DNA of 64,000 nucleotides, from contig RDEW01000001.1 in NCBI GenBank assembly GCA_011109175.1, positions 2,111,485 through 2,175,484 of the forward strand, in the 5' to 3' direction. This DNA is from Dicyema japonicum (Eukaryota; Dicyemida; Rhombozoa; Dicyemidae). The notes under the pieces are model-generated. The model did no database searches and was not told the DNA's origin. It worked only from the letters and a program-made list of their open reading frames with translations. Within the stretch, counting starts at the first letter, position 1, and each line of letters starts with the position of its first letter. Below, piece by piece: positions 1-64,000 of the stretch. A program made the translations under genes and the position numbers.

Positions 1-702
1 CGGAGTGCAGATTCAAGGTATATGGTGAATAGTAAAGGGGAGAAGGAATTACCCTGGTGTGTCCCAATCGTTGTTTTGAAACTGCGGGAAGTTGCTCCTT
101 CTGTCCTCACAGATAGTTTTGTGTTCGCAAGTAGTAGTCTGATTATCCTAACCGACGATTCATCCAATATTTGCTCAAGCAAATTCATCAGTTTCTGTCT
201 GTTTATTGAGTCGAAAACTCTGGAGAGATCTACTCCAATCTTTTGGTGCGTTTTGCGCAGCGCCATCTGTGGCTCCATATAATGTCTGCCGTAGACCTCC
301 CTTCTCGAAACTCACTTTGACTTGCTGGTAGGTATAGATCCGCCACACCCTTTATCCGGCTTAGTGCAATGTTTGCCAGCATTTTGCGTATCGAATTCAG
401 AAGTATTATCGGGCAAAGATTTTCTACTGGTCCTTTTGATTTGTTCGGTTTTTGTATGGGTATTAATAATCCATTTCCAAGTCCTAGATCGGTATTAGTT
501 TCAAAGACGTCATTTAGGGTTTTTGCAATTGTGTCGCTAAGTTTTTTGTCCTATATTTTAGGAGCTCAGGGCTTATGTTGTCCGACCCAGCACTCTTGTT
601 GTTCTTCAGTTTATTTATCGCTAATTCTACCTCTTCCACTGTGATTGGGATTTTTAGCGCCAAACTATAATGCGAGTCAATATCGAGTTGGAGGACGCTC
701 AC
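1..702 (-). pseudogene. LINE-B reverse transcriptase fragment, runs off left edge
   Basis: Minus-strand translation gives the start of an RT palm (KNNKSAGSDNISPELLKY at 514-702) and, further left in broken frames, an RT core with an AFDSI-like block and GNSFSPLLF, the usual QGxxLSPLLF site. The same core recurs near 9300, so both belong to one RTE-like family. Frames are interrupted. The element abuts a LINE-A fragment at about 703 in the opposite orientation. Confidence 0.7.
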
Positions 703-1610
703 GGGGCAGAATGGCCATCACTAGGAAAAATGTCAAATACACCCAAACTTACTCATGAAACATTATGCTACAATCAGTTTCCAAACATTCTCAAAACAAC
801 TGGACACCAAGTTTAAAAAATCGAAGAAAAAGCAATACCAGGAACTATTTTCAAAAAAAGGTTTCAGAAGGTATCAACAAACTGAAAAACTGATGAGCAT
901 GTGGCCCAAACAGGTGTCTTCAAATCCATCTGAAACACTTGAGTAACTACGCATTTTCTTACCTAACGGAAATTTTTTATCTGTCCGTTAAATGGAACAT
1001 TATCCTAAATATGGAAGAATTCGCTCATCACTCCAATTCATAAGGTTGGAAAACAAAAAGGAGATCGCAGTCATACAGACCAATTCATTGACCTCTACTA
1101 TATCAAAAGTGTTGGAAAAGTTGGTCCTATCTAAAAATTACTCTTTCCCTAACTCAACCTAATTTCCACCACAGATTCTGTTCTGGAAGATCAACCACGA
1201 CTTTGTTATTAACGCTTTCGCAATTTATTGCGGATGGTTTCAACACTACCCCAAAACACATGCGGACGACAATGGTCTCGAGCGACATAAATAAGGCGTT
1301 GACTCGGTATCGAGGAAACATTTAATTGGAAAAAACTTTGATTCAAAAATTCGCCCTAACTTGAAGCTATGATTGGTCAATTTTTTATCTGGAAAACGTG
1401 GGAGGGTCATCTGTAACCACCTCAGATTACGTTTACTACCAAACGGAGTTCCCCAAGGTTCGCCTTTGTCCCTCACTCTATTCAACCTTTTCCTCCACTA
1501 CTTGCCAGTAGACATTGACAAGGACATCCTACGCTTTTTTATGCTGACGATATTATCACTGCAACAAGAAGCAGTTCGACGTCAGAAGTAGTCTCACTCG
1601 CACATAAGAA
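703..1610 (+). pseudogene. LINE-A reverse transcriptase fragment
   Basis: Several plus-strand pieces follow the order of a Jockey/CR1-like RT: a lysine-rich pre-RT linker (755-946), a block near 1080-1130 ending in ISKVLEKLVLS, then the NFLSGKRGRV and LPNGVPQGSPLS motifs at 1373-1591. The metal-binding YADD region is frameshifted (about 1540). It matches the copies at 61257-62012 and 7860-8225. It meets the minus-strand fragment that follows tail to tail. Confidence 0.75.
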
Positions 1611-1639
1611 AAAAGATTTCCAAACTTTCTCTTATTTTT

Positions 1640-2310
1640 TTGCATTGTTCCTGATCTTTCTTTCTAATGTACGAATTCTCAATCTTGTTTCCCAGGATTT
1701 TTTTGGAGGCTTTTTAGGTAATTTCTTTCTTTTATGAGTGGATCGGCTCCGGGGTAAGAATTCTTTCTTGAGGTCAGTGGCCTTCTTTTAATACAAATTT
1801 TTATTCCCTCGCGTACCACTCTATTAAAGTAGTGCTTTATCGATGTTGAAATTGGATAAATGAAAGTCAAGTAGATAATAGTCGACAAAATTTGAGAAAT
1901 TTTTCCAGTCGACATAAAACAGATTTCTTTACAATTGACACTCTTCCTTCAAACGTAATCATAACGGGATTATGGTCACTGCTGGTCTCGTATAGCGCTG
2001 TCCATTTTGTTAATGTGAGGCAAGAGTGAGATCGGGGGACGATGTCCTGTCATTCGCTCTATAGGGAGTCCTTGTATTGAATGTAGGGTTGTTTAATATT
2101 ATCAGGTCATCCAGATTCGATAACAATTGTTTCCTCTGACATCGCATGGTTGGTTCTTGATCCATGTCGGATGCTTTGCATTTAGGTCTCCACAAAGTAA
2201 CATATTTTTTGATTTGTCGATGTCTGACAGGGAGAACCTGAATTCCTTGGGGCGTGAGGAACCTTTCTCCAAGCTACGTAGAACCTGAATTCCTTGGGGC
2301 ATGAGAAACC
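1640..2310 (-). pseudogene. LINE-A endonuclease fragment (APE/EEP type)
   Basis: Minus-strand frames contain LLCGDLNAKHPTW, the DxN block of APE-type LINE endonucleases, then ILNNPTFNTRTPYR and SSPDLTLAS. The same blocks appear near 23520, 60380 and 59650. Stops and shifts separate the pieces, so this is a relic. Confidence 0.7.
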
Positions 2311-2346
2311 TTTTTCACACCAAATAGGAACCTTTTCCTAAGCTAC
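2234..2346. repeat. Two-unit imperfect tandem repeat, about 47 bp
   Basis: The string ACCTGAATTCCTTGGGGC followed by a TGAG/AACCTTT block occurs at about 2236 and again about 47 bp later; CAAGCTACGTAG or TAAGCTACGTAG closes the units. It lies at the 5' edge of the minus-strand LINE-A endonuclease relic. Confidence 0.7.
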
Positions 2347-2937
2347 GTAGTAAAAGCATTACTGTCGTTAATATTGGAGAAATTAATGTTTGAAAGAGCC
2401 CGATTTCCTCATACTAATTCGAGCTTTACGCACAATTTCCCAATTGGCCAGAATGTTAAAACAATGAATCTATGCAAACGCAGGAAAAGTGAGTCAGTCA
2501 TATCCACTTGGTAAGCAGTTGCTTCCTGAGAAGACTTTTCATCACTTCAATTAGGAATATCTTTAACGTTCTTAACAGTATTCTTTTCAAAGGACTTTCC
2601 AAACACTTTTGTCAGACACGACTTTTGTTGTTTCAATAATGTTCTTTTTTAGATGCTTTAATCACAACATGCATAACTACAAACTAGAAAATAAATCATG
2701 TGTTTCTTTATAAAATCGATTTACTATAAAATTTTGTGTTTTAAAGTAAGAGTTCTTTAGCTGTCACTTTTAATGTTAATGACTATTTTTATAATCAGAT
2801 TGTCAGTTCTAATCATCAGCTGACTGAGAGAGATGAATTTGATGATAATAGAATATACTTGAGTGTAAAATTATATTGAATTGTCAGTGGTGGCGATATT
2901 TTTGTTTATAAATTAATGTAGCGTATAAAATTACAAT

Positions 2938-3178
2938 ATGAGAATTATGACCACTGAAATGCTCATCATGGATAAACCAGAGTATGTCAATCAGAGACTA
3001 ATTGACGAAATTGTAGAGATTTTATGGTATTTGGCCAGAGACTTTGACAAAACAATGTTAGAGGAGGTTATGATTTTGTACATTTTAGAAAGCTCGCAAC
3101 AAAAGAAACAAAGAAATGATAATATTTGTGATTCTTTTTGTTATTTACTTATTCTTCTCAGGTTATATAATTTTTTAA
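2938..3178 (+). CDS. Small tail-anchored membrane protein, family not recognised
   Basis: Exon 1 (2938-3066) and exon 2 (3089-3178) are joined across a 22-nt GT...AG intron (3067-3088), giving 72 residues. Unspliced, the frame continues but loses the pattern. Spliced, the protein has an acidic helix-like N-terminal half (PEYVNQRLIDEIVEILWYLA), a basic stretch (KARNKRNKE) and one C-terminal hydrophobic segment of about 20 residues (MIIFVILFVIYLFFSGYIIF). That is the layout of a tail-anchored ER or mitochondrial membrane protein. I do not recognise the family; small SNARE-like or assembly factors are possible. The first ATG of the frame is used. No TE homology is visible and the flanks are AT-rich. 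Confidence 0.5.
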
Positions 3179-3892
3179 TTTTGTTTTTCTTAAATTTGAC
3201 AGATTGCTCTTTATAAATTAAATTTTGACACAATTACTCATTTTCTGTTATTTTTAAGTACAAAAGTAATGACTGAGATGAAATCTATATTATATTTCAT
3301 TTTATTGTTAAACCAAGAGCATTCATTAAGTTTTAACCATTTATTCCCGCCTATTTAAAAAATATGTAATTGTCATTTATAACCATTGACCTGTAATGAA
3401 TTCTTAGGGTTGTCAAAGTCACATTTTAAGTTGTCTTACTTGTTGTTGATGTTAATTATAAATTTCAAATTTTATTTTCAAACAATAATAGATATAACTA
3501 CTATGTTAAACTTGTGAAAACATAAGTACAGAATAGATTATTTTATTTCAATCAAACTCAAAAATTAAAGTATAAAAATAATCAAAAAGTCAGGAAATTA
3601 TGTTTAAACTGTGACTGGTTGGTCAATCAATATGAGACATTAATTATCTATACATGTACTAACTGTTCGGTATCATATAGTACAACCATATTTTGGTAGT
3701 ATTTTGGACAATTTGATGACATATCTTTTTGATCTACCAAGAAATTCAACTATTTGCTTCTTTCTTATTTTCATAGAATCTTTGAAGGGCATATATTAAG
3801 AATTGTTCAATGCTAGCTGTATAAACACACAAGAACATAGCCGAATCAGATGATTTTAACATCGCCATAGTTTTCATGTGATATTATTATTA
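3179..3892. other. AT-rich stretch without a recognisable gene
   Basis: No long frame, no TE protein motif and no strong repeat seen. It separates the small membrane-protein gene from the 3' tail of a minus-strand LINE-A copy, whose (ATT)n-like tail lies at about 3882-3896. Confidence 0.5.
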
Positions 3893-5470
3893 TTTAAGCC
3901 AAAGAAACACCGTCTTAACCACTAACTAATATTCAGGTGATCTTGGCATCTCTCAAAATCGGCCATTTTTTTCGATGCTCCGATAGTGACCCCACACATT
4001 TTTTATACGGACGGGGTCTTTTTCCTCCTCTTTTGAAATTGCCTTCAGTTGTCTCCATGATAGACTCGAGTGTTCTGGGGGCAATTTCTCTATTCGTATA
4101 TTTCTAGTAAATTTTGCTCTTGACTGGATCTCTTGAATTTTTTAGGTTCGTTGCCGCCAGGTTAGATCATGCAGCACATGTATAGCCTATTGTTGGCTCG
4201 ATACTGCTTGTAGAGAGTCCCGAAACCTGGCGGATAAATTCCTCCACAGTTCCAAAGGAAGACTTTTACAAAATTGATCTTCTTTTCACAGGTTGATATG
4301 ATAGATTCCACATGGGCTGAGAAGAAGAGGAAAGTATCAAAAGTTACTCCCAGTATCTTCTGCGATGTCTTTTGTAATATAGGTACTCCAATTAACGTGA
4401 CATTAATTGTTTACGTTCCCATCTTTGTATTCTTAGTAAATAGAGTGACTGCTGACTTCCCGGAACATGAATTTAATCGATTTTCGCACAACCATTCATA
4501 TATGTTATTTAGTATTCCTTGTAATCTTTCTTTAGCATGTTCGACGTTTAAGGTACGACAACTATGTCATCGGCATAAGAAAGTGCACGTCATTATTATT
4601 CATAGGAACGGGAGATCATTCAGAAACAAATTAAAGAGGATTGGTGACAAAGGAGATCCCCGGGGTACACCATTGGGTAACAATCTCGATCTGGAACACT
4701 TGTTTCCGAAGCACTCTTTTCCTCGGCGTTTACTTAAGAAATTAGCTATCCACAACTTTAGTGGTGCAGCAATTTTTGTATTGATGATTGATCTTACTTG
4801 GGACAGAGTCGAATGCTTTTTGAATGTCGATTGTACATATGACCGATTTTTCCTGTTTTGGCTTGTTCAGTTATGAACTTCATTAGTGTTGTTAGGAAGG
4901 AGGTTGTTGATAATCCTTTTGAAGCCATGTTGGAATGTAGGTTGTGGGAGAAGGGCGAATAACTTTTAGGACCGGTTTTCCAGGATCCTCGACAATAAAC
5001 ATATAAGGGAGACTGGTCTGTAAGAGCCGGGATCGTTCTTCGGTTTTCCCGGTTCCAATATTGGACGATTTTTTGATAGTTTCCATAAAGTCGGTATGGT
5101 ATTTATGTTTAGCGATGTGTTGTAGATGATTGTCAATGCATTTATTGATGCTGGGCCCAAGTGTTTCAGCAGAATAAAAGGAATTCCGTCTGGGCCACAT
5201 GAGTTTGTTTTTTTCTGATTTGATATTGCTTTGGATACATCTTTAGGAAGAAAATAAGTCAGCTGGGCCACTTTGGATGGCTTTCTCTTTAATTTCGTTT
5301 GTGTTAATCTTTTTATAAGGAATGTGACTGATTCGGATACAATGTTTCATAATTTATTCAGATTGAGCTGGCATTGTTCTTTGTTATATTTGTATTCTGG
5401 GTTCTTCAGTTGGAAATTGAGGTCTGATTATTCATGGCAACAGAGATTCGCATGAGTTTCTTCCTTCGGA
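3893..5470 (-). pseudogene. LINE-A copy, RT half, 5'-truncated and frameshifted
   Basis: Read on the minus strand: pre-RT linker, then YFLPKDVSKAISNQKKTNSC, SINALTIIYNTSLNI and a PKNDPGSYRPVSLICLLSRI block (5271-4966), then finger/palm pieces and a 3' part with ILGVTFDTFLFFSAHVES near 4300. It is a close relative of the plus-strand copy at about 24100-25205, forming an inverted repeat of roughly 1.1 kb about 20 kb apart. Numerous shifts make it inactive. Confidence 0.8.
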
Positions 5471-5559
5471 TGTTGTTCGTGTTTTTCGTGATCAGAATGT
5501 TTAGTGCCCTGATTCGATTAATAACCTTTCGATTAATAACTTTTCCTCAGGAAATTCTC

Positions 5560-5830
5560 ATCAAGGAGTACTCCGAGAGACGAGCAGATGTGGCTTCCAG
5601 TGAGGCCCCATTTCAACAATACAAGGCCGACATGATACCTGCAATCCGGTGTTGGTTACCTCATGGTCCAATGACAGCTGAGTTCTTGCGAGAACTCGGA
5701 GGATTGCTTGCCAGAAAGAAAAGGGATCAACGAGAAGGGTTATGGCTAAGACAAAAGATCGGAATAGCCATACTCCGAGGGAACTCGTTCGCAATCCACG
5801 CAGCAGGCTTCCTCAACTGACATTTGTTTA
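5560..5830 (+). pseudogene. Retroelement R, C-terminal fragment
   Basis: The frame ending at 5820 carries FLRELGGLLARKKRDQREGL and IAILRGNSFAIHAAGFLN before the stop. The same pattern (FLNHLGKLLTDKTGDLRETR, VVRGNSLCISQQLN) ends the almost complete R element at 37039. Only the last 90 or so residues survive. Confidence 0.7.
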
Positions 5831-5859
5831 ATTGTTAAAAAAAATTTTTGTTTAAAAAA

Positions 5860-6475
5860 ATAAATAAATAATTTTTTAATTAAAAAAACTGAAAAAAATT
5901 GAACTCGGAAAATCATCAGCCGAGGCATGTAAAAAAATAAGCCTTAAGGATAATTTATTCTGATCAAGCATGGAATAAGCTAAATAGTACAACTATAATA
6001 AACTGTTTTCGACATCCTAAATGGACCAAAGATTTTATTGAAGAAATTAATGACGAGTTTTAGCCTGAAACTTATCAAGAATTCGTGTCAAGACTGCAAA
6101 TAAATGATCCAATTCCAGAAGATGAGTTTCTTCTTTATGATATATAGAGAATGAAGAGATCCTAGAAAATTTGGATGAAAATGATGAAGACAAAGAATCG
6201 TTTAGACTATGCTGTCTATAGATTCAGGAAGAACTTTAAACAGAAGGATGAAGTTAACTTAAATGTCTTCGATCCCCTTGATGATGTTAGTAGAAGCATC
6301 AAAACGAACATTAAAACAAGAATAACTGATTATTTTAAAGGAAATTAATGTTTTCATGTTTTAATTAGTCTTTAAAATAAAAAAGTGCATTTTATTAATT
6401 TATAAAAAATCAAATTTGCCTTTCGAATCCGCCGTAATTTCCCAGGTCCCAAATTTGGCGGATTAGAGAGGTTTA
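5860..6475 (+). pseudogene. Tigger/pogo-type transposase C-terminal relic
   Basis: Plus-strand pieces read AWNKLNSTTIINCFRHPKW and then an acidic tail, the usual end of DDE_1 (Tigger/Jerky) transposases. Stops interrupt it. A short inverted repeat AATCCGCC...GGCGGATT lies at about 6426-6465 near the likely terminus. Confidence 0.6.
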
Positions 6476-9242
<2,767 letters not shown>

Positions 9243-11114
9243 CTGGTCTACGTCATCCGCGTAAATTAGTTCTGTGATCGAAGTCGGTCCAGTTTTGGCT
9301 TGTAGGTCCCGAAGGGCGGCTTCCTGATAGACAACAAATAGTAGTGGCGATAAAGAATCTCCTTGAGGAGTGCCAATATGTGTCTCAAATTTACGGGATC
9401 GCTCTGAACCGACCCAGACTTGTACTTCAGTGTCCGCAAGTAGGACCCGGATCATCCTTTGACTGTCCTCGTCCAGCAACGTACCAAGTAACAACACTAG
9501 TATATTTCCGTGTGCAGTATCGAACGCTCATGAGAGATCAGTATGTGAACAGCCTTTTGGAATCTCTGCCTCATGGCACATATCCATCTATGTGTCCATC
9601 CGATATCCGCCGTGGATCTTTCTCTTCTAAAACCACTTTAACCCAGAGACAGATATTCGTCAACAGTGGGAGAAATCCTCTCCAGAACAATCAGAGATAG
9701 TAGTTTCTGTAGGGTTGTTAGAAAGATTATGGGCCTGAGATTTTTTACCGACCGGCTTCCCAGGTTTCTGTATAGGTATCAGAATTCCGTGCCCTAGTGG
9801 GACATTTTATGTGTTTTATAAAAATGTCTTTAAGCATGCTGCATAGGTGATAGACCAGTGAGGGCGGCAAATGTTTCAGAAGTTCCCCGTTGATACCGTC
9901 AATGCCCTGACTCCAATTGTTGTTCAGTTTTTGCAGACCCGTTTGTATCTCCGCCACCATAATTGGCGTAGTCAAAGATCTGGGGTGTCCGAAAAATTGA
10001 GTTATACGTTTGTGGAAGAGCGATTTAAAGTAATCAGCAATATTCTTTGCAATTTCTTTTTCGTCTTCCATTTTTGTCATTCACAATAAATCCTTTAGGT
10101 TTATCCGCTCTGTTTAAAAGCCGGATTGCTCTGAACATTTTCGACCCAAAATTAAGTTCCTCAACCTCCTCTGCGTACTGTTCAAGTTCTTTTCGTGGAG
10201 CAAGCGTATTCTTTTCTTTCCGTAGGATAGAGTTCCTTTTTTCTTTTAATAATGTATTCTCAACCCAGAGTCTCAATTTTTTGCTTTCTCGATAGAAAGT
10301 CTCTCTGTTTATCGTATCTACGATTGTAGCCTTCTTGAGACATCTTTCAATAGTGACCAGGCAATATTTCCAAAGTCCGTTAGATATTGCAGCCCATGCT
10401 AACTCAGGGGGCCTCTCATGTCCAATTTTGAGACGAAGTCGTCCACTTCATCAGTGAAACTCTTGCGGGTGACGATATTTGTGCTCAGACTTTCCATCTC
10501 TAATCTTCCAGAGTTGTGTTTGTTTTCTCTTGATCACTCCGACTCAATAGAATAGTGCCTCTATAAGATCGAGAAATCATAAGCATGCACTTGAATTCAC
10601 GCTCACACAGTATATAATCAATTTGATTGTAAATCGGGACTATCTCACCATTTAGATTTTTTATCTGTCCGACCCATGTCGTCATGTGCCTTGCTGGGTG
10701 TTTGAGCGCGTGTTGCACAGAAAGAGGTCAAATGCATAGCAGAATCTTGCGAGTGCAGTACCATTAGAATTTCTCTTCCCTCTATTGTGGGTTCCAATGA
10801 AATTTTCGTCCATGTATTGCCCAACTTCAGCTGAATGGCAGAGATCCTATCACTTACACTCCAGCATCTGTGAATCGTAATGGCATAACATAGATAGTAG
10901 CGAATCCCTGTCCATAATGTCTTGATTCTGGTAGTATGACTCTGTATTCTCCCATGACTTTATCAAGTCTTCTTTTCACTTTGGTTTCTTGAAGACAGGC
11001 TACAGAAACTTCATAACGAGTGAAGTCTCCGTCAGTTTTGTCCTTTGCAGTGGGGTCGATTCCTCTAACATTGAATGTAATTAGGACGAGTTCTCCAGGG
11101 TGTGTAATAGACAT
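9243..11114 (-). pseudogene. LINE-B copy: endonuclease, linker and RT, truncated by hAT
   Basis: On the minus strand in order: endonuclease start (VLITFNVRGIDP, VACLQETKVKR; 11114-10854), endonuclease end (IYNQIDYILCEREFK; 10718-10500), helical linker (10276-10034), RT start (LQKLNNNWSQGIDGINGELL; 10080-9745) and RT core with THIGTPQGDSLSPLLF and ELIYADDVD (9497-9245). The frame is broken between every block. Immediately after YADDVD the hAT terminus begins, so the hAT inserted in this LINE. RTE-like by motif layout. Confidence 0.8.
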
Positions 11115-11975
11115 CGTGCACTAAAAAGGACGTCACCTCATCAAAACCATAAAGCGTAGTAGAAATTATAAATGGATTAAAGGACTGCTAGAAAATAAAA
11201 GAAAAGGTAAATGATCATGAAATTAAAAGTGATCTTTTTCAAAAACAGAACTGAGTATTTATTTTGGAATTATTGAATTAATCAGAAGCAAAGGATTTCA
11301 CTATTAATTTTGCCTATCATAAACTTGTGGCATAAAAATAGTGGACCCTGTGAATAAATATTGTCAAAATTACATTTTGGTGATAAATTATCATCATAAT
11401 GAATATGAAAAATGAATGTGTTTCAATTATATCTTTCTTGCCAACTGTTTTAGTTTTTGTATAATTTAATCGATAAATCAAGTTTTTTAGTTGCCATGGT
11501 ATCTTTTTCTAAAAAAATTCATAACTTTTATGTGTTATAAAACTTTCCCTAATTATAATAAACACATAATTACTATATCGTAGATTATCTTTATGTCTTG
11601 AATTATCACAAAAAATTTTCATTTCGTGGTTTTGTAAATTATTAATTTCATTTTTTTAAATTAATGTTAAATCAATTTTTTTTAATTATATTTTATTTGT
11701 GGCTTTATGGTTTCTAAGGAATATTAAACCATTAAGGAAATTGAGACTTTGAAAGCAAAATTATAAAAGTAATATATCATAAATACGATCTAGATATGCT
11801 ACGGAACATGGCAACGGATCGAAAAAGATGGGCGACGTTAATTAGATTGTTAACTTTCCGTGTTGCACATGCTTTGTCATGATCTTGGCATCGCGTACGT
11901 GCTTATAATAATAATACAAAGAGAATCAATTTTCAATATTTTTTAAATAATAAATTTTAATTATTTTAAAATATC
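11115..11975. other. AT-rich region with a LINE 3'-tail fragment
   Basis: Mostly AT-rich without a gene. At about 11796-11915 the plus strand reads MATDRKRWATLIRLLTFRVA followed by TAATAATAA, the usual C-terminus and 3' repeat of RTE-like LINEs; a similar tail (LAMNRGAWKRMTSNLVSF) lies at 37222-37290. The last ~60 bp are the presumptive promoter or leader of the cytochrome b5 gene. Confidence 0.5.
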
Positions 11976-12472
11976 ATGTGTGATCAGGTTAAACAATTTA
12001 GTCGTCAGCAAGTCAAAGAACTGTCACAAAATGAAGAGAGTGAAGAAAAGTTGATTATAATACACAACAAAGTATACAATGTAGGATCATATATCGAATC
12101 GGTATTTTTATTTATTAAAGTCTAGCATCCTGGTGGTGCTTTTATTATAGAACAGTACTTTGGTAGATAGATAGCTAATTTAATAGGGGAGGATGCCACC
12201 TCAAACTTTGAAGATATTGGTCACTCAAAGGATGCTGTACATATCCTCAGTACTCTCAAAGTAGGGGAAATTGATAAGGTTTGATGAGACTGACCTCTCA
12301 AGGAGATCACGTGGAATATAATGAGAACATTTTAAGTAGTGTTTATTTACCTGTATTTTCATAAGTTATTTAAGAATACAAACTGGACTCTGATCGGATT
12401 GTTATCTTTTCTTTATATTTTAGAATAGGGGCTATCTGTGTTGCTATATTCTTCTACTTTTACTTAACATAA
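11976..12472 (+). CDS. CYB5: Tail-anchored cytochrome b5
   Basis: Cytochrome b5 is a small haem electron carrier of ER or outer mitochondrial membranes that donates electrons to desaturases, P450s and reductases. Homology-guided joining gives 117 residues from seven exons: introns 12102-12125, 12163-12186, 12279-12302, 12311-12336, 12353-12374 and 12401-12423 (22-26 nt, all GT...AG). The haem ligands are visible: His43 in HPGG and His67 in FEDIGHS. VGEID follows. Residues 98-115 form a hydrophobic C-terminal anchor (TLIGLIGAICVAIFFYFYLT). Without splicing, stops occur right after IES and inside YFG. The first two introns are certain from the conserved motif; the 8- and 16-nt micro-exons before the anchor are the weakest part, and one 47-nt intron is an alternative. 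Convergent with the CIMAP gene; 135 bp between stops. Confidence 0.9.
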
Positions 12473-12607
12473 TGCACTTTAATTTTAATGATTTTCCTAA
12501 ATTGATTTTTAAGTTTGTGTCTACATAATTTATTTCGTTAAATAAGTTAATGTTATTAGTGCCTGATATAAAGAAGACTTCTATCTTGGGTTATTATTCA
12601 CTTTACT

Positions 12608-13436
12608 TTAATCCTTCGCTTCTACAATTAATGGGGCTGTATAGGGGGAGTGTCTAACTCCGAAGCTATATCCTGGGGCTGAGGGCTTCACAGAATTTAA
12701 CTAATAGTAAATGGTGACGTCACCTGTTGATGGTAGTAAGCAGCAGGACTGGGTTTCTGAGTTGTATCTGAGGGCATCATATTTCTGCTAGTCATGCTGT
12801 AGACAGGTGCCTTTCCTTTGTAAAGGTTTGGACTTATAGTATTGTAGGCTCCAGGTCCAGGAGTCTATTTTATATAATCTTTTAACATTTTGTAAATCCT
12901 GGTGGAATCCTCCTATTTTACTTTTTGGAGTCATCGAATAAGCAGGAGCCTGTTTGTGGTTGCTTTGGTGGCACTTTCCAATCACAGACGGTAGCATATA
13001 TGCGTTGGAACCTAAATAAAGTTGATTATAGTACCTGGAGTCATGTCTGTAGTTCTGTCCGATCTCTTCAGTCCGAAAGAGTAGGCTGGGGGAGAACGAT
13101 AAATTTTGTTATTCTTTTCAGGAGCGTAGAGACCAGGTCCAGGTGTTTTATCAAGTGACCATTCTTTTGAACGGGAAGAAAGAGAAAACTTTGGTGTTCC
13201 ATCTTTACCTGTCTTTGAAATACTCGGATCAGGGTAATAACAAGGTCCAGGACTTTGTGACAAAGTCGATTGGTTGTATTTCCAGCAAAACTATAGCATG
13301 GTGCTTTTGAATGAACACTTCTAAAATCATGTTGATTTGTTCCAAGTAAAGAGGGAAGGGGATATTTTGGTCCAGGACTTGGAAACATAGCTGCTATTGG
13401 TCCACGTGGTACAGTCGGCTTATAATTAGATCCCAT
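12608..13436 (-). CDS. CIMAP1: ODF3/CIMAP1-like SHIPPO-repeat axoneme protein
   Basis: Members of this family are ciliary and sperm-tail microtubule proteins made of STPGP (SHIPPO) repeats. The minus strand encodes 253 residues, close to the ~254 of vertebrate ODF3. Visible landmarks in order: PRGPIAAMFPSPGPKYPLP near the N-terminus, SPGPCYYPDPSISKTGKD, KTPGPGLYAPEKNNK, PPAYSFGLKRS, YMLPSVIG, SKIGGFHQDLQN, TPGPGAY, and a C-terminal KPSAPGYSFGVRHSPYTAPL block. Introns: 13034-13012 (23 nt), 12886-12865 (22), 12723-12701 (23). One problem: the frame shifts at an A3 run (13279-13281); a fourth A restores the conserved SFAGK reading, so there is either an assembly error or a disabling deletion. 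A ciliary role fits an animal with ciliated cells. Confidence 0.88.
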
Positions 13437-14266
13437 AGAAATTTTTTTTTATTTCGAAAAATGAGTTATATATAGTTGTCATGATAACAATTACTGCGTG
13501 TTGCTATGCTGAATAATAGTTCTAATTAAAAGTGGTTAACTAAATAATCACTTTTGGTTATTGACCCTCCAAACTGAGTAGATCATTCAGTCATGCATAC
13601 AATGTACTTTAATTTAAAAATACATTTCAATAACAAAAATGCAGTCATAGCAACTTGTTACCAAAAAACATTCTATTGTTTATAATGAGTTCATAAGAGT
13701 TGTTAATTTTGAAATTATTACAAGTTTATCTCAAATTTTGTCAAACAAAAAACAAGTTTGTTATAGAATTTTTGGTTAAGAATTTTCATTATCCTATAAA
13801 TGTCAGTATTTTTATGACTTAAGTTGGTCGATTGATGAGTGACGTATTATCAGAATAAAGATTTATTAAGCAAAGCAATTAACCTTAACAATTGATCTTT
13901 TCTAATAATGATTTTATCAAAGTTACGCACTAATAATTTTGTCATGACAACCGGGAGAGTTCTTGGTCTCAATAAAATTTGTTTGATTAAGTGAACTTTA
14001 CTTCATTATGTCTGCAAAATCAAAATATATTTAAGAATTTCTATCTTAATCATATCTGACAATTTTATGATATTTTAGAAGGGATACAACATTTAACAAT
14101 TTCATTTTATTTTTTAAACAAATGCTTAAATAAGTTGTTTTACTATCATTATTTCACAAATTTGATTAATAATAATTAACCTATTATAATTAAATTTTTA
14201 TATTTCCCACAGTCGCATGAGCAGAGACCTTCAAATATCACACATGTCCATCAAGAACCAGCGAAA
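13437..14266. promoter_or_regulatory. Divergent intergenic region
   Basis: About 830 bp of AT-rich DNA between the start of the minus-strand CIMAP gene and a putative plus-strand gene. No TE motif or open frame of note; presumably holds both promoters. No specific element can be named. Confidence 0.35.
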
Positions 14267-14812
14267 ATGGAAGAAGACATCCAGTACTTGTGGACACTTT
14301 TCTAATTGAAGGAACCTATTTCAACAACACAGGTTGGGACTGTTTATTATGTCGAAGATTCTGTTTCAGGAATATGCCAGACAGAATTAAATACAATATC
14401 ACTAAAATTGACTGTAATTAATTTAATAATTGATAATATTCATAACCATTAGATTATCTTGATGACAATATTAAGTACTTCGAAAATATGAGGGTTCACA
14501 GAAATAATATTTTATTGTTAAAAAAAACTATACAGAAATGTGTTGATGACTTACAATATCATTTGCATTTTAAAAAAGAAATTTATTTAATAAAATAAAA
14601 ATGATGTTGGAATATACATAATTTGTTATTAGAAAACAAAGAAAATCCAATGGTGAAGAAATAAATCGACAAAATAGTCGGATCCCTCAAGCGTTACAAG
14701 AAAATGTTGCAAGAATTCCAGAAGTGGATTCTATTTCTATTCCAATAAATATTAAAACCAATTTTATGGTTGGGATGGATTTTATTCCATGGAATGACAT
14801 TTGTCTGTAACC
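14267..14812 (+). CDS. Putative multi-exon coiled-coil protein, not recognised, model incomplete
   Basis: An ATG at 14267 opens MEEDIQYL, and two mini-introns (14290-14311, 22 nt; 14333-14357, 25 nt) connect it to NLFQQHR and FCFRNMPDRIKYNITKID. A possible 39-nt intron (14414-14452) leads to a helical stretch (YLDDNIKYFENM, NNILLLKKTIQKCVDDLQYH). A last frame, 14631-14808, reads IPQALQENVARIPEVDSIS and TNFMVGMDFIPWNDICL before a stop. The join between the helical part and this last block is unresolved: all frames stop before a usable donor. The layout (N-terminal coiled coil, then a short conserved-looking tail) suggests a structural or kinetochore/complex subunit, but I cannot name it. Could be a decayed gene. 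Confidence 0.4.
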
Positions 14813-14996
14813 ATATCTTTCTATGAAGTTAAGTTTGTGATCCTAGGATACAAATATAAGTTATGCTTAGGATTTATTTCTATGAATGATTTCAAGAATG
14901 CCGAACTGTCGTAAATTATTAGTGATACTTGGAAATGTCTACCATGAAAAAGGAAAGCGTTCGTATAATTCAAAGTAAAATCAAATGGATACTGGT

Positions 14997-15275
14997 GCAT
15001 TATAGTACCCCTAAGCAATTATTTTTTATAAGTGCTCGATTTAAATATTTTTTAGGTTTGTTTAAGTGCCAGAAACAACTTGATCCACTTATCACTCTAA
15101 ATCAACGTGAGACTGGCGTTGCAAGAGCGACCTTGATATCACCCCCCCCCCCCCCTTTACGGAAGAGAAACGAAATTTTTAATTTTTTGTAAAAATTTGA
15201 TTGGCGTGCATAGGTTAGTGGTGTTGTATAGTATCCGCTAAGCGCTTTTAGTACCCCTAAACAATTATAGTGAAG
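14997..15275. mobile_element. MITE with poly-C tract, copy 1
   Basis: Starts near ATTATAGTACCCCTAA and ends near AGTACCCCTAAACAATTATAGT, and contains ATCACTCTAAATCAACGTGAG and GGCGTTGCAAGAGCGACC, followed by 14 consecutive C at 15142-15155. The same blocks occur inverted at 18655-19105. No coding capacity. Confidence 0.65.
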
Positions 15276-15553
15276 CAGAAAATCAAATTTCCGAAATGAC
15301 GAAATATAAAGACGGACCAAGGATGCTCAATGCAATTCTCCTCCTTAATAGAGGGAGGTGTTCGAATACGGCACAAGGAAACTTAACTAATTTTTCGGAA
15401 GTGCTTTTTAAGCATTTATGATAAATAATAATAACAAGTAAATTAACTAATTAAGCGTATTTTGATCCAGATTGTTGGTAATTCCTCTTTTTCTCTTAGA
15501 AGAAGAGTGTGCCATAACCTCCCTGTTACTCCGCATCTCCACATCAGATTCAG
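15276..15553. other. Spacer between MITE and R2-like element
   Basis: AT-rich, no gene seen; probably includes the 3' UTR of the minus-strand R2-like element that starts (3' end) near 15554. Confidence 0.3.
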
Positions 15554-17460
15554 TCAAAATATCTCCGTTAGAGTCCAGTGGGCTGTCTCACGGCATGCCA
15601 GTTTCACAAGTTGGGAGGTAGCAGAGGCGTACTCTTCATCGTATACCTTCATCCCATGCTTATGTTCAATGAGCATACTTTCGAGCGTTCTCTTCAGCAC
15701 AACCGATTGGATGTAAGTCCTCGTTGATTCTTCAATAGATAATTTATCCATATGATTCTTGAAGCATCTTGAGACAACTCCATCCCATGTCAAAACCACT
15801 GGAATAATCTTCACTTGGCATTCATAGAGCAGCGAAAGTTCATTTGCTAGCAAGTCATATTTGTGAAGTTTCTCAACTTCAACTTGCTTTAGTCGGTCTT
15901 GTGAGGTAATCCCCACTTCAATTAACGTTACTTCCTTCTTTTTGTCATACACGAAAATATCAGGTTTATTGTATTGGACTTTTGTTTCTGTCAAAATCGA
16001 CGAGTCAACTCTAATTTCGACATTTTGATTCGTCAATATTGACTGAACCGAATGTCCTTTCAATTTCCTGCTTCTTTTGATTCCATAAATTCGACAAAGA
16101 TGAAGATGGATGCACTTTACCACTTCATTATGTCTTCGGAGATAATCACTATTTAGCATTTTTCCACACTGAGTGGCCAAATGATCAACAGTTTTCTTGC
16201 TTTTTTTACAATGGTTGCATAATGACCCCGTGTGTGCAAAAAACAAATTCCTATCTTGCAAAAGACAGTACAATGCTTCGCTCCGTGGGCCGTTATTTCC
16301 TTTGGATAACCATTCTGAGGAAGTATATAGGTCGACATTTGTTTCATCAATACATTTGAACATAATTGAGTGTAGTGTTCTGCAATAAATTTTATTTAAA
16401 TATTTTTTCTGAGTGTCCTTGAGGGACTTAATATCCATGCTTTCCTTGTCGGCCATTGCATATTTCGAGACAAGAAATCCTGTGATTGTAGTCAAGTGCC
16501 ATTATTTTGTTTTTATTACTCGCAGAATCCCTGACCTTCGCAAACACACAGTAGACTGTATTTTCAAACTTTTAAGGAACTGAAAAAGAATAAATTCACT
16601 TTTTAATGAAATCGAGGTAAGTACTCCTCCAAAAGTCTTCCTGTTCAAATACAGCTTCTCTTTATTTGCAGGTTTGAGGTGCAACTTGAGTGACGTAAGC
16701 AGTTGCCGTATTTGTTGGTCAATATCATCAAATTCGTAAGGTTCAATATTAATTAATCCTATATAATAGTTATATAGGGACATTGCGTATTCATTTATTG
16801 CACGAAATAAGTTCACAGAATTTAACTTTGTTTTTGAAAGCATGGTTATTCTCTTCTTAACATTTTCAAGTATGGACTCCATAACTTTGCTTTTAAGAAC
16901 ATTACTTCCCTCATCTTCAAAAACACCCAAATATCGATATCCACTGACTCCTTCCAGAGTCTCACAACATGATAACGATTTAACATTAGAAAATGACTTT
17001 TCCGAATTCATCTCCAAGCCGGCAACATAAAAGAAATCGCGAACAACTTCCATCATTTTAATAACAGTATCTTCTTTTAGCCCAAATATCTTTAGGTCAT
17101 CAATGAATAACAAATGATTTGTAGAATAAGTCAGTGTATTAGGATCCTCCTGATTAATTTGGAGTCTTGGGAACATAAAGTTAAGGGTCCTGCTCAAGGG
17201 TTCCATTACCATAACAAATAGTTGAGGGATAATGAATCTCCTTGCAGAATTCCACGTCCCAGTTTTACAGAACCAATTCTTCTTCCATCTAAGTAGAGAT
17301 TTACAGTCCAATTCTTGACTATGTTAACAATCCAACGGGTATTCCTGAACAGTCCAATACATGAAATAAAAATTCATGGTCAACAGAACCAAAGGCCTTC
17401 TTCACATCAACCCAAACAGAATAAAGGCGTGAAGTGCTTTTTAATAATAAGCAATTATAG
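15554..17460 (-). pseudogene. Retroelement H: R2-like RT plus C-terminal endonuclease
   Basis: Minus strand, 5' part 17460-16502: SVWVDVKKAFGSVDHEFLFH, an RT core around 17230 frameshifted at the QG site, LLFIDDLKIFG (catalytic DD; here IDDL), and SGYRYLGVFEDEG. 3' part 16495-15554 (313 codons): CNHCKKSKKTVDHLATQC zinc site, LRRHNEVVKCIHL, then KPDIFVYDKKKEVTLIEVGI, a PD-(D/E)xK-like endonuclease signature as in R2/NeSL-type elements, and a conserved tail. A single stop/shift region around 16496-16501 and one near 17250 disable it. Lacks the 5' third. Related fragments at 39990-40900 and 62755-63227. Confidence 0.8.
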
Positions 17461-17519
17461 TACCTCATAAAAATAATAATTAAATCACCTGAATTTTATT
17501 TATTTTAGTTATGACGGTG

Positions 17520-18290
17520 GTTTCTAGTAGAAGAATAGGGAATATTACCAGATCTCATTAGAAAAATCTGGGAAATGTGAAGGAATTTAAAAATTCGAAT
17601 AAAAAAGACAAAATACTTCAGGCGCTGTTTTAAATGCAGAATGGGACAGGCCTTTTTCATAAGTCTTTTTTCACATCAATACGAGAATGGTGGAAAAACT
17701 AGTAAATTAGATATTACTGTTGGTTGAAAACTAGTGTTTTTATATTTTGAAGGCTAAACAGTAAAGAAATAATTTACATAATGGGAATCAAAAGCAACCA
17801 CGCAGTTATAATTGGTCAAACTACCGAAGGATATCTGATTTTTTAACTCAAAAGATAAGATTGGGGGACATGAAACAGCTTTAGAATCGATGAAAATCTA
17901 ATGAGAAAGAGAAGTAAGGACAAGACTCTTTTATGTGTTAAATAGAAAGAGAGAAACTTTACTGTTTATCCTAAAAGAGAATGTGGACAATGAAACGGGT
18001 ATTTATAGTGATAAATGGGCTGCTTTATGCTACCTAAACTAGCTATTGCAAGTCATGGCTGGTGAACCATTGTGAAATTTTATTGATATACAGTAATATT
18101 ACACAGAGACCGTCGAGAAAGTATGGAGAGAGTGCAAAGCAAGATTGTTAGTTAAATTGAGGGGTGTACCAATAGAGTTATTACATCCATCTCGATTTTT
18201 TTTAATTCATTACAAATTAAATATGACTGCCCATTTTCAAATTTTCATAAGATTTTTAACTGCAAATTCTTGTATAGCGACTCCTTGTTT
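17520..18290 (+). pseudogene. Merlin / IS1016-like DNA transposon relic
   Basis: Broken plus-strand frames follow the order of the ISXO2-like transposase: IDENLMRKR near 17890, a DDE-middle block ETGIYSDKWAALCYL at 17996-18040, then TETVEKVWRECKARL and LRGVPIELL (18098-18185). These correspond to the SDxWxAY and HTQxxExxW motifs of that family. Stops throughout. Confidence 0.55.
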
Positions 18291-18399
18291 ATTCTTGGTG
18301 GCCAGTTCAGTCTAGTAGGGATCTAAATTGTCTTCGATGGAAAGAGTCTAGTCAAGTTGTTCGGTTTGGACGTCTCCCTGATTTCCACAATGTCGGTTT

Positions 18400-18667
18400 T
18401 TCGGTGTCATTCCAGGAACCATTGGTTCAGCTCAGCAGATGTCATCTCGAGGAGTCGAAGTAGGGCCGATTTGTCTTCTGACACAAAGTCGACATCGTCA
18501 GCATAAGCAATTTCTACGATGTTGCTAATTGCCGCTCCAGATATATGACAAATAGCAGGGGCGAGAGGGTTCTCCCTGGGGAGTACCAATATTGCACGTA
18601 AATTCACAGGAAAAAGTATTACGACCAGCACTTTGAGCTTCGTGTTGTTATTTTTATGAGGATACAA
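18400..18667 (-). pseudogene. LINE-B RT fragment
   Basis: Minus-strand frame with VEIAYADDVDFVSEDKSALL and AELNQWFLE, the catalytic YADD and following helix of the LINE-B RT (compare 9245-9290). It is cut at its 5' side by the adjoining MITE. Confidence 0.7.
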
Positions 18668-19105
18668 TAATGTTAGGGGATACTATAAGTGCTTGAGAGA
18701 CTATAATTGTTAGGGAACTAAAAGCGCTTAGTAGTACTATAATGCACAGTACTATATCACCAGTAACCATAGTTTTTGTCTTTGCAACACAAATCACGTT
18801 TTTAATACAAATTAAAGAGTTCGCTTTTTCCGAAAAGGGGAGGGGGACTGTGTAAAGGTCTTCCATTTTTTGTCCTCTGCACACCAATCACGTTTTATGA
18901 CAAAATTAAAAATTTCGTTTTTGTTTCGTAAGGGGGGGGGGGCGATGTCAGGGTCGCCCTTTTGTCCCTTACAACGCTAGTCTCACGGTGATTTAAAGTG
19001 ATAAGTAGAGCATGTTATTTCTAGCACTTATACAAACCTATTATCGCTAAAAATTATTAATTTTAGCAAAATAAGAAAAATTACTTATGGGTATTATAAT
19101 GTAGC
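18655..19105. mobile_element. MITE with poly-G tract, copy 2 (inverted relative to copy 1)
   Basis: Contains AACTAAAAGCGCTTAG, then two GGGG-rich blocks (an 11-G run at about 18932-18942), GGTCGCCC, ACAACGCTAGTCTCACGG and a GGGTATTATAATG end. These are the complement of blocks in 14997-15275. Longer than copy 1 because of an internal partial duplication (two ATCACGTTTT units). Confidence 0.6.
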
Positions 19106-19261
19106 AGTACCGTCAAATGTGTAAAACTATAATACAATTAATCTAAATATATTTCTTATAAAGGCAATGGGGTTTGGCCTCAAGAAAGAAGATTGAGTTA
19201 GACGGGCGTTATAAAAGAATTACTTTTACTTTTTAATTGATAGATAAGTTATATTTTTAGA

Positions 19262-20200
19262 TAACCATTATTTATTAATTTAATAACGTGCTTATTATAA
19301 TGGGTAAATCAGTTCGTCGTCATATAAAGATTTTTATTTGATATTTGGATTTACATGCGATGATAAAAAACTATTTCAATGCCTAATTTTCATGGAGGAT
19401 TTGGCAATGTTATGGTTCCTATCAAATTAAATAGACATTTTACTTACAAGCATTTGGACTATTCCAAAAAATCTGTGGATTATTTTATGCATTTGAAAAC
19501 ACAAGTATTATTTTAGTTTTATTATGTATTGTAGATCCAGTCAAATGTTGTTTAGTGATACTTATGTTAGCTCAACGGAGTCACTGATATGTTCATATTT
19601 GATTTATGATTTGATAGAACTGAACCTCATACCATTGGAAAAAATTTGATAATCCCTGCTTGTCGTATTCATTTTGCTCTGACTATGTTTGGTCATAAAT
19701 ATTAACAAAACTAATGAAGATAGCTTTGTCTGTCCCTTTTGTTCTATTGAAAACAATGTCTTATTTTCTATTAAGGAAACTCGTTTTTCATTACAACTAG
19801 ATGAATCCATAGAGATTTCAGGAATTGCACAGTTGTTGGCATATATACGATTTGTCTATTTTGGGAAAATTACGTAATCCATTTCTTTAGTTTCAATTCA
19901 ATAGATTTATCTGTTTCATCTTAATCAGCAACTTAATGATTTTGCTTAAAACTTTTATAATCTGAAATGGAACTTGAAAATCTATGAATTTAGCTGACGA
20001 GGCGTTTGAAAATATTATTGATGATTTCTACTACTTATATATGTGAATTTGGATTTTCAGCATTAGCAGATATTAAAACGCATAAACGTAATTGTTTTAA
20101 AAGACGTTGATTCGGAAAAGTGAGTTGCACTATCTACAATTAGACCCAACATTGATAATCTTTGCCGTCAACATCAATTAAAAATAACAAAATAAAGTGT
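19262..20200 (+). pseudogene. hAT (ZBED5-like) relic, second copy
   Basis: The start (ATGGGTAAATCAGTTCGTCG at about 19300) and its leader match the hAT copy at 37340-37410. Later pieces read TRFSLQLDESIEISGIAQLL and IRFVYFGKI (19769-19875), the DEST..LAQLL..VRY block of ZBED5-type transposases, and a terminal dimerisation-like part near 20030-20190. Multiple stops. Confidence 0.7.
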
Positions 20201-20391
20201 ATTTTTCTAATACTCTAATTAATTTCAACTTTTTAAAAATAAATTTAAGTTCTACGGCAGGAAATTTTTTTACGCCAAATATTCCGCATGAAAAAGTCTG
20301 ATCTGAAATGTTCAAATTTGAAAATGATGCGTTTATGGCATACTTGTTATTTATTTAACATAAATAGCCTGGAAAGGGTTTTCGAATTATA

Positions 20392-22277
20392 CAGTCGAAC
20401 CCCGGGGTGGGGCATCAAAGTGCCCAAAAAGCGGGGGTGCCCTCCAAAACCGGGGTTTGGTTCAAACTATTGATTTATGGTTGATTTAACTTAAATTTTT
20501 GTTTACTTTGCGAAAAGGAACTTCTTCACTTCTTCCAAAGTGTTTATAAAATAAGTTGTGATTTTTGCTCTATAGTTTTGATAGATTTTTATTCTATGTT
20601 TTATTTCGATTTTTATTAATTAACAAATCATTATTTTTAAAGCATTTTTTGAAATAATCAGTCAATTTCAATTTTTGTTATTTCTTAGATCTTTTCCAAG
20701 TTGAAATCTAAATTCATTATATTTTTGTAATTTCTCAAAAGATGTATTTTGAGCTACATTTTCTAACTTATCCATTTCATAAGTTTCTGATATCGTTGTT
20801 TTGTCCTCTGTGTCAACTCCATTATAAAACTTGCTACTCTTGACTAGATCTTTGTTTTCTTCAGATATTACTTCAGTTACTATTTCTTCCAGGAGTTCTT
20901 CCCCACAAATTTTATCTTCAACTGATTCTTCTCTATTTTTTTCAATTTTCTTCCGACAATTAATTATTGTTGTTTCTTTAATTTCCTTCCACGCTTTTTT
21001 ACAAGTACCATAATCTGTCGCATATCTATGTTTTTCAAAGATTTAAGACTAATTGTTGTATCTTCTTCCAAATTGAGGATAAAATCCAATAGGAAGTTTA
21101 TGTACTTTAAAACACTTTATTATACCCATGTCTAAAGGTTGAATCAAAGATGTTGTGTTTTTCGGAAGAAAAAACAATTTAACATTTGAGTATTCCAATA
21201 AATAATGGCATGTAGCATTATTAAAAGTATTTTTCTATCTTGTGAGAGAAAGTCGTCGTTAATCTTTGGAAAGCCACATTTTGAAAAATTTCTCTATTTC
21301 ATCCAGGAATTTTTTGACGCTGCATATAAAATACGAATTTTTTACAATCAAAATCTATGTTAAAATATAATTAAGCAAACTTTTCATATAACGTGGTGAT
21401 TTGTATTTTCCAATAACAAGGGGTCTTAATTTATTTCCTGCTGCATTACAGCAAAGGAGAACTGTTACTCTTTCTTTACTGAATTTGTACCATGACATGT
21501 TTCTATAGATTCGACATAAGATCTTGAAGGAAATTTTTAACATACAATGATGTTCATCACAGTTAAAAATATTTCATGACCATAAGTTTTCACAAAATTT
21601 TCGAATTGAAAGAAAAAAATTTGCCAAATTACTTTTATCTGCTGAATTTTTTTCCCACAAATGGCTTTAAAAACCAGATCATGTCTCTTTTTAAATCTGT
21701 CTAACCAACCGTTTGAGGCTTTAAAAGATGTTGAATAATTCAATTTTGTGTTTTTTTTCGCGATGGCTTTGATTAAAGTACCCGAAATAGAAAAGGAATC
21801 ATCCCTCAAACGACGAAAAGCATTAAAAGTTAATTCGTCAAGTTTTTCAAATTGATTGACTTCATTAGAAACTGGTTTAACTTCATCTATTTGAACTAAT
21901 CTTGATATGACTGATCCGGTATTAATGAAGGAAGAAATGTTTTTTTTGATTCGGAAGATAGTGCCTTTGCTTATCGTGAATTTGTTTGCGACTTCTCTAT
22001 CAGACAAAGTTTGTAGACACTTTGCAATTTTAATTTCTGTTTAGATAGAAATCTTGGAAGGCATTACAAAAAGATAATTATCACGTGTTACACAAAAATT
22101 ATTCAAAATAATATTATGTAATAAAATATTAAAATAAATTAGTAAAGTGCCCCATACTGGGGTTTTAATAATTTCCAAATTTGGAAATTATTAATGGAAA
22201 ATGTACTAGAAAATAAAATCGCCCCAAAAATCGAGGGTGCCCCAAGGCGGGGGTTTTATTGGGGCGGGGTTCGACTG
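20392..22277 (-). mobile_element. Tigger/pogo element with both termini and TA target site
   Basis: Left end CAGTCGAACCCCGGGGTGGG at 20392 and right end CGGGGTTCGACTG at 22277 are inverted repeats, each flanked by TA (20390-20391; 22278-22279). On the minus strand 22007-21537 encodes an HTH/CENPB-type DNA-binding region (MSDREVANKFTISKGTIFRI; ASNGWLDRFKKRHDL) and 21543-21355 the start of the DDE core (WYKFSKERVTVLLCCNAAGN, LRPLVIGKYKSPR). The remaining DDE part down to about 20850 is frameshifted. 1886 bp. TE ends intact, transposase broken. Confidence 0.85.
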
Positions 22278-22309
22278 TATTAGGGAATTTTTAAAATTGT
22301 GGTGATAAG

Positions 22310-22790
22310 AAATTATTTATTTATTTTTATTTTAATAACCCCGGGAACACCGAGAAAGAAAGACAAAAGAGTCAGTTAGGTGATCCCAGTCCTCGCAATC
22401 AATTGTGTCATTCGACGTCTGTGATCTTCCATCGTCCCTACTACTTTCCGGAAGAGCCTTCTTTCGGTCTTGCAGAGGAATCCGATCGGGGAGGGGAATT
22501 TCTTATCCAATCGGTTTTCTCTTGCCATGGAAAGGATCAGGCGAAGCGGATTTCCATCTTCCTCACAGACGCGAAGAAATCCGGAGCCACGACTACGGAT
22601 CTTAGCTTCCATGAGTAATGGGTCGACTGTTGATCCATTACATGGACAAAGCATACTGATTGTTTTCCGGTGTATCGAGTTGATTCTTTAGACCATAGAC
22701 TCCGATAGCGCGAATCTCCATGCAACGGAGGCATACTCAACGGCAGGCGCGATTGTTTGTTGGTAGAGGGTAGTTATGAAAACATTATGC
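22310..22790 (-). pseudogene. LINE-A 3' end, nearly identical to the copy at 62340-62745
   Basis: Minus strand encodes NGSTVDPLLMEAKIRSRGSG, ENRLDKKFPSPIGFLCKTER, RRLFRKVVGTM and ends in CCGGGGTTATTAAAATAAAAATAAATAA-type sequence. The plus copy ending at 62745 matches almost base for base over more than 400 bp with a few substitutions and one short indel. Confidence 0.85.
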
Positions 22791-22919
22791 TTTTCAAATA
22801 TGTGAGAACAGAAAGAAAGCTAACGACTACGTGAATACGGCCAAAGTCAATGCCTTTGAACATTTAAAATACTTGCATGTAGATCAAAAGGAATTTAAAG
22901 ATAATATTGTTTAATTAGC

Positions 22920-25205
22920 GTGCGTCATGTGGTTCACCGTTTCTGGTGGCGTCGGAAATAGTCCTAAACTATATCTAAAAATAACCATTTGCTCCCTACC
23001 AACCAGAGGACTTCCCACTGGACTGGATTCTCTCGATGTTGGAACATTTTATCGATTGAGATTGTTGACTTCAGGAGACGTAGAACAAAATCCAGGCCTA
23101 AAGAAGTTGACAATCTAGAGCGTAAACATAAACTGGATCAGAGGAAAGATTGCCGAATTTTCCTTATTCTTGGAGAGGAACAGAATAGATATCTGCCTTC
23201 TCCAGAAAACGAAGCTTTCAAATAACATTCCTACTTTTCTCTTTAACGGATACAGCACAATAAGATCCGACCGCCCACTTGGCCAAGGAGGGGGTCTACT
23301 GACTCTTGTGAGAAAAGGAATAAAATACTTCGAGAACCCTTCTCCTAGCAAAAACCTAATGGAAGACTCGAACACGGAGCTAATTGGAATTTCTGTTGTA
23401 ACTTCCATTGGAAAATTGAAATTGGCGAATGTTTTATACTTCCTCCTGGCTCCTGCAAGAAAAATTTATGCTTTGACCTATCGACCTTGGACAAACTAGA
23501 GAACTTGCTTTTATGTGGAGACTTGAATGCGAAGCACCCATCTTGGTTCCGCTAAAGCCGCTGATAACAGAGGAAATCTGCTATTATCCCAAATGCAAAA
23601 CTTAATAATCATCAACAATCCGAAAAGAACACTAGGACACCATACAACACGAAGGACATGGTGACATCTTCGGACTTATCAATCTGCTCGCCTCGTCTTT
23701 CCCGATCATTAATTGGACAATCCGTTATGATTGCCGGAGTGATCACCATTCAATGATAATAACGCTGAACTGCGAGCCACGCTTTGTACCGAAGCCTATT
23801 CATTTCTATGATTACAAAAATGCAAATTGGACTGGCTTTACAAATTTCGTTGATTCAAAACTGCAACATTTCCAACTGAAAATTTCTCCTCCATAGACAA
23901 AGCTGTATACTATTTCAACAAAATAATCATTGACGGAGAAATATTTTTTCAGAAAAGCATATATAAAAAACGAAAAATTGAAATACGACTCAAAAACAAG
24001 GAAAATAATTATGGAAAGAAACAACCTTAAGAAAATGATACATCGTTCACGAGAGGTCATTAATCGACTCAGGGGACTAAACATTCTGATCACGAAAAAC
24101 ACGAACAACACCCGTAGGAAGAAATTCATGCAAATCTCCGTTGCCATGAATAATCAGACCTCAATTTCCAACATGAAGAACCCAGAATACGAAGATAACA
24201 AAGAACAATGACAGCTAAATCTTAATAAATTTATGAAACATTGTAACCGAATTAGTCACATTCCTTATAAAAAGATTAACACACAAACGAAAATAAAGAG
24301 AAAGTTATCCAAAATGGCCCCGCTGACTTATTTTCCTCTTAAAAATGTATCCAAAGCAATATCATATCAGAAAAAAACAAACTCATGTGGCCCAGACCGA
24401 GTTCCTCTTATCCTGCTGAAACACTTGGGCCGAGCATCAATAAATGCATTGACAATCATCTACAACACATCGCTGAACATAAATACCATACCGACTTTAT
24501 GGAAACTATCAAAAATTCGACCAATATTGAAGCCGGGAAGACCGAAGAACGATCCCGGCTCTTACAGACCAGTTTCCCTTATATGTGTTTTGTCGAGGAT
24601 CCTGGAGAAACTGGTCCTAAAAGTTATTCGCCCTTCTCCCACAACCTACATTCCAACATGGCTTCAAGGAAGGATTATCAACAACCTCCTTCCTAACAAC
24701 ATTAATGAAGTTCATAACTGAAGGACACAAGAACAAAGGAAAAATCGGTCATATGTACGATCGACATTCAAAAAGCTTTCGACTCTGTCCCAAGGAAGAT
24801 CCTCATATAAAAATTGACAAAAATTGCACCATTAAAGTTATGGTTAGCAAATTTCGTAAGTGGACGCCGAGGGAAAGTATCCGTCGGAAACAAGAGTTCC
24901 AGATCGAGATTGTTACCCAATGGTGTACCCCGGATCTCCTTTGTCACCAATCCTCTTTAATTTGTTTCTGAATGATCTCCCTGTTCCTATGAATAATAAT
25001 GACGTGCCACTTTCTATGCCGATGACATAGTTGTCGCACCTAGGGACGTAAACGTCGAACATGCTAAGAAAGACTACAAGGAATACTAAATAACATATAT
25101 ATATGGTTGTGCGAAAATCGATTAAATTCATGTTCCGGAAAGTCAACAGTCACTCTATTTACTAAGAATACAAAGATGGGAACGCAAACAATTAATGTCA
25201 CATTA
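22920..25205 (+). pseudogene. LINE-A copy: 2A-like leader, endonuclease, RT (3'-truncated)
   Basis: Frame 22927-23118 ends in a 2A-like motif just before the endonuclease. Then RIDICLLQKTKLSNNIPTFL and GQGGGLLTLVRKGIKYFEN (23170-23400), LCGDLNAKHPSWF in another frame near 23512, a basic linker (23930-24211), and RT start LKNVSKAISYQKKTNSCGPD, PKNDPGSYRPVSLICVLSRI (24233-24721). The RT core continues frameshifted to a YADDIVVA-like block near 25015. At 25205 it joins tail to tail with a minus-strand copy. At least five frame breaks. Confidence 0.85.
23074..23100 (+). other. 2A-like motif GDVEQNPGL in LINE-A leader
   Basis: The peptide LLTSGDVEQNPGL matches the DxExNPGP consensus of 2A ribosome-skipping sequences except that the last proline, the residue before which skipping leaves off, is leucine. 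2A-like sequences at the same place (before the endonuclease) are known in some invertebrate non-LTR elements. With NPGL the copy is expected to be inactive. Confidence 0.75.
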
Positions 25206-27390
25206 ATGGAGTAAGTCTTCTCCGCGATGACATCATCGTCCACATCAAATATCTTTTTAAGTTGTGTCTCAAAAACTAGAGGTCTTTCTTCTTCAGCATA
25301 GTAGGTGCCATCCGGTTTCTTAAGCACAATCTTGTTTGCGATTGACTCTGGGTTTTTCACTCTTCGGTATATCTTCCAGAAAGAGGGATTGTGGTTGTTC
25401 AGCTCCCGTAAATGAGAGTTCTACTTGTACTTATTCCAACTTTTGCATTGTTTCGACAACTGCTTTTGTAGTTCGCCGATTTTGTGAGACAAGGCTAAGC
25501 GGTCCTGTGGGTCTACGCATCTTCTTAGTTGAGCTCATAGATCATTTATTTTCAACACAATTTTCTTGATGTGCTATGGAATAGGGACAACATTATCGTT
25601 TCTTGAGTATATTTTTCTAGCAAAGTTATCCAGATAGTATAATATCCGTTACTCGTTTACTTGTTTTATCAATTTCCAGACGAGTCTTGGGCTCGGTATG
25701 CCTTTGCAATGAACATCCTATAGTGATTCCAGTTTAGATTCTTGGAATCGTAACCGACAAAGACTCCAGGTTTATTAATCATTTTCATATCCATGGATAT
25801 AAGCAATGGAATGTAATCACTGCCAATATCAGGAAGAGTATTTGGTACGTCGGCGTATTTTGAAATAGCAGGATAAGCAATGGAATGTGGTCACTGCCAA
25901 TAACGATAAATTAAAATTGACAGAATTTAATGGCGACAAAACAACAAATTGATGAAACAATTCTCGGATTCCTTGTCTTTAGATGAAACCGATAAAAAAT
26001 TTGATGTTTCAGTCCCTGGTATAGCCCCTTGTTTCCAGTATAAAGATATCGAATCAAAACCCGGAAGTACTGTATTTTCATTTGACTTCATCTTCGTTTC
26101 GTTGACAATTATCATATCAGCTTCCTCGGCATTCACCAGGGAAGCTAGCTCGTGATGCCTCCTCAGGATTGATCGGGCATTCACGAGCATGATCTTTATG
26201 TTTTGGATCACTGGTCTTGGCGGTCTGATTTCTTCAGGACCAGAGCCACCACTTGCAATAAATCTAATTTTACCTCATCATACTATTCGTTTAGACGGTT
26301 AATCACATATGTAAGTTTTCTCGATTGTTTTTCAGATGCCCCCGGAATAGATTTTCAGCAGGACCTTTTTAGTTTCTCCTCCAGGTATTCTTTATCCACA
26401 ATTGGTTTTTCTGTGTTGGATTCATAATATCGTATTTTAGAGGGACGATTTTTGATTATTGCGTTCTGCTTGTTTTCACTAGACTTCGTATCTAGGTAAC
26501 GTGGCGGAGAAGGATTTTCTCCTATCCTCCATGTTCCTAACCCATGACATACGGTTCCTCTTCCTGTGGAGGCCACGGCTTCCCTGGCCACCGGACAACC
26601 ACCATAACTCGTTCCGTGATCACCAGGACCCGCAGTTGATACAGGATTTTCTATTGTTCGGTTCTGGGCATTCCGGGGAACTATGTGGTCCTCCACACAA
26701 GAAACATCCCTTTGCCCATTGCAATGTCTTGCAATGTGTCCGAAATATTGACAATTAAAGCATCTTGGGAATGGTCTTCTGGCCCACTCACAATCAATTT
26801 CCATCCATCCAATGACAAGACCCAGGCGTATCAAGGACGTTAGCTTCTGCCCTTGACTTTAAACTCATTTTCACAACAGGGAGTTTTCTTCCATGCCTTA
26901 CAATACGTTTCACAGACTAAGTGGTTGGAGCAATTTCTTGTCATAATCGTCTTCCTCAATCTATATTGGCACACTCTTTAGAACAATTTCCGAAAGCCTC
27001 TCTTGAGTTCGATCACCTTGTGGTTTCCCTTACCGAAAGGAGAAAATAGATTAGTCTCTTAAATGAATGAGATTTTATCTGACTCTTCTTTAAACTCCAA
27101 TCGGAAAATCCCGGACCTTTTTCCAGTCACTCTGCCGTTTTTCAGTGATTTCAATCCACATAACAGGTTTGCAAGTTTAATACTCCATGCTCTTGTCTAT
27201 AGCCGAGAGTTCAACTGTCAACCAATGATTTGTCGACTCCGCTCTGGTCGCTGATTTGGGTTTGTCTTTCCCAGTTAACGGTTCTAGAGACAGATCCTTA
27301 ATGCTTTCAATACAACTCTTCTTTAAAACCTCTCCAGAGGTAGCCTTTTTGATATTAGTAATCCTCTTTGTAGGGGCTTTTTAACGACAG
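25205..27390 (-). pseudogene. LINE-A copy: ORF1 with CCHC knuckle, endonuclease start, linker
   Basis: Minus strand. ORF1 pieces from about 27390 to 26355 include VTGKRSGIFRLEFKEES, then CFNCQYFGHIARHC, a CCHC zinc knuckle (26770-26730). The endonuclease begins at 26211 (IKIMLVNARSILRRHHEL, MIIVNETKMKSNE) and breaks off; a linker (AQLRRCVDPQDRLALSHKIG near 25530, VKNPESIANKIVLKKPDGTY 25360-25290) follows. It ends at the tail-to-tail junction with the plus copy at 25205. This is the only clear ORF1 in the window. Confidence 0.75.
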
Positions 27391-27518
27391 ACATCACCAC
27401 GCAACAACTATGTTTTTTTCTAACTTTTCGAATGTTTTATATAGAAAAACGAAAATAGTGGTCTTTTGTCATTAACGTGAATTATTATTAAAACTACAAA
27501 AATAAAACCTTATTATTA

Positions 27519-27707
27519 GGGCGATTTTTGTCAATAAAGTCAAAAATTGATATGTTTTTTAAAATTGTTTAAAACTTATAAAATGTAGTTTTTAATCAAA
27601 ATATTATATTAGTCAAAACTTATAAAGTCAAAAAAGTCAAATTTTGAATTTTAAAGTCAATTTTTAGGTCAAAGTTTCCGATTTATAAAGTCAAAATAAA
27701 AATCGCC
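27519..27707. mobile_element. 189-bp MITE, GGGCG termini, 9-bp target duplication
   Basis: Ends GGGCGATTTTTGTCAA and (reverse) GGCGATTTTTATTTTGAC are inverted. It is flanked by TTATTATTA (27510-27518) and TTACTATTA (27708-27716), one mismatch. Internal sequence is AT-rich with repeated AAAGTCAAAA blocks. A partner copy lies at 30115-30283. A 9-bp duplication points to a Mutator-like superfamily. Confidence 0.7.
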
Positions 27708-27716
27708 TTACTATTA

Positions 27717-28146
27717 TCTATAGTTTTACGTCGTTAGAGACAATCTAAGTGGTTCCATCACTCATCTACAAACATGAATTTTAGACAATAAATACTGCCA
27801 ACTAATTATGGCAATGTATAACGATAAATTAAAATTGACACAATTTAATTATTCTTGAAAAGTTAATTAATCTTTTCTCATGATCGCAGTCACGGGGAGA
27901 CTTGACCTTTCAAGCAACATAGTCCATTCAAAACTACAGTTGTGGGAACCTCCCAAAATATAATTTTAGTAAAGTGACCCTTTTTGACGTTGCACAGAGG
28001 GCCTTGTGAAAAAATGATTACATAAAGTTACTAAGGAAAGGGATCACAGATGAAGTTGGATTCTAACGAATGAAAATAAAACTGCATAATTAGTAATGTT
28101 AATATTCAAGGTAATAAAGTGAAAGTACTAAATACAAATGAAGTGA
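27717..28146. other. AT-rich spacer, no gene seen
   Basis: Region between the MITE and the 3' end of the CIB2-like gene. A copy of ACGATAAATTAAAATTGACA (27821) repeats a stretch at 25903-25922, so part is repeat-derived. It presumably includes the CIB2 3' UTR. Confidence 0.35.
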
Positions 28147-28776
28147 TTACTTGGTAAAATATTCTATTTTTTTCATTCCTAAACTAAACTCTTCAAACTA
28201 ATTGAGCCATCTCTATTCAAATCCAGTTCTGAAATGATCTATAAATAAATTCAAATAATAACGTTTTGCAAGACTGCTTTTAAAGTATTGCTATCTAACG
28301 AATATTCACCTATAATATTTTGTACTGTAGTCGAAATATCCTCCTGGCCTATTTTCCCATTATCGTCACAATCTCACAAATTTATTATAAACACCACCAT
28401 AGATTTTGAATGCGAAATTAATCTTCACTTCTATGTCTGCACGACAAGAAAGAATTGAATGTAAGTTTAAAAAATCCTCAAAATCCATAAATGGATTGTT
28501 ATCAGTAATTATTTTAAAAATTCTACCCGAAAAAGGATTATACTCATGTAAAATATAAAACAACCTTAAATTCTGGAATATTACAAAATTGTTCATAGGA
28601 AATGCCTTGATTTTCTATCGTCTCTGAATTTGTTTTAGTGTACATTTTAAATTTTTTATAAAGAGTTAATATTTCATCTTCAAATAGATATGTTAGGTTC
28701 TACAAAATTATTATTAAAAGATAAACAGTATATGCATTCATTTTTCTTCAACAATAAGACTTTGCTTGTTACCCAT
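28147..28776 (-). CDS. CIB2: CIB2-like calcium and integrin-binding EF-hand protein
   Basis: CIB proteins are small, often N-myristoylated EF-hand regulators of integrins and, for CIB2, mechanotransduction complexes. Five exons on the minus strand give 177 residues (CIB2 is 187). It starts MGNKQS, identical in the first five residues to vertebrate CIB2 and a myristoylation signal. Then EDEILTLYKKF, NPFSGRIFKI, MDFEDFLNLHSILS, NFAFKIY, and EF-hands DCDDNGKIGQED (about 111-122) and DLNRDGSISFEE (about 153-164). Introns: 28726-28700 (27 nt), 28564-28543 (22), 28397-28373 (25), 28262-28239 (24). Two single-base problems: exon 1 needs one more A in the run at 28741-28745, and the last exon one more T at 28195-28197 (minus sense) to reach the conserved EEF reading and a stop at 28147. 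Either assembly error or pseudogene. Confidence 0.88.
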
Positions 28777-29139
28777 ACTAATTAATTTTTAAATTTATTT
28801 ACTTAATAATTAATATATTAAATATAAAAATATTATTATTAATTTATTAGAGGGTTCAATTGGACAAGGCGCTCTCGGAGTTGTTTCAGCAACCAGAATC
28901 GAACCTGCCTGAGGAGGCTGGCGAACAGGCAGGCGAGGATTATTAAATATATTAACTTTTTTAGTGTTTGTTAATAAATTGGGTTTATATTATTATTAAT
29001 TTATTTAAGATCCATTGTTAACAAATATAGGTCAGTAGGGCAACCAGAAAATTGCAATTTTCAAATTAAAATTGCAAGTAAATTTATTTAATTGCAAAAA
29101 ACTGCAGTATGGAAAAATTAACGAAATTATTTATTGTAA
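28777..29139. other. Spacer with GC-rich island and inverted repeat
   Basis: AT-rich except 28855-28945, which is GC-rich and contains CCTGCCTG...CAGGCAGG (14-nt loop). On the plus strand, after an ATTTATTAG acceptor-like string, it has an open frame of about 32 codons ending LPEEAGEQAGEDY. No gene can be assigned. Confidence 0.4.
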
Positions 29140-29390
29140 TACGAAATTAAATATTCCTGAACATTTTCAGGTTTAAAGTTCCTCTCTTTACTAAGAATTT
29201 TCGTCAAAAGAGATATTGCCCTTTCGACAGATGCTGAACTTGCGCTACATTTTCTGAGATGTGAATAAACTTCTGGCGATAGATTTTTATTTGAGAAATC
29301 AAGAATACATAGTATCCCAGATTTTTGAAGCTTTTTTGATATATAGTAAAAGTTATGATTTCATAATCTAAAGTACCCAGATGTTTCAAA
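29140..29390 (-). pseudogene. hAT dimerisation-domain fragment
   Basis: Minus strand reads CSASSASVERAISLLTKILS then KERNFKPENVQEYLISYYNK and a stop near 29142, the typical hATC ending. Upstream frames are broken. A different hAT lineage from the ZBED5-like copies. Confidence 0.65.
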
Positions 29391-29429
29391 AATTATATAA
29401 TTATGAATGTTAGATAAATTATTATCACT

Positions 29430-29680
29430 CTAATAGAGCATGGGTGACCAGTTTTATTTTTAATCATTGGTTAATAAAATTGGATAACGAATTGTTTTAT
29501 CAAAAAATTTTTTTTGTTATTAATGGACAATTGTCCTGCTCATTGTATAAAATCCAAATTGGAGAACATTCAGATATTATTTTTTCATTAAAATAGTACA
29601 GCCTTTATACAACTTATGGATATTGGAATCATGCTCAGTCCTCTATGAAACAAGAAGCGACCTGGCATAATTTTCTACAC
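29430..29680 (+). pseudogene. Tigger/pogo DDE fragment
   Basis: Plus strand LLLMDNCPAHCIKSKLENIQ (about 29515-29570) is the second-Asp block (DNCPAH) of DDE_1 transposases, with a later HNFLHFFGKCK piece. Stops interrupt it. Confidence 0.5.
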
Positions 29681-30114
29681 TTTTTCGGCAAGTGCAAGTA
29701 GAAGGAAGATTATGTCCAATACCCTCAAACAAGTCTCTTAAGCTTTTACTGTTCAACTTATGCAAGGGAATATCGGATTCGACAAAAGCCTTAGTGACTT
29801 TATCGACTCATGTCGGCTTATGGGAGGAGAAAATCAGTTTGGTTATAGTATTGACACCTGTAAAATAGTAATAAAAATAATAAACCTGCTAATTTGATAT
29901 GTTTCTTAGACGATTATGCGATTCAATAAACATGCTTTTTTGCTGTTATAAATGTCCCACACAAATTCCAAAATAGATTTCCTTGTGAGTATAGAAAATT
30001 CATCATGATATTTTCTAACTAATTACTCTATCTTTTTAGTGTCATTCTTGATTGAACGCAACATCACAATGAATGATGATAATTGATCACAATGAATGAT
30101 GATAAAAACTCAAA
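29681..30114. other. No gene seen
   Basis: AT-rich sequence with a short direct repeat (GATCACAATGAATGATGATAA region at about 30063-30105). No supported frame. Confidence 0.3.
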
Positions 30115-30283
30115 AATTAAAAAAATCAATAAAAATTTTGACTTTATTGACCTAAAAAATTAAATTTTGACTTTATAACATTTTGAATTATATAATATTT
30201 TTGATTAAAAACTACATTTTTATAAGTTTTAAACAATTTTAAAGAACATATGAATTTTTGACTTTATTGACAAATCGCCGTAA
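30115..30283. mobile_element. Partial copy of the GGGCG-type MITE, inverted
   Basis: Contains TTTTGACTTTATTGACC, GATTAAAAACTACATTTT and TTGACTTTATTGACAAATCGCC, the complement of 27519-27600. The left terminus is missing. Confidence 0.6.
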
Positions 30284-30545
30284 TCATTAGTCCTCCACCA
30301 AGCTTAATCTTTCTGTCTTTACGGATAACGGAGTATCCGGGAAAGGTTGGGGTTCGTATGTTTGCTTGTTGCTTTGTCTCTTGGACTAGAATAATGTCAA
30401 TTTCATTTCTATTGAGTAAGTGACGGACTTCCCAGCACCTTGTTTCGTATTACGTTAGTATTGATCTGGACCAGGTTGATTTAAAGGCCTCGGTTGGATT
30501 CGACGTCTCCACACAAAATTAGAGCGTACCTGGAAGACCATCCTC
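30284..30545 (-). pseudogene. LINE-A 5' fragment with degenerate 2A-like motif
   Basis: Minus strand: YALILCGDVESNRGL (motif at 30510-30484), a stop, then INLVQINTNVIRNK and, in shifted frames, PNLSRILRYP and a glycine-rich patch matching the endonuclease start of LINE-A. The motif keeps GDVExN but has lost both prolines. Confidence 0.55.
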
Positions 30546-31199
30546 CTTCATGGATAGAAAAAATCATTATTAGATTGATAGACATACTTTTTGTTCGATT
30601 TGGAAAATATGGAGAGTATCAAGAGTACGACATGTAACTCTAAAATGTAATCTCCCTATTCAAGTATGTTTTCTACTATCATTATAATAAATTATCATAA
30701 ATATCTCTACAATAGAAAATAATATTATAAACCAGGTCATTGCCCTCATTAGAAATATATCATTCAGAACAGTTGAAAAAATAAAAAATAATGGAAAAAC
30801 AAATAGCATAACTGAATCAAAGCAATATGGTTAACCCGATAGCAAGTACTTTTGTGGACACGAGTAGTTCGTGATGGTTATTTAATAGCAGAAGTCTTCA
30901 ATATTTCAGAATATAGGAAACAGTCTTACCTATTATAATAAAGACAAAAAACTCCAGATATCCAGATATCCCGTACTATTTTTCCAGTAACTCCAGAGAC
31001 GTCGATGACGGGCCTTTCTTTTAGAAATATACTGTTCTGTCATTCTGTATGCTCTTTTTATACGGGCATCATCTCAGAATTTGTCGAAAGAAAAACACAT
31101 ATATATGAATGGTAAGATATACAGTTTATTTCCGGCATAGATTTTCAGAAGGTTCTTTTTGATGATTACGCTTTCGGAGTAGTGAAAAAATCATATGTG
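30546..31199. other. No gene seen
   Basis: AT-rich; short LINE-like scraps only. Confidence 0.3.
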
Positions 31200-31530
31200 C
31201 ACGTCGAAGGTAATACCCAGAGTATTATGGTTGTAGCTAAATGAAATTTTGATATTATCCACTTTGAGCTTCACCATCCGTCGCATAAGGCAGTGTTTCT
31301 CAACGAGGGGCGATTCAAATTTTACTTGTAGGAAATGACCAGATGGGATGACCATCTTCCCCTTTAAAGTTGGGAAACCTCTTGTATGGGACGTCATCTT
31401 CAACGACACGTTTGCCCCTTGCAACCTCTGAAACGGGCAAAGTACACTGTTCTACCCTATGATTTTTTGTTTGTTCCACTAGCCACTTTGATGTCTGGTT
31501 ACTTTATTCCTTTCGGGACCGACAGAATTG
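31200..31530 (+). pseudogene. Retroelement R, endonuclease fragment
   Basis: Plus strand GMTIFPFKVGKPLVWDVIFN then AKYTVLPYDFLFVPLATLMS parallels DGMTSFPFERGRNLVWDVTC and AKYSDISDRYIFAPVAIETS in the near-complete R element at 36690-36890. The Tigger copy follows directly. Confidence 0.65.
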
Positions 31531-33240
31531 TCCGGTATAGAGGGGAGGCCGGTATATTGAACAAGTCATTAAATTTACTTATAACGAAAAAGTGAAACAG
31601 TAAAATTAATAGAAATCTGTCAATAAGGATTGCCTCGCATTTAGCTTCGATTCAGCAATCGCTTTATTGTTGAGATAGATCAGTCTGTTGACGGGATCGA
31701 GTAATGCAGGGTCTTGAGTGCAAGCAAAGTGGCAGATTTGATCTAGCATTTGTTAACATTTGTGCGTGTTAATTTTTCTATATGTTTTGGCTCTGTTTGC
31801 TTATCAGAATCTGAGTCACTGTCATTATCTTCAGAAGCTGAGACTGTTTTGTATTGCTCAACTATGGATGATTCCCAATCTTGGGGAAATCCAATGGGTA
31901 GTTCCAAGTCTAAGTTGACAAATTCTTCTTCTGTCATTGGATTATCGACTACTCTATTCATGAGGGGTATGAACAGTAAATTGTTTTAGGGATTGTCGTT
32001 TATATCATATATTTTGACTGGAATGCCACACTTATTAAAGCAGAGGGAGATTCTATTTGATTTCACGTCCATCCAAGCTGTGTTAATCCACCGGATAGCA
32101 TCCAAGAGAGAAATTTTTTGCAAGTAGTGCGCATTGGTTTCTGTGTCCATTTTGGCAAGAAGTTGAGTCTTTTGTATCTTTCTTTAAATGACCGAATAAT
32201 TCCTTGATCCAGAGGCTGTATGACACTCGTTGTGTTAGCTGGAAGAAATTTGAGTTCCACGTTGGAATATTTTACGTTTGGTGAATGTGATGCTGCATTA
32301 TCCAAAAACAAATAAATTTTCGTTTCTGGCGCATCATCTGCATGTTCACATCTTGCAACCATTTTGAAAACAATTTCGATGTCATCCAGGCTGTAACGTT
32401 GGAGCAGTAAATAACAGGTAACTCATTCAGATTAATATTCTTTAAACATCGGGATTTTCGAGACTTGCCAATTGGCTTTAGCTCTTCTCCTGTCGAACTG
32501 CACTCAAGCATTACAGTAAGACGTTCCTTCGTCTTCTTTGAACCACTGTGATGATTACCTCTTACTGATAGTGTTTTATCAGTAAGGGCACAATAGAAGA
32601 CTCCGGTTTCGTCGCAGTTAAATATATCCTCTGGTCGATATCCCTCAATTAGAAACGGTACACGTTCCATCCAGTCAGGTACACGTTCCATCCAGTCAGA
32701 AACAACATCACTGTCAACATTTGTTTTTTCACCACTGATACAGTACGACGGGATTGAGTAACGGGATTTCCACCTGCAGAACTAGCCAGTGGAAGCTTTA
32801 AAATCATTTTCGCCCAGTGCTTTAGCAAACTCTGTAGCTTTTGCAATAATAATTGATCCTGACAATCAAAAGGTTTTGAGCGTGCTATTTGTAACCACTC
32901 CAAGTGATTTTATTCAAATTTTCAAATTTGCAGTTGTTGTCAAAACGTTTTTTAGCAGAATTTGCGTTGCTAATGAATAATTCCAAATAAACATCAGCCT
33001 TTTTAAGTATGTCTGATACAGTGCTGCATTCAGCTCATACTTCTTGCTGAGAAATATTTGTGTCGGCTTAGGTGTTTGGTTCGATTCATTTATTGTTTGA
33101 ATTTTCTTTTTTAAAGACAATTAGCAACGTAATCGTTTTCTTTGCGGAGCTATCATCTTGTAGTTTTTGATTTTCTAAAAAAATGAATTAAAACAACAAG
33201 TCATTGAATAGGTAAAGTCCGCCGGTTGGCCTGGACTGTT
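31531..33240 (-). pseudogene. Tigger/pogo transposon, frameshifted transposase
   Basis: Minus strand in order: HTH region (33120-32650), DDE part with EDIFNCDETGVFYCALTDKT and GEELKPIGKSRKSRC (32691-32400), LFLDNAASHSPN and FLPANTTSVIQPLDQGIIRS (32330-32210), and an acidic tail (31961-31743). The D, D and D-type residues of DDE_1 are present, but at least three shifts separate them. TGWNVYLTGWNVY near 32670 shows a small in-frame duplication. Ends are approximate; TCCGGTATAGAGGGG near 31535 may be a terminus. Confidence 0.8.
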
Positions 33241-33357
33241 CATCCGGGTACCATTTATCCTTGATATCCATCCAATTACTAATTTATCTCCAGAACGTTT
33301 TAGGTACAAAGCCAGTACGCCCATCTCCAGTTAGTTCTCCCTTTGTAGGTCCTTTCC

Positions 33358-33609
33358 CCAGTATGTTATTCCACGGTGGTCTCAAACCGTCCTGCAGGGA
33401 CCGATGATGTGGTTAACAAAGTCCCGTGTAGATCCCAATTCGAATGTAGGAAACAAATGGTGTGGGTACCCCCTGTAAGTCCCAACTCCAGTATGACATC
33501 CACAGTATTCTCAGGTCCTGTAGGGATCAATGGCCTGGATAACAAAGTCCCGTGTAGACCCGGATACGAATGTAAGGATCAATTAGTGTGGGTACTAGGT
33601 CCAACTTGG
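33358..33609 (+). repeat. Two-unit ~126-bp tandem repeat, open in one frame
   Basis: CCAGTATG, CAAAGTCCCGTGTAGA, CGAATGTA and GTGTGGGTAC recur about 126-130 bp apart. Both units read in one plus-strand frame (33376-33732) as NKVPCR-x5-ECxxQ-x-VWV, a cysteine-containing 42-residue module. No start codon or splice context was established. Confidence 0.6.
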
Positions 33610-33671
33610 AAAATATCCCGAGTTTTGACCCTTTGGCTACTCCGTCCCCCAAAAGGTTCCTTCGTTTTTGT

Positions 33672-33734
33672 AGAATATGTCTATTCGACCCGTAGTATGT
33701 TTCTCAACCTTGTAATATATTCCTTCGTCTAGTA
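33672..33734. repeat. Minisatellite flank of the hAT insertion, left part
   Basis: GAATATGTCTATTCGACC and the GTAGTATGTTTCTC string resemble GAATAAGTTCATTCGACT and GTAATACGTTTCTTC at 38307-38345. If the hAT is removed, the two become adjacent tandem units. Confidence 0.6.
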
Positions 33735-33866
33735 CAGAGGTTGTCAAACGGTGTGCCGCCTGCCAAATACAAATTTGAATAAAATTTATATACATTTTTT
33801 GACCTAATTAATTTAAAAAGATAAACAAATTAAAAATAATTACTAAAATTAAAATAATCAATTTAA

Positions 33867-36800
33867 AAAAAACGTGGTGGTGTGGTGTTGTGTTGTGTTT
33901 GTCGACGTGTTGTTACGAAAAATGCAGACACAACAATGAAGACTAATGAAGAAAGGAAGGAAAACACCTATCCATGTGAAAAGTGCAACGTAACTAATAT
34001 GAGAAAAAGGATGATCGCTTGTGCAGCATGTTCAAGATGGTATCACAGGTCTTGCGTAGGAGTGTCCAAGAAGGCTCTTATCAATATGACAAAATGGAAC
34101 TGCCAACCATGCCTTTCATCTGGTACTGCTTTTTCTTACTCCAATCAAACTGCTTGTATTGAACCGTTTGACCCTACTCTCGTAGCAGATCCTGATGAAG
34201 CTCTGAAACTGATGTCTAGAACGCGCTCGGACGTGACCATTCCTGTGAAGATTCCCAAAGGTGCGAGAACTGCTGTTGCCGAGGCTCTGATCTCCACCAT
34301 CAAGGATGTTTTGAAGCCTGACGCCGTTTCTTCGGAATGGGTCAAATTTTTCCTTTTCCCGTCACTCACTCTTGGGATCAGAAGACCAACGGAAGCATCC
34401 ACTTCTCTCGCAACGAATATCAAAAAGAGAGTTAGACTGTTTCTAAATGAACATAAAATGTCACTTACTGCTTTAAAATCAACTCAAATTGCACCCCGGA
34501 GTTCAAAGCGTCCGAAAACGGAGGAACTTCGCTTAATAAAGAAACTAATCAGGATGAAACTTATGGAAGGCGATATTCGTGGTGCTGTACGGCTATTAGT
34601 TTGTGATCCTGGGACACTTAAAAACACCCCTGAAACGCTCATGTCTTTACGAGAAAAACACCCCGGATCCCCCGAAGACTTGAGAACTATAAAACCTTTC
34701 CACGAGGAACAATTGCTCGCCTCTAACGAAGATATAATCACCTCCCTGCGTTCATTTCGTCCTAGTAGTGGAGGTGGTATCGATGGCTTGAGACCCGGTC
34801 ACCTACGTGATCTCACAGCTCCAATGATGGGATCTGTCGGAAAGGATCTTTCGAATGTTATTTGCGAACTGATCAACAAAATTCTTTCTGGATGTTTGTC
34901 TCCTTTCGGTCGAGATATGTTATTTTCTGCTAATCTTGTTGCTCTCCGAAAGCCTGACGGCGGTGTCAGACCGATTGCTATTGGAAACGTGTTTAGGAGA
35001 CTTGCAGCTAAAGTCGCTTGCTTTTCTGGGGTTCAAAGATTACTTCCTAGTTTCAGTCCTATACAGATGGGCGTTGGAGTTCGTGGCGGTGCAGAGGCTT
35101 GTGTCCACGCAGTGAGGAGTTTTTTCACGTCGTCGTCCAATGCAAAGAGGACGTTGTTGTCTGCAAAGTAGATCTTAAGAACGCATTTAATTCCATAAGG
35201 AGAGATCATTTATTGGAGTTATGCCAAAAAAATTTACCACATATTTGGGAGATTGTTCGCCTTTCATATTCTAATCCATCATCATTGGTTTTCCACGATG
35301 CCATCATTAAATCACGAACTGGTGTTCAACAAGGCGACCCACTTGGACCTCTTCTCTTTGCTTTGGGGATCCATGGAGTAGCCGCATGCTTAAAATCACC
35401 TTTAAATTTATGGTATTTGGATGACGGAATCATTGGTGGACATCCAGATACAGTTTTGGAGGACGTGCGTCGTTTGATATCTGAATTCGAAGCGATTGGC
35501 CTTTCTGTCAACAAGGCCAAATGTGAATTAATCAAGATCAATTTGAGTCCCGATCTGACTACTTTCTACAATGACCAGTTTAAACACACTCTCGAAAATT
35601 ATGCATCGGTTCCAGTTGGGGAGTCTCTGTTCCTTGGTTCTCCTATATTCGAAGACCAAATTGTGGACGTGTTTAAAGAAAGGACAATAGAGCTCGGTAC
35701 TTTTGAGACCCGTTTGCGGCATGTTGACAACCATATTGCCCTCTTCCTATTGAGAAACTGCTTGTCCATTCCAAAGATAGAAAAATTTATTAATGAAAAA
35801 GAGTTAAAAATTAAGGCATCTGAATGGCCATGCTATTTCCCCTAACAATAGCCAACGAGATACGTTCTCGGAACCAACCAGTCTCTCGCGGATCCTTGGT
35901 CACAGCTTGAATCATGGAGCCGATCTTACGAACCTGCTTGGGGGCCAAGGATTAAACTATTTACTAAGGACTGCATCATGTTATAAGTGTGATTCCCTTT
36001 TAATGGAATACTCTGATTGCCTCAAAAGATGTACTGAATTCGTACTTAACGTTTCTCTTGACACCCCTGGATGGATACAGACTCAATTACCGATATCATT
36101 GGGTGGAATCGGTCTTACTACTCCCTGCCAAATTGCTGGCCCAGCGTATTTTGCCTCTAAACTTTCATGCAAAAACCAAGTGGACTCAATTCTTTCAAAG
36201 CTTCCATCTCGGAAACTGTCCAATGACTTGGTTGAATACATGGACGTGTGGCGGAGTGAAGGGCTTAGCGAGCCGCGTAATCCAGACCAACAATCGTCTT
36301 GGATGATCCATAGATGGAATGCTCTGGCATCCAACCTAGTCAGCCGGCTCTCTGGACATCGCCTGGATTGTTTCCAAAATTCGAGGGAGGCGGTTGATCT
36401 TGGCTTGGGGTTTACCCATGTCAAGAAGTTGGTGGATTGTTGGATGATGACTCACTTCGTACAGCTGTATGTCTACACCTCGGATTGCCTGTTTGCACCA
36501 AATCGAAGTGCAAATGTGGCTGTCTATCGGACGAACTGGGTCTCCACCTCCTCTCATGCCGGAGCGGAATTGGCAGATCTTCTCGACATTCGGCAATGAA
36601 CGGCATCATTAAGAGGGCATTAGAATCGGCTGGATTCCGTTGCCGGATCGAACCGACTGGTCTATTTGACAACGGAAGACGCCCTGACGGCATGACCTCC
36701 TTTCCTTTTGAGCGAGGGCGAAACCTTGTATGGGATGTGACCTGTGTCTGCTCTTTCGCCCCAAGCAAAAAAAATAATTCACCGGGCAGACCTTCTTCTC

Positions 36801-37060
36801 AAGCAGAGGAAGTAAAAAATGCTAAATATTCGGATATCAGCGACAGGTACATTTTCGCACCTGTCGCGATTGAAACTTCGGGGAACTTTGGCCCTAAAAC
36901 GCTGAAGTTCCTGAACCATTTGGGAAAACTACTAACTGACAAAACTGGTGATCTTCGTGAGACGAGATGGCTCAAGGAGAGGCTCTCGTTGGCTGTTGTC
37001 CGTGGGAATAGCTTGTGCATCTCCCAACAGCTGAATTAAAATTAAAATTAACTATTCTTT
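33867..37060 (+). mobile_element. Retroelement R, nearly full length, three frame breaks
   Basis: A non-LTR-type element without APE endonuclease. Order along the plus strand: PHD-type finger (CEKC...CAAC...HRSC...CQPC, 33990-34120); basic linker; RT start GGGIDGLRPGHLRDL (34770-34815); VALRKPDGGVRPIAIGNVFR (34940-35000); KVDLKNAFNSIRRD (35166-35205); GVQQGDPLGPLLFALGIHG; YLDD near 35413; LGSPIFED; thumb; a CTKSKCKCGC...H..SC zinc site (36495-36570); and an endonuclease with RRPDGMTSF and WDVTC (36675-36750), a PD-(D/E)xK-type pattern as in R2/NeSL-like elements. Frames break near 35100-35160, 35850-35905 and 36420-36440. Stop at 37037-37039. It sits inside the hAT element. Confidence 0.85.
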
Positions 37061-37204
37061 TTCTTTTTTCCTTATAATAAAATTATTAAAAAAAATAAAA
37101 AATAAAAAATAATCATTTTTTATTATATATTAAATGACATTTACATTGGTTAACCATTATTTACTCTTACAAAAAGACCTGGTCAAGATCAAAAAAATCT
37201 AATA

Positions 37205-37345
37205 AATGCCGACGACCTGGACAGCATGAGAGCCTTGGCTATGAACAGGGGAGCATGGAAAAGGATGACATCTAACCTTGTTTCTTTTGCTGCACATGCG
37301 GGGCTATAATTAATATGGCTCTCGTGAAGTGCTTAAATAATAATA
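37205..37345 (+). pseudogene. LINE 3'-terminal fragment
   Basis: Plus strand DDLDSMRALAMNRGAWKRMT then a stop and TAAATAATAATAA, the C-terminus and tail typical of RTE-like LINEs. Lies between R and the hAT transposase remnant. Confidence 0.5.
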
Positions 37346-38298
37346 ACCATTATTTATTAATTTTTTAATAACGTGCGCATTAACGTGCTTATGGGTAAAT
37401 CAGTTCGTCGTTTTTATAAAGATACTTATTTGTCATTTGGATTTATATGCAAAGATATAAATAAACTACCTCAATGTCTAATTTGCATGGAAGTCTTGGC
37501 AAATGATGCTATGGTTGTTAGCAAACTAAAGAGACATTATACTTCTAAGCATCCGGACTATTCCGAAAAATCTGTGGATTATTTTATCCATTTGAAAAAA
37601 ACAACACTAGTATTATGAGTTTTTACTATGAATCATAGATCTAGTCAAATGATGTTCAGTGAAACTTTTGTAAACACAAAGGAATCATTGAAATGTTCAT
37701 ACCTGATCTCAGAATTGATAGCAAAACAACTAAAACCTATTATTTTCCAGACTTAGAAATTGAAAAATTCGATTGGGTTATTATTTTTTAGATACGAAAT
37801 CCTTTTCTTGTGTCAGAATTAAAACATTTATCTGTTAAAGAAAATGAAGAACTTATTGCACTGTTTAATGATCGATCCTTAAAATTAATGATGACTGAGT
37901 TAGACATTGGAGAATTCTGGATATATATTCGAAACATATATCTCAGTTTATCAAAACAAGCACTGACCATAATTTTACAGTTTTTAACGACCTATTTATG
38001 CGAAACAGGTTTTTCTACGCTGCATAATATGAAATATAACAAACGTGAAAGTTTGAGAAATATTGATGCTGAAATGCAGGTGGCTGTGTCAACTATTCGA
38101 CCTGATATTGATGATATATGCAAAAACAATAATAATTAAGATTTCATTTTTTATTAATAAAAATTTGGGCATTAAATTACCAATTTTTGTACTTAGCTTT
38201 ACACATCATAAAAAATTCAATTTTTTTATTTTTTAATGTGTGACGTGGATTTTTTTTACGATTAGTGGGCCGCGAGAATTATTTTTTGAAAAGCTCTG

Positions 38299-38787
38299 GT
38301 CTAGTAGAATAAGTTCATTCGACTTGTAATACGTTTCTTCCCCTTGAGGAGACTCCCTTGCAGTGCAATAGGTTCCTTCGTCTTTTAATATGGTCCTTGT
38401 AATGTGGATCTTCGCCTTGAAACTCCTTCGACTTGAGAACATGAAAGTAGCAACAGTGGCACCACCTCCACATCCCCCTTTTCACTACATAACCCTTGAT
38501 TTTCTGTTGAGTTGTTCGCAATATATATCACTATCGTTGTTCGCAATTCAAGGTTAAAGACGATTAATAGGATTAGATCAAAGATTGATGTCAGAAGGCC
38601 GGTTTATGATAAAAGAAAATTCAAGTTGGGACCACAAAATACAGCCGGTATTCGGAATAGAGGAGGTCCGGTATATCGAAGATGAAATAGCAGTAATGGC
38701 CTATGAGGTGAATCGGAACCAGAAGTTTAGTCCGGTTTTAAGGGAATTCCGTTATACCAAGGAGTCGGTTTAAATAGGTTTGACTGC
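38299..38787. other. Minisatellite-like flank and unassigned sequence
   Basis: 38299-38450 continues the CTTCG-rich short repeats seen left of the hAT. At 38640-38770 CCGGTATTCGGAATAGAGG and CCGGTATATCGAAG resemble the Tigger terminus near 31540 (TCCGGTATAGAGGGG, CCGGTATATTGAAC), so a solo terminal fragment is likely. No gene. Confidence 0.45.
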
Positions 38788-39785
38788 ATTGCAATTGAAA
38801 ATGACAAAATATTTACCATGATGTTCTCAGACAATCAAAGTGAAACAAGAACTCCACAAGGCCGTGTTATGGGTAATCTTGTTAAATCAATGTTTAGTAT
38901 GCAAAGAATAATTTTTACATAACATTTTTCATGGGGATCGGACATGTGATAGTTCTAGTGGCCTCTTTAATTTCTTATGCTGTAAAATTCAGTAGATGGG
39001 TTAGTTTACGTTCAATATTATAGTTATCAAGGAAAAACAAGACAGAAGACTGCGAAGAAATAAATGTATTGGGTTTGTTCAATTTTAGTTTATTGAGAAG
39101 GATATTTAATTAGTTCATGGTGTCACAGTTTTTGGGTTATGGGTTTTGGCTAATTTTTGTTTAATCGTGTAGTATTAAGTAGCTAACCGATCCTAAAAGT
39201 GTTCTGATTTGCTATTAAACTAATATTTAGATTTGCTTCCATTTTCAAATCGGAATTTCATTCAATAAATGATGTTTGTGAATTTTTCTAAGAGACTCAA
39301 CACCTATTTTATCTGAAATTATTTATTTAGATGGTAGAAAACATGATTTCGTTGTTTTAACTGATACTCTATCTATGGCTCCGAAACAGAATGCAGACTT
39401 CTCGAAACAGTTAAGAGCATGAAAGCGTAATAAGTCAATTCTCTCCAAAAATTATTCCTGTTTAAACTACAATCTCTGTTTATTCGCAAGAGAAGTAACC
39501 TATAAGCAGTTGACATATTTGTCATCAATATTAAGACAATAATAACGAAAGTGAGTACTCATTGATGGAATAAATTAACTGAATTCAACTTTGTCTTTGA
39601 AAGTTCACTTATTATTCTATTAACATTCAATTATATTAGTTAGGTAGATAAGTAACCATCACTAACTTGTAGAAAAACAACGGCTATTAAGTAAGACGCA
39701 GTAGACGAACATTATACTCCACATCGTAGACAAGTTAGGTTTACCCGTATGTCCCTCGGGAGAGAGGATTCCGATCGATCTATTG
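38788..39785 (+). pseudogene. Broken duplicate of the 44317-44630 gene and its downstream flank
   Basis: From about 38790 to 39258 it matches 44468-44935 almost base for base, starting in the middle of the coding exon, so the ATG and signal-peptide exon are missing. One-base differences at homopolymers (TTTACC/TTTAACC, CAAAG/CAAAAG, GGGG/GGG) break the frame. Homology resumes at about 39655-39775 with 44940-45070; about 390 bp between are absent from the other copy and include an R2-like scrap. Confidence 0.85.
39545..39640 (-). pseudogene. Retroelement H scrap
   Basis: GAATTCAACTTTGTCTTTGA and TATTCTATTAAC match the minus-strand H element near 16815-16860. Lies inside the segment unique to this duplicate. 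Confidence 0.45.
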
Positions 39786-39989
39786 ATGGAGGGGCGGCCG
39801 GCGTAATGTCAAAATGCAACTGAAAATGCTGATAACTTTGAGGACAAAAATAACTTGTGGATCACCAGATGATTTGCGCCAAATCACGTGCATGCCTATA
39901 TTATATAAATTGCTACTGTTAATTCCTAGCTTACTGATTATTTGGAAGCATTCGATTTCGTCTCTGACAATCAGATGGGACCGAAGGAG

Positions 39990-40900
39990 GAGGTATGTAT
40001 AAACCAGTGTATAATAATGAATATGGAATAATTTATTTGTATCTTGGATCGACCTTAGGTAACGAACATGATTTTCTGTGTCATGTATTGGAATGTTCGG
40101 GACTTCCAAATTGGATAAGAAATTTCGTGAAGAGTCTAACTACCAAATGGAGAGTTCTTCTAAACTTAAACATGAAGAGGATTGGGACAGTTGTATCGAA
40201 ACGTGGAATACTGCAGGGAGAATATGTCTCCCGAACTTTTAGGTTCAGTCATGGATCCTTAAGCAAAATTTTAAATAATAAATTTCCAAAATTGTATATA
40301 TCCCGGAGTAATTATCATTGATGCAGTATACAACCAATCACATTTTTATATTGATGATCTAAAAATATTTACTGAGAAGGCAGATACAATGGTGAAGATG
40401 ATAAATGAGATAGATGAGTATTTCAGTGTGGTTGGGCTTAAGAGGAGTTTTGAGAAGTCTTCCACTAATCTGAAATGTATGGAAGAGTTAAAATCTCTGG
40501 ATGGACATGAAGGCTATCATCGCGGAAAACGTGAAGAAGATTGTGAGATTGATACATACTAAGCTCAATACTACCTATTTAGAGCGAACGTCTGGGTTGT
40601 GTCCATTCTATTTGTCTCGACTGATTATCGCGTAAGGCTCTTCAGTCAAAGTCATACCTATTTTCTAACTTGGGACGGAGTCGCTTCTAAGGCTTATAAA
40701 TCTCACTTGGGAGCCATCGCAATAGATGCGCCTATCAGAACATACATCTAATCCGTGGTCCTTTAAAAAGACGTTGGAGAGCATGCTAGTAAAATATAAG
40801 TATGGGGTGCACAATATCGAAGAAGAGTTGGTTACAGCAACCAATCACCTTGTGGAGTTGGCAGTTCAGTCTTGAGTGAGGTGGAAATAGATGGGATTCA
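39990..40900 (+). pseudogene. Retroelement H copy, internally deleted
   Basis: Plus strand HDFLCHVLECSGLPNWIRNF, RVLLNLNMKRIGTVVSKRGI-LQG (40040-40250), then in another frame FYIDDLKIFTEKADTM and VGLKRSFEKSSTN (40345-40470), and finally VKYKYGVHNIEEELVTATNH near 40790-40860, equivalent to the C-terminus of the 15554-16495 frame. The zinc site and most of the endonuclease are deleted. Confidence 0.7.
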
Positions 40901-41025
40901 GGTCACCTATTCAATTTCTAAGAGGAGAAAGGTTTAGAAGCGAGTAGTAATGTTCGATTCAACTGTGTTTTCCGTAAAAATAAAACTCTTTTTTGTCGAA
41001 ACGATTATTGATTTGAAACCAAATA

Positions 41026-42024
41026 CAGTCGATTTTCGCAAATTGGCCAATCTTTAAATTGGCCACAGTTTTTAATTTAATTTTTAATACAAATTGGAAA
41101 AAATTAAAAATTTTATTAACACATCGAATTTTACTTTAGGCTCGCTTACTTTTAATGAAAAAACTCAAATTAGTTTGTTGGTTAATGCACGTCCACGTTG
41201 CCAGTAAACAGTGTTTATGGTTTCGCTTGTGTCATGTTTTCGACTATTCTTACCGTTAGCCTTCTCCATCCCTTTCGTCGTCTTGCTCGCCTCCTGAGAT
41301 TGTTTGCACCCATCAAACGGCCCTCGATCACAGTATAATCCTCCGCTTGTGCCCTGGGAAGACAACCTCTTGGACGTCCTCTGAGTGTAGAAAATTCATT
41401 ATGGCCGAAAAATTCTTCCATGGCGGTATTGCAGGGTGTTTCTTCACCCATCCATAGAATATGTATAAAAAGGCGCCAAGGGGCTTCAAGTACGTTCAGA
41501 TTTATTGGTCCACAATCAGTCAGTCTGTATAATTTATTGCGGGCAGTGTAACGCAAAATCCTGGTCATTATTTGTGCTAAGAACCTCGCCAGACTACCGG
41601 GAGTGTATTTGAGTAATTCCCCTAGGAGTCCATCACATCCTGCAGCTCTGTTGTTGTCCATATAGTGGAATTCTTCTAGGACTTCCGAATGTGTTATTTC
41701 GTTGACAAGTTCCGCGGATTCCCAATAAATGTGGATGTATAGGTATCATCTGTTTTCTGAATGATGCCTTAATATCTACCAAGGCCCCATTTTTTTATTT
41801 AATAAAAATGAAAATTTTTTAGAAGATTCAAAAATAGTGAGAATCGAAAAAAGTAGATTAACTGACAGTTAAAATTAAATTTGATTAAAAAATTTAAATA
41901 CGTTCTTTTTGTTCAGTTGAAGCATTTAAAAACTTTTTGTTCATTGTTACTCAAAATAATTGATTTTATTTTTTTTCAAATTGTCCACAAAATTCTAAGA
42001 AACCAAACTCGCGAGGGTCGACTG
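41026..42024. mobile_element. Tigger-type non-autonomous element with TA target site, LINE-B inside
   Basis: Left end CAGTCGATTTTCGCAAATTGG, right end (reverse) CAGTCGACCCTCGCGAGTTTGG, each flanked by TA (41024-41025, 42025-42026). The termini resemble those of 20392-22277 only in the first 8 bases. About 550 bp of LINE-B sequence is inside. Confidence 0.75.
41165..41700 (-). pseudogene. LINE-B deletion derivative
   Basis: The 148-codon frame 41661-41215 starts with RT sequence NNRAAGCDGLLGELLKYTPG and continues without a stop into the C-terminal block RLFIHILWMGEETPCNTAME and RGRPRGCL. The whole catalytic RT centre is missing between them, yet the frame stays open. Confidence 0.7.
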
Positions 42025-42211
42025 TAGTGGCAGATTATTGACGGATGACATTCACCATGTGATGGGTAGCTCGTGCTGGAAATATTAAATCGTATAGAAA
42101 TTGTTATTAAAATCGAAGAATTGTTGACACGTTTTCCCAAATGATTATAATTCCAATTGATTAAATTCTACAACTGTGTCTATAAATATCAGGTTTCGTA
42201 AATTTATTAAA

Positions 42212-43522
42212 ATGTCTCCTCTGAAAAGTAAAGTGAGAGTATCTATGTTCGGGGATATTGCGGGGGTTGCCGAACTATTGAACAGTTCTATTAATTTTAA
42301 AATTTCAATTGGCAAACCTTATGTCAGAAGAGTACAAGTAGTTCCTCACAAATTTAATGGTCTTGGAATTGTTGTGAGAGGTGGGGCTAATTCTGATTTC
42401 CCGTTAATTGTGACTCAAATATTTAATGGGAGTGTGTTTTCTGAACAACTAAAAGTGGGAGATGCCATACTTACTGTTAATGGGATCAACATTGAGGAAA
42501 GCAGTCACAAAGATGCTGTATTTTGTATCAAATCGTGTAAAGACTATTTATGTCTTGAAGTGATGAATTTTGTTTATTTGAATTGTGATAAACGAGACAA
42601 GGTTATTAACAAACTATTTTGGGATTCAAATTTGACTGAATTAGAAAATTATGTCTTTATTAGAATATGCATATGTGACTGCAATGTTGAAAAAAATGAA
42701 AATTATTCTTTGACCTTAAAAACCCGTGATTACTCGAGAAGTTTGCAAATATCGTTTCCATCTAAGAAAATTTGTAAAACATGGAAACATGGAATCAGAT
42801 TTGAGGCAATGAAAGGAAATATTCATTCACGAATATCCTCATTTGAGTCCTCACAAGAGTTGATGGAAGGATCCTCGTTTTATGCCTTGACCTGGCTTTA
42901 CATGAAAGTAGTCTACTTTCGAAAAATACTGTGGAAGCCTTCTTTCATTGTAATCACTAAAAAGAATATATATATTAACAGAATACCAAAAAAGGGAGAA
43001 CCGTGGGAGAAGGCGACAGAATGGAATGGACTCTTATTTTGTAGGTTTATATTTTATTAAAATTAAGTTTGCATGGTCGTCAAATTTACCCAGCGAGAAT
43101 TACATTAAAACGACAATTTGATTTTGGGATCAAAAACACAGAATTTCTTTTGGTTGATCCTAAAGATAAGAATAAATTGGTTAATTCTTTCGAAATGGCA
43201 GTGACTGAAGCGATAGTATTGCATTCCTTATACAAGTGTGGTACTTTTTGTTAAAAGGATGTATTAGACACGTGGGTGAATGATAGGAGAGGTTGCTTAC
43301 TTTTCAGTAGAAGCAACGGAATAACCTTCAAAGTAAATAATTTGGTTTTGTGGAATTACAAATTCTCTGATATAAAAAAGTTTTCTCTAAAAAACAACAA
43401 ATTTCGTTTAAAATTTGAAAAGGGAATAAAAAATGTTATATTATAATTTATTTTAGATTGAAATGACAGATTCTTTTGCAATTCCACAATCAAGGCATTT
43501 TTTATTTATGCAAAAAATATGA
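42212..43522 (+). CDS. SNTG: Gamma-syntrophin-like scaffold (PDZ, PH, SU)
   Basis: Syntrophins are membrane-associated adaptors of the dystrophin complex. Four exons give 412 residues. PDZ at about 38-117 with the carboxylate loop GLGI, KVGDAILTVNGINIEESSHK. A second PH-like region follows (WKPSFIVITKKNIYINRIPK) and a C-terminal SU-like unit with VLWNYKFSDIKKF, very like gamma-syntrophin VLWRYKFSQLK. Introns: 43045-43067 (23 nt), 43241-43267 (27), 43435-43456 (22); exon lengths sum to a multiple of three. Start: the ATG at 42212; the frame is open upstream to about 42176 without another ATG. Shorter than vertebrate gamma-syntrophins (about 520-540), with the first half of the split PH domain reduced or on an unseen exon. 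No frameshift needed. Confidence 0.85.
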
Positions 43523-44316
43523 GGTGGAACCAAACACAGTGGCTTTAATAGATTTTACATAAATCATCTTCCCTTATAAATTATTATTAACCTCTTCAGT
43601 CATTTACTTATACTGAATCGGTCGATTAATATCAAGTAGATGGAATTAATTGCACTAAATGCAAAATCTACAATTGTGTTTTTTGTGCGTTCGACTTGCC
43701 GTTGACACGTCTGGTTCCCTTGAGCCTGCTTTAATTCTTGAGTCGTCTAGGGAATCGGATTTCAAACATGATCAGGAGACCCCCGTAAGCGCTGCTGGTT
43801 ATTGAGCGAATCTCACTCGCCATCCTGAGAGAGAATAGGCAAAAAGTATGAGCATTTGCTCACTTTTTTCGCAATAAATTGTTAATGTTTATTATGAGCC
43901 TCGTGGCACTATTTGGTGCTGCAAGATTAATTGGTTGAAGTATTCTGTTTGTTTCTCTGTTCCTCCTTTTTCTTCCTATTGAAGTGGCGTCATGTGATCA
44001 ACCTGTCTAGGTGGTGCCCAGTGTCTGGCTGGCACGATGAAGGATCATTTTCTCTCCCCCACTCCACTGGAGGGGTTTCCACAACTGCAACTATGGACGT
44101 CTTTTCCCTTTATGCTTATTCGGGATGGACTGTTTCTGTAGAAGTGGACACTTAATTAGTTGTTTACTTTAACTTCTCTTTCGGTGTATTCGGGGTTAAT
44201 AAATTTTAATTATAATTTAAAAATAATTAAAGATATTTTTTATGGCAAAAATATTTCAGTGTTAAATTAATGGTTAACTATAAAATAAATAAATTGTTAG
44301 TCATTTATAGGTCATA
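43523..44316. other. Intergenic, no gene seen
   Basis: Between the syntrophin-like gene and the small secreted protein gene. A mid-GC stretch (43670-44160) has a 74-codon plus-strand frame with no recognisable motif. Nothing else supported. Confidence 0.35.
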
Positions 44317-44630
44317 ATGGTTTGGATTTGATATATTTATTTAGATTTTCCTACTTTTTTCATCTCTCATTCTTTCAAATAATCCAATCGACTTGGAAAT
44401 TTATTTTGGCAATAATGATGAACTCAACGGCTACAAGAAGGAATCTTTTCCTGTTGATGATCAAATTATTGCAATTGAAAATGACAAAATATTTAACCAT
44501 GATGTTCTCAGACAATCAAAAGTGAAACAAGAACTCCACAAGGCCGTGTTATGGGTAATTTTGTTAAATCAATGTTTAGTATGCAAAGAATAATTTTTAC
44601 ATAACATTTTTCATGGGATCGGACATGTGA
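44317..44630 (+). CDS. Small putative secreted protein, not recognised
   Basis: Exon 1 is just the ATG (44317-44319), followed by a 25-nt intron (44320-44344), exon 2 (44345-44554), a second 25-nt intron (44555-44579) and exon 3 (44580-44630). The 87-residue product begins MIFLLFSSLILSNN, a signal-peptide-like start, then PIDLEIYFGNNDELNG, DDQIIAIENDKI, VKQELHKAVLW and YAKNNFYITFFMG. The DDQIIAIENDKI plus helix plus beta-strand layout is faintly PDZ-like; I would not press that. If the second intron is retained the frame ends VILLNQCLVCKE. A partial duplicate lies at 38788. The ATG-only exon is unusual and rests on frame logic alone. Confidence 0.45.
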
Positions 44631-45075
44631 TAGTTCTAGTGGCCTCTTTAATTTCTTATGCTGCAAAATTCAGTAGATGGGTTAGTTTACGTTCAATATT
44701 ATAGTTATCAAGGAAAAACAAGACAGAAGACTGCGAAGAAATAAATGTATTGGGTTTGTTCAATTTTAGTTTATTGAGAAGGATATTTAATTAGTTCATG
44801 GTGTCACAGTTTTTGGGTTATGGGTTTTGGCTAATTTTTGTTTAATCGTGTAGTATTAAGTAGCTAACCGATCCTAAAAGTGTTCTGATTTGCTATTAAA
44901 CTAATATTTAGATTTGCTTCCATTTTCAAAACGGAATTTTCACTAACTTGTAGGAGACCAACGGCTATTAAGTAAGACGCAGTATACAAACATTATATTC
45001 CACATCGTAGACGAGTTAGGTTTACCCGTATGTCTCTCGGGAGAGAGGATTCCAATTGATCTATTGATGGCATAG
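44465..45075. repeat. Segmental duplication, second copy
   Basis: Matches 38788-39258 plus 39655-39780 with high identity (see that entry). It covers the 3' half of the small gene and about 440 bp downstream. Confidence 0.85.
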
Positions 45076-45939
45076 TATTTTATTATCATCGACTCTTGAG
45101 ATGATTCTGTAGTAACATAATCGTGTATATGTTTCAAACGACCCCGGTCATTGGTGCTGGAAGGGTTGGGTGATAGAATTCGAGATTGGTCACTGGTTGT
45201 CATAGTAATTTTTCTTTTTTTCAAGGATTTGCATAGTGGATGGTCTGTAGGCTTGGAGAGGAATTCAGAGCTCTTATTTCCAAATGGTCTCCAATAGAAG
45301 GATTCGGTCAATCGATTCAATGATAGTCCATTTCAGAGGATTGTAATTGTTTAAACATCAGCGATATATATACCTAAAAACCCAAGAATCGTAACTGCTG
45401 GGACGATCGCGTCGATACTATTGAGGCAATCGAACATAAATTATGATGGCCTAGTTTGAGCATCCACAAGTGAGAGCGGTGCGCGGTTGATTACTCTTCC
45501 CTGTGTGGAGTTAAAGGATTTAACTCTCTCCTGACAGAGTTCTGGAAGGAACGATAGGCAAAGAGCGATAAACAAATTATTATGTAAACTGATCGATATT
45601 ATATACAATCAGACTTATATCACGAACAAAAGATTTGACACTTGTCCCGTGGAGAAGTGGGAAATACCTCACCTGAGACGCCACTTGAGTAGATGGTTTT
45701 TCCTTTTCAACCATACGATGACAGCCACTTTCCAAGGATCGTCCTCACGAATTCCTTACATGTCTAGGTAGGATCCAACTCCGTATCTCTTAATACCACC
45801 GAATTGTTGGAAAGTCTGTAAAGGAAGTGTGATATAATACTAGCACAAATACACCAAATATATTTATTAATATGCAGAAAGACACAAACAAATAATTACT
45901 GTCGCTCATAATCACAAGACTCTTCAGTCTACTATAACA
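45076..45939. other. Possible exon-bearing spacer, unresolved
   Basis: A minus-strand frame (45320-44943) includes KSLKKRKITMTTSDQSRILS and a Ser/Thr-rich stretch, and could be an exon of an unknown gene; its last third lies in the duplicated segment. Another minus-strand stretch near 45790-45730 reads FQQFGGIKRYGVGSYLDM after a TTTACAG acceptor. I cannot build a gene from these. Confidence 0.3.
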
Positions 45940-48900
45940 TCAACAAAGTACCCAAAATGAGTTGTCTGTCTGTTCAACAAAACTTTGCCTCTTTGCGTTT
46001 GATCCCATCAATTGTTGTGGGTTTATCTTAACCAACAAAGGAGCTCCATAGTTCCTATCAGTATTATTCCGTTTAACAGACAAAATCAACGGACCCTTAG
46101 GATTCTTGTTTAAAGGAGATTGGTCCTCAATACGATTGAAGGATTCATTCGCCATAACTGCATATTATTAAGAGACAAACCATTAGTCATAGGTTTCATA
46201 GGTTCTTCCACACTCACTGGAGTATTAATCAGAATTGGTAGATTGTTAGATTCAGGGAAAGCAGGGAGTGCTGTAAAAGAACTGAGTCCAGATGTATTAG
46301 AAACCTCACGTTTTTCATCATTTTTAGCAGCTAAATATAAAACAGACGATAACCATCATTCCTCATCTCCTCAATTGCCAACTCAAACTTACGCTTTTGG
46401 GAGTCGCATGAGAATTTCATTTTGGAAGCATTTATCACATTGTAGTTTCCACCAGTCCTCACACACTCAATCAACTCATCTTCAACCAACATTTCGGTCT
46501 CGAGACGGTAAATCCTGAGTACCTCATAGACCTCCCCTGGATGTTTGTCAGCAGCGTGGTTGTTAGTACTATAGGCATCCCGAAACCGATTAAGACAGAT
46601 GGAACATTGAAATCGAAGAGAATAGTCAAAGTGAACTCCCAAATGCATTTTAAGATTGTGTAATTTGTGTGTTGTGTAAGTACATCGAATACATACAAAC
46701 AATACTTTCTTATCAGAAATAGGGCTACAAGTCGGTTTCACTTGTGGACTTTGCAATTTTGACTGCATTGACTTTTCATGTGAGAAAAAACTGAATTCAT
46801 TATCTCCCTGTCTTTGCACTTGTAGAGGCCCCATACAATCCATGAGACTTGAAAAACTTGTCAAAGTACCAATTGAGGATTCAGAACTCAATGGGGAACA
46901 ACCCAACAATTTCCTGAGTTCTCCCATGATCTGAACATCCTTGGTTGCCTCGTTCATATCATATCCGGAATGTTTGGCCACGTGACTGACAATCTCCTCC
47001 CAATTCCTTCCACTATAATCACATTGTTTGCAGTTAACAATATCAGCCTGTCCATGTTCCTTTACCAAATGTTTCATAACATCATGGGAGGAAGACTCAA
47101 TTTCATCACAAATTGGACATCGCCTTGTTACTTCCACTTTGGGACCACCTCGATTTCTTCTAAAGTTGAGGATTTCCTCTTCGTAGCCTGGAGGAAGGTA
47201 TTCTGGTTCAGGTGACTCGTCAGGAACACATTTATATCCACTTCTGTGCTTGACCACCTTGTAGTTCATATCAGCGGCACACATGCAGACAATTACCATA
47301 GCCTGAGCAGTGTCGTCAGTGGATAGAACTTGTTTAATGTAAGAGTGGGCCAAGTTCTTGTCAATCTTGTGTACTGTGTGCATATGTCTTATAGTATTAC
47401 TTCTACCAGAAAAGTCTGCATTGCATTTCACACATATAAATGGTTTAACACTCAAATGTCTGAAAACGTGGTGTTTCATTCTGTACACAACTTGACAGTC
47501 GTTCATGCTTACGGTGTATCGGTTACATTTTATACAGTTTAGTTCTACTTTTGTTGGGTTTGTCGACACACGTGGGGATGAAAATGACTCATGCTTCTGG
47601 ATTGAAGTTTCGATTTGACTCATATCAGCACATTTACTAGAATCTCCGAATAAAAATTCATAATAGGGGACAGAAAACATTGGCCACTGAAGTGTTTTGG
47701 CCTGAAGTCCTGGATGACTCTCCGTAAGGTGTTTACTCACATTGGAGGCTCTGATTCCGCGAGTGGGGCAAATTGGACAACGGAATGGGTAAATAAATAG
47801 ATGTACGGACAAAATATGACGAGTAATGTCAGCAGTTAATAAGGTCTTGTAGGAACAGTTGTTGCAACAGTAAGAATAACGGACTCCATCCTCATGTGCT
47901 TTTCTGGACCACATTTGACCAAATAGGGGACAATCTATACTCAGAGGACTACATCCTTTCAGTTCTTCCTTCCTTTCAGCAGATAAAGTCTCCAATCGGA
48001 TAAGAGCTTGTTTATGGAGTTCAATTCCCTCTGGTTTGACTCCACAGAGGGAGTAGAAATTTAGATTGTCCTCATTTATTGACTTGACTTGGTGGGAATT
48101 TCGATGTGTCAGGTTTCGACAGTCCTGTCTTATCTGAATGGCCACAAGGACATCATTGTTAGTCGAGAAAAAACAGGTAGTATCCACTAGAGAAAAGTAA
48201 TCAATATCCGCAGTCCCCTCGTGAATCTTATTGTGGTGGACCGCCAATCCAAACTCGTCTGAGCTCACAAAATCACATTTTCTGCATCTAAGACGCATTT
48301 TTGATCGATGAAGTCGACTTATGTGCCTCAGAACAACATCCCGGGATCGATTCGGAGCAATTTGTGAACAATAGCCACAACACCAAAGCTTCACACACTT
48401 CTGTGCCGTAGTTCCAGTTGTGGTTTCAATTCCCGTAGAAATAGTTAAATTCCCGTCCAAGTTATCAGGGAGTTCGAGGACCAATCGGGAATTTAGATTG
48501 ACTTCATTCAGACAATCACTGTGGGCTTGCGTATTGTGATCAAAGATCTCTCCCAATGTCATACGAGTTTGCATGCAGTAAATACACTTGAGATTCCAAA
48601 GATCTTCATGAGAGGCCATCATATGGTCCCTTATTAAATCGAAAGAATTCTCTGTTGTTTCACAATACTTGCACTTAAACTGGGATATACGACACTTCAA
48701 ATCTACTAATGTTATGAGGTTGGGTATACCTGTTACTGGAGGATCAGAAGATTCCAAAACAGAACATATCTTGTCACCAAAGTTGTTTACTGTGAGTTTA
48801 AATCGGCATGTGGAGTCCATCAGATTTCCATGAAAGTCCATAATGTGCTGGTTCATTAACTTTATCTCCGATTCCCTGTGAAAACCGCAATGTCCACAGT

Positions 48901-51686
48901 AATACGGAACTGTATCTGAATTTTTAATTCGAACTTCAAAGTGTTCTTTATTTTCTAATATTCTATAATCCAATAGAGAATCACAAATCTGTAAGACTCC
49001 TTGGTGTAGAAGAAAGTGACGTTCAAGTTCATCACTTGAGTTAAAAGTGTCTGGGCAGGTTGGACAACAAATGGATATTTCTTCCTTATGGGTATCACAA
49101 AAATGAGATTTCACGTCCTTTTCAGGACAATTGGAGACAATCTCCAAGCCACAATAGAAACAGTTATAGTGTTTCATAATATCGGTCGTTTTCGAGGATA
49201 CATTTGTTTCCGTTATTTTAGAATCCACCAATGGCCATGTAGCAACTCCAAATACATAAAAATCCCCAATTTGCAATAACGACCGAATTGGAAGACCGAC
49301 TTCCAGTTTTTCAGTATGATTATTTTGTATGTGGTCCACCAAAGAATGGGCAACATTAGAGGCTGACTCTCCATAGTCGCAATATGCGCACTGATACCAT
49401 GAACTCGACTTAGCACGTGAGTTGATGCATAGACTGAAGTGACCCAAAAACCAAGCCTGATTGTCACACTTTACTCCACACAATACACATGAACGTTCTT
49501 CACTCACATTTGGTTCTTTCAACATAATTCCATCCATATCTCCACCAAGTTGTAGATTGTGACACATGTCAATCAAATTCAAGCCAAATAATTTATTAGT
49601 TGGATAATGATTCCATACCACGTGCTCAAACATTTTTTCCATGGACGAATTGACAGTAAAACAATAAAGACATGCATATTCCTTAGTGATTGACTCATAC
49701 TTGTTAGTCATAACTGGTTTTAAGCTGTTTTTGGTTTTGAATGGTCTTAATGATTTGTCGGACAACATAGGGGTTACAGAACTGACAAATAGAATAAAGG
49801 TCTTTGACTTCTTCGAGGAACACGTCTTTACTTCAATTAGTTGTGTAATTTCACTCTCTTCGACAATCCCCCTCATGGACTTTCCCTTCACTGCAGGATG
49901 GAAATGGGAATAGTGTCGTTGTAGAACCTCAACTGAACCAGTGGCAAAGTCACAGTCATCACAAGAAAACGGAGTCAATGTGGAATGTACACCAACCAAA
50001 TGAAGTATTGCCTCGTTGTATGAGTTAAAGTAAAGTCCACAGTACTGACAGTAGTGTCCAACTGATGGTAGACTAGTCTTTTTATTATCATCTTCGCACT
50101 CTGAGTCTAAAAGGTCGTCTGAGACACTAAAGAACATGGATTCGTCCTTCCATCGGTGGGTCAAACTCAGAAAACACATAATGTCCTCATAGTATCCGTA
50201 AATAGGCCCATATATTTGATGAGTTGTTTGTTGATGAGTCATCACACCAGTTGGATCAGAATCCAGGTAACCACATCGTCCACATATGAACAAATTAACT
50301 CCTCCCAAATGGGCAGCTGCCACGTGCATTAACAAATCACCAATAGAAGAACGATCACAAATAAATGAACAGTCCCCACAACAAAATTTCTTGACAGACT
50401 GAAGCTGGTGGTGAATTAGGTAGTTGAAGACATTGTCCCCACGCAGTTTCTTTGTCTCCAAGAATTCACCTGTGTGAGAAGAAATAAGAGAATCTTCTAC
50501 TTCCTGACTATCCGTCAAAATTGAGTCATCAATAAGGAGTTGTAGACAGTTTCTGTACTCTCGCACTGTAAATAGGCTCTGTATTGTCGACCCTTCTACT
50601 TTTTCTTCCAAAACAGTATTAAATGGGGAATCATGGTTAATAATGGAATGTATATACACTCTGTCCTTTGATTTAGACTTGTATGGACATTGGGAACAAC
50701 TGAAGGGTTTTATTGAGGAATGAAATTCTAAGACGTGGTTGAAAAGATGTTCAAGATTACATGAATGGCTCTTAAAGCTGCAGTAAAAGCATTTAATCCG
50801 CTTGTTTCCAACTTGAATATCCGGTAGCAAAGTCTCCAGAGGAAATGAAGTAAAATCATTCCCATCAGGCAACCATTCTATCCGTTTTCCGTAGAATCTT
50901 GTCACCAAGAGTTGTGCGTCAGTCAAAACAGCATGTCCCCCGTTTTTCCGTTGGAACTTTTCTGGGAGAGATCCAATCATGAACCCAGAAGTAGGATTCG
51001 TAAATTCACGACAGATGAGATGTCAACATCATTTTCTGAATAGGGCATCTTCCTCCTTGAAACATCAATTAAGCGATTGTGAATCATTGAATGATGATCT
51101 CCCATAGTCTGCATAATATTTGTGGAAAATTGGCAGAATTTACATCGATAAATACTGATATTTGAATGAGATAGTAACAAGTGTTGTAGAAATACATCTC
51201 TTTCCTTGAAAATTACACCACAGTGTCCACATTGATGAGTCAGTGAACTTTGCATACCACTAGACTTGTTGAGCAATTCATACCGTTCGGACAAGGAGCC
51301 TTGTGGTTTTTGAGATATCACTCGTGTTGGTCTACTCTCGTCATCAAACCCGACTTTCTTGCTTAAATTACCATATTTTGTTCTCTGGGATCTCCGAATT
51401 TGATTTGAATATCCTATTAGTGTTAATTCATAAATACGGAAGATGGTAGGTCTGCATGCCTCAATGAGCAGTGCTGTAGAACTTTACTAGACTCCATAGA
51501 AAGGAATCCACAATAAGTGCAACCAAACGGTCTGTAGAAGAGATGTTTAAAGTATGAGTGTCTTCTAACTTTGACGACTGATCGGGCATGGAAAGAACAG
51601 TTTTTACATCTAAATCCGCTAATTCCGTGAATTTTCTCACAAAGTTCATCTCTGTGAGGTTCAAATTCGTGAACAGTCTGACTCAT
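45940..51686 (-). CDS. Large multi-C2H2 zinc-finger protein
   Basis: Probably a nuclear DNA- or RNA-binding regulator; the ortholog is not recognised. Start ATG at 51686 (MSQTVHEFEPHRDELCEKIH). Exons 51686-51438, 51413-51372, 51336-50985, 50961-46354, 46330-46181 and 46157-45940 sum to 5619 nt (1872 residues). Introns are 24, 35, 23, 23 and 23 nt. The giant exon encodes more than 20 C-x2-C...H-x3-5-H units, mostly of the degenerate type spaced by 20-60 residues (for example CGYCSQIAPN...H, CIRCTYTTH...H), rather than tight Kruppel arrays with TGEKP linkers; this recalls ZNF462-like proteins. The 35-nt second intron is the least certain; a single 53-nt intron or a one-base error are alternatives. 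The C-terminal exons are Ser/Asn/Pro-rich without fingers. The 4.6-kb exon has no frame error. Confidence 0.85.
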
Positions 51687-54600
51687 TTCTATAATTAACT
51701 AATTCCGATAAAAATGCAAATTAGAGCTGAGACAAGGCACAACTGAGCATTAAACCACAAAGAGAATTGATTGCGAATCCGCATAAGAAAATACTAATCA
51801 ATACTCTTGCTGTCAGCCAAATGGCTCAATAAGCCAATGTAATCCTCGTTTGACAGATTAAGCTTAGCAATCAAAACTAACCTTTGGATTGATTCAAACT
51901 TGATTTTTCTCGAGACTTTTGGCTGTGTTTATCAGCCATGTGATCTACAAGGGAGTCGATATCCTGTGAATTATGACCAAATCAACCTTAAGAGATTCAT
52001 TGCAGAATATGCACACACAGTCAAACAGTTCTGATGCCATCGGAATCTGGAATTAATGCGTTGTAATGTGCTGTATAGCAGAATACCGCAAGTGCGCAAG
52101 CCTAGTGACTTTGCAAGTTAACCAAAGTGCGCAGTGATCGATCGTTTAAACGCTATCAAATCAAGCGTTGAAATTAAAAGTGTCCAACAAGGAGGTCGAG
52201 GACCGCCCAAAATGCATCCAATATAATATTGCTGACACTTATCGAGCATATCGCCTGCAGAGACTTAGTAACTAAGTAACCTTCACCAACTATCACGGTA
52301 TATTAGGCCAAGACATCCCAATTAAGGAATATTATGCTTCCTTTGTTAAAGGTAAGCTTTAAATGCTCGCAGCTGGAGACTACCAAGTGATTATACAGGT
52401 AAATAGACTAAGAGGGACTTGACATGGCAGAGATCCTTAGCAGAGATAGCCAAATAAGCGTATTAACTCAAAATGATAGTAAATGTGTTAAATAATAGAT
52501 TTGGTTAGCAAAGGATGAGAAAAGAACCTGCAATAACGGCGTATTCGTAGTCTTTTGGCGCAATGCTATCTTTAATCCTTTCAAGATGCTTCCGTAATAA
52601 CGTCACGACGAGATTGGAACTACGACAGAATGAATTGAAGACTGGGAACCATGATTAATTGGACATCTGTGAGAGTATTGATGACTGGACTACTGGGAAA
52701 CATGCCTTGTGAGCTGAGTCGATAAATCGACCTGATTATGGCACCAGCAATTCCTATTTAGTGTCCCAACTGTGAGAATGTTACATAATATTATTAAAAA
52801 TGATTATTCAAGTTACATATTGTTAGTTTATATGCTAATTAATGATCACTTCCTTGAGGAACTAATATTCCGACATTGACGGTCTTGTACTTATGTCTTT
52901 AATCAAGTGATCATCAATTAGTTGTATCTGATTGTCTATTCTAATGGATACACGAATTAAGACTCGGATTTCAACCACGTGTCTAGAAGATCCGTTTAAA
53001 GGTTAGAATCTGCCACTACATCAACGGGAGTTATGAAGGAAGGTTATTTGGACTAATAAAGTCATTTCTAAGATTATCATAAACAGCTCTGAAAATTAAT
53101 TCTCTGGTGATTAACCGCAAGGTGAAAGTATTCCAGTAGTCAGCCAACACTTGCAGCGGGAAATTAAACAATTTAGCAATACAATCAATTATGGATTTCC
53201 TCATAATCGTTTTACACGGATCTTTAATGCTTTGTATGCAGAATCAGCTGTGTTTTAGAGACCAGAGACATTATGTGAAACTAATGGGACTTAATTGTGA
53301 TTGATTGAATCAGTTTGGAGAGATCAGACTGATGAAGCATAATTATTTACTATTGATCAACACATTAAAGATATTGAGGTTGATGCTAATGGTTACTTAT
53401 CCCATATGTCCATGTGGTTTCCAAGGACGATACTTTTGTGACAATTTGCACATCCCAGCTTACTATCACGGATTACCAAAGGGATAATTGTGACCCCAAT
53501 GTAGACAAAACACACGGAAAGAGAAATGTATTGATTATTCTTGTGCACTAAAAGGTTCAAAAAGGTTCTTCACGTCGTCAATTAATGCAAAGTGACAGTG
53601 ATGTGATAAACGAGCTTACAACAATGAAAATCCCTAGGAGGGAATTAAGTTTATATTCAAATAAACTATGGTTGCTGTGGTGACTTAACAATTTACCACG
53701 TGAACTGACATTGTAATTAGTAATGCATATAATCCACACTAAATATTCCATAAATAGTTGATTGTCTCAATTGTTTTAAGTATCCCACAATTGGGAACAG
53801 TCTCATCAATACAGAAATCGGCCAAGAATGCATAAATTCCGACCACATATTCGATTTGAAAGAACCTCAGACTATTAACTCTAAGGACTTGAGTAGTGAA
53901 CACTTTAAAGGGTAAAAGTTATCAAAATGAAAGAAAGAAGTCATCAGGGTTTCTATACCACCTCCGTGATACTCATAATACACTAATTATTTAATTTAGA
54001 TAACCGTATTAATTATTTAATAATATTCCTTTAAGGATATACTCTTTGTCTCTAGTACATTATTTCATATCCACCATGCGGACCTCCACTTCAGAGTTGA
54101 AATACTACGCCTACGACATCATCCATCTCTGGCTGGAAAAGTAGTTCAACTTATGGGACCAGTGAAGGATCTCTTGGAGGGGTCAGTCTTACGGCTCGTT
54201 GTTTGATGGTGGCAGTTTCTTGCATGTTATTGAAACTTGGCTTAATAATTTCTTGTATTCGCCTATTACTGAGAACGTTCGAGAATTAATAGTCTAATAA
54301 TTCCCTTGCTCCTCCTAAGGTAGACTTTCAATCTTCATCCAAATTTATGGCAGATTCGAATTCAGAGGAGAGTACATCCTACCCTTTCTCCTTCCGAAAC
54401 ATTGTGCATCCAATGTCTCCGAATACATTATTTCGTCAATCTACATGAGATGAAGATAATCATTTGGATATTACCTTCTCGTGCATGCGCGTGAGTGCTT
54501 ATACATAAACGATCTTGGCTGTAAACGTGACAGAAGCGAGACCAAATCAATTGTGATCCTGCTGAGAAGGTATCTATCGAATTAGCAAATTATTGACTCG

Positions 54601-55089
54601 TAATTGAATTATCATAATAAATGAGTGACTTATGGGTACTCCAAAGACAATATGTTTCGACAAACCACATCACTTAATACAAGATCGATTCGTTCACAAG
54701 TTGTAAGGAATACACATAAATATATTGCACGTGACTTATTAAAGTATATATTGTAAAATTTGGACAAATAAATAAGAAAAATTAAGTCAATATTAGATAT
54801 GTGTTAGTTTATTAGAGCATCATATCCTTCCACAATTTTCCTTCATTAATTTTGTAGTATATGTAGTCCCCGGTTACATCATACCCTTTCCGACAACCAT
54901 TCCACACACCAGAGTTGTAAGCAAGAACGTTGATGTTCTCTTGAAGAATACATTATAAACTGTGTTAGATAAGGACATACTAGAGTTATATTTTTTGAAT
55001 TTATTTTTATATTATTAAATTAATATGAATAAAATCAATATAAGAATTATATTCTGAATAACTCATATAAAGCTAGATAATTTAATATA
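51687..55089. other. 3.4-kb region without supported gene
   Basis: Upstream of the zinc-finger gene, so it holds its promoter. No frame over 62 codons, no TE protein motif that I trust. TTCTTCACGTCGTCAATTAA near 53566 faintly resembles the RT start of element R (about 35120). The 54060-54290 stretch has short plus-strand frames (MRTSTSELKYYAYDIIHLWL) of unknown nature. Confidence 0.4.
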
Positions 55090-55460
55090 ACTGAGCTTGA
55101 TAACTCCTTTCAAAAGCAACTACGATTTTTCTTGGACAAAGTAGCCAATAAGGAGTGAAGTATTGTACAAAAGATGTTCTTCTGGACCTCTGAGCACTCT
55201 GATCATGAAAATTCGCTGGAAACTGTTTGGTCACATCCTAAGAATGGAGCTAGACACGCCAGCAAACATCATGGAAAAATTCTTCGAAACATTTTGGGAA
55301 AAGTTTCGCGATCGTCAAAGTACAAAGCTTCCCGAAGTCATGAAATAGTGACCTGAGACCAGTGAACAGAAAACTAAGAGACAGTGAAGACCTCAGTAGT
55401 CTTGCATCGAACAGGAGAGGGTAGGATAGACTGGTATTGAGGATCATGCAAACGTGTCAC
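55090..55460 (+). pseudogene. LINE-B C-terminal fragment
   Basis: Plus strand: FQKQLRFFLDKVANKE, then KIRWKLFGHILRMELDTPAN and IMEKFFETF, equivalent to RLFIHILWMGEETPCNTAME at 41440 on the other copy. Two overlapping frames indicate a shift. Confidence 0.6.
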
Positions 55461-55499
55461 GAATGGTTGCATAATTCTATGTTGTTGCTTATAATGATA

Positions 55500-56160
55500 A
55501 CTGAGCTTGAAATGCCCTAATGGACTCATTCACCTTCTCAAACATCCTGGACCTAAGGGACTTGATAAACTCAAAGATATCTTTGAATAATCAATAAACA
55601 TATGCTACATAACATCAGTCGATCATCATCCCTCTCATGAAAGTTAAAGATTCTTTTGACTTTTCGTCCTACAAACCTATTTTCCTTTCAGTTGTATTGA
55701 AGATTTTTGAGAGAATAAGACTTAATAAAATATGTCACCTCAACCTTTCCAAAGCACGACATGGCCTTTGTTCGATCCACTGAACCACGTCATCTCTTTG
55801 ACACATTTTATATCAGGCAGTTTAACCATTTTTTTCCACTTGAAATAACTGTTGTGGTTGTTATCAACCTAACAAAATCATTCCAACACATCTCTCGTAG
55901 TCCTTTCCAACAAGATCAAATCATCGCTATTCCTTTAGTTTGGGAATCAAAAATAACAAATTTTCTTTCCAAGAGATTGGTCAAACCTGTCTAAACACTT
56001 ATATGTAAATTTTCGATACCTTGAGGGATCAATCCTTTCCCTTTAACTTTCGAACCTTCACTACAGCAACACATCCACAACTCACACAACTCTCATCATT
56101 GCATTCAAAGATTAAACATCCAATTAGATTCAGCTAGTGTTCCAAATTAACTAAATCTCT
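55500..56160 (+). pseudogene. Decayed LINE-A-like RT
   Basis: Pieces in order across frames: HPGPKGLDKLKDIF, SYKPIFLSVVLKIFERI-like (55680-55730), HLNLSKARHGLCSIHTTSSL-like (55740-55800), then a palm/core remnant to about 56150. Many stops; older than the other copies. A MULE-like element inserted into its downstream flank. Confidence 0.5.
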
Positions 56161-56541
56161 TTATCCAGATCTAGCGTAAGGAAGGAAAACATCCAGTCTT
56201 TGGAGTCGTGGGAACCCTCCAATAATGTTCGAGGGGAAAGCAAATGATCATTTTTTGTGCAGTAACAATTGTTTGTGGAGTAGCAGATCAAGCAAACGGG
56301 TTATCTAAAAATGTCTAGTCCTCACAAATAATTGATCAGAATAACGCTTAAATATATTCCTCAAGTTGGAATCATCCATATCACTCAGCCTCCAAAAAGT
56401 TACAGCAAATGCAAATTCAACCTTGAGATCTATAGCAGCTTGAGTTTACGAATGTTGGCCATTTACATTGAGAAACAAAGATTCTATCATTGGATGATCA
56501 TTACAAAATTTAAGCTTACAATATCTTCAACAATGATTACT

Positions 56542-57288
56542 AGGGCGGAAATTGTCCTATTTGTTCTATTTCAATAATAAAATTTCCTAAAATAGGACAT
56601 AATTATTTTTATAATTTTGTTTGTATTTTTCCATTTTTTTTAAATTGCACGTTGTTTTTTGTGTACTAGCAGTTTTCATTTAATGGCAGGTTTGTATTTT
56701 CTCAATCATTAATACTATTAGAACTCAGAGGCAAAATAAGGAATGAATTTCAAAAGCAATTTCTAAAAACTCATACAATTTACAAGATCACCTATGGAGA
56801 TACTACCAAAATGCTCTAAGATAATAAAATCATCTAACAATACTACACCGATCTACATCTTAATTGAAAAGACATCAGACTGAATGCTACAAGTATAGAG
56901 ACCACTCAACTTTTCTTACTTAAGATAATGAAGAAAACTGGATATCTTTTTTGGTTAAAGCATTTTAAAATGGCGATATTCCACTTCACAAATTAGGGAA
57001 TAGTTATATAAAAAAGCTGTTGAATTATCATATCCTTTAATTTATATTATTGAACTACAGAAAACATTTTTAACAAACAATTCATTGATGAAAGCAACAT
57101 AATAGTTTTTGTTAATTTCCATTAAATTGTCCTAAAATGATTCTTAGATTAGTTATTTTTGAGAATAATTTAAAGCCAGACTATTTGTGATATTTTGTTT
57201 ATAGTTAAACGCTAAAATACAAAATAATTTTAAAAAATAAATAAAATTGTTTTATTTTTGTATTAAAATGTCCTATTATTTCCGCCCT
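56542..57288. mobile_element. 747-bp MULE-like element with 10-bp target duplication
   Basis: Termini AGGGCGGAAATTGTCCTA and (reverse) AGGGCGGAAATAATAGGACA are inverted. AATGATTACT flanks both sides (56532-56541 and 57289-57298), a perfect 10-bp duplication. No open frame inside, AT-rich with several TAGGACA/TGTCCTA blocks. A 9-10 bp duplication suits the Mutator superfamily. It shares the GGGCG end with the 189-bp MITE at 27519. Confidence 0.8.
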
Positions 57289-57298
57289 AATGATTACT

Positions 57299-58469
57299 CA
57301 ATTTTTTCGTCACTCAAATTCACTGATCGCGGACATAAATCTTACTGACCTCCTTAGAGCTTCCGAAAAATCTCCCCTCGAAAAACCGAATTTTGGATTG
57401 ACAAAATACACAACTATGTATCCACCCACCCATGTCATATAGGACAATCCTCCTGAGATCAGAGTTTTAGAAATCGAGGAAAAAAGTGTCGCTTAGATGT
57501 CAGTGAAAAAGAGGGTTATTTATTTACTCCCGGTCCATTCAAGTGAATGAGATGGTGGGCTAACAAAAACGTAACTGACAGACGTTCCAAGAGATCTTAA
57601 ATGATTAATCCACACAAAATGGGCCAGGGCACGAAAAATGGTGATCTATTCCGTAATAATCAATTTTACATGAAGGGCAGATTGGCGACATTGCCTGTCT
57701 TGTTTTGTATAGGTAGGCGTTACCCACGTAGTGACCACAGCGAAGACATGCCAGGTTTACCTGAATATCACGAGGAAAAGAAAATTCATGACATCGCTGC
57801 CCGGTGGGTGGAGACTAAGAAACTTATTTAATCCAACTCTTCTGATCGCATTCGTAGATACCCAGTCGTGTATATTATTAGAAGCATCCTCGTTTACCGG
57901 AACGGATTTGAGGACTCGTGATTTATCTCCTAGAGTATGTATTTTTTTGAAGTGGAGAGTTTAAGTCAGTGGGCTAGATGGTCTGGTTTTTTTGCATTTT
58001 TCCAAGAATTGTATTCCTAGCATCTGGAAATGAAATTGGGAGTATTTTTTGACTTCCAATGGAGCTGATTAATTGGAGTACTAAGTCAAGAATGGCGGCG
58101 ATCTAGTTGGCGTTCAGCAAAAAATTGAGCATGCAAGATAGGATACTTATCCCCGATAAGACAGTTAATGGAGGACAGGATCCGCGGTTTCCGAGAGAGA
58201 ACGGAAATCCTGAAGTCTTACAACCTAGAAAACATTTAAGGAGATGGGGGACCGGTGAAATATTCAGGCAATATTGCAAGACTATGATAAAACCCCTCTA
58301 GCTAACCTCTTAGTTTCAGTTTTAATAAAGTTGTTATGTTTTTTATTTTAATTTCATTATTGGACACAAATTTGTGCTTAAAGGTGTTAGTTTAATTATT
58401 TTTTATTTAACACCCAAGACCACTGTAAAAACCAAACTAACTATCACATAATCCCGATGCGTTCCACCA
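57299..58469. other. Unassigned sequence with short frames
   Basis: Overlapping plus-strand frames at 57601-57964 (for example LPVLFCIGRRYPRSDHSEDM) and 58107-58301 look like decayed retroelement protein but show no motif I can place. No host gene supported. Confidence 0.35.
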
Positions 58470-60300
58470 AAAATCCTCATCCTTTCCCGGTGCTCCTCCC
58501 TCGTGCCCACACAAGCTCGTACTGGGCGGCTGACTGTATTTTCAGGGCCACCTTCCCGCATGCCAGAGTTTTTGTTTTATGAGGGCTTCCAGAGTAGTCG
58601 GTCCAGTTCTTTGTCTTCCACAAGTCCACCGTTTCCGTGACTTCTGAAAGCCTTCTTTTGTATGTCCGTGATTTTCTTAGTATTCGTATATGATAATGAA
58701 GGTCCCCATGAATGTTTGCTGGCTTGCTTCCATATCAACGATATTACATTCCAATTAATTAATAGTTGAAAATAGACTTTAGAAAACCGACTCTTATATC
58801 TCCAAGATTCTTCAATAACACTACTGGAATGTTGTCGGGACCGGCAGAGTACGTTGTTCTTGTAAAACGCAGCGTATTCTTCACGTCTTCATCCGAGAAG
58901 TAAACTGGGTTAGAATCCTTCTTCAGTTTTCTGCTTGAAGAGAAAAGCACTTTCGACTTCCTGTGTTCTTTGTACGAATTTTGTGTAGAATTTTATCAAT
59001 TTTGTTAACGTCTCGTTGAGTATAGTTATCCTCGGGGGAAGTTTCTTCTCCCTTTTCAAACATTTCGGATGGCTTTCACACTTCTCCGGTACTACGGCTG
59101 CGATTTACCTTTGTAAGAATCCGATTCCACTTCAATTTCTGGGCCTTGAACTCTCTGTCCTTTATTTTGTTGTTTATCAGAGCTCTGATCCGGAGTTTTC
59201 GTTTTTAATGTGATTCAATTACATTTTTTGAGGTGATTTCTTTTTTTGATCAATGCCGACTTCCCTCGACCATTAGAGGAATTTAGACGATGCTTGGGAA
59301 TAGCCAATGATCTTGCTTCTAGGATTGTGAAAGTAAAGTATTTGATCGCTTTTTTTAGCGATAGCTGTCCAAGTAACAATTCTTCAGTCTATCATCAGAG
59401 ATTGCGCGATACAATTCCCAATTAGCAGCTTTGTAATCACTGACCAGGTAATTTTCGATGAAAGTGATGTGGAGCAGAGTGTTATGTCGGGAGAGGTAGG
59501 CTAATCCGTCTCTCTGAGTGGGATCCTTGTATTTTTCTCTGGGTCATTCAGTATCGTAAGGAGTCCGTTTTCCATAACAATAGCTTCCCTCTCGTGTCGG
59601 CCTGTTGGGTTGACAACCATAAGAGCTGCTTTGCGTTTAAATCTCTACATATGATTATCTCGTAGATAGTCAATCTTGATAGGTTTGGAATATCTCGTAG
59701 ATAGTCAATCTACATAGGTCCTTTGGGCAGGAGCCGGGAGGAGGCAAGTAGATATTCACGAGGCACAGACTTCCTTTTGTTGTCTTAAGCGAGATTTCAA
59801 TTGCCTCAGTAACCTCGTCATTTGCAACAAGTTTCCTCACTTCCGGAGTAATGTCTCTGCATTTCAAGTTCTTTTTGAATAGAGTAAGTAGTCCACCCCC
59901 TCTTCTCTTTTTACGATCCATCCTGATAGCCTCGTATCTAGGGAATGAAAAAGTGGGAACATTCATGCGGAGTTTAGTTTCTTGAATCATGGCCACGTCG
60001 ATCTTCTGATTTGCCAGGATTGAACGGAGTTCCCTTTAATTCCGTTGATGTTCAATTGGAGAGCAGTAAATTTCTTTTCTCCACAGTGGGCTGAGGGTTT
60101 TCTCCGGGAATGTTTTGGACTTTTTTTGAAGCACATCGCCGGGGGTCAATAATGACCCCGGGAAGAAAGTTTCTAAATGGTCTTTTTCGGAAGGGCATTA
60201 GAAGCCCTCTGAGCGTTGCCAAATCCTTTTGAATTTTTTGACTTGGTGGACCTCATAACGCCACGCTACAAAATAGGTTACGTTAAACATAGAATACGAG
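58470..60300 (-). pseudogene. LINE-A copy: endonuclease to RT start
   Basis: Minus strand: a weak 2A-like LLTPGDVLQ near 60152-60120, endonuclease start KFTALQLNINGI, then MIQETKLRMNVPTFSFPRYE, RRGGGLLTLFKKNLKC, LVNIYLPPPGSCPKDL (59996-59670), broken later endonuclease pieces, and RT start KNTLRFTRTTYSAGPDNIPV-VLLKNLG (58950-58759). Head to head with the next copy. Confidence 0.75.
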
Positions 60301-62745
60301 ACATATTGAGATGATCTAATCTGAAACAATAGCTTATGCATTTCAACATTGAAAAATCTACTGTGTTATGTGGGGATCTTAATGCATGACATCCAGTTTG
60401 GCTCACTTCCCAATCCTCTGATAACCGAGGAGAACTCATTGCAAATTATCTTCCTGACCTGATTATACTGAACAACCCTAACTCACATACGAGGACTTCA
60501 TTAAGGATGACTGATAGCTGCACATCCCCCGACTTAACACTATGCTCACCTTCTCTGGCTGGACTCATTTCCTGGAACGTCTTTTACGGCTTCCAGTGAC
60601 CACAATTTAATACTTCTAAAATTGAGAGGTCTTCGACGATGCAGGAGACGGCCGCGGAATCAAAAGGATTCAAGGATTATACGAAGGTTGACTGGTCTGG
60701 TTTCAGTAACCTTGTGGATAAATTCTTGGCCGGGAGATTATCCTTCCCAATACGCTCTATTGACGAGGCCGCAGAAATTATCAGCGCTGCCATTCAGAAA
60801 GCTGACCATATTTTTATTCCTATATCGTCATACAAGAAGTTTATTCCTACCCTCAGCTCTTATACAATAAGTCTTATAAAACAAAGAGACCGGCTGAAGA
60901 GATGCCATCTGTTGGACATGAAGTCTTTGACAGCCCTCAGACAACTGAATAAAAGAATCTGTCAGAGCATAAAAGAACACAAGGACAAGAGATGGCAGCA
61001 TCTAGTTAACCACCTCGACAGGAAAAGTACATCCCGACATTCTGGAAAACTCTTAAACAAGTCAAGTCGGAGCTGGATGATGCAGACGGAACCGGAAAGT
61101 CTTCTCCTGAACACTTATGCCACCTACATCCTAACACCTTATGAAACATTACGCTGGAATTAGCTTCAAACCATTCTCGAAACACCTGGACATTAAGGTG
61201 CGTGCCCATAAACCGAAGAAGGAACCTTACACGAACTATTCACAGATGACCAAGTCTTGGATGTGATCACCAGATTAAAGAGCTCACGGGCGTGCGGGCC
61301 TGACAAAGTATCTTCTATTCACCTAAAACACCTAAGCCACTACGCAATTGGCTACCTCACGCATATATACAATCTGTCCATTAACTATAATATTATTCCT
61401 AAGATTTGGAAGAATTCTATCATCAGACCGATATTGAAGGCTGGGAAACCAGAGACAGAACCTGCATCCTACAGGCCTATTTCCGTTACCAGCACACTGT
61501 CAAAAATTATGGAGAAACTTGTATTATCAGTCATTATTCCGTATCTTCCGCGTCCTATATTTCAACATGGTTTCCTCCGCGGTAGGTCCACCGCTACATA
61601 CTTGGCAACTTTATCGCAGTTCATTGCCGACGGTTTTAACACCCATCCTCCGCCTCACAAACGCACAATCTTGGTTTCTATTGACATCAACAAAGCCTTT
61701 GACACTGTTTCGAGGAAAATCTTGGTTGGAAAAATATTTTCTACTAATATTCGTCCGAATGTGAAATTATGGCTGGCCAACTTTTTGTCTGGAAGACGTG
61801 GAAGAGTAGTCAGTGGTGATCTTAGATCTAGATCACAATTACTACCGAACAAGGTACCCCAGGGGTCTCCACTTTCACCAATTCTATTCAACCTATTCCT
61901 ACACGACCTACCTAATGATGGAGACAAAGATTCCCTGATATTATCCTACGAGGACGATGTAGTCATTGCAATACGGAACCGCTCGACGCAAGTCGCATCC
62001 CTTAAAACTTAGACAAAATTGAACACTCCACGATTAGATTGTTGGCAATCGACTAACGATTTCTGCAACCAAGTCTATCTGATCCACTTTCACGTCGGAC
62101 CGTTGTTCCAAGGATGAACCGAGTCTTTTTATTGGTCCCACTAGGATTCCAGTGACAAATTCCCCCACTGTCCTTGGAGTCAAGTACGACAGCCTTCTCA
62201 AATTCAACTCCCACGCAACAGATATGATTACCAGGGGCCTCCAGAAAGTTAACGTTTTACGCGCCCTTGTCCGGAGGACCACGAGAAACATGGACTTTTC
62301 CGTTTCTACCTCTACCAACAAACAATGCGCCTGCCGTTGAGTATGCCTCCGTTGCATGGAGATTCGCGCTATCGGAGTCTATGGTCCAAAGAGTCAACTC
62401 GATACACCAGAAAACAATCAGTATGCTTTCCCACGTAATGGATCAACAGTCGACCCACTACTCATGGAAGCTAAGATCTGTAGTCGTGGCTCCGGATTTC
62501 TTCGCGTCTGTGAGGAAGATGGAAATCCGCTTCGCCTATCCTTCCATGGCAAGAGAAAACCGATTGGATAAGAAATTCCCCTCCCCGATCGGATTCCTCT
62601 GCAAGACCGAGAGAAGGCTCTTCCGGAAAGTAGTGGGGACGATGGAATCACAGACGTCGAATGGCACAATTGATTGCGAGGACTGGGATCACCTAACTGA
62701 CTCTTTTGTCTTTCTTTCTCGGTGTTCCCGGGGTTATTAAAAAAA
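60300..62745 (+). pseudogene. LINE-A copy, longest RT in the window
   Basis: Plus strand: endonuclease end (VLCGDLNA, LILNNPNSHTRTSLR; about 60360-60500), linker 60639-61163, RT 61257-62012 with LKSSRACGPDKVSSIHLKHL, ASYRPISVTSTLSKIMEKLV, VSIDINKAFDTVSRK, NKVPQGSPLSPILFNLF and LSYEDDVVIA, in which the canonical YADD is YEDD. Then shifted GVKYDSLLKFNSHAT and the 3' block 62267-62740, ending in GGGGTTATTAAAAAAATAAA at 62745. Three or more breaks. Confidence 0.85.
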
Positions 62746-62754
62746 TAAATAAAA

Positions 62755-63227
62755 ATTGGCCTTGTGAATTTGTGCTAGTTCTCCTGTCAGAAGGTCGTAT
62801 TTGTGTTGTTTTTCCACTTCAACATGTTTTAGCAAATCTTTGGAAGTGATCCCTACTTGTATTAGTATTTTTTTCGTTTTTGGATTTATCGTGTACGAAA
62901 ATATCAGATTTGTTTTTTTAACTTGTATATCCGTTTGTAGTGTTATATCGACTCGTATTTCAACTTTACTGTTTATTCCAAATCGACGACATAGTTGTAT
63001 ACATCTTACAACTTCGTTATGTCGCCGCATATATGCACCGCTAAGCATCCTGGTACACCGTGTAGCCAGGTGATCCACACTTTTTTTTGGCCATTCCACA
63101 ATGACTGCAATTTGTTTTCATTGTCTTCAAAGAACAGATTTCGATCCTGTATCATGCAGTACATTGCTTCCAACCTTGGACTATTGTTTCCCCAGTTACC
63201 ATTCAATTGATTCATTGATATCGACAT
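62755..63227 (-). pseudogene. Retroelement H, zinc-site and endonuclease fragment
   Basis: Minus strand: NSPRLEAMYCMIQDRNLFFE (63190-63130), KKSVDHLATRCTRMLSGAYM, RRHNEVVRCIQLCRRFGI, KKTNLIFSYTINPKTKKILI-QVGI and LKHVEVEKQHKYDLLTGELA. These match 16260-15840 block by block. Bounded on both sides by other retroelements (LINE-A 3' end and R 5' end). Confidence 0.75.
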
Positions 63228-63229
63228 TC

Positions 63230-64000
63230 GTATTTTGTGTCGTCTGCACGTTGTGTCGTCTGTTGTCGTTGTGTTGCTAAAAGAAGAGAAAAAGAAGAGA
63301 ATAAGAAAGGAAAATCAGAAAAGAACATGCAGAAAACTGTAAAAGAAGATGAGATCTGCACAAAGTACAACATAATTAACAAAAGAAAGCGGATGATCCA
63401 TTGCACAGCATGTTCGTATGGCTTCCACATGTCCTGTGAATGACTAAAAGAGCCCTGGCTGTCATTTCCGATTGGCACTGTCGATCTTGTCTCCTACCAG
63501 ATAATACGACAAACTCTTCCCTACGCTACCCTTCTGAACATGTTCCACTAGACCATCAGGAAATACTTGAATTGATCTCCAACATGACACACACACGAAG
63601 ACTCCTGATTAGGATCCCAAAGCTGCCCGTATATCTGTCGCGGACTGCCTATGTGAGTGTATGGTATCCGTGCTGCGGTGAGGATCTTTGCAGATCAACA
63701 ATGTATAATTGAGCCGTCAGAACAGTCCTACGCATCACTTGTTGAGCGACACCCAAGTCTCCCCAACGACCACCGGGTTCCCCTTGCCCAGGACAATTAT
63801 CCAATACTTGTGATAAAAGATGGGATCCTCTCTTTCGTCCCGAGTAGCAGTGGAGGACTAGATGGGCTCCGTCCGGGTCACATCAAAGATCTCATTGCTC
63901 ATAACATGGGCAACTCTGGGGTCCGACTCGTGTTGGCTATCACCAAACTAATGAACAGGATGCTATCAGGGACACTACCAGAAACAATTCGACACGTAAT
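63230..64000 (+). pseudogene. Retroelement R, 5' portion, runs off right edge
   Basis: Plus strand: CVVCCRCVAKRREKEENKKG, then PHD-type residues (CTKYN..., CTACSYGFHMSCE; 63355-63441), shift, WHCRSCLLPD, MTHTRRLLIRIPKLP, and in a further frame SSSGGLDGLRPGHIKDLIAH near 63845-63900, the RT start seen at 34770 in the near-complete copy. At least three shifts. Confidence 0.75.

What the first reader, a model, noticed from the sequence alone, without database searches (positions are those of the whole stretch)
2938..51686. Host genes are interrupted by 22-27 nt introns
Joining exons by protein homology in six genes gives about 20 introns of 22, 23, 24, 25, 26 or 27 nt, all GT...AG. They were found independently in cytochrome b5, ODF3/CIMAP, CIB2, gamma-syntrophin, the zinc-finger gene and a small membrane protein. 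Exon sums are multiples of three except where a homopolymer error is suspected. The donor beyond GT varies (GTATTT, GTTATC, GTGGTG, GTTAAA), there is no room for a normal branch point to acceptor distance, and acceptors end TAG or AAG. This points to a dicyemid-like spliceosome.
Basis: partly seen in the sequence, partly recalled or inferred. Interest (0 to 1): 0.9.

Follow-up and report, generated by a model that had tools for sequence, protein, structure and literature searches.

The report
Ultrashort introns of a dicyemid genome
Genes here are cut by real introns of about 22 to 27 letters, a published oddity of tiny octopus and squid parasites called dicyemids; the fresh lead is that this genome also appears to keep the RNAs of the second, rarer splicing machine.

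Summary
With an aligner that has no intron-length preference, four window genes (cytochrome b5, CIB2, ODF3/CIMAP1, syntrophin) give 13 junctions, 12 of them GT-AG and 22-27 nt. In the same 64.7 Mb genome, 113 homology-flanked introns have median 25 nt; 83 are 22-27 nt, 109 GT-AG. Decoy splice pairs and planted introns show this is not an aligner effect.

The dicyemid reading is well supported by intron size, donor weakness, genome size and GC, so the trait is already published (PMC2222250, PMC6543705, PMC2483917). An exotic spliceosome is not supported: inspected U1 and U2 copies keep their pairing sequences, and SF1 and U2AF65 are present, themselves cut mostly by 22-25 nt introns. Likely mechanism: intron definition by the ordinary major spliceosome, a branch A about 7-9 nt from the 3' end, and the first AG at least 21 nt from the donor; the AG rule is provisional.

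New here: candidates for all four minor-spliceosome snRNAs (U11, U12, U6atac over Rfam's cut-off; U4atac under it, but able to pair with this U6atac). No U12-type intron was found.

The parts
12102..12125 (+). cytochrome b5 intron 1, 24 nt GT-AG
   Evidence: spliced alignment to CYB5A
12163..12186 (+). cytochrome b5 intron 2, 24 nt GT-AG
12279..12302 (+). cytochrome b5 intron 3, 24 nt if GT-AG; the frame asks for 23 nt (GT-AA) or a one-base error
   Evidence: weak homology; the aligner gave 12279-12301
12353..12374 (+). cytochrome b5 intron 4, 22 nt GT-AG
   Evidence: (permissive setting), weak homology
12401..12423 (+). cytochrome b5 intron 5, 23 nt GT-AG, in the membrane anchor
   Evidence: (permissive setting), weak homology
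12701..12723 (-). ODF3/CIMAP1 intron 3, 23 nt GT-AG
   Evidence: both alignment settings
12865..12886 (-). ODF3/CIMAP1 intron 2, 22 nt GT-AG, between DLQN and TPGPGAYN
   Evidence: both alignment settings
13012..13034 (-). ODF3/CIMAP1 intron 1, 23 nt GT-AG
   Evidence: both alignment settings
28239..28262 (-). CIB2 intron 4, 24 nt GT-AG
28373..28397 (-). CIB2 intron 3, 25 nt GT-AG, phase 1
28543..28564 (-). CIB2 intron 2, 22 nt GT-AG
28700..28726 (-). CIB2 intron 1, 27 nt GT-AG
42212..43044 (+). syntrophin-like gene, 5' part with PDZ domain; the one relative found is P0001, labelled Octopus sinensis
43045..43067 (+). syntrophin intron, 23 nt GT-AG, phase 2
   Evidence: reference P0001 with eight residues taken out

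Best explanation
The window comes from the nuclear genome of a dicyemid (Mesozoa, parasite of cephalopod kidneys), whose spliceosomal introns have shrunk to a floor of about 21-22 nt. They are most likely removed by an otherwise ordinary major (U2-type) spliceosome working by intron definition. U1 pairs mostly with the exon end (AAG) plus GT, because the intron side of the donor is almost free. SF1/U2AF and U2 select a branch A roughly 13-20 nt from the donor and 7-9 nt from the 3' end. Exon ligation then takes the first AG at least about 21 nt from the donor. Shown here: the introns, their lengths, the weak donor, A enrichment at -7 to -9, U1 and U2 RNAs with canonical pairing sequences, SF1 and U2AF65 genes. 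Supported but provisional: the first-AG rule. Inferred: that these factors act on the short introns, which A is the branch, and the order of events. No RNA data were available.
For: Intron set; controls; consequences of retention. Donor bits and exon AAG. Branch signal (n=103, 400 dinucleotide shuffles): YTRAY with A 5-11 nt from the end 24 against 14.3 (0 of 400 reach it), CTRAY 11 against 3.2 (0 of 400), A at -7, -8, -9 z = 3.7, 2.8, 2.7; control motifs ATRAY, CARAY, CTRTY not enriched there, GTRAY mildly (34 of 400). First AG: 0 of 103 short introns hold an internal AG ending 21 nt or more from the donor, while 46 of 103 hold an earlier one; rule obeyed by 107 of 116 GT-AG introns of up to 100 nt. 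Machinery: U2, 22 of 25 matches over cut-off, GUGUAGUAUCUG in the copy inspected; U1 with ACUUACCUGG in two of three copies inspected; SF1 163/306 and U2AF2 233/435 identical to the human proteins as I recall them. Dicyemid identity: against PMC6736024, PMC6543705, PMC2222250, PMC2483917; the one relative found for the syntrophin is labelled octopus yet shares 151 of 341 residues with this divergent gene and seems to keep a short intron in its protein.
Against: No transcript evidence. The species was not identified (no 18S or COI comparison made), and 'dicyemid' rests on matching numbers and on P0001. The branch motif is weak and the 5-11 nt zone was chosen: over the whole intron YTRAY is not enriched (45 of 400 shuffles reach it) and YTNAY not at all (38 against 39.3 of 76); PMC2483917 saw no signature in 41 dicyemid introns. 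The AG threshold was also chosen after seeing the data: in 45 weaker introns not used to set it there were 2 exceptions against 4.8 expected, not significant alone; one well-supported intron (L001, 42 nt) breaks the rule, and two doubtful ones above 100 nt (188 and 272 nt) would break it too. The plain test of AG rate before and after 21 nt gives only p = 0.024, and AC shows a similar drop. The U2AF family search stayed under its cut-off exon by exon, and all 11 U1 matches are just or well under Rfam's. U2AF35, SF3B1 and U6 were not searched.
Confidence: 0.88

Rival explanations
1. The organism is an orthonectid or another compact lophotrochozoan rather than a dicyemid.
For: Orthonectids also have short introns and reduced genomes (PMC6543705, passages read).
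Confidence: 0.06
2. The gaps are not introns but coding insertions, assembly indels or decayed reading frames.
For: Some loci do need frameshifts or hold stops (ODF3 and CIB2 in the window; several tubulin copies with 5-11 frameshifts).
Against: Same positions in many paralogues (actin residues 41, 113, 191), sharp length mode, GT-AG specificity against 15 decoy pairs, 65 of 69 would break the frame or bring a stop.
Confidence: 0.02
3. The short introns are removed by an unusual, reduced spliceosome that lost branch-point and 3' splice-site factors, as in some other short-intron or intron-poor eukaryotes.
For: Very weak donor and branch signals; no pyrimidine tract (longest C/T run 4 nt on average); the SF1 peptide that docks on U2AF65 reads RTRF where I recall RSRW for the human protein, which might weaken that contact.
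Against: SF1, U2AF65 with the stretch YWDVAPPGFEHVTP (recalled as the U2AF35 docking site), U1 and U2 are present.
Confidence: 0.12

Closest known systems
Ultrashort introns of Dicyema (D. acuticephalum, D. japonicum, Dicyema sp.)
   Same: Length mode near 25 nt, GT-AG, weakest known donor consensus, compact genome of about 65 Mb
   Different: Here a weak branch-point-like signal is detectable with 103 introns where 41 introns gave none (PMC2483917); otherwise no difference found
Paramecium introns (median 24-25 nt)
   Same: Size, GT-AG, low GC, best spliced at 23-26 nt (PMC12862383, passages read)
   Different: A unicellular ciliate; PMC12862383 reports complete absence of the U11/U12 snRNP in the ciliates it considered, whereas minor snRNAs are present here
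Orthonectid (Intoshia linei) introns
   Same: Shortened introns in a simplified lophotrochozoan parasite
   Different: Median 57 nt, most above 30 nt (PMC6543705, passages read)
Minor (U12-type) spliceosome of other eukaryotes
   Same: U11, U12, U4atac, U6atac candidates with conserved pairing ends
   Different: U6atac reads GGC where the Rfam consensus has AGC; no minor intron found yet; the host's usual introns are shorter than the shortest average minor intron of the pan-eukaryote survey (Blastocystis, just under 42 bp; PMC10639083, passages read)

Membership tests
Dicyemid ultrashort introns | Narrow intron-length mode in the mid-twenties | tested here: met
   median 25 nt, 83 of 113 between 22 and 27 nt
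Dicyemid ultrashort introns | Very weak 5' splice site beyond GT | tested here: met
   0.63 bits over +3..+6 in 69 introns; 0.5 bits for 5' intron boundaries in PMC2483917 (the measures may differ)
Dicyemid ultrashort introns | No branch-point signature (PMC2483917, 41 introns) | tested here: not met
   weak YTRAY/CTRAY and A enrichment 7-9 nt from the 3' end in 103 introns; probably a matter of sample size, and not a defining feature in the later papers seen
Dicyemid ultrashort introns | Organism is a dicyemid (18S, COI, mitochondrial minicircles) | not tested
   no marker comparison made; only genome size, GC and the octopus-labelled relative P0001
Dicyemid ultrashort introns | Removal shown by cDNA | not testable with these tools
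   no RNA data
Major (U2-type) spliceosome | U1 and U2 snRNA with canonical pairing ends | tested here: met
   U2, one copy inspected; U1 11 matches, best 69 bits against a cut-off of 69.5, three inspected, two with ACUUACCUGG and one with ACUUACUUGG
Major (U2-type) spliceosome | SF1 and U2AF65 | tested here: met
   SF1-HH over cut-off; U2AF family hits under cut-off exon by exon; joined alignments 163/306 and 233/435 identical
Minor (U12-type) spliceosome | U11, U12, U6atac over Rfam cut-off | tested here: met
   67.6, 85.4 and 37 bits against 39, 53 and 33; one copy each
Minor (U12-type) spliceosome | U4atac able to pair with U6atac | tested here: inconclusive
   32.4 bits against a cut-off of 53; own pair -22.5 kcal/mol, human pair -23.1, mixed pairs with recalled human RNAs -18.8 and -16.6, 0 of 2000 shuffles as good
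Minor (U12-type) spliceosome | AGC triad in U6atac (recalled as near-invariant; in the Rfam consensus) | tested here: not met
   reads GGC in the only copy
Minor (U12-type) spliceosome | U12-type introns in coding genes | tested here: inconclusive
   5 strict pattern matches of 22-49 nt against 5 for the reversed control, none clearly coding; wider search did not complete; 7 near-match rows at four start sites in 358 kb of held sequence (overlapping loci included), none convincing

The most novel reading that the evidence does not exclude
An animal whose introns have shrunk to a 21-22 nt floor has nonetheless kept a working minor spliceosome, with U4atac and U6atac that have changed together and a U6atac triad of GGC instead of AGC. 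It therefore holds the shortest U12-type introns known, below the 30 nt at which the pan-eukaryote survey cut off, and its major introns are measured by a near-fixed donor-to-branch distance followed by the first AG.
Probability: 0.25. Interest if true: 0.72.

Novelty: already known. Interest (0 to 1): 0.4.

Why it matters
The trait itself is published, so its worth lies in what this genome makes testable. In the human introns tested, splicing fails when the donor-to-branch distance drops under about 46 nt (PMC11291888, passages read), yet here that distance is roughly 13-20 nt (inferred from A enrichment) with U1, U2, SF1 and U2AF65 retained. If the first-AG rule holds on a full transcriptome it would help to explain why lengths pile up at 22-27 nt. 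Minor snRNAs in a dicyemid have not been reported as far as my searches of open-licence papers show (each return one paper, PMC2483917, which treats both subjects but reports no such snRNAs in the passages I saw; two searches showed only part of their hits). The survey of minor introns in over 3000 genomes left out introns under 30 bp (PMC10639083), so minor introns of this size could not have been seen there.

Tried and rejected
Homology-free test of intron lengths in 140 kb (open frames joined by GT...AG): only a faint excess at 23-30 nt (for example 27 nt 36 against 18.0), and GT-AG was not among the eight top-ranked of 256 pairs; too weak, not used as support. Search for minor introns by strict pattern: 5 hits, 5 in the reversed control. 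The best-looking one (35 nt, L036/L037) lies upstream of a longin/YKT6-like frame that I name from recall, not in a coding exon. L039 (42 nt) could not be framed. Dicyemid label by database search: actin query gave 7956 proteins, none of the 120 listed labelled dicyemid as far as the clipped names show; the zinc-finger protein gave no hit among 2893 candidates. Looking for a shared snRNA promoter block in nine snRNA genes: no 8-mer shared by three snRNA classes. L085 as U4atac: weaker score and poorer pairing than L084. Rfam on the window at gathering thresholds: no match.
Full report
WHAT WAS CLAIMED. Six genes of a 64-kb window were said to be cut by about twenty GT-AG introns of 22-27 nt, pointing to a dicyemid-like spliceosome.

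WHERE THE WINDOW LIES. The window is C1:2111485-2175484 of a 64,672,829-base genome in 191 contigs. Mean GC of the 32 blocks is 0.36.

CHECK IN THE WINDOW. I wrote a protein-to-DNA aligner with three intron phases, a fixed intron cost, a preference for GT-AG and no length term (a minimum of 10-15 nt apart). Against human CIB2 it gives four introns of 27, 22, 25 and 24 nt and one frameshift; against cytochrome b5 two of 24 nt at the stricter setting and five of 24, 24, 23/24, 22 and 23 nt at a permissive one; against ODF3 three of 23, 22 and 23 nt and one frameshift; against P0001 one of 23 nt in the syntrophin, after eight residues were taken out of P0001. Twelve of the 13 are GT-AG as aligned; the third of cytochrome b5 is not, or hides a one-base error. 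The zinc-finger gene has a 1549-aa uninterrupted frame, and its upstream junctions, like those of the small membrane protein, I could not confirm.

CHECK IN THE GENOME. Actin introns recur at residues 41, 113 and 191. Keeping introns with at least 15 aligned codons and at least 6 identical residues within 20 codons on each side, and dropping repeats, leaves 81 (119 before the filter, 89 after it), and 113 once all kinase loci are used: lengths 22, 23, 24, 25, 26, 27 nt occur 18, 13, 14, 18, 10, 10 times; 97 are at most 31 nt; the other 16 run from 35 to 1816 nt, the longest probably gene-end or tandem-copy artefacts (L077, for example, holds a duplicated segment). Eight damaged or partial tubulin loci were left out of the count. 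Controls: 16 splice-pair models, planted introns (9 of 12, 10 of 11, 31 of 34 and 70 of 87 recovered from the shortest to the longest class, 15 other junctions), consequences of retention.

ANATOMY. In 69 short introns the exon end is AAG-like (A 0.54, A 0.71, G 0.64), +3 is mostly A or T, and +3 to +6 carry 0.63 bits. The 3' end is TAG 62, AAG 18, CAG 17, GAG 6 of 103. There is no pyrimidine tract (longest C/T run 4 nt on average). In 103 short introns (90 from the genome, 13 from the window) A is enriched at -7, -8, -9, and YTRAY and CTRAY motifs with A 5-11 nt from the end exceed all 400 dinucleotide shuffles, while three of four control motifs do not stand out. Against this, the 5-11 nt zone was chosen after a first look, YTRAY over the whole intron is not enriched (45 of 400 shuffles reach it), and YTNAY in the first 76 introns was not (38 against 39.3). 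PMC2483917 (passages read) reported 0.5 bits at dicyemid 5' boundaries and no branch signature in 41 introns.

A POSSIBLE RULER. Forty-six of 103 short introns hold an internal AG, but none holds one ending 21 nt or more from the donor. Among 116 GT-AG introns of up to 100 nt (of 122) the used AG is the first at 21 nt or beyond in 107; five failures are shorter than 21 nt (probably alignment gaps), two are in-frame ambiguities, one is poorly supported and one (L001, 42 nt) is a real exception. A best-supported subset gives 54 of 55, but the 13 window introns are in it by my assignment, not by a flank score. Introns of 35, 49, 68 and 78 nt obey because they hold no earlier AG past 21 nt; two doubtful ones of 188 and 272 nt do not obey. 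Against the rule: the threshold was picked on these data, 45 weaker introns outside the set gave 2 exceptions with 4.8 expected, and the AG-rate test over introns of 21-100 nt is only p = 0.024 with AC showing a similar drop. I hold it as a hypothesis.

MACHINERY. U2: 25 matches, 22 over cut-off, the one copy inspected with the canonical branch-pairing stretch. U1: 11 divergent matches, all under Rfam's cut-off, best 69.0 bits against 69.5; of three inspected two begin with ACUUACCUGG after two bases and one has ACUUACUUGG. U2AF65 aligns over human residues 16-474 (two frameshifts in the alignment) and SF1 over residues 12-326 of the part I supplied; U2AF2 is cut by introns of 22, 22, 23, 23 and 68 nt (plus a 625-nt artefact at the start), SF1 by 23, 23, 23, 24, 25, 25 and 40 nt. 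So the early-assembly core looks ordinary as far as tested; U2AF35, SF3B1 and U6 were not searched.

UNEXPECTED: MINOR SPLICEOSOME RNAs. U12 (C68:163471-163599, 85.4 bits) keeps GAGUAAGGAAAAU; U11 (C1:1591391-1591510, 67.6 bits, the window's own contig) keeps AAAAAGGGCU; U6atac (C34:237761-237858, 37 bits) keeps AAAGGAGAG but reads GGC for AGC; a U4atac candidate (C169:123513-123629, 32.4 bits, under the cut-off of 53) pairs with this U6atac better than with the human one. C68 also carries a beta-tubulin gene with a 26-nt intron, so the U12 contig belongs to the same genome. I found no minor intron. PMC10639083 (passages read) excluded introns under 30 bp in all species. Of my searches of open-licence papers, searches returned one paper each, PMC2483917; two searches listed only 25 of 80 and 8 of 6,942 papers.

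IDENTITY. One of 278 word-sharing candidates from a database of 5.8 billion proteins is related to the syntrophin, and it is labelled Octopus sinensis; its protein seems to read through a short intron at the place where the window has one. I take it for a dicyemid sequence in an octopus assembly, which is an inference. Species not determined.

VERDICT. Real, ordinary for dicyemids, already published. The splicing rule and the minor snRNAs are the parts worth following.

Noticed in passing
L086 (C1:1591391-1591510), L033 (C68:163471-163599), L084 (C169:123513-123629), L035 (C34:237761-237858): Candidates for all four minor-spliceosome snRNAs (U11, U12, U4atac, U6atac) in a genome of 22-27 nt introns; U6atac reads GGC for AGC, U4atac is under its cut-off.
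   Followed up: partly
window 42212-43067 and P0001: The one relative found for the syntrophin is an 'Octopus sinensis' protein that seems to include a retained short intron: probably dicyemid contamination of an octopus assembly.
   Followed up: partly
L001, PKA gene, intron at residue 79: A 24-nt gap with GA...AG ends and an in-frame stop: a possible GA-AG intron or a damaged donor.
   Followed up: no
L034, SF1 N-terminus: The U2AF65-docking peptide reads RTRF where I recall RSRW for human SF1.
   Followed up: no
window about 13260-13285: ODF3/CIMAP1 gene has a frameshift not explained by an intron: assembly error or decaying copy. CIB2 also needs one frameshift in its alignment.
   Followed up: no
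L052 and L058, L063, L064, L066, L070: One beta-tubulin lineage has slightly longer introns (26-31 nt) and several decayed copies that keep most of those introns, so they look like DNA copies, not retrocopies.
   Followed up: partly
window 46331-50980 (-): 1549-aa zinc-finger frame, weak match to ZNF462, no relative at E <= 0.001 among 2893 candidates.
   Followed up: partly
window 7860-8225, 33936-37039, 61509-62012 and elsewhere: Frames that read like reverse-transcriptase fragments (named by eye, not by a family hit); the frame at 33936-35171 begins with a PHD finger.
   Followed up: no
L077: A CDK-like kinase locus with a duplicated segment that repeats the same 23-nt intron.
   Followed up: no
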